Of a stretch of DNA of 64,000 bases, positions 1 through 64,000 are shown in pieces (position 1 is the first letter of the stretch; each line of letters opens with the position of its first letter). The position numbers were made by a program, and so were the translations under genes. The notes beneath the pieces were generated by a model, which made no database searches, had not been told where the DNA came from, and saw only the letters and a program-made list of their open reading frames with translations. The DNA is from Streptomyces antibioticus (GTDB lineage Bacteria; Actinomycetota; Actinomycetes; Streptomycetales; Streptomycetaceae): the NCBI RefSeq assembly GCF_001514065.1, contig NZ_KQ948426.1, positions 372,001-436,000 on the forward strand. The letters are read 5' to 3'.

Positions 1-626
1 TCGACGCGGAAGCCGTCGACGCCCCGGTCGGACCAGAAGCGCAGGGTGGTGCGGAAGTCGGCGCGGACCTCCTCGTTGTCCCAGTCGAAGTCGGGTTGCT
101 CGGGGGTGAACAGGTGCAGGTACCACTGTCCGTCCGGGACGCGTCTCCACGCGCTGCCGCCGAAGACCGACTGCCAGTCGGTGGGCGGGAGTTCGCCGTG
201 CGCGCCGCGGCCGTCGCGGAAGACGTACCGGGCGCGGGCGGCCGAGCCGGGTCCCGCGGCGAGGGCTTCCCGGAACCAGGCGTGCCGGTGGGAGCTGTGG
301 TTGGGGACGAGGTCGACGATGACCTTGAGGCCGAGGCGGTGGGCCTCGGCGGCCAGGGCGTCGAAGTCGTCCAGGGTGCCCAGGCGGGGGTCGACGTCGC
401 GGTAGTCGGCGACGTCGTAGCCGCCGTCGGCGAGCTCGGAGGGGTAGAAGGGGCTCAGCCACAGGGCGTCGACGCCGAGGGCGGCCAGGTGGGTGAGGCG
501 GGCGGTGATGCCCTTCAGGTCCCCGAGGCCGTCACCGTCGGCGTCGGCGAAGCTGCGGGGATAGATCTGGTAGATGACGGCCTGTCGCCACCAGTTCGGG
601 TCCTTGGACGAGAGGTCGGGGGTCAC
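1..626 (-). CDS. GH13 alpha-glucosidase / alpha-amylase family protein, 5' part only
   Basis: Cytoplasmic-type glycoside hydrolase family 13 enzyme, probably an oligo-1,6- or alpha-1,4-glucosidase acting on imported maltodextrins or isomaltose. The N terminus reads VTPDLSSKDPNWWRQAVIYQ, followed by IYPRSFADADGDGLGDLKGI, the canonical start of GH13 glucosidases. The conserved D-x-V-x-N-H motif is present as DLVPNHSSH. The frame leaves the window at GVDGFRV, just at the catalytic-nucleophile Asp, so about 209 of an expected 530-560 residues are seen. The start is a GTG with AGGAG five bases upstream. There is no signal peptide. Family assignment is firm; substrate is not determinable. Confidence 0.93.
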   Translation of the reverse strand, partial: MTPDLSSKDPNWWRQAVIYQIYPRSFADADGDGLGDLKGITARLTHLAALGVDALWLSPFYPSELADGGYDVADYRDVDPRLGTLDDFDALAAEAHRLGLKVIVDLVPNHSSHRHAWFREALAAGPGSAARARYVFRDGRGAHGELPPTDWQSVFGGSAWRRVPDGQWYLHLFTPEQPDFDWDNEEVRADFRTTLRFWSDRGVDGFRV

Positions 627-935
627 GCGGCGCTCCTGGCTGATCCGTGCGGACGGAAAAGACATACAAAGGGGAATCTGTCCCCAGCTGTGCACGGGCG
701 AACCCCGTGCATTTCGTGGAGCAGGGCGTTCCCTGTGTGGCGGAATTGTGATGACGGCGGAACAGACCTTGTATTCCCGCAGGTTGACAGGGTTCCGGCG
801 GGAGATCCACGATGTCCGCACGCTGTTGTGCGTGTGACTCGTGTGACCAATGAGTCCAACTGTTTCCGAGCGCCCTTTTGCGCTCCGCAGCGCTCCACAG
901 CGCCTTTCGGTTCACTCCACCCTGATGGGATACGC
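627..935. promoter_or_regulatory. Divergent intergenic region between GH13 gene and LAETG surface-protein gene
   Basis: No gene is seen here. On the plus strand a TTGACA hexamer at 784-789 has a weak CACGAT -10 candidate 18 bases downstream, which would give a long 5' UTR to the gene at 936. A short direct repeat GTGTGAC occurs at 832-838 and 841-847. No clear maltose-regulator operator was recognised for the leftward GH13 gene. Confidence 0.35.
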
Positions 936-1862
936 ATGTCCATAGCGAGATCTGTCACTGTGCGCCGCCTGCTGGGGACGGGCGCCGCGACGCTCGCCAT
1001 CTGCGCCTTCACCGCTTCCGTCGCCTCGGCCACCGACTGCCCCGGCGGAAAGGGCTGGGACGACGGCGGCAGCTACAAGCCCGGCACGGGCGCCGGCACC
1101 GAGACCGGTACCGAGCTGTGCGAGTTCTCCCTCGACGGCAAGAACTTCTTCCCCTCCGTCAAGGTCGACGACCAGAACCTGAAGCCGACCGACGACGGCA
1201 AGGTCCACGTCACGGTCCGCACCGCCGGCAACGCGTCCACCTGCACGGCCTCGCTCGCCTCCTACCGGGCGCACGGTCCGACCTTCGCCACCTCCGGTGA
1301 GCAGGTCTTCCACGACTTCGACACCGTGACCGTCAAGGCCGGCGGGACCGACACCCTCGACATCGCCATCCCGGACCAGGGCTGCTACGCGCAGATCGAC
1401 CTGTACCGGGGCAACACCAAGTTCGACGGCAAGCTCGACGCCAACGACGGCTTCCAGCACGGCGACCTGCCCAAGGGCCCGGACCACCCGGTCATCAAGG
1501 ACAAGCTGATCGCGGCCTGGAACGGCGGCACGAAGGACTGCACGGCCCAGCCGTCGCCGACCCCGACGCCCACCCCGTCGGCCTCGGAGTCCACCCCGGC
1601 CGAGGAGACCACCCCGCCGGCGTCCGAGTCCGAGACCCCGACCCCGTCCGCCTCGGAGTCCACCCCGGCCGAGGAGCCGACCCCGTCGGCCTCGGAGTCC
1701 ACGACCGCCCCGGCGGCCACCCCGAACGGCGGCGGCGACGACCTCGCCGAGACCGGCGCCAGCAGCAACACCCCGATCATCGCGGGCGGCGCGGCCGTGC
1801 TGCTGGCCGGCGGCGCGGGCATCGTCCTGGCGACGCGTCGGCGCAAGGCCACGCGCGCGTAA
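936..1862 (+). CDS. Secreted LAETG-motif surface protein (sortase E-type substrate)
   Basis: 308-aa exported protein predicted to be covalently attached to the cell wall. It has an N-terminal signal peptide (basic MSIARSVTVRR, then a hydrophobic stretch ending SVASA before TDCPGG). A roughly 160-residue extracellular domain of unknown fold follows, then a Pro/Thr/Ser/Glu-rich stalk with repeats of the type ASESTPAEE (about residues 200-262). The C terminus is a sorting signal: LAETG at about residue 270, a hydrophobic helix and RRRK. LAxTG is the signal used by class E sortases of Streptomyces. The ATG at 936 directly precedes the signal peptide. The ligand or function of the domain is unknown. 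Confidence 0.92.
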   Translation: MSIARSVTVRRLLGTGAATLAICAFTASVASATDCPGGKGWDDGGSYKPGTGAGTETGTELCEFSLDGKNFFPSVKVDDQNLKPTDDGKVHVTVRTAGNASTCTASLASYRAHGPTFATSGEQVFHDFDTVTVKAGGTDTLDIAIPDQGCYAQIDLYRGNTKFDGKLDANDGFQHGDLPKGPDHPVIKDKLIAAWNGGTKDCTAQPSPTPTPTPSASESTPAEETTPPASESETPTPSASESTPAEEPTPSASESTTAPAATPNGGGDDLAETGASSNTPIIAGGAAVLLAGGAGIVLATRRRKATRA

Positions 1863-1931
1863 GGCGTTCGACAGCGGTTTCCACACTCATCTGGACGCCG
1901 GGCAAGGGGACCTGCCCGGCGTCCAGTGCGT

Positions 1932-2891
1932 TCAGCCCTCGACGGCCCCCAGCCACAGCTTCACGTACCGCTCGACGTCGACGTCCAACGCCACGTCCAC
2001 CCTGCGCAGTTCGCGCTCGCCCTCGTGGATCTCGGCCTCGCCGGGCCGCGGGCGGCGGTCGACGATGGTCTGGCCGCGGGTCGGGCCCGGGGTGAGGGAG
2101 ACCTCGACGGGCAGGAGGCCGGTGGTGAGGCCGCCGGGGTCGGCGACCGCGCACACCGCGCCCGCGTCCCCGAGGCCGCCGGTGGGCGTGGGGTCGCCGG
2201 AGGTGGCCGGGTCGCGGTGGGCGAGCAGCTCGCCGGCCAGCCGCAGCCGGGGGTCGGAACTGCCGCGCAGCCGCTGCACGTCGGCGGCGGGCACGATGAC
2301 CCGCCGGAACACGTCGAGCCCGTACATGGTGATCGGCACGCCCGCGGTGAGCAGGATCGCGGCGGCCTCCGGGTCGTGCCACACGTTGAACTCGGCGACC
2401 GGTGTGGCGTTGCCGACCTCCACCGCGCCGCCCATGAACACGATCCGCTCGATGTTGCGGGTCACCTCGGGGTGGGTCCGCAGCAGCAGCGCGATGTTGG
2501 TCAGCGGGGCGGTGGGGATCAAGGTCACCGGGCGCGGCGAGGCGAGGATCTCGCGCCGCAGCAGGGCCACCGCGTCGAGGTCCACCGGGCGCCGGGTCGG
2601 CGCGGGCAGGCCGAGGTCGCCCATGCCGTCCTGCCCGTGCACGTGCGAGGCCGTGCGCACCGGCTCGATCAACGGCCGCTCGGCACCCCGCGCGACGGGG
2701 ATGTCCCCGGCACCGGCCGTCTCCAGCACGGTCAGCGTGTTGCGTACGACCCCGTCGACGTCGGTGTTCCCGGCCACGCAGGTGATCGCGCGGACGTCGA
2801 GACCGGGGTGCCGTACGGCGAACAGCAGGGCGAGCGCGTCGTCGACGCCGGTGTCGCAGTCGATGATCACGGGGATGGGCTGGGCGGTCAC
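1932..2891 (-). CDS. Inosine/uridine-preferring nucleoside hydrolase (IunH family)
   Basis: 319-aa cytoplasmic enzyme that hydrolyses the N-glycosidic bond of nucleosides for salvage. The N terminus PVIIDCDTGVDDALALL contains the family-defining DxDxxxDD calcium-binding motif, and VFMGGA and NVWHDPEAA match later conserved blocks. The start is a GTG at 2891 preceded by GGAAGGAG at good spacing; longer in-frame starts would run into the upstream gene and lack a ribosome-binding site. Only 28 bases separate it from the upstream ThrRS-like gene, so the two may be cotranscribed. Substrate preference (purine or pyrimidine) cannot be read from the sequence. Confidence 0.93.
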   Translation of the reverse strand: MTAQPIPVIIDCDTGVDDALALLFAVRHPGLDVRAITCVAGNTDVDGVVRNTLTVLETAGAGDIPVARGAERPLIEPVRTASHVHGQDGMGDLGLPAPTRRPVDLDAVALLRREILASPRPVTLIPTAPLTNIALLLRTHPEVTRNIERIVFMGGAVEVGNATPVAEFNVWHDPEAAAILLTAGVPITMYGLDVFRRVIVPAADVQRLRGSSDPRLRLAGELLAHRDPATSGDPTPTGGLGDAGAVCAVADPGGLTTGLLPVEVSLTPGPTRGQTIVDRRPRPGEAEIHEGERELRRVDVALDVDVERYVKLWLGAVEG

Positions 2892-2919
2892 GGGGACTCC
2901 TTCCGTCGTGCCACCGACC

Positions 2920-4134
2920 TTACGCAGCAGCCCATAGTTCGGCGTCACGATCCTCGACGACCGACCGGACGCGGTGCAGCAGTTCGTCCACCGGCACCGC
3001 CCCCGGCTTGCGCCCGTCCCGCAGCCGTACGGCGGCCAGCTCACCGTCTGCCTCCCGCGCCCCGACCACCGCGACGTACGGCACGAGCCGAGCCTCGCGC
3101 ACCCGGGCGCCGAGGGTGCCGTGCTCCGGCCCGGCGACCTCGGCCCGCAGCCCGAGGTCGAGAGCCCGCCGTACGACCTTCTCCGCCTGCCCGTACTGCT
3201 CCTCCGCCACCGGCAGCACGACCAGCTGCACCGGCGCGAGCCAGGCCGGGAACGCCCCGCCGTGCTCCTCGATGAGATGCGCGACGGCCCGCTCGACGCT
3301 GCCGATGATGCTGCGGTGCACCATGACCGGACGGTGTTTCGCCCCGTCGGGGCCGATGTAGTGCAGGTCGAAGCGTTCGGGCTGGTGGAAGTCGATCTGG
3401 ACGGTGGAGAGGGTGGACTCGCGGCCCGCGCGGTCGACGATCTGCACGTCGATCTTCGGCCCGTAGAAGGCGGCCTCGCCCTCGACGGCCTCGTACTCGA
3501 TGCCCTCCAGGACCTCTTCGAGCAGTGCGGTGGCCCGGCGCCACAGCTCCGGGTCGGCCACGTACTTGTTGCCCTCGCCCGGCAGCGACAGCCGGTATCC
3601 GGCGGCGCGGATGCCGAGGTCGGCGTAGGCGCGGCGGATGAGCGCGAGGGCGGCGCGGGCCTCCTCGACGGCCTGGTCCAGGGTGCAGAAGATATGGGCG
3701 TCGTTGAGCTGGATGGATCGGACGCGGGTCAGCCCGCCGAGCACACCGGAGAGCTCGGAGCGGTACATGCCGCCCAACTCGGCTATGCGGAGCGGGAGTT
3801 CGCGGTACGAATGGGACCGCGACCGGTAGATGAGGGCGTGGTGCGGACAGAGGCTGGGGCGCAGCAGGACCTCCTCGCCGCCCAGTTTCATGGGCGGGAA
3901 CATGTCCTCGCTGTAGTGGTCCCAGTGCCCCGAGATCTCGTACAGCTCCCGTTTCCCGAGCACCGGCGAGTACACGTGCCGGTACCCGGCGCCGCGCTCC
4001 GCCTCCCTGACGTACTCCTCCAGGGTGTGCCGTACGACGGCCCCGTCAGGCAGCCAGTACGGCAGCCCGGCGCCCATGAGGGGGTCGGTGTCGAAGAGGT
4101 CGAGCTCGCGGCCGAGTCGGCGGTGGTCGTTCAT
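2920..4134 (-). CDS. Short threonyl-tRNA synthetase-like protein lacking TGS and editing domains
   Basis: 404-aa class II aminoacyl-tRNA synthetase related to ThrRS but far shorter than the usual 640-690 residues. It begins directly at the catalytic core, so the N-terminal TGS and editing (N1/N2) domains are missing. The core is well conserved: RPSLCPHH (zinc Cys), YRSELSGVLGGLTRVRSIQ with DAHIFC (motif 2 region), VMVHRSIIGSVERAVAHLIE (motif 3), GGAFPAWLAPVQ, and a C-terminal anticodon-binding domain. The active site looks intact, so it may charge tRNA-Thr without proofreading. It is most likely an inducible second ThrRS: a Thr-rich leader peptide and strong hairpin lie in the 147-base region upstream. 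The ATG at 4134 has GAGAGGAAA upstream. Confidence 0.9.
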   Translation of the reverse strand: MNDHRRLGRELDLFDTDPLMGAGLPYWLPDGAVVRHTLEEYVREAERGAGYRHVYSPVLGKRELYEISGHWDHYSEDMFPPMKLGGEEVLLRPSLCPHHALIYRSRSHSYRELPLRIAELGGMYRSELSGVLGGLTRVRSIQLNDAHIFCTLDQAVEEARAALALIRRAYADLGIRAAGYRLSLPGEGNKYVADPELWRRATALLEEVLEGIEYEAVEGEAAFYGPKIDVQIVDRAGRESTLSTVQIDFHQPERFDLHYIGPDGAKHRPVMVHRSIIGSVERAVAHLIEEHGGAFPAWLAPVQLVVLPVAEEQYGQAEKVVRRALDLGLRAEVAGPEHGTLGARVREARLVPYVAVVGAREADGELAAVRLRDGRKPGAVPVDELLHRVRSVVEDRDAELWAAA

Positions 4135-4183
4135 GACGGTTTCCTCTCGAGGAGAGGGCGAGCGCACCACCGGGCAGCGGAAG

Positions 4184-4207
4184 ACCCCGGGGCACTCGCC
4201 CCGGGGT
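4184..4207 (-). terminator. Perfect 10-bp hairpin in the ThrRS-like leader (attenuator terminator candidate)
   Basis: In the leftward direction ACCCCGGGGC, loop GAGT, GCCCCGGGGT forms an uninterrupted GC-rich stem 17 bases after the leader-peptide stop and about 50 bases before the ThrRS-like start. There is no U-tract, which is common for Streptomyces terminators. The upstream segment at 4233-4239 (GTCCCGG on the minus strand, just after the Thr codons) could pair with CCGGGGC of the left arm, giving a possible antiterminator. The role as attenuator is inferred. Confidence 0.65.
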
Positions 4208-4224
4208 TCGCGTCAGCTCAGGTG

Positions 4225-4281
4225 TCAGCGCGCCGGGACGTGGTCCGGCGTCGTCGTGGGAGACGGGTTGGCGCGCTTCAT
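4225..4281 (-). CDS. Threonine leader peptide (18 aa) of the ThrRS-like gene
   Basis: A short reading frame, MKRANPSPTTTPDHVPAR then TGA, lies wholly within the leader of the ThrRS-like gene. It has three consecutive threonine codons (ACG ACG ACG) at residues 9-11. No Shine-Dalgarno is visible, but a -10-like element sits six bases upstream of the ATG, so it would be translated from a leaderless transcript. A run of codons for the cognate amino acid followed by a hairpin is the arrangement of ribosome-mediated attenuation, where uncharged tRNA-Thr would stall the ribosome and allow read-through. Amino-acid leader peptides of this type are known in actinobacteria; this instance is inferred. 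Confidence 0.75.
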   Translation of the reverse strand: MKRANPSPTTTPDHVPAR

Positions 4282-4287
4282 GGGGGG

Positions 4288-4296
4288 ACCGTAACA
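4288..4296 (-). promoter_or_regulatory. Extended -10 promoter element for the Thr leader (leaderless)
   Basis: On the minus strand TGTTACGGT matches an extended -10 (TGn followed by TAnnnT) and is followed by six C residues and then the leader ATG, placing the predicted transcription start at the A of the ATG. No good -35 hexamer is seen upstream. Confidence 0.5.
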
Positions 4297-4400
4297 GGGG
4301 GCTGGGGCCGGGGGCGACGGCTTTTTCGACGGTGGCGGTCGCGTAACCCATACAGCCCGGACCAGTGGTGGCCCCTCGGCCGCGGTGATCCCGTGGAGGC

Positions 4401-5177
4401 ATGACCCGTCGCGTCCTCCTCGCCGTCGCGCTCGTGCTGCCTCTCGCGACCACCGCCTGCTCCGCCATCCGGACGGAGAAGGCGGCCCCGGCCACCGCCA
4501 CCCCGTCCGCCGCCAAGACCTCGGCGCCCTCCGCCTCAGCCCGCCCCACCCCCGCGTCCGTCCCCGCCCTCACCCCCGCCCAGGCGCAGGCCGCGCTCAT
4601 CACCTACACCGACCTCGGTGAACCCTGGGCGCCCACCGAGGGAGCCGCCACCTGGCGGGACGGGCTGCTCAAGGCCACCGCCAACGCGCCCGACTGCCAG
4701 AAGCTGCTCGACGCCCTCTACTCCGAGCGGCTCTTCGGGGCGGGCGCCCATGTGCGGGCCGCGACCGGGCTCGACGACACCTGGAACGACTCCCAGCTGC
4801 ACCACCAGATCGTCGCCGTGCGGCCCGCCGACGTGGACCGGACGCTGGCCTGGCTGAAGACCCTGCCGAAGAAGTGCGGGACGTTCACCGCCGCGACCGC
4901 CGGCGGCGCCGTCCAGAACGCCGCCGTCAGCGATCCGCGGCTGCCGGGGATCGGGGACGCCCGGCAGGCGCTGCGGCTCACCCTCAGCGGGGAGAACGCG
5001 GACGGCGACGAGACCGTGCTCACCCTCGACGTGGCCGCCGTACGCGTCGGCGACGACGCGCTGATCCTCACCAACGGCGGCCTGGGCGACGTCTACCCCG
5101 AGGTCACCCAGGCGGTCGCCGAACTGGCCGCCCGGCGACTGGCCGACGTACGCAAGCAGGCTCGCGTCCAGGTCTGA
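4401..5177 (+). CDS. Secreted lipoprotein of unknown function
   Basis: 258-aa predicted lipoprotein. Residues 1-19 form a signal peptide (MTRRVLLAVALVLPLATTA) with the lipidated Cys at 20, followed by an Ala/Pro/Ser/Thr-rich linker to about residue 57. The mature domain starts near ALTPAQAQAALITYTDLGEP and has a pair of Cys residues (DCQKLL and KKCGTF) that could form a disulfide. It resembles the sensor-like 'hypothetical lipoprotein' class common in Streptomyces, but I recognise no specific family. GGAGG lies only one base from the ATG, an unusually short spacing, yet no better start exists in frame. It is divergent from the Thr leader. Confidence 0.8.
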   Translation: MTRRVLLAVALVLPLATTACSAIRTEKAAPATATPSAAKTSAPSASARPTPASVPALTPAQAQAALITYTDLGEPWAPTEGAATWRDGLLKATANAPDCQKLLDALYSERLFGAGAHVRAATGLDDTWNDSQLHHQIVAVRPADVDRTLAWLKTLPKKCGTFTAATAGGAVQNAAVSDPRLPGIGDARQALRLTLSGENADGDETVLTLDVAAVRVGDDALILTNGGLGDVYPEVTQAVAELAARRLADVRKQARVQV

Positions 5178-5581
5178 CCGTGGTGGGCCCGTTTCCAGGG
5201 GCACGGCAGGCACGAAAGGGCTTTCACGAAGGGGGCTTCACACGGCCGGGTCGGCTCGCTACCGTCGGTCGTGGTGCGAGTCAGGAAGCGGCCGCCCACG
5301 ACGTCCATCCCGTGCCGGAGCCGCTCCTGTCGCTGTCCTCGTGCCGTCTCACCCCCACGCCCCGGGCGATGCGGCCCGGCCCACACCTCTGAGAGACCTG
5401 TCCCCGACCCCGCGACGCCGACCGGGGCGTCTCCCGCCGCTCCGTGCGGGGCCGGGGATGTCGGGCGAGGACCGCGCAGGGCGCCGCGTGTCCTCGCAAG
5501 GGGCGGCCACCCCCAGCCACTTGGGCGGTGGCCGCCCCGCCAGAGCAGGGCGGGCGTGCCGGACCGGGACGCCGAGGGCGG
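5178..5581. other. Intergenic region without a convincing gene
   Basis: About 400 bases between two convergent genes. Open frames exist in all directions because of the GC content, but none has a ribosome-binding site or a recognisable protein. A promoter-like pair (TTCACG near 5222, TACCGT near 5261) is visible on the plus strand with nothing clear downstream. The right end holds the strong hairpin listed separately. Confidence 0.5.
5500..5538. terminator. Bidirectional hairpin terminator between convergent genes
   Basis: GGGGCGGCCACC at 5500-5511 pairs perfectly with GGTGGCCGCCCC at 5527-5538, and the loop contains a further CCCA/TGGG pairing. It lies 43 bases past the stop of the leftward HTH-TPR gene, so it most likely terminates that gene, and may also act on the rightward lipoprotein transcript. 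Confidence 0.7.
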
Positions 5582-6925
5582 TCACAGAGGGGGTTGTGCC
5601 GGGGCCGGGCCCAGGGTCGTGGTGCCGGGGGCCGTGCGGTGGCCCAGGCCCGTGCGGTAGGCGTCCAGGGCGGCTTCCACCCGGCCCTCCCTGCGCAGCA
5701 GGTCGCCCAGCAGACGGCACAGGTCGGCCAGGTCGCCCGCGGCGCCCGCGCGTTCCAGGAGGCTCAGGGCGCGGACGTAGTGTTCCTCGGCGGTCTCCGG
5801 GTCGCGGGCGTCCTCCGCGATGATGCCGAGCAGGCGGTGCGCGGCGGCGGAGTGGACGGCGCCGCGTTCGGAGGAGAGGTCGCCGAGGACGTCGTGGAGG
5901 AGGGCCGCCGCTTCGTCGGACTTGCCGCGGCGGTGCAGTACGTCGGCCAGCTCGACGGCGGCCTGGCTGAAGTAGAGGGCGGCGCGCTTGGCGGACAGCA
6001 TGGCCAGCGCCTGTCTCAACTCGCTCTCCGCCCGCTCCAGTTCGCCGTTCTGGGCGCACACGTACCCACGCATCCAGTGGCAGTTGGCCAGTTCCGTACG
6101 GAGTTGCAGCCCGCGATAGAGCTCGGCGGCCTTGGCGAGGGAGGCGTCGGCCTCGGCGACGCGGCCTTCGGCGATGAGCGTGCGGGCGACCGAGCGGTGC
6201 ATGCGGGCGACCAGGGCCGGGTCGCCGGCCTGCGGGGCGAGCGCGAGGGCGAGTTCGGCGGCCTGGGCGGCGCGGGCGTGGGCGCCCATGTCCATGTACG
6301 GGCCGATGATGCTGGCGTACAGCAACAGCAGGGCGTCCGGGTCGTGGAGGCCGCCGCGGTTGAGCTCGTCGAGTGTGGACTCCAGCAGGTAGACGGCGTA
6401 CCGGAGTTCACCGGCGAGGTAGTGCGCGAGGGCGCGGCCGCGCAGGGCGGGCACCCGGGCGGGCAGCGGCGCGTCGGCGAGGACCAGTTCGGCCCGCTCG
6501 AAGTACCGCCGCCCCTCGACGAGTTCACCGCTCTCGACGGCCGCCTCGCCGAGCCCGATCAGGGCGTCGTACTGCGCCTCGGCGAGGTGCAGTTCCGCTG
6601 CCTCCGCGAGCAGGGCGGCGAAACTGCGGGCGGCTTCCTCGGTGTCGCCGGTGGCGAGAATGCGCTGGGCCTCGATGAGCCGCAGCCGCAGATCGGTGAC
6701 GAGCCGGGCGGGGCGGCCGGTGGCCAGCTCGTCGAAGGCGACGCCGAGGCGGTCGGCGAGGTGGCGCAGCGCCTGGTCGGAGGGGCGGACCCGGCCGGAC
6801 TCCAGAGTGGAGACGTAGGCGGCGGTGTACGCGGGTTCGGCCAGCTGCCGCTGGGTCAGGCCGCGTTCGACCCGGAGTTGTTGCACCCTGCGCCCGATGA
6901 TCTCCGGGTCGTCACGGTCGGACAT
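5582..6925 (-). CDS. XRE-type HTH regulator with TPR repeats
   Basis: 447-aa cytoplasmic transcriptional regulator. Residues about 8-65 form a Cro/C1-type helix-turn-helix (IIGRRVQQLRVERGLTQRQL, then ESGRVRPSDQALRHLADRLG). Most of the rest, about residues 75-425, is helical tetratricopeptide repeats (e.g. AEADASLAKAAELYRG, AALDAYRTGLGHRT). HTH-plus-TPR is the architecture of the RRNPP peptide-sensing regulators, though many Streptomyces members have unknown ligands. A small secreted-peptide gene is divergently encoded at 7072, and an AT-rich palindrome lies between them at 6986-7003. Together these suggest a peptide-responsive, autoregulated switch; this is inference. Confidence 0.9.
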   Translation of the reverse strand: MSDRDDPEIIGRRVQQLRVERGLTQRQLAEPAYTAAYVSTLESGRVRPSDQALRHLADRLGVAFDELATGRPARLVTDLRLRLIEAQRILATGDTEEAARSFAALLAEAAELHLAEAQYDALIGLGEAAVESGELVEGRRYFERAELVLADAPLPARVPALRGRALAHYLAGELRYAVYLLESTLDELNRGGLHDPDALLLLYASIIGPYMDMGAHARAAQAAELALALAPQAGDPALVARMHRSVARTLIAEGRVAEADASLAKAAELYRGLQLRTELANCHWMRGYVCAQNGELERAESELRQALAMLSAKRAALYFSQAAVELADVLHRRGKSDEAAALLHDVLGDLSSERGAVHSAAAHRLLGIIAEDARDPETAEEHYVRALSLLERAGAAGDLADLCRLLGDLLRREGRVEAALDAYRTGLGHRTAPGTTTLGPAPAQPPL

Positions 6926-6985
6926 GGGCCAACTCCCCCTGTGCCTCTTGCCGTTAGGCTCCGCCGGGCTCTAGGTTAAACGGCG

Positions 6986-7003
6986 TATTAAGCCTGCTTA
7001 ATA
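6986..7003. promoter_or_regulatory. Perfect AT-rich palindrome, candidate operator for the HTH-TPR regulator
   Basis: TATTAAGC-CT-GCTTAATA is a perfect 8-bp inverted repeat with a 2-bp spacer, strikingly AT-rich for this genome. It lies between the divergent regulator and secreted-peptide genes, 61 bases upstream of the former and 69 of the latter, so one bound dimer could control both. Confidence 0.65.
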
Positions 7004-7071
7004 GGCAGTACGTAAATAGGCGGGGAAAAAGCTGTCACCGCATTCGTCACCGTCGTCACTGCGAGGTCGTC

Positions 7072-7245
7072 GTGCTCGAACGCACCAGCACCACCGAGCG
7101 TTACGCAAGGGGCGCCATAGCCGCCGTGGTCGCCGTGGCGGCCCTGGTCCTGGCGGCGAACGCAGGGCCGGCGCGGGCGGTGGACGACGGACCGCACCGG
7201 CAGGCCGAGCAGGTGCAACAGGTCGACCAAGGCCGACGCAGCTGA
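7072..7245 (+). CDS. Small secreted peptide precursor next to HTH-TPR regulator
   Basis: 57-aa frame starting at GTG 7072 with GAGG five bases upstream (7063-7066). It has a classic Sec signal peptide: VLERTSTTERYAR, a hydrophobic core AIAAVVAVAALVLAANAG, and ARA-VDDGPHR as signal-peptidase site. Cleavage would release a 21-residue, Gln- and Asp-rich mature peptide ending QGRRS, with no Cys. The gene is divergent from the HTH-TPR regulator with a palindrome between, and ends 7 bases before the stop of the convergent nSTAND gene. A role as signalling peptide is an inference from this pairing. Confidence 0.72.
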   Translation: MLERTSTTERYARGAIAAVVAVAALVLAANAGPARAVDDGPHRQAEQVQQVDQGRRS

Positions 7246-7252
7246 GCTCGCC

Positions 7253-10200
7253 TCAGTCGCCGCACACCGTGCGGTACGGCACGTCACGCACGTACGTCCG
7301 CCACTGCGCCCGCGTCAGCTCGCGCGCTCCCGCTCCCGCGCACACCGATGCGACCGCCCGGGCCGGGTCGACGACGTAGCGCTGGAGCGGCACGTGCGCG
7401 CTGCCCGCGTACACCGTGCCGCTGTCCGGGCCGAACGCGACCGTGTCGATCGGGTCGCCGGGGGTGGACAGGAGGCCGCCGAGCGGCTGCTGGGTGGCGA
7501 TGTCCCACAGCTGGAGGCTGCCCGCCTCGCCGCCCACCGCGAGCGTGCGGCCGTCGGGGCTGACGGCGAGGGCGCTGACGGCCTCGGAGGTGTCGTCGCT
7601 GATCGGGTCGGGGCCGCCGTCCGGCCAGCCGCTCTCGCCCTCGGAGAGCTCGGGGAAGACGTTCGGCAGGATGCCCTCCCGCTGCCGCACCGCCGCGTCC
7701 CACAGCCCCACCCGGCCCGTCTGGTCCCCCGCCGCGAACCGCGTACCGTCCGGGGAGAAGGCGAGGGCGCCGATCTCGTCGCCCTGGACCAGGTCGCGTC
7801 CGGTGGGCCTGCCGCCCGGCAGGCCGGCCGTCCGGTTGTCGCCGGCCAGGAGGCGGCCGTCGGGGCGGACGGCCAGGTGACTGCTGGACAGGCCGGTGAG
7901 GACGGCCGTCCGGCGGTGCCGGGCGAGGTCCCAGGTCTCGTTGGTCAGGTCGCCGATGGCCGTGGTGCGGGTGAGGTGGAGGGCGCGGGCGTCCGGGCCG
8001 AGGGTGAGGGCGATCACCGCCCCGGCCGAGGTCTTCGCCGTCAGGTCCAGTGTCGTGCGGACCCGGCCCCGGGTGACGTCCCAGACGGTGAGGCGCTGCG
8101 GGGAGGCCTCGTAACCGGGCGCCGAGACGGCGTACGCGAGCGCCTTGCCGTCCGGGGTGAAGGCCAGCAGGGGGAGCGTGTACTCCGGACGGACCGGGCG
8201 GGAGGGGTCGCGCGAGACGCCGAGCGGCGGGGGCGGCAGTGTGCTGAGCAGACGTCCGTCGCCGGTGGCGCGCAGCTCGAAGCGGTAGCGGTCACCGGTG
8301 CGTCGCGCGGTGGCGAACGTACGGCCGTCCGGGCTGATCAGCACCTGGTCCACCGGCCGGTCCTGCCAGGCGGGCGTCACGGCCGCCGCCACGTCCAGGG
8401 TGTGGACCGTGCCGGCCTCCAGATAGCGCAGGACCGGGCGGGTGGGGTCCCAGGCCAGACCGCCGAGGTGCTGGTTGTTGAGGGAGTACCGGAACACCGG
8501 GGAGCCGTACCCCAGCCGCCACAGCGTGATCTCCTCCCCGTCGGCGGTCGCCAGGAACTTCCCGTCCTCTCGGAAGGCGGCGTATCTGACTCCGGTGCGG
8601 GAGAGATCGGGCAGCCGTTTCCCGGACCGGACGTCCCAGACCCGCACGCCGCTCGGGAGCACCGCGGCGAGCCTGCGTCCCCCACCGCCGAGCACCAGCT
8701 GCGCACGCTCCTGGCCGCAGATGTCGCCCTCGCGTTCCCAGGGCCCGTGCACCGTGCGCCGGTCCGTGAGGTCCCGCACCTGCGGCGCGCCGCCCTTCCC
8801 GAGGGGGCAGACCGCGATCAGCCGGCCGTCCTCGCTCGGCGCCACGGTGTCCGCCGCCTCGAACAGCAGCTTCCCGTCCGCGGCCGAGTGCACCGCCGCC
8901 CGGGACCCGTCCACCCCGCGCACGGTGTACGTGCTCCCGCCGAAGTCCACGACAGAGGACGCCGGCAGCCGGTCGCCGGTCCAGCGTCCGGCGGCCGTGT
9001 CCCACAGGCGCACCCCGTCGCCCCGGCCCTGTCCGAGGACGGCCAGCAGCCGCCCGTCCGGGCTCGCCCCGACCGTGATGCCGGCCTCGGGCAGCCGCCC
9101 CTCGGCGATCCGCCGGTGCCGTGCCACGTCCCAGGTCCGCCAGGTGCGCCCCTCGACGCTGAGCAGGGTCCGGCCGGAGTCCGTCAGCCGGCGGAAGGGG
9201 CCGTCTCCCGGTGCCCGGTCGCTGAACGCGTCCAGTTCCTGCTGGTGGAGCGCTCCCATCAGCGCCTGCCGGGTGTCCGGCAACTGGGCCACGCGCCAGG
9301 AGGCGACGCCCAGCAACTGTGCGGTGCGCGGGTCGGTGGTACTCATCCCTCCCGCGACGGCGGAGACACGGCGGGCCACGTCGTCGACGCGGTGACGCTC
9401 GTTGTCCCGCTCCTGCGTCCACGCGGCGAGCCCGGTGATCATCGCCACCACGACGACAGCCGACAGCACGCCCACCGCGACCCGCGACCGGCGCGTGGCA
9501 CGGGCGGCGGCCCGGCGTTCCGCCTCCCGGGCGGCCAGCGCGGCGGTGAGGAACTCGCGCTCCGGCGCGGTCAGGGAGTAGTCGTGTTCGGGGTCGGGGA
9601 ACAGCTCCGCCACCCGGTCCAGGCGGGTGCCCCGGTACAGGGCTCCGGAGTCGCGGTCGTGCTCCAGCCAGACCCGGGCGGCCTCGGTCAGCCGCCGGTG
9701 GTGGTGCAGCCGCTCGCGGTCCTCCTCGATCCAGCAGCGCAGCCGCGGCCAGCTGGTGATCAGCGCCTCGTGGGCGAGCTGCACGGCGTCCTCGTCGACG
9801 GTCAGCAGCCGGGCGCGGGCCAGCCGTTCCACCACCGCGGGCACGTCGGGGCACCCCCATTCCTCGCGCTCGGCCCGGGTCAGCGGGCGCCGGGTGTCCG
9901 GAGTGCCCCGGCCGGGCTCGACCATCCGCAGCAGCAGCCGCCGGGCGGCGTCCGCCTGCTCCTCGGTGAGCTGCCCGTACGCCTCCTCCGCGCTCGCCGC
10001 GATCGCGCCGCGCACCCCGCCCGCCGCCTCGTACGCCGCCAGGGTGAGCAGGCGGCTCTTGCGCCGCCGCCAGGTCTCCAGGAGCGCGTGCGAGAGCATC
10101 GGCAGCCCGCCGGGCTCGTCGAGGACCTCCTCCACGATCCGCGCCGTCAGCTCCCGCTCCACCAGGAGCCCGACCTCCTGCGCGGGCTTGACGACCGCCT

Positions 10201-11023
10201 CCCGCAGCTCCTCCGCGGTCATCGGACCGACCAGCAGTCCGGCACCGCACAGCGTGTCCGCGAGGCCCCGGTGCTCACCGCAGCGGGCGTAGAAATCGGC
10301 CCGTACGGAGATGAGCACCCGCAGCCGGTTGTCCGGGTCCCGGGCGGCGAGCAGCAGGTCGATGAATTGGGAGCGCTCCCGCTGGTCGTGGCAGAGGGTG
10401 AAGACCTCCTCGAACTGGTCCACCACCACCCAGCTCTCCGGCTCGTCCGCGGCCGGGGTCAGCAGATGACCGTAGGTGGCGGCGGGCCGGTCGCCGGGCG
10501 TGAGCACACGCAGCACCGCCGGACACCCCCGGCCGGCGATCTCCTTCTGAAGCCGGGGTATGAGCCCGGCCCGCAGCAGCGAGGACTTCCCGCTGCCGGA
10601 GGCGCCGAACACCGCGGCGAACCGGTGCCCGCACACCAGTTGCAGCAGGTCCTCCGTCAGGCGGTCCCGGCCGAAGAACAGCCCCTGGTCGGCCGGCTCG
10701 AACCGGGCGAGACCCCGGTACGGCACCACGTCCACGTCGTCGTCGCGGACCTCCCCCGCCACCTCCGCCTCGGCGTCCTTCCACCGCGGCTCCCACGCGT
10801 CCGGGTCACCGCCGCAGGCCCGCACATAGCCGCGGACGGCGTCGAGGGACGGCATCCGTTCGCCGGCCGCGGCCTGTGACAGCGTTGTCGCGGAGCAGCC
10901 CGCCGTCTCGGCCATCCTCCGGTACGAGGGGCTCCCGGCGGCCTTGCGCAGCTCACGCAGCTCCTGCGCGAGCCGCGCGACGGGACCGGCCGTCAGGTCC
11001 AGGGGTCTTTCCGGGCGCCCCAT
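7253..11023 (-). CDS. HTH - nSTAND NTPase - WD40 repeat protein
   Basis: 1256-aa protein of the signal-transducing STAND class. An N-terminal HTH-like domain (about residues 14-75, RLAQELRELRKAAGSPSYRR onward) is followed by a short linker and an nSTAND/NACHT-like NTPase: Walker A GASGSGKSS at about 140-148, Walker B VVVDQFEE at about 199-206, and the SHALLETW/GALYRGTRL signatures of the family. One transmembrane helix follows at about 514-535 (VAVGVLSAVVVVAMITGLAAW). The C-terminal 650 residues are WD40 repeats (FSPDGTRFAAGDQTGRVGLW, VSPDGRTLAVGGEAGSLQLW). The propeller presumably senses a ligand and the NTPase switches. ATG 11023 has GGAGG at good spacing. The physiological signal is unknown. 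Confidence 0.93.
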   Translation of the reverse strand: MGRPERPLDLTAGPVARLAQELRELRKAAGSPSYRRMAETAGCSATTLSQAAAGERMPSLDAVRGYVRACGGDPDAWEPRWKDAEAEVAGEVRDDDVDVVPYRGLARFEPADQGLFFGRDRLTEDLLQLVCGHRFAAVFGASGSGKSSLLRAGLIPRLQKEIAGRGCPAVLRVLTPGDRPAATYGHLLTPAADEPESWVVVDQFEEVFTLCHDQRERSQFIDLLLAARDPDNRLRVLISVRADFYARCGEHRGLADTLCGAGLLVGPMTAEELREAVVKPAQEVGLLVERELTARIVEEVLDEPGGLPMLSHALLETWRRRKSRLLTLAAYEAAGGVRGAIAASAEEAYGQLTEEQADAARRLLLRMVEPGRGTPDTRRPLTRAEREEWGCPDVPAVVERLARARLLTVDEDAVQLAHEALITSWPRLRCWIEEDRERLHHHRRLTEAARVWLEHDRDSGALYRGTRLDRVAELFPDPEHDYSLTAPEREFLTAALAAREAERRAAARATRRSRVAVGVLSAVVVVAMITGLAAWTQERDNERHRVDDVARRVSAVAGGMSTTDPRTAQLLGVASWRVAQLPDTRQALMGALHQQELDAFSDRAPGDGPFRRLTDSGRTLLSVEGRTWRTWDVARHRRIAEGRLPEAGITVGASPDGRLLAVLGQGRGDGVRLWDTAAGRWTGDRLPASSVVDFGGSTYTVRGVDGSRAAVHSAADGKLLFEAADTVAPSEDGRLIAVCPLGKGGAPQVRDLTDRRTVHGPWEREGDICGQERAQLVLGGGGRRLAAVLPSGVRVWDVRSGKRLPDLSRTGVRYAAFREDGKFLATADGEEITLWRLGYGSPVFRYSLNNQHLGGLAWDPTRPVLRYLEAGTVHTLDVAAAVTPAWQDRPVDQVLISPDGRTFATARRTGDRYRFELRATGDGRLLSTLPPPPLGVSRDPSRPVRPEYTLPLLAFTPDGKALAYAVSAPGYEASPQRLTVWDVTRGRVRTTLDLTAKTSAGAVIALTLGPDARALHLTRTTAIGDLTNETWDLARHRRTAVLTGLSSSHLAVRPDGRLLAGDNRTAGLPGGRPTGRDLVQGDEIGALAFSPDGTRFAAGDQTGRVGLWDAAVRQREGILPNVFPELSEGESGWPDGGPDPISDDTSEAVSALAVSPDGRTLAVGGEAGSLQLWDIATQQPLGGLLSTPGDPIDTVAFGPDSGTVYAGSAHVPLQRYVVDPARAVASVCAGAGARELTRAQWRTYVRDVPYRTVCGD

Positions 11024-11201
11024 GCGCACACCTCCGTACAGTCCGCGCAGTTCGCGAAAGGGACATCGAGCGCGACGAACGTACAAGCCGCTCGGTGACG
11101 CCCAGGTTGCCGCCGGGTGACATACCGGCGAGACGGCACGTGACGTTCATCAACCCCCTTCCGCCGCGAAGTTGATCGACCCGACATAAGGGACGTGGCG
11201 A

Positions 11202-11231
11202 TCTCTGAACACGGCGGTCTCTGAACACGGC
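11202..11231. repeat. Tandem direct repeat (TCTCTGAACACGGC, period 16)
   Basis: TCTCTGAACACGGC occurs at 11202-11215 and again at 11218-11231. The 16-bp period is about one and a half helical turns. It may be a regulatory site or a simple local duplication. Confidence 0.6.
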
Positions 11232-11373
11232 CAAGGGTGCGCCGTGACCCGACCGGCATTGATTGCCCTGATCGGACGGGCTGCCGATCAACTCTCCGGC
11301 CGTCAGTCTTGAACCCGTGCCGCTCATCCCCCCGAGGGGCACACGCCGGTGGACACCCCCCGTCCGCCGGTCG

Positions 11374-11411
11374 GCCGCCGGTGGACGCCCCCCGTCCACC
11401 GGCGGCCTTTT
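11374..11411 (+). terminator. Perfect intrinsic terminator in the 5' region of the NLP gene
   Basis: GCCGCCGGTGGACG (11374-11387), loop of five C, CGTCCACCGGCGGC (11393-11406), then CCTTTT. A 14-bp perfect stem plus T-tract oriented rightward, with a weaker hairpin (CCGGTGGAC / GTCCGCCGG) just before it. No rightward gene ends upstream, so it either terminates an unseen transcript or attenuates transcription toward 11573. Confidence 0.75.
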
Positions 11412-11427
11412 CGCGTGACACGGGCGC

Positions 11428-11445
11428 CGTCCACAGCTGTGGACG
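11428..11445. promoter_or_regulatory. Perfect 18-bp palindrome, candidate operator
   Basis: CGTCCACAGCTGTGGACG is fully self-complementary and lies 128 bases before the NLP start and 17 bases after the rightward terminator. A dimeric regulator is a plausible ligand. Confidence 0.5.
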
Positions 11446-11572
11446 AAACGCCGAAAATGATTGAACGACCTGGTCAGAGCATGCCGCCGATCAATTCTCC
11501 GTGCTCCAGGCTCGGTGTCGTCCCGCCGGATTCCCGGCAGAACGAACCAACCGAACCACTGGAGCACCTCAC

Positions 11573-12352
11573 ATGCCGCAGACAGCCACGCCCCGTCGCC
11601 GGTCCCGCCTCGCCCAGGCCGCACTCGTCCTGGGCAGCGCCGCCACCCTGACCGTCGGTCTGACGGGAAGCGCGAGCGCCGAGATCCTGAACCCGCTGCC
11701 GTGGAACGCGAGCACGTTCCAGAACAAGTACATGCCGGAGTTCGACTACGACAACGACGGCTGCTACCCCGCGGCGGCGGTGGACGCGAGCGGACACCTC
11801 AACGGCGGCCTCAACCCCAGCGGCTCGATCACCGGCGGCTGCCAGAACGACCACCTCGGCCATGCCAACACCTACTCGCAGTCCCGGTGCGAGAACGGCT
11901 GGTGCGCCTACGTCTACGCGCTCTACTTCGAGAAGGACCAGACACTCAACGGCGCCGACGCCTTCGGCCACCGCCACGACTGGGAGTCCGTCGTGGTCTT
12001 CCAGAAGCAGGGCGAGGAACGCCCCCGCTACCTGGCCGCCTCCCGGCACGGCGACTACAGCACCCACCCGATCAACGACGTGCCGATGGACGGCAACCAC
12101 GTCAAGATCGTCTACCACAAGGACGGCGCGAGCACGCACGCCTTCCGCTTCGCCGGGTGGGGCGAGGACACGGAGGCCTGGGGCCCGGGCAACCGCTGGG
12201 ACAGCCCGGCTCTGGTCACCATGGAGCAGATGCCCCAGGCGCCGCGCGACGCCCTGTGGAACTCCCAGTGGGGCAGGGCCAACTTCCCGCTGACCAACAA
12301 CCTCGTCAACAACATCAACAAGGCCCGGCCTTCTGAGGTCCCCGCCTTCTGA
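11573..12352 (+). CDS. Secreted NPP1/NLP family protein (necrosis- and ethylene-inducing-like)
   Basis: 259-aa secreted protein. Signal peptide: MPQTATPRRRSRLA, hydrophobic segment, cleavage near GSASA-EIL. The mature protein carries the exact NLP heptapeptide GHRHDWE (in ADAFGHRHDWESVVVF), whose His/Asp/Glu residues coordinate the essential cation in characterised NLPs, and a pair of Cys (QSRCENGWC). Family members bind plant sphingolipids and permeabilise membranes in some species, while many bacterial members have no known toxicity. The ATG at 11573 immediately precedes the signal peptide with GGAG about 10 bases upstream. Confidence 0.93.
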   Translation: MPQTATPRRRSRLAQAALVLGSAATLTVGLTGSASAEILNPLPWNASTFQNKYMPEFDYDNDGCYPAAAVDASGHLNGGLNPSGSITGGCQNDHLGHANTYSQSRCENGWCAYVYALYFEKDQTLNGADAFGHRHDWESVVVFQKQGEERPRYLAASRHGDYSTHPINDVPMDGNHVKIVYHKDGASTHAFRFAGWGEDTEAWGPGNRWDSPALVTMEQMPQAPRDALWNSQWGRANFPLTNNLVNNINKARPSEVPAF

Positions 12353-12362
12353 CACACACCCT

Positions 12363-12404
12363 GCGGCCGGCGACGCCTGCTCTCCCCTGGGCGTCGTCGG
12401 CCGC
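12363..12404. terminator. Hairpin terminator after the NLP gene
   Basis: GCGGCCGGCGACGCC at 12363-12377 pairs with GGCGTCGTCGGCCGC at 12390-12404 with a single G-U pair in 15. It sits between the convergent NLP and TerB genes and can serve both. Confidence 0.75.
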
Positions 12405-12437
12405 TCCGGCGTCAGAGCCGCAGAGTTTTCAGAGCTT

Positions 12438-12998
12438 TCAGAGCTGGAACTCCGCCGGGTTCAGGTTCAGCGCCGCGCATGCCTCGCGCAGGACCATCTG
12501 CTCGGCCTGCGAGAAGTGGCCGTCGGCGCCGGCGATGACGATGCCGGTCTGGACGACCGCGCGGGCCTCGGTCGGCTTCTTCGCGGCCTTGGCGATGTCC
12601 TGGAGAGCCTCGGACTTGCCCTGCACGAAATTGCGGGTGAGCTGCTCGACATGCTTGTGGAAACGCGTGCGCAGCTGCTCCGGCGGGAAGTTCTGGAGCA
12701 CCTCGTTGGTGAGGATCATCGACTCCATCTGCTGCATCTCGGACGCGTCCACCTGGCCGTCCGCCGCCGCGACCAGCGCGCACATCGCCATGCTCGCGTC
12801 CCGGTAGGCGCCGCTCTTCAGCTCGGCCTTGATCGAGCCGAGCTGCGTCTTGAACAGGCCGACGAGCTGGGCACGCGAACCGCCGCCGGCACGGCCACTG
12901 CCGTGGCCACCCCCATGACCGCCACTCGTGCCGCGTCCGCCCTGCACCTGCTGCTGCAGACCCTTGGCCTGGTCCTTGAGCCGGTCGAACAGTGCCAT
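12438..12998 (-). CDS. TerB-family tellurite-resistance-type protein
   Basis: 186-aa cytoplasmic protein. The N terminus MALFDRLKDQAKGLQQQVQ is followed by a Gly/His-rich linker (residues 20-40) and a helical TerB domain at about 50-186 (KTQLGSIKAELKSGAYRDAS, AAADGQVDASEMQQMESMI, ADGHFSQAEQMVLREACAAL). The two acidic ADG.. segments match the metal-binding repeats of TerB. TerB proteins act with TerC/TerD in envelope-associated metal or phage stress response; no terC/terD is adjacent here. GAGGTGA precedes the ATG at 12998. Confidence 0.9.
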   Translation of the reverse strand: MALFDRLKDQAKGLQQQVQGGRGTSGGHGGGHGSGRAGGGSRAQLVGLFKTQLGSIKAELKSGAYRDASMAMCALVAAADGQVDASEMQQMESMILTNEVLQNFPPEQLRTRFHKHVEQLTRNFVQGKSEALQDIAKAAKKPTEARAVVQTGIVIAGADGHFSQAEQMVLREACAALNLNPAEFQL

Positions 12999-13098
12999 TG
13001 ACGTCACCTCGGTGCTCGTACTGGTCTGACTGATCTCACTCGCACAACGCCCCCGCCCCGGTAAAGGTTCCATCAAGCCGGGAGGCTACGTTGCCGCC

Positions 13099-13632
13099 AT
13101 GAGTGATCTAGGACCCGTCCCCTGGCCTCCCGCACCGATGCAGACCGAACGGCTTGTCGTCCGCGCCCCCGAGGCCCGGGACCGCACGGCGTTCATCGAG
13201 CTGCTCGCCTCAGCGGACGTGCACACCTACCTCGGTGGGCCTCGCTCACGCGAGGAGCTGGAACGCGAGACGCCCAAGGTGCCCGAGCGGTGGCCCGGTA
13301 GCTTCGTCGTCGAGGCGGACGGAGGGATGATCGGCCGGCTCCTGCTCAGGAGAATGCCGGAGCACGCTCGTCCGGCCGCCGCGGGAAAGGTCGACCTCGG
13401 CTACATGTTCCTGCCGCGCGCGTGGGGGCGCGGATTCGCCGGCGAGGCATGCGCAAGGGTGCTCGACTGGCTCTCCACGGCGCTGCCCGGGGAGCCGGTG
13501 GTGCTGCACACCCAGACCGCCAACGCCCGCTCGATGCGGCTCGCGGCGAGGCTGGGGTTCACCGAGGTGGAGCGGTTCGTGGCCTGGGACGCCGAGCAAT
13601 GGCTCGGTATACGGGCCCAGGACGGACCCTGA
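13099..13632 (+). CDS. GNAT-family N-acetyltransferase (RimJ/RimL type)
   Basis: 177-aa GCN5-related acetyltransferase. It begins with the family entry MQTERLVVRAPEARDRTAF and has the acetyl-CoA-binding motif A as LPRAWGRGFAGEACARVLDW, followed by NARSMRLAARLGFTEVERF (motif B). Substrate is probably a protein N terminus or small amine, not deducible. It is divergent from terB and ends 28 bases before the amidohydrolase gene, so the two are probably cotranscribed. Confidence 0.9.
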   Translation: MSDLGPVPWPPAPMQTERLVVRAPEARDRTAFIELLASADVHTYLGGPRSREELERETPKVPERWPGSFVVEADGGMIGRLLLRRMPEHARPAAAGKVDLGYMFLPRAWGRGFAGEACARVLDWLSTALPGEPVVLHTQTANARSMRLAARLGFTEVERFVAWDAEQWLGIRAQDGP

Positions 13633-13660
13633 GACGTTCCCTCGGCATACGCTGCCCCGC

Positions 13661-14896
13661 ATGACCTCCGCCGCCGCCCGCATCGCGCTGGATCTGACCG
13701 CTGAGCTCGGCCTCCCCGATCTGGAGGAGTTCTACCGGGATCTGCACCGGCACCCCGAGCTGTCCCGGCAGGAGCACCGTACGGCCGGGCTGCTCGCCGG
13801 GCGGCTGAAGGCGGCCGGGTACGACACCGTCGAGGGCATCGGCGGCACCGGCGTCGCGGGCGTCCTGCGCAACGGGGACGGGCCGGTGGTGCTGCTGCGG
13901 GCCGACATGGACGCACTGCCCGTGACGGAGGAGACCGGGCTGTCGTACGCCTCGCAGACGCCCGGCGTGATGCACGCGTGCGGGCACGATCTGCACGTGA
14001 CCTGGCTGGCGGGCGCGGCCCGGGCGCTGGCCGCCGGGCGGGACGCCTGGAACGGGACCCTGGTCGTCGTCGGGCAGCCCGCCGAGGAGACCGGCAGCGG
14101 GGCGGCGGCGATGGTCGCGGACGGGCTCTACGCGCGCGTGCCCCGGCCTGATGTGCTGCTCGGGCAGCACGCGGCACCGGGTCCCGTGGGGCTGTACCCG
14201 CACGTTCCCGGGCTGATCCTGTCCGCCACCACCGACGTCGAGATCGTCGTGCACGGGCGGGGCGGGCACGGATCGCGGCCGGAGACGACCGTGGACCCCG
14301 TGCTGACGGCCGCGTATCTCGTCACCCGGCTCCAGAGCGTCGTCAGCCGCGAGATCGCCCCGCGCGAGTCGGCCGTGCTGACCGTCGGCCGTATCGAGGC
14401 GGGCACCGCGCCGAACATCATCCCGTCCACCGCGCGGATCTCCCTCAACCTGCGCACCCAGTCCGAGGCCGTCCGGGACCGGATGGTCGCCGCGATCCGC
14501 CGGATCGCCGAGGGCGAGTGCCATGCCGCGGGCTGCCCGCGCGAGCCCGAGGTGACCGTCGGCGCCTCCTTCCCCGCGACCGTCAACGACGCCGAGGCCG
14601 ACCGGCGGGTGGCCGCCGTGCACCGCGAGGTCTTCGGCGACGGCACGGTCTTCGACCCGGGCCCGGCGATGGGCAGCGAGGACTTCTCCCTGCTGGCCGC
14701 GGACGGGCAGCCGTACGCCTACTGGTTCGTGACCACGACCCCGGCCGCGACCTGGGACGCGGCACCGGGCGGCGACGACCTGTTCGCGAAGCTCGACGCG
14801 ATCCCCAGCAACCACAGCCCCCACTTCGCGCCGGACCTGTCGGCGGTGGGCCCAGGGGTCCGGGCGCTCGTCGCGGGTGCCCTGGCCCACCTGTGA
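13661..14896 (+). CDS. M20-family amidohydrolase (hippurate hydrolase / N-acyl-amino-acid deacylase type)
   Basis: 411-aa zinc amidohydrolase, cytoplasmic. Conserved blocks: LHRHPELSRQEHRTA near the N terminus, LLRADMDALPVTEETGLSYA, HACGHDLHVTWLAGAARAL (zinc ligands), GQPAEETGSGAAAMVADGL (catalytic Glu), and the dimerisation insert around VEIVVHGRGGHGSRPETTVDP. The C-terminal HSPHFAPD supplies the last metal ligand. It removes an acyl group from an N-acylated amino acid or indole-type conjugate; the specific substrate is unknown. Length is normal. Confidence 0.92.
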   Translation: MTSAAARIALDLTAELGLPDLEEFYRDLHRHPELSRQEHRTAGLLAGRLKAAGYDTVEGIGGTGVAGVLRNGDGPVVLLRADMDALPVTEETGLSYASQTPGVMHACGHDLHVTWLAGAARALAAGRDAWNGTLVVVGQPAEETGSGAAAMVADGLYARVPRPDVLLGQHAAPGPVGLYPHVPGLILSATTDVEIVVHGRGGHGSRPETTVDPVLTAAYLVTRLQSVVSREIAPRESAVLTVGRIEAGTAPNIIPSTARISLNLRTQSEAVRDRMVAAIRRIAEGECHAAGCPREPEVTVGASFPATVNDAEADRRVAAVHREVFGDGTVFDPGPAMGSEDFSLLAADGQPYAYWFVTTTPAATWDAAPGGDDLFAKLDAIPSNHSPHFAPDLSAVGPGVRALVAGALAHL

Positions 14897-15022
14897 CCCC
14901 TCCGGCGTCGTTGTCGGCGGCATGACTTACTCTTCGCTCACTCGCCACACGCGACGCACAGGTCCCGCACGTGACCGGCCGCGTGGGGTCTCCACATTCG
15001 TTCCGGGGGGTTCGAAACAGAA

Positions 15023-16981
15023 GTGCGTATGCGCTCCCTCGCGGCCGCCACCACGCTGGCGGTCCTCTTCAGCTCGGCGGCTCTCACCGCCACTCCGGCG
15101 TTCGCCGATTCGGTCAAGCCCGTCACGGCCCTCGAGGACGCGTCCGACACGGTCGTGGACGGCGCCCATCAGCGGGTGTTCATCAGCGACCCGTCCACGA
15201 ACCAGATCGCCGTCACCGACGCCGCCGGTGCCGTCATCGGCACGCTCACCGGTCTGCCCCAGGTCCGCGACCTGACGCTGAGCCCGGACGACGGCACGCT
15301 GTACGCCGCGGTCTACGGCGCCGACAAGATCGTCGCGTTCGACACGGCGACCCTCGCGCAGACCGCCGAGTACCCGACCGGCACCGGCACCACCCCGTCC
15401 CGCCTCGCCTGGGCCGACGGCAAGCTGTGGTTCGGCTACGGCGACCAGTGGGACTCCGACCTCGGTGTGGTCGACCTGACCGCCGAGACGCCGACGGTCA
15501 CCCTCGGCCTCGCCGTGGGCCACGACTTCGCGAGCCCGCCCGCCCTCTACGCCGACCCCGACAACCCGGGCACGCTGCTCGCCCTCGACACGAACATCAG
15601 CTCCGGCCCGATGGTCGTCTACGACATCTCCTCCGGCACCCCGGTCCTCAAGGTCACCGAGGACAAGGACGGCTTCTACAAGGACGCGGCGCTCACGCCC
15701 GACGGACAGAACGTCGTCGTGGCCGGACCCGGCACCCGGGCCCTCACCGAGTACCGTCTCTCCGACCTGGCGCAGGTGCGCACCTACCCCGTGCCGTCCA
15801 ACCCGCTGACGGTCTCCGTCGCCCCGGACGGCACGGTCGCGGCCACGGTCCTCGACACCGACGACGTGGGCGACACGTACGTCTTCCCCACCGACCCGAG
15901 CAAGCCGGTCAACGTGCGCAACCTGTCGCACGACTGGATGCCGGGCGGCCACCTCACCAACTGGTCGGCGGACGGCAGCAAGCTGTTCCTCGTCACCGAC
16001 ACCTACTACACGCCCCAGTTCCGGGTCGTCGACGAGCCCCGCAAGTACGCCGCGACGCTCAAGGTCGACGCTCCCGCCTCCGCGCCCCGGGCCAAGACCC
16101 TGACGGTGACCGGCACGCTCACCGCCAACCTGGCCCTGCCCGCCGGTACGCCGATCACGGTCACCCGGACCGACCTGGAGTCGCCGAACGGCAAGTCGCT
16201 CGGCACCAAGTCCCTCGGCGCGGGCGGCAAGTTCAGCTTCACGGACGTCCCGCCGGCCGGCGGCAAGGTGAAGTACACGGTCACGTGGGCGGGCGACGGC
16301 ACGCACACCGCCGCCACCGCCTCCGACACCGTCGACGTCTCGCGCGCCACCCCGGCCCTGACGCTGAACAACAACGGCAAGGTCTACTCGTACGGCCAGG
16401 ACGTGAAGTTCACCGCGCACCTCGGTACGACCTACAAGAACCGCACGGTGGAGATCTGGGCCGACCCCTACGGCGCCGACAAGCCGAACACGCTGGTGAA
16501 GACCGGCACCGTCAACTCCGACGGCAACCTGTCCGTCGTGGTCGACCTCAAGCGCAAGACCAAGCTGACGGCGAAGTTCGCGGGCGACGCCCGCTACGCG
16601 CCGAAGTCGACGCAGAGCACGGTCGGCGCCAAGGTGTCGATCTCCACGTCGGTCACCGGCTCCTACAAGTCCAAGTACACGTGGAGCCACACGTACTTGT
16701 TCTTCCACCAGTCCACGGACCCGGTCGTCACGGCCAAGCTGCCGCCGTACGGGGGCCGTACACAGCTGTTGCAGGTGCAGTACTGGTCCGGCACCAGCTG
16801 GGTCACCACCTACCGCGAGTACTTCAAGGTCGACTCGACCGGCAGGTCCGGCGTGCAGCTCACCGGCACCCCGCCGACGGGCGTCCGCTTCCGGGTCCGC
16901 AACTCCTATGTCAGCGGCTCGGGCGACAGCGTGAACACCACGACGTACGGCTCCTGGAAGTACTTCACCTTCACGAGCTGA
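15023..16981 (+). CDS. Secreted beta-propeller protein with Ig-like domains and a recurring C-terminal module
   Basis: 652-aa exported protein: signal peptide MRMRSLAAATTLAVLFSSAA ending ATPAFA-DSV. Residues about 30-340 read as a YncE-like beta-propeller (LPQVRDLTLSPDDGTLYAAV, DAALTPDGQNVVVAGPGTRA). About 345-550 are two Ig-like/Big-type domains (LTVTGTLTANLALPAGTPIT and ALTLNNNGKVYSYGQDVKFT). The last ~70 residues end GDSVNTTTYGSWKYFTFTS, a module also found in the partial gene at 63788. Start could be GTG 15023 or ATG 15029. A wall-associated or surface-binding role is likely; no catalytic motif is seen. The stop overlaps the next convergent gene by 11 bp. Confidence 0.85.
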   Translation: MRMRSLAAATTLAVLFSSAALTATPAFADSVKPVTALEDASDTVVDGAHQRVFISDPSTNQIAVTDAAGAVIGTLTGLPQVRDLTLSPDDGTLYAAVYGADKIVAFDTATLAQTAEYPTGTGTTPSRLAWADGKLWFGYGDQWDSDLGVVDLTAETPTVTLGLAVGHDFASPPALYADPDNPGTLLALDTNISSGPMVVYDISSGTPVLKVTEDKDGFYKDAALTPDGQNVVVAGPGTRALTEYRLSDLAQVRTYPVPSNPLTVSVAPDGTVAATVLDTDDVGDTYVFPTDPSKPVNVRNLSHDWMPGGHLTNWSADGSKLFLVTDTYYTPQFRVVDEPRKYAATLKVDAPASAPRAKTLTVTGTLTANLALPAGTPITVTRTDLESPNGKSLGTKSLGAGGKFSFTDVPPAGGKVKYTVTWAGDGTHTAATASDTVDVSRATPALTLNNNGKVYSYGQDVKFTAHLGTTYKNRTVEIWADPYGADKPNTLVKTGTVNSDGNLSVVVDLKRKTKLTAKFAGDARYAPKSTQSTVGAKVSISTSVTGSYKSKYTWSHTYLFFHQSTDPVVTAKLPPYGGRTQLLQVQYWSGTSWVTTYREYFKVDSTGRSGVQLTGTPPTGVRFRVRNSYVSGSGDSVNTTTYGSWKYFTFTS

Positions 16982-18029
16982 GCGTCTGCAACTGACTGAG
17001 GTGCTTGTGCACATGGTCCAGGGCGCCCTCCCGGCGCCCTGGCACCCGGGCCCTCAACTCCGCGAGCGCGGGCCCCAGTTCGCGGGCCCGCGCCGGGTCG
17101 TCGATTCGGCCCCACTGGTGGTGGGCGCGGTCGACGGCGGCCTCCACGGCGGGCGCGTCCGGCGCCTGCCCGGCCGTCAGGCGCGTGGTCGCCACCGCCA
17201 GCCAGGCCCGGCAGCTGCGCACCGGGTCCCCGGCGAACATCGCCAGGTCCGCCCGGACTTCGGTCCAGTGCAGGGCCTCCTCGGAGGCGGGGCCGTGCGC
17301 CCGTACGGCGTTCAGCTCGTGGTGCGCGGCGAGCGCGTCCGCGTCACCGTGGCGCCGGGCGGCGACGGCGGCCGAGATCAGGGCGTGCGGATCGCCGGCC
17401 TCGGGACCCTGCGCGCTCAGCACATGGCCGACACTCTCCTGCGGGAGGCGGCTGAGCGCCTGCTGGTGCAACTGGTCGAGGGACGGGCGGTGTCCGCTGC
17501 GCAGGATCGTCGCGACCGTCTTCATGTACGCGGGCGTGCCGAGGCTGCGCCGGGACGGCGGCGCCGCGATCCGCCCGTACACCGCGTTGTTGCGGCCGGT
17601 GTCCAGGGGGTTGGCGCGCAGCCACTCCCAGGTCTCGGGGTCGGCGTGCAGGTCGAGGACGAAGGTCGTCGCGCCCGCCGGGCGCAGCCGCAGTTCGTCC
17701 TTGAACCAGTGCCAGGGGAACCCGTTGTAGCGGACCGTCGCCGGGGTGGTGCGGGCCAGCGCGAGGTGCGGCAGGCGTTGGCGGCGGTCCAGTTGGAGCT
17801 GGCCGGTGACGAAGACGGTGAGCGGTCCGGGGGCGGCCGCGGCGGCGCGCAGCCGGGTCAGCACGGCCTGCGGCTCCAACGGGTCCGCCAGCTCCACCAC
17901 GTTGGCGGTGTCCGCGCCGGACAGCACGGCGGGCGGCACGGCCGCGAGGACGGGCAGGACGGACGCGGCGTCGACCAGACACCCCTTGCCCGCCGGTGCG
18001 GCGGCCAGCAGCAGCACGGTTCCGGGCAT
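16971..18029 (-). CDS. Conserved hypothetical protein
   Basis: 352-aa protein I cannot assign. The N-terminal ~150 residues alternate hydrophobic strands and helices (TVLLLAAAPAGKGCLVDAAS, TVFVTGQLQLDRRQRLPHLA, RYNGFPWHWFKDEL), as in a Rossmann- or caspase-like fold, without a complete P-loop. About residues 170-350 are Ala-rich helices suggestive of TPR-like repeats. There is no signal peptide or membrane helix. It sits between the propeller gene, with which it overlaps by 11 bp tail to tail, and the SpoIIE-type phosphatase gene 70 bases upstream on the same strand. Confidence 0.75.
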   Translation of the reverse strand: MPGTVLLLAAAPAGKGCLVDAASVLPVLAAVPPAVLSGADTANVVELADPLEPQAVLTRLRAAAAAPGPLTVFVTGQLQLDRRQRLPHLALARTTPATVRYNGFPWHWFKDELRLRPAGATTFVLDLHADPETWEWLRANPLDTGRNNAVYGRIAAPPSRRSLGTPAYMKTVATILRSGHRPSLDQLHQQALSRLPQESVGHVLSAQGPEAGDPHALISAAVAARRHGDADALAAHHELNAVRAHGPASEEALHWTEVRADLAMFAGDPVRSCRAWLAVATTRLTAGQAPDAPAVEAAVDRAHHQWGRIDDPARARELGPALAELRARVPGRREGALDHVHKHLSQLQTLSS

Positions 18030-18098
18030 CGGTCCCTCTCCATCCCCCGTCGATCACGTACCTCAGCACCGTAACGGCTGCGGCTGCAAAGGTGGACC

Positions 18099-19316
18099 TC
18101 AGGACTGCGAACGTCCCTTTCGGCCGGTTCCGGGGAGTGACCGGCGGACCGCGAACACCGTGGTGTCGTCGGCGAGCCGGCCCCCGCAGTGCCGGAGCGT
18201 GCCGTCGCGGACGTGGGCGACCAGGCGCAGGGGTTCGGCGGTGAGCGGGTCGGCGACGACGGCGCCGGCGACCTCGGCTGCGAGCGGGTAGAACCTGCCC
18301 TCGGCGTCCCGGGCCTCGGTGACACCGTCCGTCGTGATCAGCAGGGTCTCGGTGGGGGCGAGGGGGACGCGTCGCACGGGCGGCGGTCCCTCGTCGGAGA
18401 GTTCACCGAGGCCGAGCGGGAGCCCGGTGCCGACCGGCAACTTCCGTACGCCGTCCGGGCCGACGGCCAGCGGGGGTTCATGGCCGAAGACGACGACGTC
18501 GACCACGCCGGGCTCGTCGTCCGGGAAGCCGATCAGGACGGCGGTGGCGAAGCGGTCGCCGTCGTCGCGGCCCAGCGCGGTGAGGTGCCGGCTGTGGCGC
18601 AGCATGCGCAGCTCCAGGCGCTCGGCCACGGTGCCGAGTTCCTCGTGGTATCCCGCCTCGCGGAACGTGCCCAGCAGCGCGGCGGCCGCCTCCACCGCAC
18701 CGAGCCCCTTGCCCTGCACGTCGCCGACGAGGACCCGCGTGCCGTGCAGGCCCTGCTGGACGTCGTAGAAGTCGCCGCCGACCCGGGCCTCGACGTCGGA
18801 GGCCAGATAGACGGCGGCGTGGTCGAGGCCGCCCCAGTCCGGCGGCAGCGGGCGCAGCACCGTGCGGCGGGTGGTCTCGGCGACGTCCCTCATGTGCAGC
18901 ATGTGCCGCTCGCCGCGGACCCGGACGACACAGGCGAGGACGGCGAGCGCGCCGCCGATGCCGACGAGAAGGAAGTCGGCCAGTCCGCTCCGGTACCAGT
19001 CCGGGTAGGAGGAGTCCGCGAGGACGTAGGTGAGCAGGGCGAGCACCGCGAAGCCGGCCGTGCCCCGCACACCGCAGATCGCGGCGGCGATACCGGGCAC
19101 CAGCACCACCCAGGTGATCATCCGGAACTCGCCGGCCGTGTTGAAGTCGATCAGTGCGATCCCGACGAGCATCAGCAGCGGCGGCACCCAGGCGAGGCTG
19201 CGCCCGCGGAACCGCAGCAGTTGCTGCCGGCGCAGGACGTCGCTCTCCGCGGCGGGCCGGGGCAGCCGGGCCATCGGACCGCGTCGCCCGCCGACCGGCC
19301 TCAGCCCGTGCTTCAT
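18099..19316 (-). CDS. Membrane PP2C-type (SpoIIE/RsbU) serine phosphatase
   Basis: About 405-aa integral-membrane phosphatase. Four to five transmembrane helices lie in the N-terminal third (AWVPPLLMLVGIALIDFNTA, MITWVVLVPGIAAAICGVRG, FAVLALLTYVLA, LADFLLVGIGGALAVLACVV). The C-terminal ~250 residues are a SpoIIE domain with the metal-binding acidic motifs GGDFYDV, VGDVQGKG, TDGVTEARD and LADDTTVFAV. Such proteins dephosphorylate anti-anti-sigma factors and are abundant in Streptomyces. The start is uncertain: ATG 19316 has only a weak GAAG; further upstream and downstream ATGs are no better. Membrane topology suggests it reads an envelope signal. Confidence 0.88.
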   Translation of the reverse strand: MKHGLRPVGGRRGPMARLPRPAAESDVLRRQQLLRFRGRSLAWVPPLLMLVGIALIDFNTAGEFRMITWVVLVPGIAAAICGVRGTAGFAVLALLTYVLADSSYPDWYRSGLADFLLVGIGGALAVLACVVRVRGERHMLHMRDVAETTRRTVLRPLPPDWGGLDHAAVYLASDVEARVGGDFYDVQQGLHGTRVLVGDVQGKGLGAVEAAAALLGTFREAGYHEELGTVAERLELRMLRHSRHLTALGRDDGDRFATAVLIGFPDDEPGVVDVVVFGHEPPLAVGPDGVRKLPVGTGLPLGLGELSDEGPPPVRRVPLAPTETLLITTDGVTEARDAEGRFYPLAAEVAGAVVADPLTAEPLRLVAHVRDGTLRHCGGRLADDTTVFAVRRSLPGTGRKGRSQS

Positions 19317-19422
19317 GCGCTTCAGCGAAACACGGGGAGACGGGGGCCGCACTCCGACTTGCCAGGCCCCTCTCCCAGGTGTGCTCTGGTAGGCGGGGGC
19401 GAGGAGAGAGAGGAGACCTCTC

Positions 19423-19866
19423 ATGGCTCATGCGGCACCCGCGTCCGGCGCCAGGTCCGGACTGGCCGGACGGTCGCCGGATGTCTTCAGCCCGCAGGTC
19501 CACACGGCGGCCCGGTACGGGATTCCCGTCGTCCTGGGGCTGGTCTACGGCTACTGGGCCGCCGCCAACCGGCGCGGCGGCGGCGAGATCACCGGCTGGA
19601 ACATCCTGTTCGGCTTCGTGACCGCGCTGGCGTTCATCGTGCTGTGCATCGCGGTGGCGACGTTCGCGCCGATGCTCAAGCGCGAACTGCACTCGCTGGT
19701 GAAGTCCGCGTTCGCGGGCGCGGCGGTCGGCTTCCTCTACAGCCAGACCGGCGAGAGCGTGCTCAGGTCCACGGCGCTCGGGCTGGCGGTCGCGGCGGGC
19801 ATCTTCGCCGTGTTCTTCTACCGCTACTACACGCGCGAGGACGGCGAGGGCAACCGCATCCGCTGA
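19423..19866 (+). CDS. Small integral membrane protein
   Basis: 147-aa protein with about four transmembrane segments (YGIPVVLGLVYGYWAAA, ILFGFVTALAFIVLCIAVAT, SAFAGAAVGFLYS, ALGLAVAAGIFAVFFYRYYT) and a charged cytoplasmic tail. No family with a known function is recognised. GGAGA precedes the ATG. It is divergent from the phosphatase gene and ends at a strong terminator. Confidence 0.8.
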   Translation: MAHAAPASGARSGLAGRSPDVFSPQVHTAARYGIPVVLGLVYGYWAAANRRGGGEITGWNILFGFVTALAFIVLCIAVATFAPMLKRELHSLVKSAFAGAAVGFLYSQTGESVLRSTALGLAVAAGIFAVFFYRYYTREDGEGNRIR

Positions 19867-19886
19867 CCCGTGGACATGGTCGGCAG

Positions 19887-19915
19887 AAGGGCCCGGCAGC
19901 AGCTGCCGGGCCCTT
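19887..19915. terminator. Bidirectional terminator between convergent genes
   Basis: AAGGGCCCGGCAG (19887-19899), loop CAG, CTGCCGGGCCCTT (19903-19915), followed by CTGT. The 13-bp perfect stem lies between the membrane protein and the SH3-domain gene. Confidence 0.85.
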
Positions 19916-19928
19916 CTGTCTCCCTCTC

Positions 19929-20453
19929 TCACCAGCCGGCCGAGGAACCGGTCACGCTGAAGCTCCACGAACCGGAGAAGCTCCAGGTACCGGAACTCGA
20001 CACGCTCCAGGAGTCGTTCATGTACGGGTCGTCCCAGTTGCTCCAGGAGCCGTCCTTCCACTCGGGACACGGATCGGAGCAGGTCGGCACCCCGCGCCCG
20101 CCGGTGTCGACGAACGCGGCGCTCGCCCAGCCCTGGGCGCCGACGAGCCAGTACCAGTAGGGGTTGCCGTTGACCCGCTGCCCCAGGACCTTGCAGTCCA
20201 CGCGATCCTGGCTCCACGGCGAGAGCTGGTCGACGACGGGCGAATGTGTGGTGGGCGCGGCCCTCACGTTGAGGTCGACGCCGGAGACGATGGTGCCCCA
20301 GATCGGACCGCCGGATCCGCCGCCCCCACCGTGTCCGTCGGCGTAGGTCGGCGGGGTGGCGGCTGCGGCCGTGGTGCCCGCTGCCGCGGCGACGAGGGTG
20401 CCGCCGGTGAGCAGGGCCGCGGCCAGGGTCCGCAGGGCCGGAGTGGTGCGCAT
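19929..20453 (-). CDS. Secreted SH3b-domain protein
   Basis: 174-aa exported protein. Signal peptide MRTTPALRTLAAALLTGGTL... ending near TTAAAA. A Gly-rich linker leads into a bacterial SH3 (SH3b) domain at about residues 53-115 (GVDLNVRAAPTTHSPVVDQL, WYWLVGAQGWASAAFVDTGG), a fold that binds cell-wall peptidoglycan or peptides. The tail is unusually Trp/Ser rich (WSVSSSGTWSFSGSWSFSVT), a beta-strand-like repeat of unknown role. ATG 20453 has GAAGGAGG at ideal spacing; frames extending further upstream are shadows of the opposite strand. Confidence 0.88.
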   Translation of the reverse strand: MRTTPALRTLAAALLTGGTLVAAAAGTTAAAATPPTYADGHGGGGGSGGPIWGTIVSGVDLNVRAAPTTHSPVVDQLSPWSQDRVDCKVLGQRVNGNPYWYWLVGAQGWASAAFVDTGGRGVPTCSDPCPEWKDGSWSNWDDPYMNDSWSVSSSGTWSFSGSWSFSVTGSSAGW

Positions 20454-20600
20454 GGATCGGCCTCCTTCTCCCCAGATCCAGGAAACACCCGTTCGGGTGA
20501 ACCCTCCACCGGAGAGCGAGAGGGCTTGGGGGGACTGGGGTGTGGGGCCGTGGAGCGCCGATCTCAGGGGCCGGCTCAGGGGGCCGTACACCCGAATGCA

Positions 20601-21179
20601 GTGCCCCCGCTCGCGTCCCCGCCCGCCGAGCCCTTGCCTGGAAGGGTGCGCCCACGCCTTCGCAACGCCCTCTCGGCCACGCTCATCGGCCTGGCCTGTC
20701 TGCTCGTGCCGTTCAGTGTGCTGGCGTCCTGGGCGGCGTACTGGACGACCGTCGAGCTCGCCCAGGTCAGACGCCGACTCACCGACGCCTACGTGCCGTT
20801 CGACCTCGCCGGTTTCTGGCTGCCCGTCAGCGCCCTGGTGCTGGCCGCCGCCGGGATCGCCGTCGCCGCCTGCCGCCGCCGCGCGGTGACGGCCACCTCG
20901 CTGGGCACGGCTCTCGGCGGCGGACTGCTGGGCCTCGCGGTCGCCGTCGGCCGCCGGATGACCCTCGCCGACCTGCCCGACGCCGACCACCGCAGCGCCG
21001 CAGGGGTCATCTACGACGCCCTCACCGGCACCTTGCGCACGGTGTCCTGGCTGCTGGTCGCCCTCGGCCTCACCGTGGCCTGCGCGACCTGGCTCACGGC
21101 CCGGTACGCGCAACGCCGGCAAGTGTCCGCAGTGCCCGTCGCAGATCCGGCACCGCGGCCGACGCAAGCCCGAGCCTGA
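20601..21179 (+). CDS. Membrane protein of unknown function
   Basis: About 192 residues from GTG 20601 (or 177 from GTG 20646; neither has a well-placed ribosome-binding site). Four transmembrane helices are visible: ATLIGLACLLVPFSVLASWA, FWLPVSALVLAAAGIAVAAC, TALGGGLLGLAVAVG and VSWLLVALGLTVACATWLTA. The loop TTVELAQVRRRLTDAYVPFD is probably extracellular. The end overlaps the convergent MocR-type gene by 86 bp, a long overlap that leaves some doubt about one of the two 3' ends. No family recognised. Confidence 0.65.
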   Translation: MPPLASPPAEPLPGRVRPRLRNALSATLIGLACLLVPFSVLASWAAYWTTVELAQVRRRLTDAYVPFDLAGFWLPVSALVLAAAGIAVAACRRRAVTATSLGTALGGGLLGLAVAVGRRMTLADLPDADHRSAAGVIYDALTGTLRTVSWLLVALGLTVACATWLTARYAQRRQVSAVPVADPAPRPTQARA

Positions 21180-22422
21180 CCGCGTCCGGGGTGCGGCCGG
21201 GGTCGACGGCGAAGGCGGGGCCCGGCGTCACCGCGATCCCGTGCGCCGCGGCGGCGGCCGTGAAGGTGTCGGCCCGCCACGGCGCGGGCAGCTCCCACCA
21301 GGCGTAGTACACCTGCGGATGCGCCCGTACGGCGAACCCGTCGAGCTCCTCGGCGACGAGCCGCTGCCGCAGCGCCGCGTCCGCCCGTTTGCCCTCGACG
21401 AGCCGCTCCACCACCCCGTCCCCGATGACCCGCACCGCCGCCTCCAGCGCGAACCGCCCCGCGCTCCACCCCCCGGACCGGATCGCGGCGGCGACCGCGT
21501 CCACCCGGTGCTCCGGTACGACGGCGAAACCCGCCGTCAGCCCCGGAGCGACCCGCTTGGAGAGGCTGTCGACCACATGGGTGAGGGCGGGAGCGTGGGC
21601 GGCGAAGGGGGCGGGGGCGTCGGGGTGCAGGAAGGACCAGATGCGGTCCTCCACGACGGGCAGCCCGAAGTCGCCCACCACGTGAGCGAGTTGGCGTCGC
21701 CGCTCGTCGCTCATGGTCCGGGAGGTCGGGTTGTGGAGCGTCGGCTGGAGATAGAGCGCGGACAGCGGGGCCGTGCGATGGGCGGCGAGGACCGACTCGG
21801 GCAACGGCCCGTCCTCGTCGTCGGCCAGCGGCACGAGGACGAGGCCGAGACGGGCGGCGATCTCCTTGACCAGGGGGTACGTCAGCGGCTCGACACCGAC
21901 CCGGCCGCCCGGACGCACGAGGGAGGCGAGGGTGGCGGCGATGGCCTGACGGGCGTTGCCGGCGAACAGGACCCGGCCGGGTCCGGGACGCCAGCCCGGG
22001 GTCGCGAGCAGGGTCGCCGCGGCCTGACGCGCGGGCGCCGTGCCGGTGGCGGCGGCCGGGAGGAGTGCCTCGGTGAGGACGTCGGGGCGCAGCAGGGGTG
22101 CGAGCAGCGGGGCGAGGAGCTCGGACTGGCCCGCCACGGCAGGGTAGTTGAGCTCCATGTTCACCGGCGCCGCACCCGCCTGCTCGACGAGGGCCCGGCC
22201 GGCGGGGTCGTGCGCGGCGGCCCGTACGAAGGTGCCGCGGCCGACCTCGCCCACGACCAGCCCCCGCCGTACGAGTTCGGCGTACACCCGCCCCGCCGTC
22301 GACCCGGCGATCCCCCGCCGCCGCGCGAACTGGCGTTGCGGCATGAGCCGTTGGCCGGGTTTGAGGCGCCCGGCCGTGATCTCGTCGGCCAGCCGGTCGG
22401 CGATGGCCCGATAGTCGTCCAC
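21094..22422 (-). CDS. MocR/PdxR-type GntR-aminotransferase transcriptional regulator
   Basis: 442-aa fusion regulator. A winged-helix GntR domain spans about residues 1-70 (ADRLADEITAGRLKPGQRLM, STAGRVYAELVRRGLVVGEV). A class-I aminotransferase-like domain spans about 100-440 with LQPTLHNPTSRTMS, VVEDRIWSFL and the PLP-lysine motif VDSLSKRVAPGLTAGF. MocR proteins use bound PLP or amino-acid adducts to sense vitamin B6, GABA or related amines. GTG 22422 is preceded by AGGTGGGGA. The intergenic space to the divergent hydrolase contains a 13-bp direct repeat typical of MocR operators, so it probably controls that neighbour and itself. Confidence 0.92.
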   Translation of the reverse strand: MDDYRAIADRLADEITAGRLKPGQRLMPQRQFARRRGIAGSTAGRVYAELVRRGLVVGEVGRGTFVRAAAHDPAGRALVEQAGAAPVNMELNYPAVAGQSELLAPLLAPLLRPDVLTEALLPAAATGTAPARQAAATLLATPGWRPGPGRVLFAGNARQAIAATLASLVRPGGRVGVEPLTYPLVKEIAARLGLVLVPLADDEDGPLPESVLAAHRTAPLSALYLQPTLHNPTSRTMSDERRRQLAHVVGDFGLPVVEDRIWSFLHPDAPAPFAAHAPALTHVVDSLSKRVAPGLTAGFAVVPEHRVDAVAAAIRSGGWSAGRFALEAAVRVIGDGVVERLVEGKRADAALRQRLVAEELDGFAVRAHPQVYYAWWELPAPWRADTFTAAAAAHGIAVTPGPAFAVDPGRTPDAVRLGLASAAVPDLRRALRTLAGVARTGP

Positions 22423-22444
22423 GGTTCCCCACCTGCCCCTTTCG

Positions 22445-22480
22445 ATTGCACCGAGGGCAAAGATCTTATTGCACCGAGGG
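22445..22480. promoter_or_regulatory. Direct-repeat operator (ATTGCACCGAGGG twice) for the MocR regulator
   Basis: ATTGCACCGAGGG occurs identically at 22445-22457 and 22468-22480, a 23-bp period (about two helical turns), in the 82-bp divergent region. MocR/PdxR/GabR proteins characteristically bind head-to-tail repeats, and the spacer contains an AT-rich AAGATCTTA that may include a -10 region. Confidence 0.75.
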
Positions 22481-22504
22481 AGGGGGCGTCCTAGGGTCGT
22501 GATC

Positions 22505-23254
22505 ATGACCGATCCCGCACCCCTGGTGCTGATCCACGGCCACCCCTTCGACCACACGATGTGGACCCCGCAGATCGAGGCGTTCTCCGGCGAACGCCGG
22601 GTCATCGCCCCCGACCTGCGCGGCTACGGCACCTCCCCGGTGCTCCCCGGCGTCACCGGGTTCCCCGACTTCGCCCGGGACATCGCGGCGCTGCTGGACG
22701 AACTGCGGGTCGACGCCGCCGTGCTGGCGGGCCTGTCGATGGGCGGGCAGATCGTCATGGACTTCCGGCGCCAGTACCCCGACCGGGTCCGCGGCCTGGT
22801 CCTCGCCGACACGTTCCCCGCCCCGGAGCCCCCCGAGGGCGCCCGGGCCCGCAACGCCACGGCGGACCGGCTGCTGCGCGAGGGCATGCGCGGGTACGCC
22901 GACGAGGTGCTGGAGAAGATGGTCGCCCCGTACGCCGACGCGCGGGTCAAGGCGCATGTGCACGGCATGATGACGGCGACCTCCCCCGAGGGCGCCGCTG
23001 CCGCCCTGCGCGCCCGCGCGCTGCGGCCCGACTACCGCGACCTGCTGACCCGGGTGACGGTCCCCGCGCTGGTGGTGGTCGGCGCGGACGACGAGTACAC
23101 CCCGGTCTCCGACGCGGAGGCGATGCACGCGGCGCTCCCCGACGCGGAGCTGCTGGTGGTCCCCGGTGCCGCCCACATGCCGAACCTGGAGCGGCCCGAG
23201 GAGTTCAACGCGGCGCTGGGGGCGTTCCTGGCACGGGTCGACGGCCACTCGTAG
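22505..23254 (+). CDS. Alpha/beta hydrolase
   Basis: 249-aa alpha/beta-hydrolase-fold enzyme, cytoplasmic. The oxyanion region is LVLIHGHPFDHTMW, the nucleophile elbow GLSMGGQIV (Ser), and the acid and His are in VVGADDEYTPVSDAEAMH and PGAAHMPNLERPEEF. Substrate unknown; esters, lactones and epoxides are all possible. It is divergent from the MocR regulator across the direct-repeat operator, which suggests induction by an amine or PLP-related signal. ATG 22505 is preceded by a weak AGGG. Confidence 0.88.
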   Translation: MTDPAPLVLIHGHPFDHTMWTPQIEAFSGERRVIAPDLRGYGTSPVLPGVTGFPDFARDIAALLDELRVDAAVLAGLSMGGQIVMDFRRQYPDRVRGLVLADTFPAPEPPEGARARNATADRLLREGMRGYADEVLEKMVAPYADARVKAHVHGMMTATSPEGAAAALRARALRPDYRDLLTRVTVPALVVVGADDEYTPVSDAEAMHAALPDAELLVVPGAAHMPNLERPEEFNAALGAFLARVDGHS

Positions 23255-23264
23255 TCTCGGGTCC

Positions 23265-24263
23265 GTGCACCAGTCCATCACGGGGGAAACCGACGTACGC
23301 GCTGTGCCGGACAAGCCAGGAGGCAGGCGGGCCGGGGCCTGGCTCGGGGGGCTGCTGTTCGCCGTCGTGAGCGTCGTCGTCGGCTGCCGTACGGCCGACA
23401 CGGACGGCATCACGCCCGTGCCCCAGCTGCTGGCCTTCCTGCCGTGGCTGCTGGTGCCGACGGGGGCGGGGCTGCTGCTCGCGCTGCTGTCCCGGTGGTG
23501 GGTGGGCCTGGTCTGGGGGGTGGCCCTGCTCGGCCTGCTGGCGTGGTTCATCGAGCCGTACGGCAAGAGCGACGAGCCGAGTGGCAAGGTCCTCGCCTCG
23601 CTCCGCGTCCTGACCTCGAACGTCGAGTTCGGGCGCGGTACGGGGGCGCTGGTGGACGTGGTGCGCCGGGAGAAGCCCGATCTCGTGTTCGTCCAGGAGT
23701 GCGAGTACAGCTGCGAGGCGGAGCTGAAGCGGACCCTCGGCGTCGCCTACCCGAACCGGCAGAGCGTGCCGGGCGCGGGCTCCGAGGGCTCGGTGATCCT
23801 CAGCCGCCACCGGCTCACGGCCGCCGACCCGCTCGCGGGCACGATGGGGATGCCGGGCGCGCTGGCGGACGTCGACGGCCGGACCGTACGGCTCCAGCTC
23901 GCGCACCCCATGCCGCCCCTGCCCGGCCAGGTGGACGTGTGGAAGCGGGAACTGGGCACGCTCCGCGACTTCGCCGCCCGGCACCGCGGCGCACCACTGC
24001 TCGTGGCCGGTGACTTCAACGCCTCCCAGGACCACGCGGCCTTCCGGCACATCCTCGACGCCGGTCTCCGGGACGCCGCCCGGCTGGCCGGCTCCGACCG
24101 CACCCCGAGCTGGCCCGCCCGCACCGCCCCGACGCTGGGCGCCCAGATCGACCACGTGCTCGTGTCGGCCGGCTTCTCCTGCGAGAAGGCCCGCTTCCTG
24201 GACCTGGCCGACACCGACCACCGGGCACTGCTGGTCGAACTGGACCTGCACCAGGGCGGATGA
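23265..24263 (+). CDS. Membrane-anchored endonuclease/exonuclease/phosphatase family protein
   Basis: Up to 332 aa. Three N-terminal transmembrane helices (AWLGGLLFAVVSVVV, LLAFLPWLLVPTGAGLLLAL, WWVGLVWGVALLGLLAWFI) precede an EEP-fold catalytic domain, probably extracellular. Signatures: LRVLTSNVEFG, LVFVQECEYS (metal Glu), LLVAGDFNASQDH, QIDHVLVSA and the final DTDHRALLVEL (catalytic Asp/His). It may cleave DNA or a phosphodiester of a lipid or polymer. The start is uncertain: GTG 23265 or GTG 23304, neither with a strong ribosome-binding site. It is 10 bases after the hydrolase and likely in the same operon. Confidence 0.87.
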   Translation: MHQSITGETDVRAVPDKPGGRRAGAWLGGLLFAVVSVVVGCRTADTDGITPVPQLLAFLPWLLVPTGAGLLLALLSRWWVGLVWGVALLGLLAWFIEPYGKSDEPSGKVLASLRVLTSNVEFGRGTGALVDVVRREKPDLVFVQECEYSCEAELKRTLGVAYPNRQSVPGAGSEGSVILSRHRLTAADPLAGTMGMPGALADVDGRTVRLQLAHPMPPLPGQVDVWKRELGTLRDFAARHRGAPLLVAGDFNASQDHAAFRHILDAGLRDAARLAGSDRTPSWPARTAPTLGAQIDHVLVSAGFSCEKARFLDLADTDHRALLVELDLHQGG

Positions 24264-24300
24264 CGTGCAATAGGCCCATGTGACGTGTAATAGGCCCATG
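24261..24300. repeat. 20-bp tandem duplication spanning the FUSC start codon
   Basis: TGACGTGCAATAGGCCCATG (24261-24280) and TGACGTGTAATAGGCCCATG (24281-24300) are adjacent copies with one mismatch. The first copy supplies the stop codon of the upstream gene and an ATG followed at once by TGA; the second supplies the functional ATG at 24298. It looks like a recent slippage duplication that moved the start codon. Confidence 0.8.
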
Positions 24301-26235
24301 TCCAGAGAGTTCCCCATCGGCCTCACCCCTCCCGACTGGCTGGTCAGGAACCTCCGGTCCCAGCCCGCCCCGGTCCCCTGGGCGGCCGTGGCCCGCGCCG
24401 CGATCGCGATGACCCTGCCGCTGGCGATCGGTCTCGCCGTCGGCAACGTGGAGTACGGCGCGCTGGCCTCGATGGGCGCCCTGTCCGGCGTCATCGGCGA
24501 CACCGCGGACGCGTACCGCATGCGCATCCTCAACATCGCGATCCCGCAGCTGTTCGGAGCGGTGGGCGTGACGATCGGGTCGCTGGTGTTCGGCCAGGGC
24601 TGGCTGGCCGTGGCCGTGGTCACGACAGTGGCCCTCGTCTCGGGCATGATCTCGACGATCGGCGCGGTGGCGTCGGTGTCCGGGCTGCTGCTGCTCCTCA
24701 ACACCGTGGTGGGAGCCGGTCTTCCGATGCCGGGCGCGTGGTGGCTGGCGCCGCTGCTGATGAGCGGTGGCGGGCTGCTGGTGCTGGGCTTGGCGCTGCT
24801 GGCCTGGCCGTTGCGCTCCGGGGTGCCGGAACGCGCGGCGGTGGCGGGCACGTACCGCACGGTCGCGACGCTGATGGCGGCCTGCGGGGCGGAGGCCTAC
24901 GACGAGGCCCGCCACACCGTCACCCAGTCCCTGAACCAGTCGTACGACCTCATCCTGGCCCGCCGCACCCGCCACCACGGCCGCAGCCCCGACCTCACCC
25001 GTCTCCTCGCCCAGTTGAACGCCATCACCCCCGTCGTCGAGGCGGCTCCCGCGGCCCACCTCACCGGTGAGCCGCTGCCGCCAGCGGTCACCGAGGCGGT
25101 GCGCCACCTCGCGGAGGCGGTGGAGACGGGCTACACGGGCCCGATAGCCCTGAACCTGCCCGTCCCCACCTCGGAGACGACCCGGGCGGTGGACCACGCC
25201 CTGCGCCACGCGGCGGAGGTCGTCCGCACCCCGGACGTCGACCCCGGCGGCATCGACGACCGCCTCGGCCGCCCGGCCGCACTGCGCATCCGCGCCGCGC
25301 GGGCGACCCGCAACGTGGCACTGTCCGCGGCCTCCTGGCGCTACGGCCTGCGCCTGGCCCTGTGCATCGGAGTGGCCCAGGTCCTCGTCTCGATCCTCCC
25401 GGTGCCGCGCTCGTACTGGGTGGCCCTGACCATCACCTTCGTCCTGAAGCCGGACTTCGGCTCGGTGTTCTCCCGCGCCCTGCTCCGCGCGCTCGGCACG
25501 GTGGCGGGCCTGGTGATCGCGGCGGCGGTCCTGGCGGAGGTGCCGCGCGGCTGGTGGGACGTCCCGGTGATGCTGGTCCTGGCCCCCCTGATCCCGGCCC
25601 TCACCCCGCGGGGCTACGGCTACCAGACGGCCGCGATCACCCCGGTCATCCTGCTCCTCTCGGACATCCTCAACCACCAGGGCACCGCCCTCCTGGTGCC
25701 CCGCCTCCTGGACTCCCTGATGGGCTGCGGCATCGCCCTGGTCGCGGGCTATCTGCTCTGGCCGGAGAGCTGGCACACGCGCGTCGGCGACCGTCTGGCG
25801 AAGGCCGTGGACGACACGGCGGCGTATGTGGAGTCGGCGTTCGGAGGCGACCCCACCGACCCCCCGGCCCGCGCCCGGACGCGCCGCCGCCTCTACCGCG
25901 ACCTGTCGGTCATCCGCACCGAGTTCCAGCGCGCCCTCACCGAACCCCCGCCCACCGGCAGCCGGGCCGCCGCCTGGTGGCCGCTGGTGGTGGCGGTGGA
26001 GCGGATCGTCGACGCGACGACGGCGGCCCGCGTCCGCACCAAGCACGGCGCCCCGCCGCCCTCGGAGGCGGAGGTCACCCAAGTGGTCATGCAACTGCGT
26101 GAGTTGGCGGAGGGCGTACGCAAGGCCGAGACCCTGTACGCGGTCCGCACCGACCTCACCGGACCGTCGGGCAGCGTCCTGGAGCCGCTGCGGCAGGAGG
26201 TCGCGGCGGCTCGCGCGATCGCCTCACCCCGGTGA
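24298..26235 (+). CDS. FUSC-family (aromatic acid exporter-like) membrane protein
   Basis: 645-aa integral membrane protein with two membrane blocks, about residues 30-165 (LPLAIGLAVGNVEYGALASM, LFGAVGVTIGSLVFG) and 340-480 (YGLRLALCIGVAQVLVSILP, YWVALTITFVLKPDFGSVFS, SLMGCGIALVAGYLLWP). The phrase PRSYWVALTITFVLKPDFGS with RALGTVAGL is typical of FUSC/YccS-like proteins. It probably exports aromatic or amphipathic acids. ATG 24298 lies in the second copy of a 20-bp tandem repeat; an in-frame GTG at 24280 would add six residues. Confidence 0.9.
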   Translation: MSREFPIGLTPPDWLVRNLRSQPAPVPWAAVARAAIAMTLPLAIGLAVGNVEYGALASMGALSGVIGDTADAYRMRILNIAIPQLFGAVGVTIGSLVFGQGWLAVAVVTTVALVSGMISTIGAVASVSGLLLLLNTVVGAGLPMPGAWWLAPLLMSGGGLLVLGLALLAWPLRSGVPERAAVAGTYRTVATLMAACGAEAYDEARHTVTQSLNQSYDLILARRTRHHGRSPDLTRLLAQLNAITPVVEAAPAAHLTGEPLPPAVTEAVRHLAEAVETGYTGPIALNLPVPTSETTRAVDHALRHAAEVVRTPDVDPGGIDDRLGRPAALRIRAARATRNVALSAASWRYGLRLALCIGVAQVLVSILPVPRSYWVALTITFVLKPDFGSVFSRALLRALGTVAGLVIAAAVLAEVPRGWWDVPVMLVLAPLIPALTPRGYGYQTAAITPVILLLSDILNHQGTALLVPRLLDSLMGCGIALVAGYLLWPESWHTRVGDRLAKAVDDTAAYVESAFGGDPTDPPARARTRRRLYRDLSVIRTEFQRALTEPPPTGSRAAAWWPLVVAVERIVDATTAARVRTKHGAPPPSEAEVTQVVMQLRELAEGVRKAETLYAVRTDLTGPSGSVLEPLRQEVAAARAIASPR

Positions 26236-26276
26236 CACGGGCCCGGTGACACGGGAGGCACCCGGGTGAGGCGATC
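26217..26276. terminator. Long-arm hairpin with internal tandem repeat, bidirectional terminator
   Basis: GATCGCCTCACCC (26217-26229) pairs with GGGTGAGGCGATC (26264-26276). The loop carries CCCGGTGACACGGG twice in tandem. The hairpin starts inside the FUSC 3' end and lies between the convergent FUSC and PhoX genes. Confidence 0.7.
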
Positions 26277-26282
26277 GGCGGC

Positions 26283-28379
26283 TCAGACGCCGATGTCCGC
26301 GCCGTCCTTGCGCCACACGGCCACGACCGCCGGGCGCACGATCTTCCCCGGGCCGTCGGGCCAGGTGCTGGCCGGGTTCTCCACGGTCGCGCCGGTGATC
26401 TCGCCCGGGTGCTGGACGGCGACCAGGACGCGGCGGTCCTGGATGACCGGCCCGCAGGTCTCCGCGCCGGTGGGCATGGTCAGGAACTGCTTCAGCTCCC
26501 CGCGCCGGTCGCCCTTGGTGGCGACGCCGAACAGGCCGTCATGCGAACCGAGCTGGTTGCCGTCGGTGGAGATCCAGAGGTTGCCGTACGGGTCGAAGGC
26601 CACGTTGTCCGGGCAGGAGATCGGGCTGACCCGGTCCTTCGGGAACCCGGCGAAGTAGGTGGCCGGGTCGGCCGGGTCGCCCGCGACCAGGAACAGGGAC
26701 CAGGCGAACCGCTTGCTCTCCGGCCGGTTCCAGCGCTCGGTCAGCTCCAGGATGTGCCCGTGCTTGTTGGCGTTGCGCGGGTTGGCCTCGTCGGCCGGGG
26801 CATTGCTGCCGACACCGCGGTTGGTGTTGTTGGTGAGGGCGACGTAGACCTTGCCGGAGACCGGGTTGGGCTGGATGTCCTCGGGCCGGTCCATCTTCGT
26901 GGCGCCGGCCTTGTCCCCGGCGAGCCGCGTGAAGACGAACACCTCCTCGGCCGTCATCCCCTCGACGTGCGAGACGGCACCGTCGCTGGTCGCGGTGGCG
27001 AGCGGAATCCACTCACCACTGCCGTCGAACTCGCCGTCGGCCGGAAGCTTGCCGGTGCCGTCGATCTCGATGGCGGGGGAGTCACCGGTGAGCTTGGCGA
27101 CGTAGAGGGTCCCCTCGTCGAGAAGCGAGAGATTGTGCTCGCGAACGGCGCGCGAGGCCCCCTTCTTCATCCTCTTGCTGCTGACGAACTTGTAGAAGTA
27201 GTCGAAGCGCTCGTCGTCACCGGAGTAGACGACCGGACGCCCGTCCGAGGTCAGCCGCACGGTCGCGGCCTCGTGCTTGAAGCGGCCGAGGGCGGTGTGC
27301 TTGCGCGGCGTGGAGGTCGGATCGTACGGATCGAACTCCACGACGTACCCGAACCGATGCACCTCGTTCGGCTCCTGGGCGACGTCGAACCGCTTGTCGA
27401 ACCGCTCCCACTTGCGCTCGCTGGCGCCGGTGCCGATGCCGTACCGCTTGTCGGTGGCGCGGCTGCTGTTGGCGAAGTACTGGTTGAAGTTCTCCTCGCC
27501 GTGCAGCGTGGTGCCCCAGGGGGTGGTGCCACCGGAGCAGTTGTTGAGCGTGCCGAGGACCTTGGTGCCGGTCGGGTCGGCGGAGGTCTTCAGCAGGTCC
27601 GACCCGGCGGCGGGCCCGGTGAGCCGGAACTCGGTGGTGGCGGTGACGCGCCGGTTGAGCGGATGCCGAGGCACGGCGCTGAGCTTCCCGCTCTTCCGAT
27701 CCTCCTCCACCACGACAGCCGACAGCCCATGCGCGGCCCAGGCGACCTCGACCTGCTCACGGGTGGGGTTGGCGGGGTCGTACCCACGGAACATGAGCAC
27801 TTCGTCGGTGTACTCGTGATTCGCGACCAGGAGCTGCCTGCCGTGGCCGAGCGGGAGCAGGGCGAGGAAGTCGTTGTTGTACCCGAACTGGCCGGCCTGC
27901 GCGGCGGCCGTCTGCCGCTCCGGGTCGAAGGCGGGCGCGCCGCGCAGGATGGGCTCGCCCCAGCGGATGACGACGTTCTGCGCGTAGCCGTCGGGGACGG
28001 TCACGGCGTCGGTGGTGTTGGGGGCGACGGGGGTGTAGCGCAGCCCGCGGGCGGCTTTGCTGGAGGGCTTGTACGAGGTGGTCGGCGCCGTAGCGGTCGC
28101 GGCGTGGGCCTGCGGGGCGGCAGCGACGGTCGCGCCGGCCGCGGCGGCCACGGTGACGACGGCGGCGGTCCGCATCAGGGAACGGCGGCTGAGGGCACTG
28201 GCGATGACGTCACCGACGTACTCGTTGCCGCTGGTGTTGGGCACCTCGTGGAAACAGGCGTTGCCGCACCGGTAGAGGCAGGTCATGGCGGAACGGCCGC
28301 CCTGATGTCCGTCGGACGACGACGGCGTACTGATCAACGGCAGCGGTATGCGCACTTTGTAATCCCCTTGCTTCCCCAT
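26283..28379 (-). CDS. phoX: PhoX-family alkaline phosphatase, TAT-exported
   Basis: 698-aa secreted phosphatase of the PhoX (DUF839) family, releasing phosphate from organic esters; characterised PhoX enzymes use Ca and Fe. A twin-arginine signal lies unusually far in: SRRSLMRTAAVVTVAAAAGA at about residues 64-83, ending PQAHA. A 60-residue N-terminal extension contains CLYRCGNACFHE. Mature motifs include LVANHEYTDEVLMFRGYD, NNCSGGTTPWGTTLHGEENF, MDRPEDIQPNP and SCPDNVAFDPYGNLWISTDG. ATG 28379 has GGGGAG upstream. A PHO box at 28441-28462 indicates PhoP control under phosphate limitation. Confidence 0.93.
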   Translation of the reverse strand: MGKQGDYKVRIPLPLISTPSSSDGHQGGRSAMTCLYRCGNACFHEVPNTSGNEYVGDVIASALSRRSLMRTAAVVTVAAAAGATVAAAPQAHAATATAPTTSYKPSSKAARGLRYTPVAPNTTDAVTVPDGYAQNVVIRWGEPILRGAPAFDPERQTAAAQAGQFGYNNDFLALLPLGHGRQLLVANHEYTDEVLMFRGYDPANPTREQVEVAWAAHGLSAVVVEEDRKSGKLSAVPRHPLNRRVTATTEFRLTGPAAGSDLLKTSADPTGTKVLGTLNNCSGGTTPWGTTLHGEENFNQYFANSSRATDKRYGIGTGASERKWERFDKRFDVAQEPNEVHRFGYVVEFDPYDPTSTPRKHTALGRFKHEAATVRLTSDGRPVVYSGDDERFDYFYKFVSSKRMKKGASRAVREHNLSLLDEGTLYVAKLTGDSPAIEIDGTGKLPADGEFDGSGEWIPLATATSDGAVSHVEGMTAEEVFVFTRLAGDKAGATKMDRPEDIQPNPVSGKVYVALTNNTNRGVGSNAPADEANPRNANKHGHILELTERWNRPESKRFAWSLFLVAGDPADPATYFAGFPKDRVSPISCPDNVAFDPYGNLWISTDGNQLGSHDGLFGVATKGDRRGELKQFLTMPTGAETCGPVIQDRRVLVAVQHPGEITGATVENPASTWPDGPGKIVRPAVVAVWRKDGADIGV

Positions 28380-28440
28380 GGACTCCCCTTTTGAATCCGC
28401 GCCACGGACGCTAAGGGCCGGTTGGTGCGGGAGCGGGGAC

Positions 28441-28462
28441 TCGCGATGAACGCGCGGTGAAG
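28441..28462 (-). promoter_or_regulatory. PHO box (two 11-bp direct repeat units) upstream of phoX
   Basis: Reading leftward, CTTCACCGCGC is followed immediately by GTTCATCGCGA. These match the Streptomyces PhoP direct-repeat-unit consensus (GTTCACC plus four bases) at six and six of seven core positions. The box lies 61 bases upstream of the phoX start; a TAGCGT hexamer downstream is a possible -10. Confidence 0.75.
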
Positions 28463-28661
28463 GCGGGGTAGCGGGGTGGGAGTTGGGGGTGGCTTGCGGG
28501 CGGCTTGCGGGCGGCTTGCGCGGTAAGACCGAATACGGCCCTTGACGGGAGCGGCTTCCGATGCCCTCCCCGGCCCAAGATCCCCCTCCAGGGCCGCTAA
28601 CCTTACGTGTCCGTCCTGGCCAGGGATTGACGGGCATCAACTCATGCGAAGGGTTGCGCAC

Positions 28662-30413
28662 ATGGGCATTCTCACTCTCCTGCGGAACGCGTTCGGCCGC
28701 TCACGCAAGGGGCGTACCGGCGAGGCAGAGGGTGCGGAGGGGACGCAGCCGACGGTTCCCTCCCCTTCGCCGGAGCCGGTGCCTGCGGCGCCTGAGCCGG
28801 AGGCCAAGGCCGAGGTTCCGGAGCCGCGTACGTCGACGTCCCTGTCGACCAAGGACGAGCACGATCTGGTGGCAGCGGCGTTCGACAACGTGACGGTGCC
28901 TCGGCAGACGTCGGGGGTTGAGGGGGCTGAGGCTGAGGTTGAGCCGGTTGCTGAGGCGCCGGTGACTGAGGCTGAGCCGGTGGCTGAGACGCCGGTGGTC
29001 GAGGCTGAGGCTGAGCCGGTGACCGAGACGCCGGTGACTGAGGCTGAGGCTGAGCCGGTGCTAGAGGATGCCGAGCCTGAGACGGTGGCCGCTGCCGAGG
29101 CCGAGACTGCTCCCGAGGCGGCTGCTTCCGAGGCTGAGCCTGTCGTCGAGGCAGAGTCCGTTGCCGAGGAGGCGGCTGAGGCTGCGCCCGCTCCCGCGCC
29201 GGAGGCTGCTGAGGAGAGCGCCCCCGTCGAGGAGCCGGTCGCGGAGGAGCCCACCCCGGAGCCGGTCACGGAGCCCGAACCCGAGGCTGCGCCCGTGGCC
29301 GAGACTGCCGCTGCCGAAGCGCCGGCGGCCGTAGAGAAGCCGACCGCAGAAGAGACGCCCGCCGTCGAGGAGTCGGAGCCGGTCGCCGAGCCCACTCCCG
29401 AGCCGGTCGCCGAGCCCACTCCCGAGCCCGAGGCCGCCGCCGAGCCGCAGCCGGAGACCAAGCCTGAGCCCACCCCGGAGCCGATCGCCGAGGTCGACCC
29501 GGAGCCGGAGAGCGAGCCCGAGGCCGCCGCCGAAAGCACCCCGGAGCCCGAGGCCACCGCCGACACCGCCCCGGAACCCGCAGCCGCCCCCGAGGCCGAG
29601 CCCACCCCCGAAACCGCTCCCGAAACCGCTCCCGAAACCGCCCCCACTCCCCTCGCCGCAGCCGCCGACGGCGAGTCCGCCCCGCAGGGGCCACCCGCAG
29701 ACGACATCGAAACCGTCACGGGTGGTGCGGGTGGGAACACCGTCGGCGCCGACGGCGAAGCCGAGGCGGCGTTCGGTGACGGCGCCGCCGCCCTCGCCCT
29801 GGCCAAGGCCGGCCTCACCACCGCCCGCGCAAAGACCTACCTCGTCCTCGACCGCTCCGCGAGCATGCGCCCGTACTACAAGGACGGCTCCGCCCAGGCC
29901 CTCGCCGACCAGACCCTCGCCCTCGCCACCCACCTCACCCCGGACACCGAGGGCACTGAGGGCACCCCCTCCGTCCACGTCGTCTTCTTCTCCACCGAGG
30001 TCGACGGCACCCTCGACCTCACCCCGGCCTCCCCCAAGGACGCCATCGACGAGGCGCACGCCGGCCTCGGCCGCATGGGCCGTACCAGCTACCACGCCGC
30101 CGTGGAAGCCGTACTCGCCCACTACGACAAGACGACCACCCCCGGCGAGAACACCCCCGCCCTCGTCGTCTTCCAGACCGACGGCGCCCCGGACGCGAAG
30201 ACCCCCGCCACCCAGGCCCTGACCGAGGCGGCGAAGTCCCACCCGTCCGTCTTCTTCTCCTTCGTCGCGTTCGGCGAGCACGAGAACAAGGCCTTCGACT
30301 ACCTCCGCAAGCTGAAGACCGACAACACGGCCTTCTTCCACGCGGGCCCCACCCCGAAGGAGCTCACGGACGCGGAGCTCTACGACGGCGTACTGATCGA
30401 CTGGCGCCCGTAA
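28662..30413 (+). CDS. vWA-domain (TerF/TerY-like) protein with long Glu/Pro/Ala repeat region
   Basis: 583-aa cytoplasmic protein. A short basic N terminus ([17 protein letters not shown]) leads into about 300 residues of low complexity built from [13 protein letters not shown] and PEPEA-type units, then a von Willebrand A domain at about 390-583. The MIDAS motif is [20 protein letters not shown], with [12 protein letters not shown] and [10 protein letters not shown] supplying the other metal contacts. The vWA region matches the class in tellurium-resistance-associated proteins of Streptomyces. The acidic repeat region is probably disordered. A perfect ribosome-binding site is lacking (GAAGGG), but the M-G-I-L start is well placed. 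Confidence 0.85.
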
Positions 30414-30439
30414 CCGCACCCCTGACCCAAGACACCCGG

Positions 30440-30477
30440 CCGCCCGCCTTCCACCCTGCAATACGGAAAGCGGGCGG
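30440..30477. terminator. Terminator after the vWA gene
   Basis: CCGCCCGC at 30440-30447 pairs with GCGGGCGG at 30470-30477, extended inward by TTCC/GGAA after one mismatch. It separates the vWA gene from metG. Confidence 0.7.
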
Positions 30478-30546
30478 TCCCCCCATGTCGGCTACGATTT
30501 CTTGGTTCGTAAAGCATCACGAAATCCGACCTGGGAGCAGCCCCCG

Positions 30547-32265
30547 ATGGCTCGACACCTCATCACCAGCGCCCTTCCCTACATCAACGGGATCAAGCAC
30601 CTGGGCAACATGGTGGGGTCCATGCTCCCGGCGGACGTGTACTCCCGGTACCTCCGCCAGCGCGGCCACGACGTCCTCTACATCTGCGCCACCGACGAGC
30701 ACGGCACCCCGGCGGAGCTCGCCGCGAAGGAGGCCGGCCTCAGCGTCGCCGACTTCTGCGCCCAGGCCCACGACGCCCAGAAGGCGGTCTACGACGGCTT
30801 CGCGCTGGCCTTCGACTACTTCGGCCGCAGCTCCTCCCAGCAGAACGTCGAGATCACCCAGCACTTCGCCCGCCGCCTCAACGAGAACGGCTTCATCGAA
30901 GAGCGGGCGATCCGCCAGGTGTACTCCCCCACCGACGGCCGCTTCCTCCCGGACCGCTACGTCGAGGGCACCTGCCCCCACTGCGGCTACGACAAGGCCC
31001 GCGGCGACCAGTGCGAGAACTGCACCCGCGTCCTGGACCCGACCGACCTGATCAACCCGCGCTCGGCGATCTCCGGCTCCACCGACCTGGAGGTCCGCGA
31101 GACCAAGCACCTCTTCCTCCTCCAGTCCAAGCTCCAGCACGAGGTGGAGGAGTGGGTGGCCGCCCACGAGGCCGAGTGGCCCCAGCTCGCCTCCTCCATC
31201 GCCCGCAAGTGGCTGACCGAGGGCCTGCACGACCGCGCGATCACCCGTGACCTGGACTGGGGCGTCCCCGTCCCGGCGGACACCTGGCCGGAGCTCGCGG
31301 CCGAGGGCAAGGTCTTCTACGTCTGGTTCGACGCCCCGATCGAGTACATCGGCGCGACGAAGGAGTGGGCGGACGAGGACCCGTCGACGCGCGACTGGAA
31401 GTCGTGGTGGTACGAGTCGGACGAGACGGTCCGCTACACGGAGTTCATGGCGAAGGACAACGTCCCGTTCCACACGGTGATGTTCCCGGCGACGGAGCTC
31501 GGCGTCAGGGAACCCTGGAAGAAGGTCGACTACGTCAAGGCCTTCAACTGGCTGACGTACTACGGCGGAAAGTTCTCCACGTCCCAGAAGCGAGGCGTCT
31601 TCACCGACCAGGCCCTCGACATCCTCCCCGCCGACTACTGGCGCTACTTCCTCATCGCGAACGCCCCCGAGTCCGACGACTCGTCCTTCACGTGGGAGCA
31701 CTTCACCGCCACGGTGAACAAGGACCTCGCCGACACCCTCGGCAACTTCGTCAACCGCGTCCTGTCCTTCTCCCGCAAGCGCTTCGGCGACGACGTCCCC
31801 GACGGCGGCACGCCGGGCGAGGCGGAGGCGAAGCTGGGCGAGGAGATCGCCCGCCTGCTCGCCGAGTACGAGACCCAGATGGAGGCCCTCCAGTTCCGCA
31901 AGGCGGCGGCCGCCCTGCGCGCCCTGTGGTCGGCCGGCAACTCCTACCTGGAGGAGAAGGCCCCCTGGCTGGAGATCAAGACCGACAAGGACGGCGCGGC
32001 CCTCACCCTCCGCACGGCGATGAACCTGATCCACCTCTACGCGGTGGTCTCGGAGCCGTTCATCCCCGCGACCTCCGCCGCGATGCGCCAGGCCTTCGCG
32101 CTCAAGGACGACACCGCCACCTGGATCAGCGAGGCCGAGGCGAAGTCCCTGACCTCCGTCCCGGCCGGCACCCCCTTCACCGTCCCGCCGGTCCTCTTCG
32201 CCAAGCTCACGGACGAGGACCTGGAGACGTACAAGGAGCGCTTCGGCGGCGAGCCTGCCGCGTAG
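30547..32265 (+). CDS. metG: Methionyl-tRNA synthetase
   Basis: 572-aa class I synthetase charging tRNA-Met and initiator tRNA. The HIGH-type signature is [13 protein letters not shown] near the N terminus, the connective peptide has paired zinc-knuckle cysteines ([17 protein letters not shown]), and the KMSKS loop is KFSTSQKRG. The [15 protein letters not shown] block and C-terminal anticodon-binding helices ([15 protein letters not shown]) are intact, so this is the housekeeping enzyme. GGGAGCA precedes ATG 30547, and TACGAT at 30493-30498 is a possible -10. A divergent MetRS-like enzyme in the biosynthetic cluster (39233) lacks this conservation. Confidence 0.97.
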
Positions 32266-32278
32266 GGCGGGCGAGACC

Positions 32279-32326
32279 CGAGGTTAGGTAGATAGAATCT
32301 ACATAGATTGAATCTACCTAACCTCG
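32279..32326. promoter_or_regulatory. Large AT-rich inverted repeat containing two 13-bp palindromes; operator of the DUF234 ATPase gene
   Basis: CGAGGTTAGGTAGAT (32279-32293) is perfectly inverted as ATCTACCTAACCTCG (32312-32326). Inside are two tandem near-palindromes, TAGATAGAATCTA (32289-32301) and TAGATTGAATCTA (32304-32316), with a 15-bp period. The element is strongly AT-rich against its surroundings and ends 16 bases before the start codon at 32342. It may also act as a terminator for metG. Confidence 0.7.
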
Positions 32327-32341
32327 GGGAGCTGCCGAACG

Positions 32342-33793
32342 ATGCCCACCCCCTTCGTAGGCCGCGAAACCGAGCTGGCTCTCCTCCGTAAACGCCTCGA
32401 TCGCGTCACCGCCGACGGAGCGGGCACAGCGGTCGCCATCAGAGGACGTCGTCAGGTCGGTAAGTCCCGGCTCGTGCAGGAGTTCTGCGACCGTGCGGGC
32501 CGGCCGTACGTCTTCTTCACCGCGACCAAGGGCGCCTCGCCAGTGGAGGGCATCGCCGACCTCATGGCGGAACTGCGTGAGTCCTCGCTCCCCGCCGACC
32601 CGGCGCTCGTCCCCCGGACAGCCCCCACCAACTGGCCGGACGCCCTCCGCTCCCTCGCCGCCCTGCTGCCGGACTCTCCCAGCATTGTCGTGCTCGACGA
32701 ACTGCCCTGGCTTGCCGAGCAGGATCCCGTGTTCGGCGGCGCGCTGCAGACCGCGTGGGACCGGCTGCTGTCCGGCCGTCCTGTGCTGCTGCTCCTGCTC
32801 GGCAGCGATCTACACATGATGGAACGGTTCACGGCGTACGACCGCCCCTTCTACGGTCGAGCCGACAGCTTCGTCCTCGGCCCGTTGAATCCGGCGGAAA
32901 CGGGCGACGCGCTGGGTCTGGACGCGGCCGACGCCCTCGACGCGCACCTCGTCTCCGGCGGCCTTCCTGGCATTTTGCGCGCCTGGCCGCACAGCACCCC
33001 GGCGCTCGATTTCATCAAGTCCGAATGCGCCGACCCGGCCTCACCGCTCTTCGGCGTACCGGAGGCCGCATTGATGGCCGAGTTCCCGGCACCCGATCAG
33101 GCCCGCCGCGTCCTGGAGGCGGTGGGCAGCGGCGACCGAACGCACGCCAACATCGCGGCGACGGCGGGTAGCCAGAGCGGCGCGCTGCCGTCGGGGATAT
33201 TGTCCCCCCTGCTGCGCCGGCTCACCGAGGAGAAGCGGGTCCTCGCCTCGGACGCCCCCCTGTCCACCAAGCCTGGCAAACCCGCCCTCTACCGGGTCGC
33301 TGACAGCAATCTGCGCCTTTATCTGGCTGCCACACGCTCCGCGCAAGAACTGTCCAGACGCGGTCGCCCCGAAGCCGCGTACCGCGTGGTCGAACGGCGC
33401 TGGGCGGCCTGGCGGGGCCGCGCCGTCGAACCTCTGATCCGGCAGGCACTGGAACTCGCCGCCGCGTCCGGGGACTTCCCCTGGCCCGACACTGAGGTCG
33501 TCGGCGGCTGGTGGAACCGGCAGTTCGCACCGGAGATCGACCTCATTGGCGCCGACCGCGCCCCCGTCGCCGGGGCCGTGTTCTTCGCGGGCTCCGTGAA
33601 ATGGCTGGCCACGCCTTTCGACCAGGCAGACCTGACCGCCCTGGCCCAAGGCGCCTCGGAGATCCCTGGTTTCACGTTCAGCATCGCCGACTTGGCCGTC
33701 GTATCCCTGTCCGGCACGACGTCTGCGGTGAACGCCAGAAACATCGGACTGGCGTGGGGACCACGGGATGTGGTCTCCGCCTGGCAGTCCTAG
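32342..33793 (+). CDS. AAA ATPase with DUF234 nuclease-like C terminus (archaeal-type ATPase family)
   Basis: 483-aa protein. N-terminal P-loop ATPase: MPTPFVGRETELALLRKRLD, Walker A IRGRRQVGKSRLVQEF (about residues 33-48), Walker B SIVVLDELPWLAEQD. A winged-helix-like segment lies in the middle. The C terminus matches DUF234, a degenerate PD-(D/E)xK nuclease-like domain (AAWRGRAVEPLIRQALELAA, RQFAPEIDLIGADR, FAGSVKWLATPF). This family is widespread in archaea and patchy in bacteria, often near toxin-antitoxin and defence genes; its function is unresolved. It marks the left edge of the accessory region and is preceded by an elaborate palindromic operator. Confidence 0.88.
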   Translation: MPTPFVGRETELALLRKRLDRVTADGAGTAVAIRGRRQVGKSRLVQEFCDRAGRPYVFFTATKGASPVEGIADLMAELRESSLPADPALVPRTAPTNWPDALRSLAALLPDSPSIVVLDELPWLAEQDPVFGGALQTAWDRLLSGRPVLLLLLGSDLHMMERFTAYDRPFYGRADSFVLGPLNPAETGDALGLDAADALDAHLVSGGLPGILRAWPHSTPALDFIKSECADPASPLFGVPEAALMAEFPAPDQARRVLEAVGSGDRTHANIAATAGSQSGALPSGILSPLLRRLTEEKRVLASDAPLSTKPGKPALYRVADSNLRLYLAATRSAQELSRRGRPEAAYRVVERRWAAWRGRAVEPLIRQALELAAASGDFPWPDTEVVGGWWNRQFAPEIDLIGADRAPVAGAVFFAGSVKWLATPFDQADLTALAQGASEIPGFTFSIADLAVVSLSGTTSAVNARNIGLAWGPRDVVSAWQS

Positions 33794-33864
33794 CGCCCGG
33801 GACGGGGCTCCTCGGCGTTCCGGTCCTGGTTCATAAGTGTCGGCGAAACCGGGGCCGGGCAAAG

Positions 33865-34341
33865 GTGGGTTACCGCTTCCTCACTCTCTGCCAGACCCTC
33901 GCCACCGCACTGGTCAGCGCGGCCCTGCTCCTCTTCGTCGGCTACCAGAAGTGGGATGTGGCACCGGACACCGCGCGCGGCGGAGTGATCGGGTTACTCA
34001 CGCGCGGTCTCCTGCCACAGGCCAGAACACCGGCACGACCCGTCCGAGCCCGCCGCCAGGCAGCCAACCCGCCGAGCGTCCCCGGACAAGCCACCCCTGC
34101 GCAAACGCCTCCCCGCCGTACCCCAACCCTCATACCCCCACCCCGCCCTCCTCCAGACCGCCGTCGACGTCCTCGCCGGCCTCCGCCGCCGCGACCCCCG
34201 CCTCCCGTCCGTCCCCCGGCGCCACCGGCCCCGCAGCCCAGGCATTCCTTCCAGATCTGCGACGGCTGCAACCGCGCATTCCGCGCCCCCGAACCCGGGC
34301 GCTGCCGCGACTGCCGTACCGATCTCCTGGAGGCCACCTAG
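33865..34341 (+). pseudogene. Membrane-anchored Pro-rich zinc-ribbon protein, probably frameshifted
   Basis: From GTG 33865 one frame gives a transmembrane helix (FLTLCQTLATALVSAALLLF), then a Pro/Arg-rich stretch, and ends in a zinc ribbon ICDGCNRAFRAPEPGRCRDC. The Pro-rich middle is suspicious: about 34120-34240 reads much more like protein in another frame (PHPALLQTAVDVLAGLRRRD). Two compensating frameshifts, or fusion of two remnants, would explain this. No good ribosome-binding site is present. It could still be a genuine Pro-rich protein, so the pseudogene call is tentative. Confidence 0.4.
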
Positions 34342-34396
34342 CATGGTCGTCACGAATCCTTAGGACGGCACGGCGGAGTACACGAGGGGCAGGGGC

Positions 34397-35152
34397 GTGC
34401 TGAAGATCTTCCTCTGTCATTCGTCGGGGGACAAAGAAGACGTACGGCGCCTGCGGACACAGCTGCTGTCCGCGGGCTTCCAGCCCTGGCTCGACGAGGA
34501 GGACATCCTCCCGGGCCAGGACTGGGACCGTGAGATCCGCCGTGCGATCCGCGCCTCCGACCTGGTCCTGGTCTGCCTGTCACGGGCTTCGGTCACCAAG
34601 ACCGGATACGTGCAGAAGGAGATCCGCATCGTCCTCGACGAGGCCGACCACCAGCCCGAGGGCACGATCTACGTCATCCCGGCCCGTCTGGAGAACTGCG
34701 AGGTCCCGGAGCGGTTGCAGCGCTGGCACCGGGTGGACCTCTTCCGGGAGGACGGCTTCGGCCGACTGCTGCGGTCGCTGGCACTGGTCGGCGGCACTGA
34801 CGTCGGCGTCCGCTACGACGGTGTCTACGCAACGCCGGCGACGGCCAGGGGGTACACGCAGTTCCTCAGGTTCTACCCGGACGGCAGCGTGCTGAATGCG
34901 ACGACCAGCGGGTCCGCCGAGCAGATCATCAAGTGGTTCAACCGGGCACATCCGGATCTGGGGACGGGGCCGTATGAGATCGTCGGCGACCGCCTCACCC
35001 TTGCGACCACGGCCTCCTACGGCACCATCGAACGCGAAGGCACCATCCACGAAGAGGGCGCGGAACTCCACCTCCACACCCTCAGCCGCATCAACGGCCA
35101 CCAGTCCGACGGCGTCTGGCGATTCGTCCCGGTCCAGCTCGGGGTCTCGTAA
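34397..35152 (+). CDS. TIR-domain protein with C-terminal beta-rich domain
   Basis: 251-aa protein starting at GTG 34397. Residues 1-130 are a bacterial TIR domain: box 1 KIFLCHSSGDKEDV, box 2 AGFQPWLDEEDILPGQDWDR, and YVQKEI with a candidate catalytic Glu at 75. Bacterial TIR domains commonly hydrolyse NAD+ or make cyclic ADP-ribose signals in antiphage defence. Residues about 135-251 (DGVYATPATARGYTQFLRFY, PYEIVGDRLTLATTASYGTI, DGVWRFVPVQ) look like a small lipocalin-like beta barrel of unknown role, perhaps the sensor. It lies in the accessory region after the DUF234 ATPase; partners are not obvious, so it may act alone. Confidence 0.87.
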   Translation: MLKIFLCHSSGDKEDVRRLRTQLLSAGFQPWLDEEDILPGQDWDREIRRAIRASDLVLVCLSRASVTKTGYVQKEIRIVLDEADHQPEGTIYVIPARLENCEVPERLQRWHRVDLFREDGFGRLLRSLALVGGTDVGVRYDGVYATPATARGYTQFLRFYPDGSVLNATTSGSAEQIIKWFNRAHPDLGTGPYEIVGDRLTLATTASYGTIEREGTIHEEGAELHLHTLSRINGHQSDGVWRFVPVQLGVS

Positions 35153-35227
35153 AACTTTCCGCCTGACGGTGATCAAGTTGTGGGCAGAGGGCGGAACTTG
35201 CCACGAAACATACGTATGGTTTGCGCC

Positions 35228-35692
35228 ATGGCAGTACCTGGGATCATCCCGATCGCCTACGAGCCGCACGGCCGTACCGAGGCCATCGGGCTTTACGCGG
35301 AAGGGCAGTTCCTGGGGTCGGTCACCTACGCCTTCCCCAAGGGCTTCCGGCCCGACGACGGCTGGGAGGCGCAGAAGCGCCTCTACTCCGTGCTGCACAC
35401 CTTCGACGCGGAGGGCAACTACCGCGACTCGGAGATCTGGTGCGCCGGGACCTGGGCCGAGCAGCAGCGGGACGCCTCCGTGCTCGCGCGCGCCCGCGCC
35501 CATCTGGCGACCCGGCTGCGGAGCCTGCCCCGGCGGACGTACACCGACATCGCGGTACGGCCCTTCGAACTCGTCGTGGACGGCGTGCTGTTCGGGCTCG
35601 TCACCGGGGAGGAGGACGGGGAGGGGTGGGCCGAGCTGTATCCGGACCGGCTGGGCTTCGGGCCGCCCTGGGACGGGAGTTATGACACATGA
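35228..35692 (+). CDS. Conserved hypothetical protein
   Basis: 154-aa soluble protein without signal peptide or membrane helix (MAVPGIIPIAYEPHGRTEAI, LFGLVTGEEDGEGWAELYPD). Predicted alternating strands and one Ala/Arg-rich helix (VLARARAHLATRLRSLPRRT). No known family recognised. TATGGT sits seven bases before the ATG, so the transcript may be leaderless. It follows the TIR gene by 75 bases; whether they work together is unknown. Confidence 0.75.
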   Translation: MAVPGIIPIAYEPHGRTEAIGLYAEGQFLGSVTYAFPKGFRPDDGWEAQKRLYSVLHTFDAEGNYRDSEIWCAGTWAEQQRDASVLARARAHLATRLRSLPRRTYTDIAVRPFELVVDGVLFGLVTGEEDGEGWAELYPDRLGFGPPWDGSYDT

Positions 35693-35778
35693 CGCACGCG
35701 CGTCCCTCACTTGATCTAGGCAGGGGCCCGGGCAAGGCGCTATACATGCCCGAAGATCACTAGTGGGGGGTTTCATCC

Positions 35779-36144
35779 ATGGCACTTTTCGGCAACGCGC
35801 ACACCATCGACCCGGGCCAGGCGGCCTCGGACTTCGCCAAGCTGCTGGGCTCCGGCGAGGGTGTGCAGGCGGCGTACCAGCTGGTGCGTGACGTCATCCT
35901 GTTCACCGACCGGCGGCTGATCCTGATCGACAAGCAGGGCATCACCGGCAAGAAGGTCGAGTACCACTCCATCCCGTACCGCAGCATCACGCACTTCGCG
36001 GTGGAGACGGCCGGCACCTTCGACCTCGACGCCGAGCTGAAGGTCTGGGTCTCGGGCCAGTCGCTGCCGTTCCAGAAGACGTTCACCAAGGGCGTCGACA
36101 TCTACGAGGTGCAGGCGATCCTCACGCAGCACGTGGCCCGCTGA
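35779..36144 (+). CDS. Bacterial PH-domain protein
   Basis: 121-aa protein consisting of one bacterial pleckstrin-homology domain (AYQLVRDVILFTDRRLILID, KKVEYHSIPYRSITHFAVET, FTKGVDIYEVQAILTQHVAR). It is of the YvbH/bPH type that oligomerises and is often envelope-stress associated. GGGGGG precedes the ATG. A strong terminator follows directly. Confidence 0.88.
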   Translation: MALFGNAHTIDPGQAASDFAKLLGSGEGVQAAYQLVRDVILFTDRRLILIDKQGITGKKVEYHSIPYRSITHFAVETAGTFDLDAELKVWVSGQSLPFQKTFTKGVDIYEVQAILTQHVAR

Positions 36145-36165
36145 CGCGGGACGTGAACAACGGAT

Positions 36166-36204
36166 GAAGGGGCCCGGAACCGTATGACGATTCCGGGCCC
36201 CTTC
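36166..36204. terminator. Bidirectional terminator
   Basis: GAAGGGGCCCGGAA (36166-36179) and TTCCGGGCCCCTTC (36191-36204), a perfect 14-bp stem with an 11-base loop, between the PH-domain gene and the convergent small-peptide gene. Confidence 0.85.
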
Positions 36205-36222
36205 TCATGGTCGCCGTGCGGA

Positions 36223-36360
36223 CTAGGACCAGCCCGGGTCGTGGACCGTCGCCGTCGCCACGGTGGTCGTCTGCGTGTCGGCACCGGAGTCGCTCGCGCC
36301 GAGGACGGCGATCAGGGCGGCGGCGGTGACGGCGACGAGCGTGGCGAGCGTGCGGCGCAT
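36223..36360 (-). CDS. Small secreted peptide precursor (45 aa) next to TrmB/LuxR-type regulator
   Basis: 45-aa frame: basic MRRT, hydrophobic LATLVAVTAAALIAVLGAS, then SGADTQTTTVATATVHDPGW and a final S. GGGGGAACC lies at good spacing before ATG 36360. The signal sequence would leave roughly a 20-22-residue extracellular peptide ending HDPGWS. The gene is divergent from the LuxR-type regulator at 36775 and convergent with the PH-domain gene. It parallels the regulator-peptide pair at 5.6-7.2 kb, which makes a signalling role worth testing, but this is inference. Confidence 0.72.
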   Translation of the reverse strand: MRRTLATLVAVTAAALIAVLGASDSGADTQTTTVATATVHDPGWS

Positions 36361-36774
36361 TTGGTTCCCCCAAGTAGTGGCGTTTTAGCGTGAGTTGGGC
36401 CGTTCCGGGCGGTTCGGCGTGACTCCATACTGGGGTTCGAGTGATCCTCGAGTCGCGTGTTTTCCGTGGCACGAAACGATCTGGCACATGTGTGCCAGCG
36501 AGCGGTCCGGACGGCCGGAGGCGGGGGCACGGGATCTTCACACTCGTGCGAGGTGATCTTGGGAAGCGGCCACGAGCATGATCACGTCACGCTGCTGACC
36601 TGCGCGTCCGCTCCATGGACGGGCTTGTGGTGAGACCCCGTCCGGCGGCACAATCCCTCCGCATGACTTGACCCACGGAGTGGCCGCGCCGGGGCTGGGA
36701 CGGGCCCGTCCCCCATGTGCCGCCAGCGTTGTCGGGACCCGCCGCCCTCCGTGACACGAAGCTGGGGGGCTTGC
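36361..36774. promoter_or_regulatory. Divergent control region between secreted peptide and LuxR-type regulator
   Basis: About 410 bases with no credible gene. It holds an inverted repeat at 36481-36498 and GATC-containing near-palindromes around 36440-36460. No standard promoter hexamers could be assigned with confidence. Confidence 0.45.
36481..36498. promoter_or_regulatory. Inverted repeat CTGGCACA-TG-TGTGCCAG, candidate operator
   Basis: A perfect 8-bp inverted repeat with a 2-bp spacer. The half-site TGGCACA also occurs in inverted orientation in the divergent promoter of the biosynthetic operons (51402-51410 and 51464-51472), suggesting a shared regulator. Confidence 0.55.
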
Positions 36775-37758
36775 GTGCTGGTTTCTCTCGGACTGACCGA
36801 GCAGTCCGACCGTCTGTATCGGGCCATTCTCAGACGGCCGGATCTGGCCGTCGCGGAGGCCGCGAACGAACTCGGTGTCACCGAGGAGAAGGTGCGCGAG
36901 GAGCTGGAGGAACTCACCCGTCTCTCCCTTCTCACCCCCACCTGGCGCCGGGACGGCCGGCTGCGCGTGGTCGCCCCGAAGGCGGCGCTCGACTCCCTGC
37001 TCGCCCATCAGCAGGCCGAGATCGTCGAGCGGCAGCGCGCCCTCGCCGAGAGCCAGGCCGCTGCCGACGCCCTCCTGACCCAGTACGCCGAGCTGCACCC
37101 GGAGGAGCCCGAGCAAGGGGCGGAACGATTCCTCGGCGTCGAGGCGGTGCGCGCCAAGATCACCGAGCTGACCGCCGACGTCCGCACGGAGATCATCAGC
37201 TTCCACCCCGGCGGCCCTCAGCCCGCGGCCCAGTTCGAGGCCAGCGAGCCGATCACCACCGGGCTCCTCGACCGCGGGGTCAAGGTCAAGGGCGTCTATC
37301 AGGACTCGCTCCGCAACGACCCGGTCAGCGTCGAACACGCCCGCTGGCTCACCGAGAACAGCGGCGAGTTGCGCACCGTCCCCTCGCTGCCGATGCGGAT
37401 GATCATCCTGGACCGGCAGAAGGCCCTGGTGCCGATCGACCCCGCCGACAGCTCCCTGGGCGCCGTCCTGCTGCGCGAACCGGGGGCCGTGGCCGCCTTC
37501 TGCGCCCTCTTCGACGCCGTGTGGGCGACGGCCACCCCCTTCGGCGAACCGGCCCGCCGCAGCCTCGACGACCCCGGCTCGCAGCCCCGCGAGCTGCTCC
37601 GCCTCCTCGCCCAGGGCTACACCGACGAGGCCGCCGCCCGCCGCCTCGGCATCTCGCTGCGCAGCGAACGGCGCCTGATCTCGGAGCTGATGGAGAAGCT
37701 CGACGCGCAGAGCCGCTTCCAGCTGGGGCAGCGGGCCGTCGAACACGGCCTCTTGTAG
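36775..37758 (+). CDS. TrmB-like / LuxR-type HTH transcriptional regulator
   Basis: 327-aa regulator. The N-terminal winged helix resembles TrmB (LYRAILRRPDLAVAEAANEL, KVREELEELTRLSLL). The middle has a phospholipase-D-like sensor region (RTEIISFHPGGPQPAAQFEA, RMIILDRQKALVPIDPADSS). The C terminus is a LuxR-type HTH (LLRLLAQGYTDEAAARRLGI, RLISELMEKLDAQSRFQLGQ). This architecture is common among Streptomyces orphan regulators. GTG 36775 has GGGGGG at good spacing. It lies tail-to-tail with the last gene of the biosynthetic operon, 7 bases apart, and is the best candidate for the cluster's pathway regulator. Confidence 0.88.
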   Translation: MLVSLGLTEQSDRLYRAILRRPDLAVAEAANELGVTEEKVREELEELTRLSLLTPTWRRDGRLRVVAPKAALDSLLAHQQAEIVERQRALAESQAAADALLTQYAELHPEEPEQGAERFLGVEAVRAKITELTADVRTEIISFHPGGPQPAAQFEASEPITTGLLDRGVKVKGVYQDSLRNDPVSVEHARWLTENSGELRTVPSLPMRMIILDRQKALVPIDPADSSLGAVLLREPGAVAAFCALFDAVWATATPFGEPARRSLDDPGSQPRELLRLLAQGYTDEAAARRLGISLRSERRLISELMEKLDAQSRFQLGQRAVEHGLL

Positions 37759-37765
37759 GGGGACT

Positions 37766-38245
37766 TCAGCAGGCGCAGGCGATTCCGCTGACCGGTGCCG
37801 TCAGCGGGTCGACCGCCTGCCGGCGGATGCCGGCCGCGTCCTCGACCTCGAAGCCCTCGCGGGACCAGTACTCGAAGCCGCCCAGCATCTCCTTGACCGG
37901 GTGGCCGAGCCCGGCGAAGGCGTACGCGGCCCGGGTGGCCCCGTTGCAGCCGGGCCCCCAGCAGTAGGTGACGACCAGCGCCCCGGACGGCACCAACTCG
38001 GTCGCCCGTTCGGCGATTTCGTCCGTCGGCAGATGGACGGCCCCGGGGATGTGCCCCTGCTCCCACGCATCGGTGCTGCGCGTGTCGATCAGCACGAACC
38101 CCTTGGCGCCCGACTCGATGTCGGCGTGCACGTCGGAGGCGTCCGCCTCGAAGGACAGCCGCCCGCGGAAGTGGGCGAGCGCCTCGGCGGGGTCAGCGGC
38201 GGGGACGCGCAGCACCTTCGAGGGGGCGGTGGTGGTCGTGGTCAT
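37766..38245 (-). CDS. Rhodanese-like sulfurtransferase
   Basis: 159-aa single-domain rhodanese: FVLIDTRSTDAWEQGHIPGA, VVTYCWGPGCNGATRAAYAF (active-site loop with Cys), GHPVKEMLGGFEYWSREGF. It has a C-terminal ACAC tail. It could deliver sulfane sulfur or act as a phosphatase-like or sensor domain. It is the last gene of the leftward biosynthetic operon and its start lies 53 bp inside the upstream permease gene. AAGGAGAAG precedes the ATG. Confidence 0.88.
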   Translation of the reverse strand: MTTTTTAPSKVLRVPAADPAEALAHFRGRLSFEADASDVHADIESGAKGFVLIDTRSTDAWEQGHIPGAVHLPTDEIAERATELVPSGALVVTYCWGPGCNGATRAAYAFAGLGHPVKEMLGGFEYWSREGFEVEDAAGIRRQAVDPLTAPVSGIACAC

Positions 38246-39236
38246 GGGGCTTCTTCTCCTTGGGACGGTTCGTGAGGTGGCGTACGGCGGCTACGGCGAC
38301 GACCGCGAGGATCGCCGCGGTCGCGCTGCCGGGCAGCAGGAGCAGGACGGCGGCGGTGCCGCCCCCGAGATGGGCGAGGGTGAGGGTGACGAGGGCGAGG
38401 GTGGCGGCGGTGGCGGTGCCCTGGGCCTGCGGGCGGCCGGTCAGTTCGTGCCAACGGGCGCCGGTGGACTGGAGGTTGGTGCGGCAGTAGAGGGCGAGGA
38501 CGAGGGCGCTCAGCAGGGCGAGGGGGGCGAGGGGGAGGTCGGCGAGGGGAGCGGGCGGTCGCAGGAGTACGGCGTACAGGGCGGCGGCGGCCGTGACGCC
38601 GAGCAGCGTTCCGGCCAGGCCCGCCCGTCGGGGCGCCGAGCCTTCGATGTGCGGACCCGCCCGCCCGGGCACCGCGCCTTCGATGTGCAGACCCGACCGC
38701 CCGGGCACCGCGCCTTCGATGCCGACCCAGCCGAAGAGCAGCGGGAGCAGCACCCACCAGGAGGCGGTGGTGTCGGGGGCCCCGCCCAGCGCCCACCATC
38801 CCCCGGCGGCCGCCAGCACGGCCGCCAGCCGCAGCCGCCGTACCGGCGTCGACAGCGGGCGGGGGCGGTAGGTGGCCCAGGTGGCGGCGGCCAGCAGGAC
38901 GGCGACCGACCAGCCGTACGCGTCACCCCCCAGCCGGGCCGCGAACTCCCCGGCCGTCAGGGCGACCGCGGCCTGCCCGGTGGCGAACCCGGCGAAGTAC
39001 AGCCCGGTGACGGTCCGGGCGGCCCGGAACCCCAGCCGCCGCCGCACGAACCCGACGGCCCCGCCTCGGGCGGTGCCGCCCGCGCGGGCGACGAGCAGAC
39101 ACCAGAGGGCCACCACGAGCGCGACCACCGCGGAGTGTCCGACCGGCACGGGGGCGAGGGCGGAGGGCAGCAGCAGGGCGCCCGCGCCGAGGACGGCGGC
39201 GAGGGTGCGGACCGTGGCCGCCGTCACGTCCCTCAT
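38193..39236 (-). CDS. APC-like permease / multi-spanning transporter
   Basis: 347-aa membrane protein with nine to ten hydrophobic segments (AAVLGAGALLLPSALAPVPV, SAVVALVVALWCLLVARAGG, FAGFATGQAAVALTAG, TGTLLGVTAA...). It resembles short amino-acid permeases of the APC superfamily. A loop near the middle contains three copies of a 12-residue unit (IEGAVPGRSGLH, IEGAVPGRAGPH, IEGSAPRRAGLA). The tail is His/Asp-rich (KKPHDHDHHRPL). Its start overlaps the MetRS-like stop by ATGA, so it is cotranslated with the biosynthetic genes and may export the product or import a precursor. Confidence 0.82.
   Translation of the reverse strand: MRDVTAATVRTLAAVLGAGALLLPSALAPVPVGHSAVVALVVALWCLLVARAGGTARGGAVGFVRRRLGFRAARTVTGLYFAGFATGQAAVALTAGEFAARLGGDAYGWSVAVLLAAATWATYRPRPLSTPVRRLRLAAVLAAAGGWWALGGAPDTTASWWVLLPLLFGWVGIEGAVPGRSGLHIEGAVPGRAGPHIEGSAPRRAGLAGTLLGVTAAAALYAVLLRPPAPLADLPLAPLALLSALVLALYCRTNLQSTGARWHELTGRPQAQGTATAATLALVTLTLAHLGGGTAAVLLLLPGSATAAILAVVAVAAVRHLTNRPKEKKPHDHDHHRPLEGAARPRR
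38641..38722. repeat. 36-bp tandem repeat inside the permease gene
   Basis: Units beginning CCTTCGATGT start at 38641, 38677 and 38713 (third partial). They encode the 12-residue loop repeats of the permease and keep the reading frame. Likely prone to copy-number change. Confidence 0.75.
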
Positions 39237-40876
39237 GACAGCTCGTGGAAGAACAGCGGTGCCGCGTCCGGGAGTTGCGTGCCCGCCGGGACCAGGCGGC
39301 CGTCCAGCGCGGCCCACTGGGGCATCTGCGTCGTCATGTCCACCTGCACGCCCAGCTGTCCGGCGAGGTGGGCGGACCAGCCCGGCATCAGGGGGGCCGA
39401 GGTGACCGCGACCGCCGCGAGGAGTTCGAGGTGGGCGACGAGGCGGGCGGCGTACTCCTCGCGCGGGCCCGCGGCCCGGACCAGGGACAGTTGGCGCAGG
39501 TCGTCGACGGCACGGTCGACGATCACGGCCAGTTCGGCGGCGGCCTTCTGCGGGGAGAAGGTCTCCGCGCCGAGGGCGGCGGCGATACGGGCGGGCAATT
39601 CGGCGCGGTCCTCGTCGAGGAAGGTGACGGACAGGGCGGTCTCCGGGACCACCGACTGGAAGTCCTGCGCGAACAGGTCGAGGACGGTGTCGGTCCAGCG
39701 CTCGATGCCGCCGGCGAGGACGGTGCTGACGGTGTCGGCGAACTCCTTCATGGAGAAGTTGTTCTGCTCCCGCTCGGGGCCGGTCAGCGCGAGGTGGAAG
39801 CGGAGCGCGTCGGCGTTGACGCGGCGCAGGAACTCGCCGCCCCAGATGGCGTGGCCGCGGCTGGTGGAGAACTTGTCGCCCTCCAGGCGGTAGAACTCGT
39901 TGATCACTACCTGCGAAGGAAGCGTCAGTGTGCCCTGGGCGAGCAGCAGTGCCGGCCACAGCACCGCGTGCGAGAACGAGCAGTCGAAGCCGATGAAGTT
40001 GACGATCTTCGTGTCGGGGTTCGTCCACAGGCGCTCCCACTCCGCCTTGTCGCCGTTGGCCTCCGAGAGGCGGGCGGTGGCGGCGGCGTAGCCGAAGATG
40101 CCGCTGAACCAGGTGTCGAGGATGTGCCCCTCCCAGCCCTCCAGCGGGACCGGGATGCCGTAGTCGGCCTCGCGGGAGATCGGGGTGGCGGGCAGGGCGC
40201 GCTCGAACAGGCCGTCCAGGTAGGAGATCAGGCGCGGGCGCCATTCCGCCTTCGACTGGGCTTCCGTGTAATAGGCCTGGAGGCGGTCGCGGTAGTCGTC
40301 GAGCGGGAAGACGATCCGGCGCAGGGTGGTCAGGCCCGGCTCCTGCCAGCAGGACGTGCACTTGGGGTTGGCCAGGCCCGCGGGGGCCTGGGCGAGACCG
40401 CAGGCCTCGCAGTAGACGCCGTCGGAGGGGTCGGCGCAGAACTGGCACTCGCCGCGCACCTCGGCCTCGTAGAGGTAGCGGTCGCAGGGCTCGCAGCGGA
40501 AGACGGGCAGTTCCTCGACCTTCAGCGCGCCCGCGTTCCACAGCTCCAGGAAGAAGCGCTGCACGAACTCGGTGTGCGTGGTGTCGGTCAGCGGGCGGGT
40601 GAACCAGTCGTGGTGCATGGATCCCAGCGACAGGGTCTGCTCCATGCGGTCGCCGAACAGCTTCGCGGTCGGGTACGCGGTGGAGCCGATCTCGGCGGCG
40701 CGGCGCGGGACGTAGCAGGAGTGCTCGTCGGAGTAGCCGACGTACCGGACGTCGTGGCCGCGCTGACGGAGGTGCCGGCTGAGGATGTCGGCGCCGAGGA
40801 ACGGGCCGGAGAGGTGGCCGAGGTGGAGGTCGCCGTTGGGGTTGGGCGGGGCGCTGGTGACGACGTACGAGGTCAT
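39233..40876 (-). CDS. Methionyl-tRNA-synthetase-like enzyme of hydrazine biosynthesis type
   Basis: 547-aa class I synthetase-fold protein. It keeps an ATP-binding HLGH (PNPNGDLHLGHLSGPFLGAD), zinc-knuckle cysteines (CEPCDRYL, CQFCADPSDGVYCEACG, CTSCWQ) and a KMSKS-like KFSTSRGHAI. It differs strongly from the housekeeping MetRS at 30547 in the amino-acid pocket and C-terminal region. Homologues fused to a cupin (Spb40 and relatives) join N6-hydroxylysine to an amino acid, forming an N-N bond. A separate cupin gene lies two genes upstream, so this is probably the activating half of a split hydrazine synthetase. The amino acid it activates (Gly, Glu or other) is unknown. Confidence 0.85.
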   Translation of the reverse strand: MTSYVVTSAPPNPNGDLHLGHLSGPFLGADILSRHLRQRGHDVRYVGYSDEHSCYVPRRAAEIGSTAYPTAKLFGDRMEQTLSLGSMHHDWFTRPLTDTTHTEFVQRFFLELWNAGALKVEELPVFRCEPCDRYLYEAEVRGECQFCADPSDGVYCEACGLAQAPAGLANPKCTSCWQEPGLTTLRRIVFPLDDYRDRLQAYYTEAQSKAEWRPRLISYLDGLFERALPATPISREADYGIPVPLEGWEGHILDTWFSGIFGYAAATARLSEANGDKAEWERLWTNPDTKIVNFIGFDCSFSHAVLWPALLLAQGTLTLPSQVVINEFYRLEGDKFSTSRGHAIWGGEFLRRVNADALRFHLALTGPEREQNNFSMKEFADTVSTVLAGGIERWTDTVLDLFAQDFQSVVPETALSVTFLDEDRAELPARIAAALGAETFSPQKAAAELAVIVDRAVDDLRQLSLVRAAGPREEYAARLVAHLELLAAVAVTSAPLMPGWSAHLAGQLGVQVDMTTQMPQWAALDGRLVPAGTQLPDAAPLFFHELS

Positions 40877-40898
40877 GGTCTTCGAAGTCCTTAAAGCC

Positions 40899-41504
40899 TT
40901 AGGAGGCGAGCTTGTTGAGGGCGGGCTCCGGCACGGCGCTGGTGTCGAGCGCCGGGAGCACCTCGCAGGTCGGTGCCACCACGCGGCTGTGCGGCGGGAG
41001 GTCGTCCAGGACGATGGCGTGGGCGCCGACGCGGGAGTCGGAGCCGACGGTGACCGGGCCGAGGACGCTGGCGCCGGTGCCGATGATCACGCGGTCGCCG
41101 ACGACGGGGTGGCGGCGGGAGCCGGCCGGGCGGCGCAGGTCCTTCCACCAGCCGACCGAGCCGAGCGTGACCTGGTGGTACAGCATCACGTCGTCGCCGA
41201 TGCGGACGGTCTCGCCGATGACGACGGCGGTGCCGTGGTCGACGAAGAAGCGGCGGCCGATCCGGGCGCCCGGGTGGATCTCGATGCCGCTGACCGCACG
41301 GGCCAGCAGCGACAGGGCACGGGCGGTGAAGCGGTGCCCGCCCCGCCACAGGCGGTGCGCGACCCGGTACGTCCACAGGGCGTGGATGTGCGGGTAGAGC
41401 AGCACCTCGGCGCGGGAGGAGGCGGCGGGGTCCTTGGCGAGGACGGTGGCGATGTCCTCGGCGAGCAGCGCCCGCAGCCGCGGCCCCTTCTCACATGTGG
41501 TCAT
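40899..41504 (-). CDS. Serine O-acetyltransferase-like (CysE family) protein
   Basis: 201-aa left-handed beta-helix acetyltransferase. Hexapeptide repeats run from about residue 75 on (IEIHPGARIGRRFFVDHGTA, VVIGETVRIGDDVMLYHQVT, VGDRVIIGTGASVLGPVTVG). The catalytic Asp/His region VDHGTAVVIGE and HPVVGD are conserved. CysE makes O-acetylserine for cysteine or, in several pathways, as a scaffold for beta-substituted alanines. No CysK-like partner is present, so it may acetylate a pathway intermediate or supply O-acetylserine as building block. It overlaps the upstream oxidase stop by 14 bp. Confidence 0.87.
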   Translation of the reverse strand: MTTCEKGPRLRALLAEDIATVLAKDPAASSRAEVLLYPHIHALWTYRVAHRLWRGGHRFTARALSLLARAVSGIEIHPGARIGRRFFVDHGTAVVIGETVRIGDDVMLYHQVTLGSVGWWKDLRRPAGSRRHPVVGDRVIIGTGASVLGPVTVGSDSRVGAHAIVLDDLPPHSRVVAPTCEVLPALDTSAVPEPALNKLAS

Positions 41505-42699
41505 ACGGCGCCTCCGGTCTGACCGGCCGGCCCGCGAGGAACCGCTGCGGACGGTAGGGCTCCAGGAGCTCCTGGACGGCCTTGCCGGGTACGGCACCGC
41601 CGTCGACGATCTCCTTCGCCGCCAGCTCGGCGACGGCGGGCGCCATCTTGAAGCCGCCGCCGCTGAAGCCGAGGGCGAGGTAGAGCCCGTCGGGTCCGGC
41701 GGCGCCGACGACGGGCCGCTTGTCGGGGGTGTAGCCGTCGAGGCCCGAGCGGGTGCCGGCCAGCGGAGCCGTGGCCGCCTGCGGGACCCGGACCGCGATC
41801 GCGTTGATCGCCGCCTCCAGCTCGGCCTGCGTGAGCGGCTCCACGTCCCGGCCCAGTTCGGTGTCCGGCTTGCTGGGCACACCGAAGTAGAAGCGGTCCA
41901 GGCCGTCGGGCCGGAAGTAGGAGCCGGTGGTGTCGTCGATGCAGGTCGGCACCGAGGCCCGGGAGCCCCGTCGCCCCGCGCCCGGCAGTTCGGCCTGCGC
42001 GAGGCCGATGCGCCGGGCGGTCACCGGGATGTGGACGCCGAGGTACTCGGCAGGACCGGACCCCCAGGCGCCGCCCGCGAGGACGACCAGCGGGGCGTCG
42101 ATCCGCCCGATGGAGGTGAGGACCCCGGTGACGACACCGGCGTGCTCCAGGACCTTCATCGCCCGGATGCCCTCGGACGGGGAGACCCCGAGCCGGTAGG
42201 CGGCGGCCAGCAGCGCCCCCGAGGCGGCCATCGGGTCGGCGTACCCGCCCTCGGGCTCGTAGGCGGCCAGCGCGATGTTCTCGGTGCTGAGCCCGGGATA
42301 GATCTCCTTCAGCTCGTACGGGTCGACGATCTCGACCCGCCGGTGCCCGGCCGCGTCCGTCGTGGCGGCGGCGTTCTGCCGCAGGTCCTCGGCGTGGTTG
42401 TCGCCGACGATCATCACGAACCCGGTGCGCCGGTAGCCGCAGTCGCCGCCGATGACGTCGGCCCACTGCTCGAACACCGGCAGGGAGCGGGCGGCGAGCC
42501 GGGTGTCGGCGACGGCGGTGTGGTGCAGCCGCAGCAGCCCGCCCGAACGGGACGTGGCGCCCTGGGCGTTGACCCGGCCCTGGTCGCACAGCACGATCCG
42601 GCCGAGCCCGGCCAGCGCGAGCTGGTGCGCGATGGCCGCGCCGATCACCCCGCCGCCGACGACCACCGCGTCGGCGTGCGCGTGCACGATGGGACTCAT
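41491..42699 (-). CDS. FAD-dependent D-amino-acid/glycine-oxidase-type oxidoreductase
   Basis: 402-aa DAO-fold flavoenzyme. FAD-binding VVVGGGVIGAAIAHQLALAG is at about residues 11-30, TSRSGGLLRLHHT follows, and the C-terminal GYTPDKRPVVGAAGPDGLYL with GFSGGGFKMAP matches the family. In the s56-p1 pathway the equivalent enzyme (Spb39) oxidatively cleaves the lysine-derived C-N bond of the hydrazine intermediate to release hydrazinoacetic acid. Here it sits directly after the cupin, overlapping by one base (TGATG). Assignment to the hydrazine pathway rests on context. Confidence 0.9.
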   Translation of the reverse strand: MSPIVHAHADAVVVGGGVIGAAIAHQLALAGLGRIVLCDQGRVNAQGATSRSGGLLRLHHTAVADTRLAARSLPVFEQWADVIGGDCGYRRTGFVMIVGDNHAEDLRQNAAATTDAAGHRRVEIVDPYELKEIYPGLSTENIALAAYEPEGGYADPMAASGALLAAAYRLGVSPSEGIRAMKVLEHAGVVTGVLTSIGRIDAPLVVLAGGAWGSGPAEYLGVHIPVTARRIGLAQAELPGAGRRGSRASVPTCIDDTTGSYFRPDGLDRFYFGVPSKPDTELGRDVEPLTQAELEAAINAIAVRVPQAATAPLAGTRSGLDGYTPDKRPVVGAAGPDGLYLALGFSGGGFKMAPAVAELAAKEIVDGGAVPGKAVQELLEPYRPQRFLAGRPVRPEAPYDHM

Positions 42700-43181
42700 C
42701 AGACGGACACCCCTGCCCCTGCTCCGGAGCCGACACGGGAGTGGAGGGGACCGGACGGGTCGTCGATCTCGAACACGGAGGCCCACTTGGCGCGTTCCCT
42801 GGCGATCGCCTCGTGGCCGCCCCACCAGATGGTGACGAACCGCAGCCGGGTCTCGCCGTCGTTGGTGAGGTCGTGGTCCTGGTACGGGGTGATGAACACC
42901 GTCTCCCCGGCCCGCACCCGGCGCGTCTCGTCGCCGATGCGCATGACGCCGCTGCCCTCGGTGATGAAGAACATCTCGTTCTCGTCGTGGTTGTGGGCGG
43001 TGGACGTCTCGCCGGGCGCCACGTCCACCCAGGCGCCGCCCCAGGTGGGCTCCTCGACCGCGCCGGGCCAGGGGAAGATGCGCCGGCCGCTGACGTTGTA
43101 CGGCTCCTCGAAGACCATGTCCTCCTCATGGGCGGTGAACACGTGCATCAGGCTCTTCTTCTCGGGCTGTTGCTTGCTCAT
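42699..43181 (-). CDS. Cupin protein (stand-alone half of a hydrazine synthetase)
   Basis: 160-aa single cupin domain. Metal-binding motif 1 is STAHNHDENEMFFITEGSGV and motif 2 PYQDHDLTNDG. The N terminus MSKQQPEKKSLMHVFTAHEE contains no signal peptide. In Spb40-type enzymes an equivalent cupin domain binds the intermediate ester and rearranges it to the N-N bonded product. Here it is a separate gene between the N-hydroxylase (13-base gap) and the FAD oxidase (one-base overlap). GGGGGACC precedes ATG 43181. Confidence 0.87.
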   Translation of the reverse strand: MSKQQPEKKSLMHVFTAHEEDMVFEEPYNVSGRRIFPWPGAVEEPTWGGAWVDVAPGETSTAHNHDENEMFFITEGSGVMRIGDETRRVRAGETVFITPYQDHDLTNDGETRLRFVTIWWGGHEAIARERAKWASVFEIDDPSGPLHSRVGSGAGAGVSV

Positions 43182-43194
43182 GGGGTCCCCCGTT

Positions 43195-44499
43195 TCACGC
43201 GGCGACGGGCTGCCGCAGTCGGCTGCGCAGGTCGCGGTGGATGGTGTCGGCCTTGGCGGCCATCTGGCTGAAGGAGGTGGCGGAGCCGATGCCGTGCCGC
43301 CACTCGGTGAGGCCGTCGAGGTAGAGGCCCACCTCGCAGTCGTCGGTGGTCTCGGCGCGGTAGGCCCGGGTGACGTCGGGGCGGCCCTGCGCGTCGAACG
43401 TCAAGTAGGGCTTGAACGCCTCCAGTTGGCGGGGGAAGGCGGCCTCGCGGTAGCCGGTGCAGACGATGACGGCGTCGGCCTCGATGACGCTCCGCTCGCC
43501 GGTGAAGACCTCCTCGGTGTGCAGCCGGACGACGTCGCCGGCCTGCTGGACCTCGCGCACATCGGTGCGGCGGTGCATGTGCAGCCGGTGCCGTCCGGTG
43601 AGCCGGTCCTGGTAGACGGCCTGGTAGAGCCCGGTGGAGACGTCCGGGTCGACGGCGGCGTAGTTGGTGGCGCGGGCCTGGTCCAGGGCGCGCTCGCGCT
43701 CCTCGTCGCCGAGGGCGTAGAAGTAGTCGGTCTCGTCGGGGAAGTACACCTCGTTGCTGAAGTGGCCCAGCTCGTACATCCGGAAGCCGGCGTGCCGGAC
43801 CAGGGAGTGGATGTGGGCGTCGGGGTTCTGCCCGGCGAGGTGCAGCACGATCTCACCGGCGGTCTGCCCGGCGCCGATGACGGCGACGCGGGCCGGCTGC
43901 CCGAGGGCGGCCAGGGAGGGCAGCAACTTGCTGGCGTGGAAGACGCGTTCACCGAGGGCGGGCCGGAACACCTCGGGCACGTAGGCCTCGTGACCGGTGG
44001 CGAGGGCGATGTTGCGCCCTTCGACGGTGTGCAGGGACCCGTCCCGGGGATCCCGGGAGACGACCCGCGCACTGAGCACCCGCCCGTCATCACCCACCAC
44101 CGGCTCCACCGACAGCACCTCGCGGTGGTAGTCGACCTGACCGCGCACCTGCCCGGCCGCCCACTGCACGTAGTCCGACCACTCCAGGCGGCTCGGGTAG
44201 CCGCCCATCAGCGTGAACGGGTAGAAGCGGCCGGTCTGGTGCAGATAGCTCGGGAAGCCGAACCGGGAGCGCGGGTCGCGAGGGGTCGCGAAGTCGCGCA
44301 GGAAGTGGTGCTGGATGTCGGTGCCGGGCAGGACGAGGTTGGGCTGCCAGGCGGAGTCGGGCGCCTTCTCCAGGTAGCGGGCGTCCAGGACACCGCCGTG
44401 CGCGTCGTCGTGGTCCTCGACGGCCGCGGCGAGGGCGATCCCGGAAGGTCCGAACCCCGCGACGACGAGATCATGGGCGTCGTAGGAGCTCGTGCTCAT
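43195..44499 (-). CDS. Lysine/ornithine N-hydroxylase-family flavin monooxygenase (1)
   Basis: 434-aa FAD/NADPH monooxygenase of the SidA/IucD/PvdA family. FAD site [20 protein letters not shown]; substrate region [25 protein letters not shown] site [21 protein letters not shown]-terminal ATGF-type motif is present as [12 protein letters not shown]. It hydroxylates the side-chain amine of a diamino acid. Because it is next to the cupin, FAD oxidase and MetRS-like genes, it is the likely source of N6-hydroxylysine (Spb38 role). ATGA overlap with the aminotransferase. Confidence 0.9.
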
Positions 44500-45887
44500 C
44501 GGAGGGCCTCCTCGGCGGCGGTGAGGGCCTCGCGCAGGATGCGTCCGGCGATGTCGATCTCCTGCTCGGAGCAGTTCAGGGGCGGCAGCATGCGCACCAC
44601 GCAGTCGTCGCGGCCGCCGAGTTCGAGGATCAGCCCGCGGCTGACGGCCTCCCACTGCACGCGCTTGGCGAGCTGCGTGGCGGGCTGCCCGGTGACGGGG
44701 TCGTTGAGCTCGACACCGGTCATCAGCCCGAGGCCGCGCACGTCGGCGACGTACGGGCTGACGCCCCGCAGCCCCTGGAGGTGCACCATCAGCTGCTCGG
44801 CCCGCGCCCGCACGTTCTCCAGGACCCGCTCCCGCTCGACCACCTTCATCGTGGCGACGGCGGCGGCGAAGGCGGGCTGGTTGCCGCGGAAGGTGCCGGT
44901 GTGGGCGCCCGGCGCCCAGGCGTCCAGCTTCTCGTCGTAGAGGATGACGGCGGCCGGCAGGCCCATGCCGCTGAGCGCCTTGGACGCGCACACCACATCG
45001 GGTTCGATGCCGTACTGCTCGAAGGCGAACCAGGTGCCGGTACGGCCGCAGCCGCTCTGCACCTCGTCGACGATCATCGGGATGCCGAGCCGCTTGGTGA
45101 CCTCCCGCACCCGCCGCACGAACTCGACATCGGCGGGGATGACACCGCCCTCGCCCTGCACCAGCTCCATGATCACGGCGGCGGGAAGGGTGATGCCCCC
45201 GTTGACGTCCGTCAGGGCGCGCTCCAGGAACGTGGCGCAGTTGACCTCGCAGTTCTCGCGCTTGAGGCCGAGCGGGCAGCTGTGGCAGTTGGAGTACGGG
45301 AAGAAGTGCACGCCCGGCATCCGGCCCCGCACCGGCTCCTTCTGCTCGACGAGCCCGGTGACGCTCATCGCGGCCATCGTGGCCCCGTGGAAGCCGCCCT
45401 GGAAGGTGATGATCTCCTCGCGGCCGGTGGCGGTCTTGCACAGCTTCAGCGCGGCGTCGACGGCGTTGGCCCCGGTCGGCCCGCAGAAGTGGATGCGCGT
45501 CCGCTCCCGCATCGGCGCCGGCAGCATCCCGATGGTCAGCTCGGTGAACTCGTCCTTGATCGGGGTCGGGAAGTCCAGCCCGTGCACGAACTCGTCGAGC
45601 TGCCGGTGCGCGGCGGCGAGCGGCGCGGGGTGATTGTGCCCGAGGGACAGCACCCCGGCCCCGGAGAGGAAGTCGAGGAAGACGTTCCCGTCGAGGTCTT
45701 CTACGTAGCTGCCCTTGCCGCGTCGTATGGCTATGGGAAGTTTCCGCGGATAGGAGCGCGAGTTGGATTCGCGGGCGGCCTGCCGGTCGAGCAGTTCGGC
45801 GCTGCGGGGGCCGGGGAGGGTGCCGGAGACGTAGGGACCGGGGTAGCCGGGGGAGGTGGGAGCGGCGTGATCGATGGTGGCAGTCAT
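44496..45887 (-). CDS. Class III aminotransferase, diaminobutyrate (EctB/Dat) type
   Basis: 463-aa PLP enzyme. Conserved blocks: [79 protein letters not shown] (PLP Asp) and [15 protein letters not shown] (PLP Lys). A four-Cys stretch ([19 protein letters not shown]) is characteristic of the diaminobutyrate aminotransferase group. It would convert aspartate semialdehyde to L-2,4-diaminobutyrate with glutamate. The product may be the substrate of one of the two adjacent N-hydroxylases or of the ATP-grasp ligases. 14-base gap after the second N-hydroxylase. Confidence 0.9.
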
Positions 45888-45901
45888 CTCGGTTCCGTTG
45901 G

Positions 45902-47236
45902 TCAGGCGGCAGCCAGGACGGCGCTGCGGTCGGTGGTGGAGCGGGCGGAGAGGCGCTCGGTGAGGGCGTCGGTGAGGGTGGAGGCGCGCAGGGACAGGAG
46001 GCTGAACGACCCGGCGTCGCCGATGCCGTGGCTCGACTCGCACAGCCCGTTCAGGAACAGCGGGGGCGTCCCGTCGACGACCGGCGTGAGCGCGTAGTCG
46101 ACGCCCACCTTCAGCCGGCCGTCCGCTTCCTTCGCGAACTGCTCGGCCAGCGCGGCCATCAGCGGCGGGCACAGCTCCTCGTGCGCGCCCGGCCCCATGT
46201 TCCGGAACCCCGTCGCGAGGACCGCGAAGTCCACGGAGTCGGTCACCGTCTCCCCGGTGTGCCGCTCCCGGAAGTCGATGTCCACCCGCCCACCCGCTTC
46301 GGCCACCGACACGGCCTCCAGGTTGCCGCGGACGAACAGCCGCTGGTCGCCGTCGAGTTCCTGCTCGTAGATCTCCAGGTACAGCTCGCGCAGCACGTCG
46401 ATGTCGGCGGACGAGTAGTTCGTCGGGTGCATGTAGGCGTCGAGGGCCTTCTTGCCGTCCCGCGAGGCCCGGAAGTAGTAGTCGGTGAACTCGGGAAAGT
46501 ACCCCTCCTCGCTGAACGGGCTGGTGTCCTTCTGCCGCAGCGAGTGGGAGCGGGTGTACGTCGTCACCCGCGTCCGCGGGAAGCGCCGCCCCAGGTCGAG
46601 CGCCAGCTCCACCGCGCTCTGGCTGCCGCCGATGACGGCGACCGAGGCCGGCTCACCGGACGCGGTCAGCGAGGCGAGCTTCGGCAGGTACTGGGTGAGG
46701 TGGAAGACCCGCTCACCGCGAAGCGAGTCGTAGGGCGCCGGAATGTACGGCGTCCGGCCCGGCCCCATGACCAGCGTGCGGCCGAGGTAGCGGTCGCCCG
46801 CCATGGTCGTCACCTCGTACAGCCGCTCCCCGTTCTCCTCCACGACCTGAAGGCCCTCGGCCCGCTGGTTGCAGTCGACGAGGTGGGAGAAGAAGCCGGC
46901 GGCCCAGCGGATGTACCCGGCGTACTCCTTGCGCAGCGGGAACTCCGAGGGCAGGTTCAGGTGGCGCAGCAGCCGGCCCTGCTCGTGCAGGTAGTTGAGG
47001 AAGCTGTAGCGCGAGCGCGGGTTGCGCAGGGTCACCAGGTCGCGGCTGGGGTGGTTCTGGATGTCGGAGCCGTCGAGCAGCATCCCGGGCTGCCACTCCG
47101 GACTGGGCCGGGCCTCCAGGAAGCGTGCCGTCAGCGGTGAGTTCCGCTCCTCCAGGGCGATGGCGAGGGCGAGGTTGGCGGGTCCGAAGCCGATGCCGAG
47201 GATGTCGTAGACAGGAGTGGACGTGCGGCTGGTCAT
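45902..47236 (-). CDS. Lysine/ornithine N-hydroxylase-family flavin monooxygenase (2)
   Basis: 444-aa paralogue of the monooxygenase at 43195. FAD site [45 protein letters not shown] site [21 protein letters not shown]-terminal [11 protein letters not shown]. The [10 protein letters not shown] form is closer to siderophore ornithine/lysine hydroxylases than the first copy ([10 protein letters not shown]). The two enzymes therefore probably act on different amines, for example lysine and diaminobutyrate. Its start overlaps the upstream stop by ATGA. Confidence 0.9.
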
Positions 47237-48726
47237 CGCTGAGTGCTCCTTGAAGTGACAGTCGTGAAGGTCGGATTGCCGTCGAAGTCGATGCGCAGGC
47301 CGCCGATGCGGTCGGCCGCGTACACGCGTTGGTCGGTGCGGTACCAGAGGGGGATCAGGGCGAGGTCGCGGATCGCGATCCGGTCGGCCCGCCGCCAGGC
47401 GTCGACGCGTTCGGCGGGGTCGCCGGCGGCGCGGGCGCGGGCGACCAGGGCGTCGAACTCGGCGTCTACGTACCGCCCTTCGTTGTCGCCGTGGGCGGTC
47501 CCGTCGGCGTCGGGGGCGGTGCAGGAGGAGTGCAGCAGCGGGAAGAGCATGTTGTCGGGGGTGGGGTAGTCGCAGGCCCACCCGGCCCGGCACAGACCCG
47601 CCGCCGCGATCGAGGTGCGGTGGTCGACGAGACCGCGCGCGTCGGTGCGCAGCAACTCGACCCGCCAGCCGTGGACGTCCTCAAGCCCCTTGGCCAGGGC
47701 GATGACCCAGTCGTCGTGCCCGGCACCGGTGTTGTAGGCGAGGTCGACGCGGGTGCCGGGGCCGAGCCCGGCCCGCCCGGCCGCTTCCCGCGCCCGCTGC
47801 GGGTCGTACGCCGTCCAGTCGTCCTCGATCTCGGCGCGCGGGGTGTGCGCCTTGCCGAACCACGGCGACAGCAGCGAGTGCGCGGCCGTACGGCTGCCGT
47901 GGAAGTGGGTGTCGATGAGCCCCTGCCGGTCGATGGCGGCGGAGACCGCCCGGCGGGCGTCCACCGAGTCCATGGGCGCCTGGTGGCAGAAGGGGATGAG
48001 GTAGAAGAGCCCGGCGCCCTCCTGCTCCAGGTAACCGTCCTGCTGCGCCGCCTCCTCGGTCCGGGCCGGCGGGATGCGGGCGTAGTCGTAGGTGCCGTCG
48101 GCGAACCGGGCGTACTCGTCGTCGAGGGCGGTGACCGGATCGAGGATGTCGAGGTGGACCTCCTCGATCTCCGGCCGCGGCCCGAACCACCGCTCGTTGC
48201 GCCGCAGCCGGATCGCCTCGCCGTGCCGCCAGGGTCCGTCCATCACGAACGGGCCGTTGCCGACCGGGAGATCGTTGTACGACGTCTCCAGCGCGGCCGG
48301 CGTCCAGGACGGCACCGGGAAGAAGATCGGCTGGAGCGTCTTGAGATCGAACTGGACGTCCGGCTCGGCGAGTTCGACGACCAGCGTGGCGTCGTCCACG
48401 GCCGTGAAGTCCCGGACGCCCGCCAGGTGGTAGGCGGTCTCGGTGTTGGCCTCGGGGTCCAGGGCGCGCCGCCAGCCCCGTACGAAACTGTGCGCGGTGA
48501 CCGGCTCGCCGTCGCTGAAGACGGTGTCGGTGCGCAGCCGGAAGGTCCAGGTCGTGGCGGTCGGGTCGGACTGCCATTCCAGGGCCGTCGCCGGGATCAG
48601 CTCCCCGTCCTCGTCGAGCGCGAGCAGTCCGGTGAACAGGGCCTTGCAGACGAGGATGCCCTCGCCCTCCTGGGCCTTGTACGGGTCGATGGCGGTGGGC
48701 TCGGTGATGCCCATACGGAAGATCAC
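47233..48726 (-). CDS. Oligopeptide-type solute-binding-protein fold without signal peptide
   Basis: 497-aa protein of the SBP_bac_5 (OppA/DppA) family. It opens MIFRMGITEPTAIDPYKAQE, i.e. directly at the mature domain, with no hydrophobic leader or lipobox Cys. Typical blocks: TWTFRLRTDTVFSDGEPVTA, HSFVRGWRRALDPEANTETA, VGNGPFVMDGPWRHGEAI, RRAVSAAIDRQGLIDTHFHG. Unless a start was missed, it is cytoplasmic. No ABC permease or ATPase gene is in the cluster. A role as intracellular carrier, chaperone or sensor of the peptide product is possible. The GTG start overlaps the upstream stop by GTGA. Confidence 0.88.
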   Translation of the reverse strand: MIFRMGITEPTAIDPYKAQEGEGILVCKALFTGLLALDEDGELIPATALEWQSDPTATTWTFRLRTDTVFSDGEPVTAHSFVRGWRRALDPEANTETAYHLAGVRDFTAVDDATLVVELAEPDVQFDLKTLQPIFFPVPSWTPAALETSYNDLPVGNGPFVMDGPWRHGEAIRLRRNERWFGPRPEIEEVHLDILDPVTALDDEYARFADGTYDYARIPPARTEEAAQQDGYLEQEGAGLFYLIPFCHQAPMDSVDARRAVSAAIDRQGLIDTHFHGSRTAAHSLLSPWFGKAHTPRAEIEDDWTAYDPQRAREAAGRAGLGPGTRVDLAYNTGAGHDDWVIALAKGLEDVHGWRVELLRTDARGLVDHRTSIAAAGLCRAGWACDYPTPDNMLFPLLHSSCTAPDADGTAHGDNEGRYVDAEFDALVARARAAGDPAERVDAWRRADRIAIRDLALIPLWYRTDQRVYAADRIGGLRIDFDGNPTFTTVTSRSTQR

Positions 48727-50066
48727 GCGGCGCCCCTGACCGCCGGCGGCACGGCCACGGGCGGGACCATGACGACGTCGAGCTGCTCGTCGAGCTCGGC
48801 GGCGATCCGCTCCACCCGGTCGACGTCCTCGACGCCCCGGTAGGGCGCGGCGACGGCGAGCGAGCCGGCGATCTCGTACCAGCCCTCGGGGGCGCGGCGC
48901 AGCCGGTCGCCGGGCTTGGAGGCGGGGATGTAGGAGCGGAAGTAGGGGGAGTGATAGGCGTCGCCGGGGTTGTTGCGGACCAGCGTGCCGGTCCGGTAGG
49001 CGAACTTGATGCAGGTCGCGGCGCGCGGGGTGGCGGCCCGGCGGACCTCGCCGTCGAGCACGGCGGCCCGCTTCTCGGCGTCGTCCCCGGCGAGCACGGC
49101 CTTGGCGTACAGCCGTACCGCGTCGATGCCGTGCACCTCACGCAGGTTGCGGTAGTTCTGGCCGCCGCTCATCCGGGTGGCGAACTCCACGACCCGGTAC
49201 CGGCCCTGGGCGTCCTGCCGGAACTCGGCGTTGAACAGGCAGTGCTCGACCCCGAGTCCGGCGACGATGCCCTCGGCGACCGCGACCAGCTCCGGCTCCT
49301 CCTCCGGGGTGCGGAAGGGCAGGGTGTAGAAGTCCTCCTCGAAGTAGGGGCCCGGCATCTGCATCTTGTTCGTGACGCCGACGAGATGGAACTCGCCGTT
49401 GACGACGACCCCGTCGAGGGTGACCTCCTTGCCCGGCAGGAACTCCTCGATGAGCGCGATCTCGGGGCCGTCGCTCGGGAAGTAGCCGCCCCACTCCTCG
49501 GCGAGCCGCGCCACGTCGGCCAGCGCCCGCTCCAGCTCGTCCCGGTCACGGACCAGGCCCACGCCGATGCTCGCGGCGAGCGCGCTGGGCTTGACGATGA
49601 AGGGGTACAAGAAGTCCTCGGCCGCCTTCAGACCCGTCTCGACGCCGGTCACCCCGGCGAACTGCGGGGCGGGCAGGGCGTGTTCGGTGAGGAAGGTGCG
49701 CTGGAGCTTCTTGTCCCGGGAGATCGCGTCGGCCTGCGGGCGCGGCCAGGTGTGGCCGAGCAGCTGGTTGGCGCGGGAGGTGACGGCGATGTCGCTGTCG
49801 TAGAAGGTGATCGCGGTGGCGATGCCCAGCCTGCGGGCCTCCTCGGCGCAGAAGGCGGCCATCGACTCGCCCTCCAGCTCCTCCGGGACCGGGATCACGG
49901 AGGCGAAGCGGCCGTCCGCGGCGGCCTGCTTGACGCCGGTCGCCAGGTGGATCTCCAGGCCCATCCGCTCCAGCGTCTCGATGTGCTCGCGGTGCCACGC
50001 GTAGGTGTTCCGCATGATCAGCAGGATCTTGTTGCTGTCGCTGCTGCTGTGGATCTTGTTGCTCAT
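48723..50066 (-). CDS. ATP-grasp ligase (B)
   Basis: 447-aa ATP-grasp enzyme. N-terminal pre-ATP-grasp domain (NKILLIMRNTYAWHREHIET), central ATP-grasp with FIVKPSALAASIGVGLV, LIEEFLPGKEVTLDGVVVNG and metal-binding FNAEFRQDAQGRYRVVEFAT followed by RMSGGQ. It resembles carboxylate-amine ligases of the L-amino-acid ligase and BtrJ type. It would form an amide between an acyl-phosphate-activated amino acid and an amine. ATGA overlap with ligase A and GTGA overlap with the solute-binding protein gene. Confidence 0.9.
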   Translation of the reverse strand: MSNKIHSSSDSNKILLIMRNTYAWHREHIETLERMGLEIHLATGVKQAAADGRFASVIPVPEELEGESMAAFCAEEARRLGIATAITFYDSDIAVTSRANQLLGHTWPRPQADAISRDKKLQRTFLTEHALPAPQFAGVTGVETGLKAAEDFLYPFIVKPSALAASIGVGLVRDRDELERALADVARLAEEWGGYFPSDGPEIALIEEFLPGKEVTLDGVVVNGEFHLVGVTNKMQMPGPYFEEDFYTLPFRTPEEEPELVAVAEGIVAGLGVEHCLFNAEFRQDAQGRYRVVEFATRMSGGQNYRNLREVHGIDAVRLYAKAVLAGDDAEKRAAVLDGEVRRAATPRAATCIKFAYRTGTLVRNNPGDAYHSPYFRSYIPASKPGDRLRRAPEGWYEIAGSLAVAAPYRGVEDVDRVERIAAELDEQLDVVMVPPVAVPPAVRGAA

Positions 50067-51355
50067 GCCGCGACCTTCTGCTCCAGCTCGACGGTGACGA
50101 CGGTGATCTGCTCCACCAGGGCCTCGGCGGTCTCGACCGCCGCCGTGGTGTCCGGGCCGGTGGTCAGCACCTGGCCCGCGCGGTCCCAGTTGCCGCGCAG
50201 TTCGCCGAGGACGTCGCCCGGCTTCACGGTGGTCTCGACGTCGATGACGTCGGCCAGCTGCTTGGCCTCCTCGACGCCCTGCACCTCGACGACCGTGCCG
50301 GGGCGGGCGGACAGGAAACGGGTGGCGGCGGAGCGCTCCGGCACCGGGCGGCCGTCCAGGGCCGGGATCAGCCCGAACTGCCAGGCCACGATCCACTCCT
50401 CGACGTCGATGCCGTAGGCGGCGTTCAGCAGGTCGAAGATGCGGTCGCCGCCCATGCGGTTGTGGCTCTCGATGATCTTCGGCCCGGTGGGGGTGAGCCG
50501 CAGCTCGGTGTGGGCGGCGCCGTCCGTGAGGCCGAGGGCGTCCAGGAAGCGGGCGACCGTGTCCTCGATGCTCCGCTCCTGCTCGGCGGTGAGCCGGGCC
50601 GGCAGCGCGTGCCCGAACTCGATGAACCCGTTCTCGCCGCCGGTCAGCTTCTCCGTGACCGCGAGGACCACATGCCGGCCCGCGAAGGAGAACGACTCCA
50701 CGCTGAACTCCGGGCCGGAGATGTACTGCTCGACGAGGAAGCGCTCGATGTGGAAGAAGTTCCCCCACTGAAGATCGGTGCGGGCCCGCAGCGCCTCCAC
50801 GCCGGCCCACGCGGCCGCCGCCTGCCCGGGCCCGTCGATGCGCTCGACGCCGAGGCTCGCGGTGGCGTCGGCGGGCTTGAGCACGAACGGGTAGCCGTGC
50901 GCGGCACCGAAGGCCACCAGGTCGTCGGCGGATGTCACCTCGGCGGCGGCGACCGACAGGTCCCGGGTCTCCTCCGAGGCGGCCAGCAGATCGCGCATCG
51001 CCCGCTTGTCCCGCAGGAGTTCGGCCGTGCGCTCGGTGGTCCCGCCCAGGCCCAGGTGGTCGCTGATCCGCGCGGCCGGCACCAGACCGGGCTCGGTGAT
51101 CGACACCACCCGGGTGAAGCCGTACGCGGTGTGCGCGGCCTCGATCAGCGGGCGGGTGGTCTCCCAGTCGGTGTAGTCCGCGATGATCACGGCCTCGGCG
51201 AGCTTCGCCGCCTCCGGCACGAAGTGGTCCTGGTGCTGGATCAGCACGAAACGGATCCCGAGGGCGGCCGCCTTGCGCAGGGTCTGGATACGGCCGCCCA
51301 CCACGAGCAGCGTGTGGTCACCGGTTGATCGCGAGGTCGCTGATTGCTGGGTCAT
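50063..51355 (-). CDS. ATP-grasp ligase (A)
   Basis: 430-aa ATP-grasp enzyme, first gene of the leftward operon. N-terminal TLLVVGGRIQTLRKAAALGI, ATP site PFVLKPADATASLGVERI, VEQYISGPEFSVESFSFAG, metal site PTGPKIIESHNRMGGDRI (Glu/Asn). It is of the PurK/L-amino-acid-ligase type, making an amide or dipeptide bond. The ATG at 51355 has only a weak ribosome-binding site; frames extending upstream cover the divergent promoter and are not credible. With ligase B it offers two successive condensations, substituting for the absent NRPS. Confidence 0.9.
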   Translation of the reverse strand: MTQQSATSRSTGDHTLLVVGGRIQTLRKAAALGIRFVLIQHQDHFVPEAAKLAEAVIIADYTDWETTRPLIEAAHTAYGFTRVVSITEPGLVPAARISDHLGLGGTTERTAELLRDKRAMRDLLAASEETRDLSVAAAEVTSADDLVAFGAAHGYPFVLKPADATASLGVERIDGPGQAAAAWAGVEALRARTDLQWGNFFHIERFLVEQYISGPEFSVESFSFAGRHVVLAVTEKLTGGENGFIEFGHALPARLTAEQERSIEDTVARFLDALGLTDGAAHTELRLTPTGPKIIESHNRMGGDRIFDLLNAAYGIDVEEWIVAWQFGLIPALDGRPVPERSAATRFLSARPGTVVEVQGVEEAKQLADVIDVETTVKPGDVLGELRGNWDRAGQVLTTGPDTTAAVETAEALVEQITVVTVELEQKVAA

Positions 51356-51393
51356 GGCGAAAACTCTGGGCCATGAATTACAGCGGCGAAATA

Positions 51394-51472
51394 GTTTTCG
51401 GGTGGCACAAGAATGCCCGGCACAATTGATCCAGCAGGCCACCGAAAACAGCCGCTGGCATGTTTGTGCCAC
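51394..51472. promoter_or_regulatory. Inverted-repeat region in the divergent promoter of the biosynthetic operons
   Basis: GTGGCACAA (51402-51410) is inverted as TTGTGCCAC (51464-51472), with a third GGCACAA at 51419-51425. Outside and inside these, GTTTTCGGGTGG and CCACCGAAAAC are imperfect inverted copies. The region lies between ligase A (start 51355) and the DUF3291 gene (start 51549) and probably controls both operons. Confidence 0.55.
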
Positions 51473-51548
51473 GCACTTTGGTGCCCGCCCGTTCCCCTTC
51501 CTGTGCCGCTGCCGCACCGGGAACATCGAGGTCATGCCAAGGATCGCC

Positions 51549-52085
51549 ATGACTACGTTCGCCGTGCTCAAGCAGCCGTATCCGCACCTGTCGAACGACG
51601 ACTTCAACGCACTCGAACCACTGGTTTTCGGCGCCTCGGAAACCAGCCCCGGCTTCATCGCCCGCGCCACCGCGATCGACGTCGTCGACACCAAGTGGAC
51701 GAATTTCGGCCGGGACTACGGCGAGTGGGGGTTCTTCGACGCGCCCGCCTTCTACACCGGCGGCCGCACCGACGACACCGACACCCGCGCCTCCACCCTC
51801 TCGCTGTGGGCCGACCTCGCCTCCGTGAAGGCGTACGCGTACGGCGGTCTGCACCGGCAGGCGCTGCGCGACCGCCGCCGCTGGTTCGCCCAGATCCCCC
51901 ACAAGCTGTACGCGGCCTGGTGGGTGGCCGACACCGAGATCCCCACCTGGACCGAGGCCTGCCGGCGCCTTGAGCACCTGGACACGCACGGTCCCAGCGC
52001 GCACGCCTTCGACTTCAGGCAGCCCTTCGACCCCGAGGGCCGCCCCGTGTCCTCGTCCTCCGCCCCCGAGGTGACCCATGTCTAA
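51549..52085 (+). CDS. DUF3291 domain protein
   Basis: 178-aa protein matching DUF3291, a dimeric alpha/beta-barrel fold: FAVLKQPYPHLSNDDFNALE, ASETSPGFIARATAID, ASTLSLWADLASVKAYAYGG, HRQALRDRRRWFAQ. The conserved Trp/His/Arg pattern suggests an enzyme or small-molecule-binding role; related barrels include heme-dependent and cofactor-free monooxygenases. ATG 51549 has AAGGA five bases upstream, better than ATG 51534. Its stop overlaps the MFS start by 8 bp, making it the first gene of the rightward operon. Confidence 0.82.
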   Translation: MTTFAVLKQPYPHLSNDDFNALEPLVFGASETSPGFIARATAIDVVDTKWTNFGRDYGEWGFFDAPAFYTGGRTDDTDTRASTLSLWADLASVKAYAYGGLHRQALRDRRRWFAQIPHKLYAAWWVADTEIPTWTEACRRLEHLDTHGPSAHAFDFRQPFDPEGRPVSSSSAPEVTHV

Positions 52086-53373
52086 GCCCAACGTCCGGGC
52101 TCTGCTGCTGGTGCTGAGCGCCGCGGCCTTCCTGCTGACCCTCGCCGGTTCGGCGCTGAAGAACACCGTCCAGGTCTACTTCGTGCCGATGGCCGACACC
52201 TTCGGCGGCTCGCGCGGCGCCCTCGCCTGGGCCACCACGCTCTTCGCCGTCACCGTCGCCGTGGCCTCCCCGCTGGTCGGCGCGATCGCCGACCGCATCG
52301 GCGGCGCCGCCACCCTCGCCTTCGGCACCGCCCTGTCCGGCGCGGCCCTCGTCGGCTGCGCGCTGGCCGGCCGGCTGTGGCTGTTCGTCGCGGTGTACGC
52401 CGTCGTCGCCGCGCTCGCCTCCACGATGCTGTCGTACGTCCCCCTCGGCGTCCTCGTCGACGAGCTCTTCCGCGACGGCCGCAAGGGCCTGATGTACGCG
52501 CTGCTCACCAACGGCGCGGCCGTCGGCTTCGTCGTACTGGTCCCGCTGTGGTCCTGGCTCGGCACCTGGGCGAGCTGGGAGAACGTGCTGCTCGTGGTCG
52601 GCCTGCTCTTCCTGTTCGTGCTGGCGCCGGTGGCGCTGCTGGTGGCGCGGGCGTCGGGCAAGGTGACGTCGGCGGCGTCGTCGGAGGCAGCGACGGAGGA
52701 GGCCGGCTCCGAGGAGCCCGCCGTCCGGCTCTCCTTCGCCGAGCGGTTCCGGCTCACCGCCCGCAACGCCGACCTGCGCCGGCTCGCGCTCGCCATGTTC
52801 GCCTGCGGCGCCACGATGGCCTTCATCGACGTGCACTTCATCCCGCTGATGCACGACCACGGCCTGGGCCACACCGTCTCCTCCACCGCCGTCGCCCTGC
52901 TCGGCGTCTTCGAGATCGCCGGCGGACTGCTCGCGGGCTGGCTGTGCGACCGGGGCCGCATCAAGGCCGTGCTGGTGAGCGCGTACGCGGTGCGCGGCGT
53001 GGCGATGCTGCTGGTCGCCCTCACGCCGACCGGCACGGTCGCGATCGCCTTCGGCATCGTCTTCGGCATCAGCTACCTGGCCACGGTCATCGCCACCACC
53101 ATGTGGGCGGCCCGGGTCCTGCCCGTCGAGGTGCGCGGCTTCGGCATGGGCCTGGTGTGGACGGTCCACGCCCTCGGCACCGCTCTCACCAGCGAGGTCG
53201 GCGCCCTGATGGCCGACTCGACGCACAGCTACACCCCGGTGACCCTCGGCTGCGCGGCCCTCGCGGCGGCGGCCTGCGTCCTGGTCCTGGCCGGCCGGGT
53301 GCCGCCGGCGGAGACCCCGGCGGTCCCCGAAGCCCCGGTGGAGGAGAAGGAGCTGGCCCCGGCAGCGGGCTGA
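52078..53373 (+). CDS. MFS transporter (exporter candidate 1)
   Basis: 431-aa major facilitator with 12 predicted helices and a long acidic central loop (SAASSEAATEEAGSEEPAVR). The first loop is YFVPMADTFGGSRGALAWAT, and ADRIGG follows helix 2. It resembles MFS members of the oxalate/monocarboxylate-antiporter-like group. Overlaps the DUF3291 gene by 8 bp. Probably exports the cluster product or takes up a substrate. Confidence 0.9.
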   Translation: MSKPNVRALLLVLSAAAFLLTLAGSALKNTVQVYFVPMADTFGGSRGALAWATTLFAVTVAVASPLVGAIADRIGGAATLAFGTALSGAALVGCALAGRLWLFVAVYAVVAALASTMLSYVPLGVLVDELFRDGRKGLMYALLTNGAAVGFVVLVPLWSWLGTWASWENVLLVVGLLFLFVLAPVALLVARASGKVTSAASSEAATEEAGSEEPAVRLSFAERFRLTARNADLRRLALAMFACGATMAFIDVHFIPLMHDHGLGHTVSSTAVALLGVFEIAGGLLAGWLCDRGRIKAVLVSAYAVRGVAMLLVALTPTGTVAIAFGIVFGISYLATVIATTMWAARVLPVEVRGFGMGLVWTVHALGTALTSEVGALMADSTHSYTPVTLGCAALAAAACVLVLAGRVPPAETPAVPEAPVEEKELAPAAG

Positions 53374-53473
53374 CCCACCGCACCCCCTCTTCCGTCCCCT
53401 CGCCTCCCGTCCCCCCGCCTCCCGTCCCCGAATAGAACCGGCGCCCCCGCCCCGCCCAAGGAACTCCCCTGTC

Positions 53474-53740
53474 ATGTATGAGCCCCGCACCCGTCAGTTC
53501 CTCCAGGTGATGACCACCGCCGCCTTCCTGCTCACCTTCGTCGGAGCGGGGCTGAAGATCACCCTGGAGGCCTATTTCGTGCCCATGGGCGAGACCACCG
53601 AAGGCACCGGTGCCTTCCTCGACGGCGCGGCCACGTTCCTCGCCGTCACCACCGCCGCCGCCTACGCCCTGGTGGTCTGCGTGCTGGTGGCGGCGCGGCG
53701 GGTACCGGCGGCCGACGCCCCTTCCGACCTCCCCTCCTGA
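53474..53740 (+). CDS. Mini-MFS: two-helix fragment paralogous to the N terminus of the preceding MFS
   Basis: 88-aa protein with two transmembrane helices. FLQVMTTAAFLLTFVGAGLK and YFVPMGETTEG align closely with LLLVLSAAAFLLTLAGSALK and YFVPMADTFGG of the MFS at 52078. It then stops after helix 2 with a short polar tail. AAGGA lies upstream of the ATG, and the gene is spaced like an intact operon member (13 bases before the next start). It is either a decayed duplicate or a retained accessory subunit. Confidence 0.8.
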   Translation: MYEPRTRQFLQVMTTAAFLLTFVGAGLKITLEAYFVPMGETTEGTGAFLDGAATFLAVTTAAAYALVVCVLVAARRVPAADAPSDLPS

Positions 53741-53753
53741 AGGAGCCCCACCC

Positions 53754-54995
53754 ATGGCGGACACCGCCCCCCTGCACCAGCGCCTGCGTCAACTCCCGCG
53801 CAGCGCCTGGGTGATCTTCGCGGGGATGTTCCTGATCAAGTTCGGGAACTTCCTCAACGTCTTCCTCGTGCTCTTCCTGGTCGCCCAGGGCTTCTCCGCC
53901 GCCCAGGCGGGCCTCGCCCTGGCCGTGGTCGGACTCGGCACGTTCGTGGGCAACATGATCGGCGGCACGGTCGCCGACCGGTTCGGCCGGCGCAGCGCCA
54001 TCGCCGTGTCGATGTTCGGCTCGGCGGCCGCCACCGCCGCGGTGCCCTTCACCGACGGCCTCATCGCCACCACCGCCCTGGTCGGCCTGGTCGGCGTCTT
54101 CGCCCAGCTCTACCGCCCGGCGGCCGGCGCGCTGCTCGTCGACGTCGTCGAGGGCGAGCAGCGGGTGATGGCCTTCGCGGTGCTGCGCCTCGCCGTCAAC
54201 GTCGGCATGGCGGTCGGCCCACTCGTCGGCGGTCTGCTCAGCGCGGCCTCGTACACGTTCCTGTTCGCGGGCGACGCCATGTTCTCCTTCGCCTTCGGCA
54301 CCCTGGCCCTGCTGCTCCTGCCGGCCGGCCGGCCCCCGAAGGCGGCGGTCACGGTCTCCGAGGCGACCGGCAAGGGCGGCTACCGCGAGGTCTTCACCGA
54401 CCGCCCCTACGTCCTGTTCCTGCTCTCGATGGTCGCCGCGACCTTCGTCTACGGCCAGGCCACCGCGACCCTCCCCCTGCACGTCACCGACGCCGGCCTC
54501 TCCAACACCGTCTACGGCCTGCTCCTCGGGCTCAACGCCCTGCTCTGCGTGGTCATCGAGCTGCCCCTGACCCGGCACACCGAGCGCCGCGACCCGCGCC
54601 GCGTCATCGCCCTCGGCCTGCTGCTGCTGGGCGCGGGCATGGGCCTGACCGGTGCCGTGAGCGCCGTGTGGCTGCTGGCGCTGACGGTCGTCCTGTGGAC
54701 GGTCGCCGAGACCGTCTACACCCCGATCGCCAACGCCTACCCGGCCGAGTTCTCCCCGGCCCACCTCCGCGGCCGCTACCAGGGCGCCGAGGGCCTCGCC
54801 CACACCCTCGGCGGCACCCTCGGCCCGGCGGTCGGCGGCCTCCTCTACGGCATCAACGCCCCCCTGCACTGGACCGTCTGCGCCGCCGTCGCCGTCCTCG
54901 GTGCGGTCCTGGTGCTGGGCGCCAAGCCCGGCACACGGCAGACCGAGACCCCGGTGACGGAGACGCCCGAGCCGGTGTCCGCCACCACCAACTGA
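53754..54995 (+). CDS. MFS transporter (exporter candidate 2)
   Basis: 413-aa major facilitator with 12 helices (AWVIFAGMFLIKFGNFLNVF, GTVADRFGRRSAIAVSMFGS, VWLLALTVVLWTVAETVYTP). DRFGRRS is the MFS loop 2-3 signature. It is not closely related to the MFS at 52078 and is nearer to multidrug efflux proteins, so it is the better self-resistance candidate. AAGGAG precedes ATG 53754 at eight bases. Confidence 0.9.
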   Translation: MADTAPLHQRLRQLPRSAWVIFAGMFLIKFGNFLNVFLVLFLVAQGFSAAQAGLALAVVGLGTFVGNMIGGTVADRFGRRSAIAVSMFGSAAATAAVPFTDGLIATTALVGLVGVFAQLYRPAAGALLVDVVEGEQRVMAFAVLRLAVNVGMAVGPLVGGLLSAASYTFLFAGDAMFSFAFGTLALLLLPAGRPPKAAVTVSEATGKGGYREVFTDRPYVLFLLSMVAATFVYGQATATLPLHVTDAGLSNTVYGLLLGLNALLCVVIELPLTRHTERRDPRRVIALGLLLLGAGMGLTGAVSAVWLLALTVVLWTVAETVYTPIANAYPAEFSPAHLRGRYQGAEGLAHTLGGTLGPAVGGLLYGINAPLHWTVCAAVAVLGAVLVLGAKPGTRQTETPVTETPEPVSATTN

Positions 54996-55032
54996 CCTTC
55001 CGCACCCGCCCCTTCACATCTGAGAGACCCCG

Positions 55033-55635
55033 ATGACCGTCACCAGCACCGAAGTTCCCCGCATCGACATCCCCTCCGCGACCGAGGACCCGGCCGCGTA
55101 TGTCACCGCGCTCCTCGAAGTCGCCGCCGAGCGCGACCCGTTCGACGTCCTCGCCAAGACGCCGGTGTGGGCCGCGCGGCTCTTCGCGGACCTGCCGACC
55201 GAGCTCGCCGAGACGGTCCCGGAGGAGGGGGAGTGGCCGGCCGCGTTCACCGTCGGCCACCTCTTCGACGTCGACATCGTCTACGGCTTCCGCTGGCGCC
55301 TGGTCGCCACCGAGGACGCCCCCGTCTACCCCGGGTACGACGAGGAGAAGTGGGCCCCGCTGCCGCGCCTCCCGTTCCGTCAGATGCTCGACGCCTGGAC
55401 CGGCCTGCGCGCCTCCAACGTGGCCCTGCTCGCGGCCCTGCCGCCCGAGGACTGGCAGCGCACCGGCCACCACGGCGAGCAGGGCGGCGAGACCATGGAG
55501 GTCATGATCAAGAAGGTGGTCGGCCACGACATCGCCCACATCAACCAGATCTACCGGGCGATCCGCCTGGTCCGTCAGGCGGCGGGACTGGAGGTGGCCG
55601 AGCTGGACGCGACCTACCTGTCGCTGGGCCTGTAA
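55033..55635 (+). CDS. DinB-fold protein
   Basis: 200-aa protein of the DinB/YfiT four-helix metalloenzyme superfamily. Metal-binding His residues are expected in FTVGHLFDVDIVYGFRW and VVGHDIAHINQIYRAIR. In actinobacteria such proteins include mycothiol-dependent transferases and detoxification enzymes, so it could inactivate a reactive pathway product or intermediate. It is the last gene of the rightward operon, 37 bases after MFS 2, and is followed by a strong terminator. Confidence 0.85.
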   Translation: MTVTSTEVPRIDIPSATEDPAAYVTALLEVAAERDPFDVLAKTPVWAARLFADLPTELAETVPEEGEWPAAFTVGHLFDVDIVYGFRWRLVATEDAPVYPGYDEEKWAPLPRLPFRQMLDAWTGLRASNVALLAALPPEDWQRTGHHGEQGGETMEVMIKKVVGHDIAHINQIYRAIRLVRQAAGLEVAELDATYLSLGL

Positions 55636-55643
55636 CACCCTGG

Positions 55644-55675
55644 AGGCGCCCGGGACTTGACCGTCCCGGGCGCCT
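55644..55675 (+). terminator. Terminator of the rightward biosynthetic operon
   Basis: AGGCGCCCGGGAC (55644-55656), loop TTGACC, GTCCCGGGCGCCT (55663-55675), followed by TTG. A perfect 13-bp stem marking the right edge of the cluster; it may also serve the convergent dioxygenase gene. Confidence 0.88.
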
Positions 55676-55691
55676 TTGCGCAGGTCCGTGA

Positions 55692-56627
55692 CTACAGCGA
55701 GGTGCCGTCGTTCGTGGAGTCCGGGTCGACGCCCATGGTGATCGAACCGACGACACCCTTGGCGATGTTCTTCTTGTCGTACTTCAGCTTGAGGAGACCG
55801 CCCGTGGTGCCGCTCTGGTCGTAGATGGTGTCCTCGGTGAGCGTGGTGCGCTCGGTGGTGCTGGTGGAGTACGGCTCGACCTCGGCGGAGGCGAGCACGG
55901 CCTCCTCGGCGAAGAAGAACTGGCCGGTGTGGCAGGTGTGCCCGCCCTCGTAGCCGGCGTCGGTCCACTTGCCGTCCACATGCACCTTGGTGTGGATGTG
56001 GACGGTACGGCCCCGGTACCAGCCCGGGAAGATCGTCCTGAAGGCGACCCGGCCCTGCTTGTCCGTCTTCCACGTGCCGCGCAGGTAGCGCTCGTCGTCG
56101 GTGGGCTCCTCGTGGCCGCCGCCACCGGTGCCGCCGGAAGGCGCTCCGGACGGCGGTTCACCGGTCGGCGTGCCACTCGGCGTGCCCGAGGGGGCGTCGG
56201 TCGGCGCGTCGGTCGGGGCCGTGCCACCACCGCCGGTCGACAGACTCTCGTACCCCGAGTAGATGCCCAGCGCGTCGCAGTGCCAGATGTCCACGGCCGC
56301 GTTCGCGATCGGCTTGCAGGTCTCGGCGTCGATCACCTTGAGGTTCAGGACGAGCGGGATGCCCTCCTTGTCCTCGGTGATGTCCCGGCGGATCTTGTCG
56401 GCGTCGATGTAGTACGGCCCCTCGGTGGTCTCCGAGGTGAGCTTGTAGCAGGCCTCAGACTCCGTGGAGGAGCTGCCCGCGGAAGCGGTCGTGCTCGTCT
56501 CGCCCGCGAACGCGCCCGACGCGGCGAGGGTGCCCGCCGCGCCCACCGCCACGGCCGCGCCCGCTCCGGCCACGACGACCTTGCGCCGCGTCAGGTCCTT
56601 CTTGTGTTTCGGCTGGTTTCCCGTCAT
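55692..56627 (-). CDS. TAT-exported intradiol ring-cleavage dioxygenase family protein
   Basis: 311-aa exported protein. The twin-arginine signal LTRRKVVVAGAGAAVAVGAA ends near GAFA. The dioxygenase core has TTEGPYYIDADKIRRDITED, VDIWHCDALGIYSGYES, and WYRGRTVHIHTKVH carrying the Tyr/His iron ligands. A Pro/Thr/Gly-rich insert (PTDAPTDAPSGTPSGTP) interrupts the domain before YLRGTWKTDKQGRVAFRTIF. Secreted homologues in Streptomyces are linked to catechol and lignin-derived aromatics. It sits outside the cluster terminator and is probably core. Confidence 0.9.
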   Translation of the reverse strand: MTGNQPKHKKDLTRRKVVVAGAGAAVAVGAAGTLAASGAFAGETSTTASAGSSSTESEACYKLTSETTEGPYYIDADKIRRDITEDKEGIPLVLNLKVIDAETCKPIANAAVDIWHCDALGIYSGYESLSTGGGGTAPTDAPTDAPSGTPSGTPTGEPPSGAPSGGTGGGGHEEPTDDERYLRGTWKTDKQGRVAFRTIFPGWYRGRTVHIHTKVHVDGKWTDAGYEGGHTCHTGQFFFAEEAVLASAEVEPYSTSTTERTTLTEDTIYDQSGTTGGLLKLKYDKKNIAKGVVGSITMGVDPDSTNDGTSL

Positions 56628-56694
56628 GGACACGGAAGTTAGGGAAGAAGCCTGAGAACGCCACCGGTAAGAGCTGTGCACACCCCCAGACAGC

Positions 56695-56734
56695 AGGAAG
56701 GGCTCGGAACCGACGCCGGTTCCGAGCCCTTCCT
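56695..56734. terminator. Very strong terminator at the end of aspS
   Basis: AGGAAGGGCTCGGAACCG (56695-56712), loop ACGC, CGGTTCCGAGCCCTTCCT (56717-56734): an 18-bp perfect stem immediately after aspS. Confidence 0.92.
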
Positions 56735-56743
56735 GACCGCTTG

Positions 56744-58507
56744 CTACTTCGGCTGCGGCTTGCGCACCGACAGGTGCAGCTCCTTCAGCCGCGCCTCCTC
56801 CAGCTCCGTCGGCGCGCCCATCATCAGGTCCTGGGCGTTGCCGTTGAGCGGGAAGGCGATGGTCTCGCGGATGTTCGGCTCGTCCGCGAGGAGCATCACG
56901 ATGCGGTCGACGCCCGGCGCGATGCCGCCGTGCGGCGGGGCGCCGAAGCGGAACGCGCGCAGCATGCCCGCGAACTTCTCCTCGACGGTCTCCCGGTCGT
57001 AGCCCGCGATCTCGAAGGCCTTCAGCATGATCTCGGGCTCGTGGTTCCGGATCGCGCCGGAGGACAGCTCGACACCGTTGCAGACGATGTCGTACTGCCA
57101 GCCCAGGATGTCCAGCGGGTCCTGCGTCTCCAGGGCCTCAAGACCGCCCTGCGGCATCGAGAACGGGTTGTGCGAGAAGTCGATCGCGCCGGTGTCCTCG
57201 TCCTTCTCGTACATCGGGAAGTCGACGATCCAGCAGAACCGGAAGACGTTCTCCTCGAAGTGCCCGGCACGCTTGGCGGCCTCGACCCGCACCGCGCCCA
57301 TGATCTTCGAGACCTCGTCGAACTCGCCCGCGCCGAAGAACACCGCGTGCCCGGCGGCCAGCGACAGCCGCTTGGTCAGCTCGGCGACGTTCTCCTCGGT
57401 GAGGAACTTCGCGATCGGGCCGGTCAGCGAACCGTCCTCGGCCACGCGCACCCAGGCCAGGCCCTTCGCGCCCAGCGTGACGGCGAAGTCGCCGAGCTGG
57501 TCGAAGAACTTCCGCGGCTGGGCGGAGACGTCCGGCACCGGCAGCGCGCGCACGTGCTTGCCGGCGAAGGCCTTGAACTCCGAGCCCTCGAAGATGTCGG
57601 TGATGTCGACGAGCTCCAGCTGGGCCCGCAGGTCCGGCTTGTCGGAGCCGTACTTCAGCATCGCCTCACGGAACGGGATCCGCGGGAACGGCGAGGTCAC
57701 ATGCCGCCCGTTGCCGAACTCCTCGAACAGCTCGGTCATGAGCTTCTCGATCGGCTGGAAGACGTCCTCCTGCTCGACGAAGCTCATCTCGACGTCGAGC
57801 TGGTAGAACTCGCCCGGCGAGCGGTCCGCACGCGCGTCCTCGTCACGGAAACAGGGCGCGATCTGGAAGTAGCGGTCGAAGCCGGAGATCATCAGCAGCT
57901 GCTTGAACTGCTGCGGCGCCTGGGGGAGGGCGTAGAACTTGCCCGGGTTCAGACGCGACGGCACCACGAAGTCACGCGCGCCCTCGGGAGAGGTGGCGGA
58001 CAGGATCGGCGTCGCCATCTCGTTGAAGCCGAGGGCCACCATCTTGGAGCGGATCGAGGCGATGACCGACGACCGCAGCATGATGTTCTTGTGCATGCGC
58101 TCGCGGCGCAGGTCGAGGAAGCGGTACTCCAGGCGCCGCTCCTCGTTGACCCCGTCCTCGGTGTTGATCGTGAACGGCAGGGGAGCGGCGGCGCCGAGCA
58201 GCTCGACCTCGCTCACCTCGACCTCGATCTCACCGGTCGGCAGGTCCGGGTTCACGTTCTCGGTTCCACGTGAAACAACGCGGCCGTCGATGCGGACCGT
58301 GGACTCCTTGGAGACCTTGTCCAGCGCCTCGTAGGCCTCGGTGCCCGGCCGGGCGACCAGCTGCGTGATGCCGTAGTGATCGCGCAGATCGATGAAGAGG
58401 ATGCCGCCCAGGTCGCGCCGATTGTGCAGCCAGCCACTCAGCCGGACGTCGGTGCCGACGTCAGAGGCGCGGAGCTCGCCGCAGGTGTGGGACCTGTACC
58501 GATGCAT
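56744..58507 (-). CDS. aspS: Aspartyl-tRNA synthetase
   Basis: 587-aa bacterial-type AspRS. N-terminal OB-fold anticodon domain ([20 protein letters not shown]), class II motif 2 region [20 protein letters not shown], the bacterial GAD insertion (about residues 290-400), and motif 3 [20 protein letters not shown]. Length and motifs are normal for the housekeeping enzyme, although whether it is discriminating or also charges tRNA-Asn cannot be told by eye. It is divergent from the SpoIIE-type gene. Confidence 0.97.
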
Positions 58508-58668
58508 CGTCGTTCATCGTCCTTACAGTGTGGGCTGTGTGCCGAGGGTCACTCCCCGACGTGAACGGGCCATGGTGCCCGGACCTCCCAAGGGTACCGG
58601 CCGCCCAAAGATCGCCTCCCCACCATTTACGCACCGGCGATCAGTGGCACCCGCCGATCGTCTGTTCT

Positions 58669-58674
58669 TACAGT
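58669..58674 (+). promoter_or_regulatory. -10 element of a likely leaderless promoter
   Basis: TACAGT lies six bases before the ATG at 58681, so transcription is expected to begin at the start codon. The surrounding CTTACAGTG is repeated at 58522-58530 near the aspS start. Confidence 0.5.
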
Positions 58675-58680
58675 GGGGCA

Positions 58681-60822
58681 ATGCGCACTGGTGAGCCCTT
58701 GCCCGCCGTGGGGGAGGTCCTCTCCGCCCTGGCTACCGGCCTGTGGCACTGGGACACCGCGACAGGCCTGGTCACGGTGGACGCCGAGGCCGCCCGACTG
58801 CTTGGGCTGCGAGCCGAGGCCACCACCCTCACCGAGGTCCAGGCCCGCGCCCGCATGCACCCCGTGGACTGGAACGAGATCACGGGCGTGATCCAGCTCG
58901 CCGTCGCCGAGGGCACCCTCGCCGAGGTCCGCATCCGGATCATGGACGAGCAGAACCGGGTGATCCGCGTCGTCCGCAGCCGCTCGAAGCCGTCGTACGA
59001 CGCCGAGCGCCGCGCCTTCGTCCTGATCGGCGCGATGCAGGAGGTCACCGAGCCCTCGCCGACCACCGCGGCCGCCCGCAGGAGCACCGCAGTCACCGGC
59101 GACTGGCGCCGCTCCCGGGAGGCGTTCCTGCTGGACGCGGGGCGCGCCCTGGCCGAGGCCCGCTCGACGGAGGAGGTCCTGCGCGTCGCGGCGGGCCTCT
59201 CCATGCCCGGCTTCTCCCCCGACGGCCTCGCGGTCTTCGGCGTCGAGGGCGACCGTCTGAAGATCATCGGCCACCACGGCCAGCAGCCCGGCGACGAGGG
59301 CCCCTTCTCCCACATGTCCCTGGAGACCGACTACCCTGCGGCGGAGGTCGTCCGCACCGGCCGCGCGGTGTACCTGTCGAGCCCCGAGCACTACCGCGAC
59401 CGCTACCCCGTCACCTGGCCGCTGGCCGCCCACTTCGGCCGCCAGTCCTGGGCGTTCCTGCCCCTGACGGTCGCCGGCCGCACCATGGGCGCCTGGATGG
59501 CGGCCTTCACCTACCCGGTGGCCTTCACCCCCGACGAGCGCTCGGTCCTCACCACCGTCGCCCGCATGCTCGCCCAGGCCCTCTCCCGCGCCGAGGCCGC
59601 GGAATCCGCCCGCGAGCTCACCGACGGCCTCCAGCGCTCCATGCTCCCCAAGCTCGGCCCCGAGATACCCGGCATGAGCGTCGCCGCCCGCTACGTCCCC
59701 ACCGGCGGCGGCCTCCAGGTCGGCGGCGACTGGTACGACATGATCCCGCTGCCCAACGGCCGCCTCGCCCTCGTCATCGGCGACGTACAAGGCCACGACG
59801 TCCGGGCCGCCGGCCTGATGGGACAGCTCCGCATCGCCCTGCGCGCCTACGCCTCCGAGGGCCACCGCCCCGACGCCGTCCTCTCCCGCGCCTCCCGCTT
59901 CCTGCACGGCATGACGTACGACGACGACCAGGACCCCGGCGACCTGCGTTTCGCGACCTGCCTCTACGCCGAGGTCGACCCCAGGACCGGCGTCCTCGAC
60001 ATCGCCCGCGCCGGCCACCCCGACCCGGCGATCCGCATGGCCGACGGCACGGTCCTGGCCCGCCGCACCGACGGCGGCCTCCCCCTCGGCATCGACCCGG
60101 ACGCCGACTACCCCACCACCCGGCTCACCCTCGAACCCGGCGAGACGATGATGGTCTGCACGGACGGCCTCCTGGAGACCGGCGGCCACGACCTCGACAC
60201 CGGCTGGCAGCGGGTCCGCACCATCCTGGAGGAACACAAGGGCGACGACCTGGAGGAACTCGCCGACGCCCTGGTCCAGGCGGTCCACGGCCCCTCCTCC
60301 CACCACACCCCGGGGCCCCTGACCGACCGCCGCGAGGACGACATAGCGGTCCTGCTGCTGCACCGCGAGGGAGACGGCTGCGGCTGCGGCGACACGGTCA
60401 CCCCTCCCCAGGTCCGCCGCACGATGCTCACGGTGGCCCAGGCGGAACCGGAACGCGTAGGAGTGGCCCGCGCACAACTGCGGGAACTCCTCCACGACTG
60501 GCCCTCCCAGGATCAGATCGACTCCGCCGTCCTGCTCCTGTCGGAGACCCTGACGAACGTCCTCGTCCACACGGACGCCGACGCGCTCCTCCTCGCCGAG
60601 ATCCACGGCGACGGCCGCGGCACCCGCCGCATGCGCATCGAGGTCACCGACACCAGCGACGACCTCCCCCACAAACGCCGCCCCGGCGAACTCGCCTCCT
60701 CCGGCCGCGGCCTGATGCTCATCGAACTCCTCGCCGACGCCTGGGGAGTCGACCCGCGCGGCGAGGGCAAGAGCATCTGGTTCGAGCTCTACGAGTCCAC
60801 GGCCGAGGCGTCCTCCGCGTAA
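58681..60822 (+). CDS. PAS-GAF-SpoIIE phosphatase with HATPase kinase domain
   Basis: 713-aa cytoplasmic regulator. A PAS domain spans about 10-110 (ALATGLWHWDTATGLVTVDA), a GAF domain about 150-320 (SREAFLLDAGRALAEARSTE, RQSWAFLPLTVAGRTMGAWM), and a SpoIIE phosphatase about 345-560 with GGDWYDMIPL, IGDVQGHDV, TDGLLETGG and REDDIAVLLL. A C-terminal RsbW-like HATPase_c follows with LLSETLTNVLVHT and SSGRGLMLIELLADAWGVD. It combines phosphatase and anti-sigma-type kinase activities to control anti-anti-sigma partners. A short CGCG Cys motif separates the last two domains (GDGCGCGDTV). Confidence 0.93.
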   Translation: MRTGEPLPAVGEVLSALATGLWHWDTATGLVTVDAEAARLLGLRAEATTLTEVQARARMHPVDWNEITGVIQLAVAEGTLAEVRIRIMDEQNRVIRVVRSRSKPSYDAERRAFVLIGAMQEVTEPSPTTAAARRSTAVTGDWRRSREAFLLDAGRALAEARSTEEVLRVAAGLSMPGFSPDGLAVFGVEGDRLKIIGHHGQQPGDEGPFSHMSLETDYPAAEVVRTGRAVYLSSPEHYRDRYPVTWPLAAHFGRQSWAFLPLTVAGRTMGAWMAAFTYPVAFTPDERSVLTTVARMLAQALSRAEAAESARELTDGLQRSMLPKLGPEIPGMSVAARYVPTGGGLQVGGDWYDMIPLPNGRLALVIGDVQGHDVRAAGLMGQLRIALRAYASEGHRPDAVLSRASRFLHGMTYDDDQDPGDLRFATCLYAEVDPRTGVLDIARAGHPDPAIRMADGTVLARRTDGGLPLGIDPDADYPTTRLTLEPGETMMVCTDGLLETGGHDLDTGWQRVRTILEEHKGDDLEELADALVQAVHGPSSHHTPGPLTDRREDDIAVLLLHREGDGCGCGDTVTPPQVRRTMLTVAQAEPERVGVARAQLRELLHDWPSQDQIDSAVLLLSETLTNVLVHTDADALLLAEIHGDGRGTRRMRIEVTDTSDDLPHKRRPGELASSGRGLMLIELLADAWGVDPRGEGKSIWFELYESTAEASSA

Positions 60823-61898
60823 CGCTCCCGCAGCTCGTGCGCGACCGCGAACGCAGCGGCGGTGAGGGGGACGGCGAGCAGCATCCCGAGCACCCCGGAG
60901 GTGGACGCACCGGCGGTGAGGGCGACCAGCACGACGGCGGGATGCATCTGCACCGTACGGCTCTGGATGGCGGGCTGCAGCACATGCCCCTCCAGCACCT
61001 GCACGGCGAGCACGATCCCCAACGCCCACAGGGCGATGACGAACCCCCGGTCGGCCAGCGCGACCAGCACGGCGACGGCACCCGAGATGAAGGCTCCGAG
61101 ATACGGGATGTAGGCCCCGACGAAGACAAGCGCCGCGAGCCCCACGGCCCCCGGAACATCGAGGACCAACAACCCGACCCCAATACAAACGGCGTCGATG
61201 AGGGCGATGATCGTGGTCCCCCGCATGAACCCCTCCACCGCCCCGAAGGCCCGCCGCGCCAGGGCCTCGACGAGGTCACGGGAGGCGGCGGGGGTCATCG
61301 ACCGCAGCGTACCGACGGCCCGATGCGAGTCCCGCAGAAAGAAGAAGACGAGAAACAGCGCGAGGACGGCCATGGCGATGACCTCTCCGACGACACTGAC
61401 CCCGCTGATGACCCCGGAGGCGGCGGTCCCCCCGAACTTGCCCAGCAGATCCTTGGCGTTGGAGGCGAGATCGTCGAGCGAGGTCCCCGCGGCCCCGAAG
61501 CGATCGGTGATCCCCCGAGCCGCGTCCTTGAGCGAGGCGACGATCTGGTCCCCGGTCTCGATCAGCGCGGCGACGACGATGTAGACGGCCCCGCCCACCA
61601 CACCGACGACGGCCACACAGGTGAGCCCGGCGGCGAGCGACCGCCCGACCCCGACCTTGATGAGCCACCGGTGCAACGGCCCCAGCAGCGCGGTCCCGAG
61701 CAGCGCGAGCAGCACCGGCACGACAGCGGTACGGAACTCCGCACACAGCCGGATCCCGACGTAGCCGACCCCGGCGACAAGCAGCACCACGACACACCAC
61801 GCGCCGACACGGCGAATCGGCCCCGGAAGCAGCGCTGTCGACGGTTCCTGCATGCTCCCATCTGGCCATACGGCAGTCCCGGTGTCGCGCAGAGGCAT
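60789..61898 (-). CDS. AI-2E-family (PerM) membrane protein
   Basis: About 369-aa integral membrane protein with the AI-2E/PerM pattern: paired N-terminal helices (WCVVVLLVAGVGYVGIRLCA, AVVPVLLALLGTALLGPL), a helical middle, and the conserved block GAYIPYLGAFISGAVAVLVA, LEGHVLQPAIQSRTVQMHPA and TAGASTSGVLGMLLAVPLTA. Members act in efflux or ion/proton coupling. The start is uncertain: ATG 61898 (AGGG nine bases upstream) or ATG 61853 (GGGAG only one base away). The 3' end overlaps the SpoIIE-type gene by 34 bp. Confidence 0.88.
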   Translation of the reverse strand: MPLRDTGTAVWPDGSMQEPSTALLPGPIRRVGAWCVVVLLVAGVGYVGIRLCAEFRTAVVPVLLALLGTALLGPLHRWLIKVGVGRSLAAGLTCVAVVGVVGGAVYIVVAALIETGDQIVASLKDAARGITDRFGAAGTSLDDLASNAKDLLGKFGGTAASGVISGVSVVGEVIAMAVLALFLVFFFLRDSHRAVGTLRSMTPAASRDLVEALARRAFGAVEGFMRGTTIIALIDAVCIGVGLLVLDVPGAVGLAALVFVGAYIPYLGAFISGAVAVLVALADRGFVIALWALGIVLAVQVLEGHVLQPAIQSRTVQMHPAVVLVALTAGASTSGVLGMLLAVPLTAAAFAVAHELRERYAEDASAVDS

Positions 61899-61950
61899 CC
61901 GAACGAGCCCTGCGAACCGGCTCACGGCCACCTGCTGCCATGATCGACTC

Positions 61951-62601
61951 GTGACGAGTGAACCCGCCCTGCCCGGCCGCCCGAAGTACGTCCTCTTCGA
62001 CGTCGACGGCACGTTGATCGACGCGGTGAGCAACCAACGCCGGGTCTGGGGCACCTGGGCGGAGCGCCACGGCCTGAACCCGGCCGAGGTCCACGAGGTG
62101 GCCCTGCGCACCCGCCCGCTGGAGACCTTCGCCCAGGTCGCCCCGGACCGGGACCCCCAGGAATGCCTGGCGGCCCTGCACGCACTGGAGGACGACGACG
62201 TCCGAACCGGCGTCTACTCCGCCTTCGACGGCGCGTCCGAACTCCTGCACGCCCTGCACCCGGGCTCCTGGGCCCTGGTCACCTCGAACTACGAACACCG
62301 CGTCCGCGGCCGCTTCCGCCGCACCGGCCTCCCCCTGCCGCCCGTGATCGTGGACGCGGCCGCGGTGACCGAGGGCAAACCGTCCCCCACCCCCTACCTC
62401 CAGGCCGCCGCCCTTCTGGGCACACCCCCGGAGGACTGCCTGGTCATCGAGGACGCCCCCTCCGGAATCCACTCAGGCCTGCGCGCCGGAATGCAGGTCT
62501 GGAGCGTGAACACGCAAACGGCCCCCGCACCCACCCACCGCCACTACCCGACCCTCCGCGAGGCGATCCCCGACATCCTGGCCTTCGCCGGGCAGGGCTG
62601 A
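61951..62601 (+). CDS. HAD-superfamily phosphatase
   Basis: 216-aa HAD hydrolase of the beta-phosphoglucomutase/phosphatase subgroup. Motif I YVLFDVDGTLID (nucleophile Asp), motif II ALVTSNYEH, Lys in TEGKPSPTPY and motif III CLVIEDAPSGIHSGLRAGMQ. It probably dephosphorylates a sugar or other small phosphate, unspecified. GTG 61951 starts directly before the domain; it is divergent from the AI-2E gene. Confidence 0.9.
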   Translation: MTSEPALPGRPKYVLFDVDGTLIDAVSNQRRVWGTWAERHGLNPAEVHEVALRTRPLETFAQVAPDRDPQECLAALHALEDDDVRTGVYSAFDGASELLHALHPGSWALVTSNYEHRVRGRFRRTGLPLPPVIVDAAAVTEGKPSPTPYLQAAALLGTPPEDCLVIEDAPSGIHSGLRAGMQVWSVNTQTAPAPTHRHYPTLREAIPDILAFAGQG

Positions 62602-62636
62602 GTCGCTTCTCGCGATGCGGGTGCGGATGCGGCAAA

Positions 62637-62673
62637 GGCCCGAATCCGCAGATCGATGCTGCGGATTCGGGCC
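62637..62673. terminator. Bidirectional terminator
   Basis: GGCCCGAATCCGCAG (62637-62651), loop of seven, CTGCGGATTCGGGCC (62659-62673): a perfect 15-bp stem between the HAD and pirin genes. Confidence 0.88.
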
Positions 62674-62699
62674 CTGGAGAGCCGGGGGGCCCGAGCGCC

Positions 62700-63671
62700 T
62701 TACAGGCCACCCTCCGACATTCCGTGCACGGCGGGGATCGTCCCCAGCCGGCCCTTCTGGAAGTCGTCGAACGCCTGCTGGAGTTCCTCGCGGGTGTTCA
62801 TGACGAACGGGCCGTAGTGGGCCATGGGCTCACGGATCGGCTGTCCGCCGAGGAGGACGACCTCGAGGTCCGGGGTGTGGGAGTCCTGCTTCTCGTCCGC
62901 GCGGACCGTCAGGGAACCGCCGGCACCGAAGACGGCCGTCTGGCCGAGGTGGATCGGACGCCGCTCGACGCCCACCGAACCCCGCCCCGCCAGCACGTAC
63001 GCGAGGCCGTTGAAGTCCTCACGCCACGGCAGCGTGATCTCCGCGCCCGGCGCCAGCGTCGCGTGGATCATCGTGATCGGGGTGTGGGTGATACCGGGAC
63101 CCTGGTGGCCGTCGAGCTCACCGGCGATGACACGGAGCAGCGCACCGCCGTCGGGCGTCGTCAGCAGCTGGACGTTGCCGCCGCGGATGTCCTGGTACCG
63201 GGGCGCCATCATCTTGTCCTTGGCGGGGAGGTTGACCCACAGCTGGAGGCCGTGGAAGAGCCCTCCGGACATGACCAGCGACTCCGGCGGCGCCTCGATG
63301 TGGAGGAGGCCGGAACCGGCGGTCATCCACTGGGTGTCGCCGTTGGTGATGGTGCCGCCACCGCCCTGGCTGTCCTGGTGGTCGAAGATCCCGTCGATGA
63401 TGTAGGTGACGGTCTCGAAGCCGCGGTGCGGGTGCCAGGGGGTCCCCTTCGGCTCGCCCGGCGCGTACTCCACCTCCCCCATCTGATCCATCATGATGAA
63501 CGGATCCAGGTGGCGGTAATTGATCCCGGCGAACGCACGGCGCACCGGGAAGCCCTCGCCCTCGAAACCGCTCGGCGCGGTCGTGACGGTGAGCACGGGA
63601 CGGGCCACGGCGTCTGCGGACGCGGCGACGCGGGGCAGCGTCAGCGGGTTCTCGACGGTCACTGCAGGCAT
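62700..63671 (-). CDS. Pirin family protein
   Basis: 323-aa bicupin of the pirin family. The iron-binding histidines lie in WHPHRGFETVTYIIDG and GSGLLHIEAPPE. RNDINYRHLDPFIMMDQM-like text near the N terminus appears as AGINYRHLDPFIMMDQM. Bacterial pirins have quercetinase activity or modulate metabolic enzymes. GGAGGT sits at ideal spacing before ATG 63671. A partly palindromic AGTT..AACT element lies upstream. Confidence 0.93.
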   Translation of the reverse strand: MPAVTVENPLTLPRVAASADAVARPVLTVTTAPSGFEGEGFPVRRAFAGINYRHLDPFIMMDQMGEVEYAPGEPKGTPWHPHRGFETVTYIIDGIFDHQDSQGGGGTITNGDTQWMTAGSGLLHIEAPPESLVMSGGLFHGLQLWVNLPAKDKMMAPRYQDIRGGNVQLLTTPDGGALLRVIAGELDGHQGPGITHTPITMIHATLAPGAEITLPWREDFNGLAYVLAGRGSVGVERRPIHLGQTAVFGAGGSLTVRADEKQDSHTPDLEVVLLGGQPIREPMAHYGPFVMNTREELQQAFDDFQKGRLGTIPAVHGMSEGGL

Positions 63672-63700
63672 GGTCGGTACCTCCTTGGTGCATCCAGTTT

Positions 63701-63716
63701 AGTTGAGCGTTGAACT
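63701..63716. promoter_or_regulatory. Imperfect palindrome upstream of pirin gene
   Basis: AGTTGAGCGTTGAACT has outer AGTT/AACT arms and an internal GTTGA direct repeat. It lies 30-45 bases upstream of the pirin start and may bind a MarR-type repressor; weak evidence. Confidence 0.35.
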
Positions 63717-63738
63717 TTCTGCCACCCCTAACGGCAGA

Positions 63739-63764
63739 AGCCCGGAGGACATTCCCTCCGGGCT
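63739..63764. terminator. Terminator upstream of the pirin gene
   Basis: AGCCCGGAGG (63739-63748), loop ACATTC, CCTCCGGGCT (63755-63764). It follows the leftward gene that ends at 63788 and insulates pirin from it. Confidence 0.8.
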
Positions 63765-63787
63765 CCACCACGCGGGGCCGACCCGCG

Positions 63788-64000
63788 TCAGTTGCTGAAG
63801 TACAGGTACTTCCAGGACCCGTACGTCGTCGAGTTCACGCTGTCGCCGGACGAGCCGTTGACGTACACCGACCGCATCCGCGCCCGGATGCCCGACTCGT
63901 CGGGCGCCCCGAGGGACACGGCCGACTTGCCGTTCGAGCCGAGCGGGAAGTACTCCGAGTCCGCCGAGTACCAGTCGCCCTGGTAGTAGACCTGGAGGTC
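63788..64000 (-). CDS. C-terminal part of a probably secreted protein, paralogous to the 15-17 kb protein
   Basis: Only the last 70 residues and the stop are in the window, the rest being to the right. The visible part (DLQVYYQGDWYSADSEYFPL, SGIRARMRSVYVNGSSGDSV, NSTTYGSWKYLYFSN) aligns with the C terminus of the propeller protein (QVQYWSGTSWVTTYREYFKV, VRNSYVSGSGDSVNTTTYGS). It is therefore likely another exported protein with the same beta-rich terminal module. Confidence 0.85.
   Translation of the reverse strand, partial: DLQVYYQGDWYSADSEYFPLGSNGKSAVSLGAPDESGIRARMRSVYVNGSSGDSVNSTTYGSWKYLYFSN

What the first reader, a model, noticed from the sequence alone, without database searches (positions are those of the whole stretch)
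36223..55675. Hydrazine-type biosynthetic gene cluster without NRPS/PKS
A leftward 12-gene operon and a divergent rightward 5-gene operon combine an N-hydroxylase, cupin, MetRS-like enzyme and FAD amine oxidase (the known N-N bond-forming set of s56-p1, triacsin and formycin/pyrazomycin) with a second N-hydroxylase, a diaminobutyrate aminotransferase, a CysE-like acyltransferase, two ATP-grasp ligases and exporters. I do not recognise this combination from a described pathway. Tight overlaps show it is one unit. The product would be a small hydrazine-containing, peptide-like metabolite.
Basis: partly seen in the sequence, partly recalled or inferred. Interest (0 to 1): 0.95.

Follow-up and report, generated by a model that had tools for sequence, protein, structure and literature searches.

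The report
NRPS-free diaminobutyrate-hydrazine peptide gene cluster
A block of genes kept together in at least nine other actinobacterial genomes is predicted to couple diaminobutyrate to a second amino acid, likely serine, through a nitrogen-nitrogen bond and would then build the product into a small peptide without the usual giant assembly-line enzymes.

Summary
Twelve leftward genes (37766-51355) and a divergent set to 55635 encode two N-hydroxylases, a stand-alone cupin, a MetRS-like enzyme, an FAD amine oxidase, a diaminobutyrate (DABA) transaminase, a CysE-like acyltransferase, two ATP-grasp ligases and transporters; a LuxR-type regulator (36775-37758) also belongs. The ten genes LAL1-METRS are collinear in the nine closest relatives, at least two of them with different neighbours, so this is one unit. 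The MetRS-like model is nearest the solved PyrN hydrazine-synthetase domain. I change the chemistry: lysine plus glycine is unlikely. Of 77 related loci, all 27 with a DABA transaminase have Arg where PvdA has Lys in the N-hydroxylase, and Cys in the MetRS-like pocket; 45 Lys-type loci have neither. This is one phylogenetic split, but two transaminase families occur on its Arg side. A CysE-like gene adjoins, or is fused to, the MetRS-like gene in the 25 closest loci and is absent or not adjacent in 55 others, which suggests serine as partner (untested). I judge it a new variant of the cupin/MetRS hydrazine pathway. The product is unknown and no chemistry has been shown.

The parts
36775..37758 (+). 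LuxR/GerE-type regulator (LUXR), convergent, cluster edge
   Evidence: Pfam GerE and HTH_23 weak hits, below the curated cut-offs; kept at the cluster edge in L021, L022, L024-L028. An upstream start at 36715 is possible.
37766..38245 (-). rhodanese-like protein (RHOD)
   Evidence: PF00581 4e-16; tblastn hit in 7 of 7 close relatives with sequence there
38193..39236 (-). APC-fold membrane transporter (MEMB)
39233..40876 (-). MetRS-like half of the hydrazine synthetase (METRS)
40899..41504 (-). CysE-like O-acyltransferase (CYSE)
   Evidence: TIGR01172 2e-55, below its curated cut-off; EpsC model NF041874 above its cut-off; catalytic D, D-H and R-H present; the genome has another CysE on contig C1
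41491..42699 (-). FAD amine oxidase, DAO family (DAO)
   Evidence: PF01266 3e-54; nearest solved chain is a sarcosine oxidase, 1y56_B
42699..43181 (-). stand-alone cupin (CUP)
   Evidence: PF07883; His63, His65, Glu69, His103 reproduce the PyrN spacing His50, His52, Glu56, His90; PDB relatives plu4264 and RHS1/5uqp
43195..44499 (-). second N-hydroxylase (NOHB)
   Evidence: PF13434 2.5e-84 in the longer ORF; nearest PDB 5cqf, 336 bits; Arg at the PvdA Lys69 position
44496..45887 (-). DABA:2-oxoglutarate transaminase, Dat type (DABAT)
   Evidence: PRK06938 524 bits (cut-off 671), TIGR00709 438 bits (cut-off 401.6)
45902..47236 (-). first N-hydroxylase (NOHA), predicted to act on DABA
   Evidence: PF13434 2.2e-84; nearest PDB PvdA 3s5w, 226 bits; Arg65
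47233..48726 (-). SBP_bac_5 protein without evident signal peptide (SBP)
   Evidence: PF00496 9e-57; N-termini of 11 orthologues read by eye, none with a signal peptide (no predictor run)
48723..50066 (-). ATP-grasp ligase 2 (ATPg2)
   Evidence: PF13535 9e-20
50063..51355 (-). ATP-grasp L-amino-acid ligase with LAL_C2 domain (LAL1)
   Evidence: PF13535, PF18603, PF18130; nearest PDB ligase BL00235, 3vot; start ATG by eye, gene finder chose 51304
51356..51533 (.). divergent intergenic region, presumed promoters
   Evidence: between LAL1 and DUF3291 starts; no sigma-70 consensus match
51534..52085 (+). DUF3291 protein, accessory
   Evidence: PF11695 5e-31; next to the cluster in G101 and G102 as read and in G100 by coordinates; homologues also near the cluster in L031, L034, L044
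52078..53373 (+). MFS transporter 1, accessory
   Evidence: PF07690; present in L119 and L120, absent beside the cluster in L121 and L122
53474..53740 (+). 88-aa MFS remnant
   Evidence: gene finder; no Pfam hit; kept in L119 and L120
53754..54995 (+). MFS transporter 2 (MFS2), core
   Evidence: PF07690; on the divergent side of LAL1 in 4 of 4 regions read
55033..55635 (+). DinB_2 protein (DinB), core
   Evidence: PF12867 6e-18; found in 8 of 8 full-cluster genomes searched, plus G109

Best explanation
This is one co-inherited cluster, without NRPS or PKS genes, whose enzymes are predicted to make DABA from aspartate semialdehyde, to N-hydroxylate it, to join it through an N-N bond to a second amino acid that is likely serine, and then would ligate the product into a small exported peptide. 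Predicted steps, none assayed: (1) DABAT makes DABA. (2) NOHA makes N4-hydroxy-DABA. (3) METRS activates the partner amino acid with ATP and esterifies it to the hydroxylamine oxygen; the Zn-type cupin rearranges the ester to the hydrazine, as published for PyrN and RHS1. (4) CYSE O-acetylates either free serine before loading or the seryl hydroxyl of the hydrazine, making acetate a leaving group. (5) DAO oxidises one C-N bond, as published for Spb39 and Apy10. (6) NOHB adds a second oxidation, perhaps on the hydrazine. (7) LAL1 and ATPg2 form amide bonds. (8) MFS2 and the APC-fold protein move product or precursors; LUXR regulates. Shown here: gene content, conservation, cupin and CysE catalytic motifs, predicted fold of METRS, the transaminase/Arg/Cys association and the CysE-MetRS fusions. 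Inferred: every reaction and the product.
Against: No metabolite or assay. The Arg/Cys/DABA association follows one branch of the MetRS tree, so it is one event, not 32. Five Arg loci (L031, L033, L037, L038, L051) show no DABA transaminase at the 30% threshold; L033 and L038 are short, and L031 has a DABAT-like gene at its cut edge. The serine assignment rests on CysE alone: no seryl pocket was tested, and Apy9, the described DABA enzyme, uses alanine. CYSE scores below the TIGR01172 cut-off. The order of peptide coupling is unknown. NOHB, RHOD, SBP, DUF3291 and DinB have no firm step, and L034 and L043 have CysE and METRS but no NOHB. Within the CysE clade the cupin is not uniform: L032 and L037-L043 show His-Val/Ile-Asn instead of His-X-His.
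Confidence: 0.55

Rival explanations
1. Same pathway class with DABA, but the partner is alanine or glycine, and CYSE acts later, for example by acylating the hydrazine or a hydroxyl of the product. The first product would be 2-amino-4-hydrazinobutyrate, as in actinopyridazinone.
For: Apy9 couples N4-hydroxy-DABA with alanine only and Por11 couples it with glycine (review PMC11705231). The non-CysE DABA loci share the same pocket motif.
Against: It does not explain why CYSE is fused to METRS in some relatives and tied to this MetRS clade.
Confidence: 0.25
2. The lysine plus glycine (hydrazinoacetate) route of s56-p1, triacsin and azaserine.
For: Same enzyme classes: N-hydroxylase, cupin, MetRS-like, DAO.
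Against: Arg in place of Lys in the N-hydroxylase and Cys in the pocket set this clade apart; a DABA transaminase is in the operon; the saccharopine dehydrogenase, carrier and adenylase genes listed for azaserine are not among the Pfam hits here.
Confidence: 0.08
3. A hydroxamate-type metallophore: two N-hydroxylases make hydroxy-DABA, CYSE-like acylates it, and the SBP binds the chelate.
For: N-hydroxylase, acyltransferase and SBP_bac_5 genes occur together; weak CntA similarity of SBP.
Against: The cupin and PyrN-like MetRS have no role in it; no IucA/IucC-type or NRPS synthetase and no ABC permease is among the genes scanned; the SBP shows no signal peptide.
Confidence: 0.05
4. A decayed or non-functional remnant.
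For: An MFS remnant lies inside the rightward operon; the S. philanthi relative looks broken.
Against: All 12 operon genes are open, the cupin and CysE motifs checked are kept, and ten genes keep order at 68-99% identity in relatives.
Confidence: 0.03

Closest known systems
Actinopyridazinone (apy9-11; N4-hydroxy-DABA plus alanine)
   Same: DABA N-hydroxylase, cupin/MetRS synthetase, FAD oxidase (described in review PMC11705231)
   Different: Here cupin and MetRS-like are separate, and a CysE-like gene, a second N-hydroxylase and two ATP-grasp ligases are present. The apy sequences and full gene list were not compared.
s56-p1 (Spb38-40), triacsin (Tri26-28), azaserine (AzsL-N)
   Same: N-hydroxylase, DAO oxidase, cupin and MetRS-like enzyme
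   Different: Those use lysine and glycine with a fused cupin-MetRS; azaserine also uses carrier proteins and an NRPS.
PyrN (pyrazomycin) and RHS1 (Rhodococcus jostii)
   Same: METRS model is nearest the PyrN domain; cupin ligand spacing identical; RHS1 is also a stand-alone cupin
   Different: PyrN uses N6-hydroxylysine and glutamate; it aligns Asn and Arg where METRS has Cys299 and His303.
Albofungin set Afn8, Afn9, Afn18
   Same: Separate MetRS-like and cupin genes with an N-hydroxylase (review)
   Different: Albofungin is a polyketide; no CysE or DABA transaminase is described in the section read.
Valanimycin (serine with isobutylhydroxylamine; recalled)
   Same: Serine ester rearranged to a hydrazine, then activation of the serine hydroxyl for elimination (recalled)
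   Different: Different enzymes; no cupin/MetRS pair (recalled, not compared).

Membership tests
Cupin/MetRS-like hydrazine synthetase pathway | MetRS-like protein with the hydrazine-synthetase fold | tested here: met
Cupin/MetRS-like hydrazine synthetase pathway | Zn-cupin with His, His, catalytic Glu, His | tested here: met
   63/65/69/103 against PyrN 50/52/56/90
Cupin/MetRS-like hydrazine synthetase pathway | Flavin N-hydroxylase in the cluster | tested here: met
   Two, PF13434 E about 2e-84 each
Cupin/MetRS-like hydrazine synthetase pathway | ATP-dependent N-N bond formation | not testable with these tools
   needs enzyme assay
Lysine plus glycine (hydrazinoacetate) branch | Lys at the PvdA Lys69 position of the N-hydroxylase, the state of 45 of the 50 loci without a DABA transaminase | tested here: not met
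   Arg in NOHA and NOHB. That this residue sets substrate choice is inferred, and the 45 loci were not matched to named pathways.
DABA branch (actinopyridazinone-like) | DABA supply gene in the cluster | tested here: met
   Dat-type transaminase, TIGR00709 over its cut-off
DABA branch (actinopyridazinone-like) | N-hydroxylase acts on DABA | not testable with these tools
   only the Arg association
Actinopyridazinone cluster itself | sequence identity with apy genes | not tested
   apy sequences could not be fetched by name
Serine O-acetyltransferase (CysE) | catalytic Asp, Asp-His and Arg-His (functional labels recalled from E. coli CysE) | tested here: met
   present in the window and in all 31 other aligned rows
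Serine O-acetyltransferase (CysE) | score over the TIGR01172 curated cut-off | tested here: not met
   187 bits against 210.65; the genome's other CysE also falls below it (175 bits)

The most novel reading that the evidence does not exclude
A CysE-type acyltransferase works as a built-in third partner of the MetRS/cupin hydrazine synthetase: it O-acetylates the seryl unit so that the new DABA-serine hydrazine carries a leaving group, and elimination after DAO oxidation closes a pyridazine-type ring from DABA and serine. The ring amino acid is then joined into a peptide by two ATP-grasp ligases, giving an assembly-line-free route to N-N heterocyclic peptides.
Probability: 0.2. Interest if true: 0.85.

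Novelty: new variant of a known kind. Interest (0 to 1): 0.64.

Why it matters
Cupin/MetRS hydrazine synthetases are a growing enzyme family, and the review section read here ties only some of them to products. This work names a sizeable orphan branch (32 of 77 loci) with a simple, checkable substrate code: Arg or Lys in the N-hydroxylase, Cys or not in the MetRS-like pocket, DABA transaminase or not. It also names a fixed new partner, CysE; the term serine acetyltransferase does not occur in that review, and a search pairing it with MetRS-like and hydrazine terms gave no paper that links them. Because the cluster has no NRPS or PKS, a standard antiSMASH run may not flag it (recalled, not run). 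Carriers include named strains such as S. flavotricini, S. toxytricini and S. justiciae.

Tried and rejected
Lysine/glycine route: rejected as first choice because of the residue and transaminase data. Metallophore: rejected, no synthetase or permease in the genes scanned and an SBP without signal peptide. Membrane N-N enzyme (AzpL- or VlmO-like, recalled) for the Pfam-less gene: rejected after its model matched APC transporters. Spinamycin as product of the S. albospinus relative L040: dropped; I recalled that strain as the producer, and saw the spinamycin cluster paper only as a reference in PMC13061610. Promoter and terminator scan: 0 promoter-like sites and 1 terminator-like site, no more than in shuffles. 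TTA codons: none in the 17 genes checked. SHMT and serine dehydratase beside L040 look like a housekeeping block (recalled) and were not counted as serine supply. A search of plasmids with the MetRS-like protein gave 76 records, all under 60% identity, and was not used further. Dpn5-Dpn6 of S. luteoverticillatus (review Table 2) could not be placed; its neighbourhood was not available, so I cannot exclude that it belongs to this clade.

Literature searches for prior description. The library holds open-licence PMC papers only; the papers by Matsuda and colleagues (2022, 2024) were seen only as references. Seen: PMC11705231 outline, section 15 whole, passages; PMC8664883 section 12 and passages; PMC13274452 abstract, outline and section 15; PMC10445470, PMC13061610 and PMC11429834 passages only. 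The other papers named by the searches were seen as listings.

Rows dropped: the MetRS tree left out L001-L004, L018, L019, L042, L057; of these L003 is a further CysE-type locus not otherwise counted. The pair table used the 80 genome-contig loci; L048, L056, L057 had no N-hydroxylase hit, leaving 77. A DABA transaminase was counted from 30% identity; L062 (about 26%) was not counted. Of 13 low-identity transaminases, L030, L044 and L052 were not checked by NCBIfam. The search for related loci kept 80 of 128 confirmed relatives. Homologue rows were seen for 120 of 848 proteins. The genome behind L023 was not searched for DinB. An earlier count said the membrane gene follows METRS in 18 of 22 loci; the count is 17 of 22 (the 18 included the window).
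Full report
OBSERVATION. The window is from a 10.1-Mb genome whose nearest named relatives at this locus are Streptomyces. A codon-usage gene finder gives twelve leftward genes and five rightward ORFs; with two starts moved upstream by eye they span 37766-51355 and 51534-55635. The leftward genes overlap at 8 of 11 junctions and no gap exceeds 22 bp. Domain searches give, in order of transcription: LAL-type ATP-grasp ligase, second ATP-grasp ligase, SBP_bac_5, N-hydroxylase A, DABA transaminase, N-hydroxylase B, cupin, DAO oxidase, CysE-like, MetRS-like, a Pfam-less membrane protein, rhodanese. The divergent side has DUF3291, MFS, an MFS remnant, MFS and DinB_2. Its left coordinate is not: no gene was called at 36223-36541, and the edge is a LuxR-type regulator at 36775-37758.

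ONE UNIT. A scan of a collection of 84,980 species genomes gave 80 loci (of 128 confirmed) for the MetRS-like protein. In the nine closest (L020-L028) the ten genes LAL1 to METRS are collinear, at 68-99% identity. LUXR and RHOD (tblastn) follow in 7 of 7 with sequence there, and MEMB was called in 6 of 7. DinB was found in 8 of 8 of these genomes searched, within about 5 kb of the fetched locus by coordinates, and inside the rearranged Actinacidiphila cluster L035. Four upstream regions were read: MFS2 and DinB lie on the divergent side of LAL1 in 4 of 4, while DUF3291, MFS1 and the MFS remnant are there in 2 of 4 (L119, L120) and missing in L121 and L122. L119 and L120 share the window's site beside aspS; L121 and L122 have other neighbours. 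In the window the cluster sits between a canonical MetRS gene (30502-32265) and an AspRS-type gene (56744-58507). So the unit is LUXR to DinB, with an optional DUF3291-MFS1 insert. The type is sporadic: 19 of 100 related genomes had a MetRS-like match at E up to 1e-60, of which the window's own and three others (L002-L004) have CysE beside it.

DABA, NOT LYSINE. In the alignment to PvdA, NOHA has Arg65 where PvdA has the Lys of its FLKDLVS stretch; that this Lys (Lys69, SidA Lys107) touches the substrate is recalled. Over the 80 named loci, 77 have an N-hydroxylase hit: 45 have Lys and no DABA transaminase, 27 have Arg and one, 5 have Arg and none found. All 32 Arg loci have Cys in the MetRS motif GFDC(S/G)(F/Y)SH (GYDC in L053), and none of the 45 Lys loci. 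Of 13 loci with a transaminase under 52% identity, 10 were tested and all 10 have a DABA transaminase as best NCBIfam hit: Dat type in L047 and L050, EctB type in L029, L034, L039, L040, L049, L053, L056, L092. L036 adds an aspartokinase-family gene. Caution: on the MetRS tree of 92 rows (quick method, SH-aLRT only, long branches flagged) the 24 CysE loci plus the window are one group (99), nine non-CysE loci with the Cys motif another (100), and the remaining 58 rows the other side of a branch (95). The residue association is therefore one event; only the two transaminase families count as partly independent. N4-hydroxy-DABA is an established precursor in actinopyridazinone (review).

CysE AS A FIXED PARTNER. 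CYSE lies beside or fused to METRS in 25 of 25 loci L020-L044. In the other 55 loci tblastn found none in 53 and a weak (33-35%), non-adjacent copy in L048 and L092. Four of the 120 listed MetRS-like homologues are CysE-MetRS fusions, and so is L043. The catalytic residues are kept in all 32 aligned rows, of which three repeat others. This is the best reason to think that serine, or O-acetylserine, is the partner amino acid. Serine-using cupin/MetRS enzymes have been reported; which ones is in a supplement I did not read. PyrN, which takes glutamate, has Asn and Arg at the positions of Cys299 and His303, so the pocket here is not the glutamate one.

VARIATION. Six relatives (L037-L042) carry a P450 of one family, between cupin and DAO in five of them; of the six only L039 also has NOHB, though L038 and L042 are short contigs. 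L034 and L043 have one N-hydroxylase and no close P450. L037-L043, and all six non-CysE Cys-motif loci in that alignment (L047, L049, L050, L051, L053, L092), have a His-Val/Ile-Asn cupin motif instead of His-X-His; so does the only cupin found in L032, which has NOHB. This hints that NOHB and the P450 supply alternative second oxidations; it is an inference with exceptions.

NOVELTY. In the held literature I found no description of this cluster or of a CysE-like partner for hydrazine synthetases. The key papers by Matsuda and colleagues were seen only as references, so this is not proof. I score it a new variant of a known kind.

Noticed in passing
window 53474-53740: An 88-aa MFS remnant with an N-terminus like MFS1, kept in two close relatives (L119, L120).
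   Followed up: partly
window 47233-48726: A family-5 solute-binding protein without evident signal peptide is conserved in the cluster (11 orthologues read by eye): a likely cytosolic binding protein of unknown role.
   Followed up: partly
window 30502-32265: A canonical MetRS gene (520 bits) lies about 5 kb from the cluster; the genome has a further MetRS on contig C4.
   Followed up: partly
window 34397-35152: TIR-domain protein near a bacterial PH-domain protein (35779-36144), just outside the cluster.
   Followed up: no
L021 15754 onward, L022 14674 onward: An ORF of about 1005 aa lies between the LuxR and PH-domain genes in these relatives; none was called at that place in the window.
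   Followed up: no
L030 (Streptomyces philanthi): The N-hydroxylase genes look split or truncated, so the cluster may be decaying in this insect symbiont.
   Followed up: no
L037-L042: A P450 of one family occurs in these related clusters, with a His-Val/Ile-Asn cupin motif.
   Followed up: partly
L037, L040, L041, L043: A conserved protein of 243-252 aa occurs in these clusters; the one scanned, from L043, has no Pfam hit.
   Followed up: no
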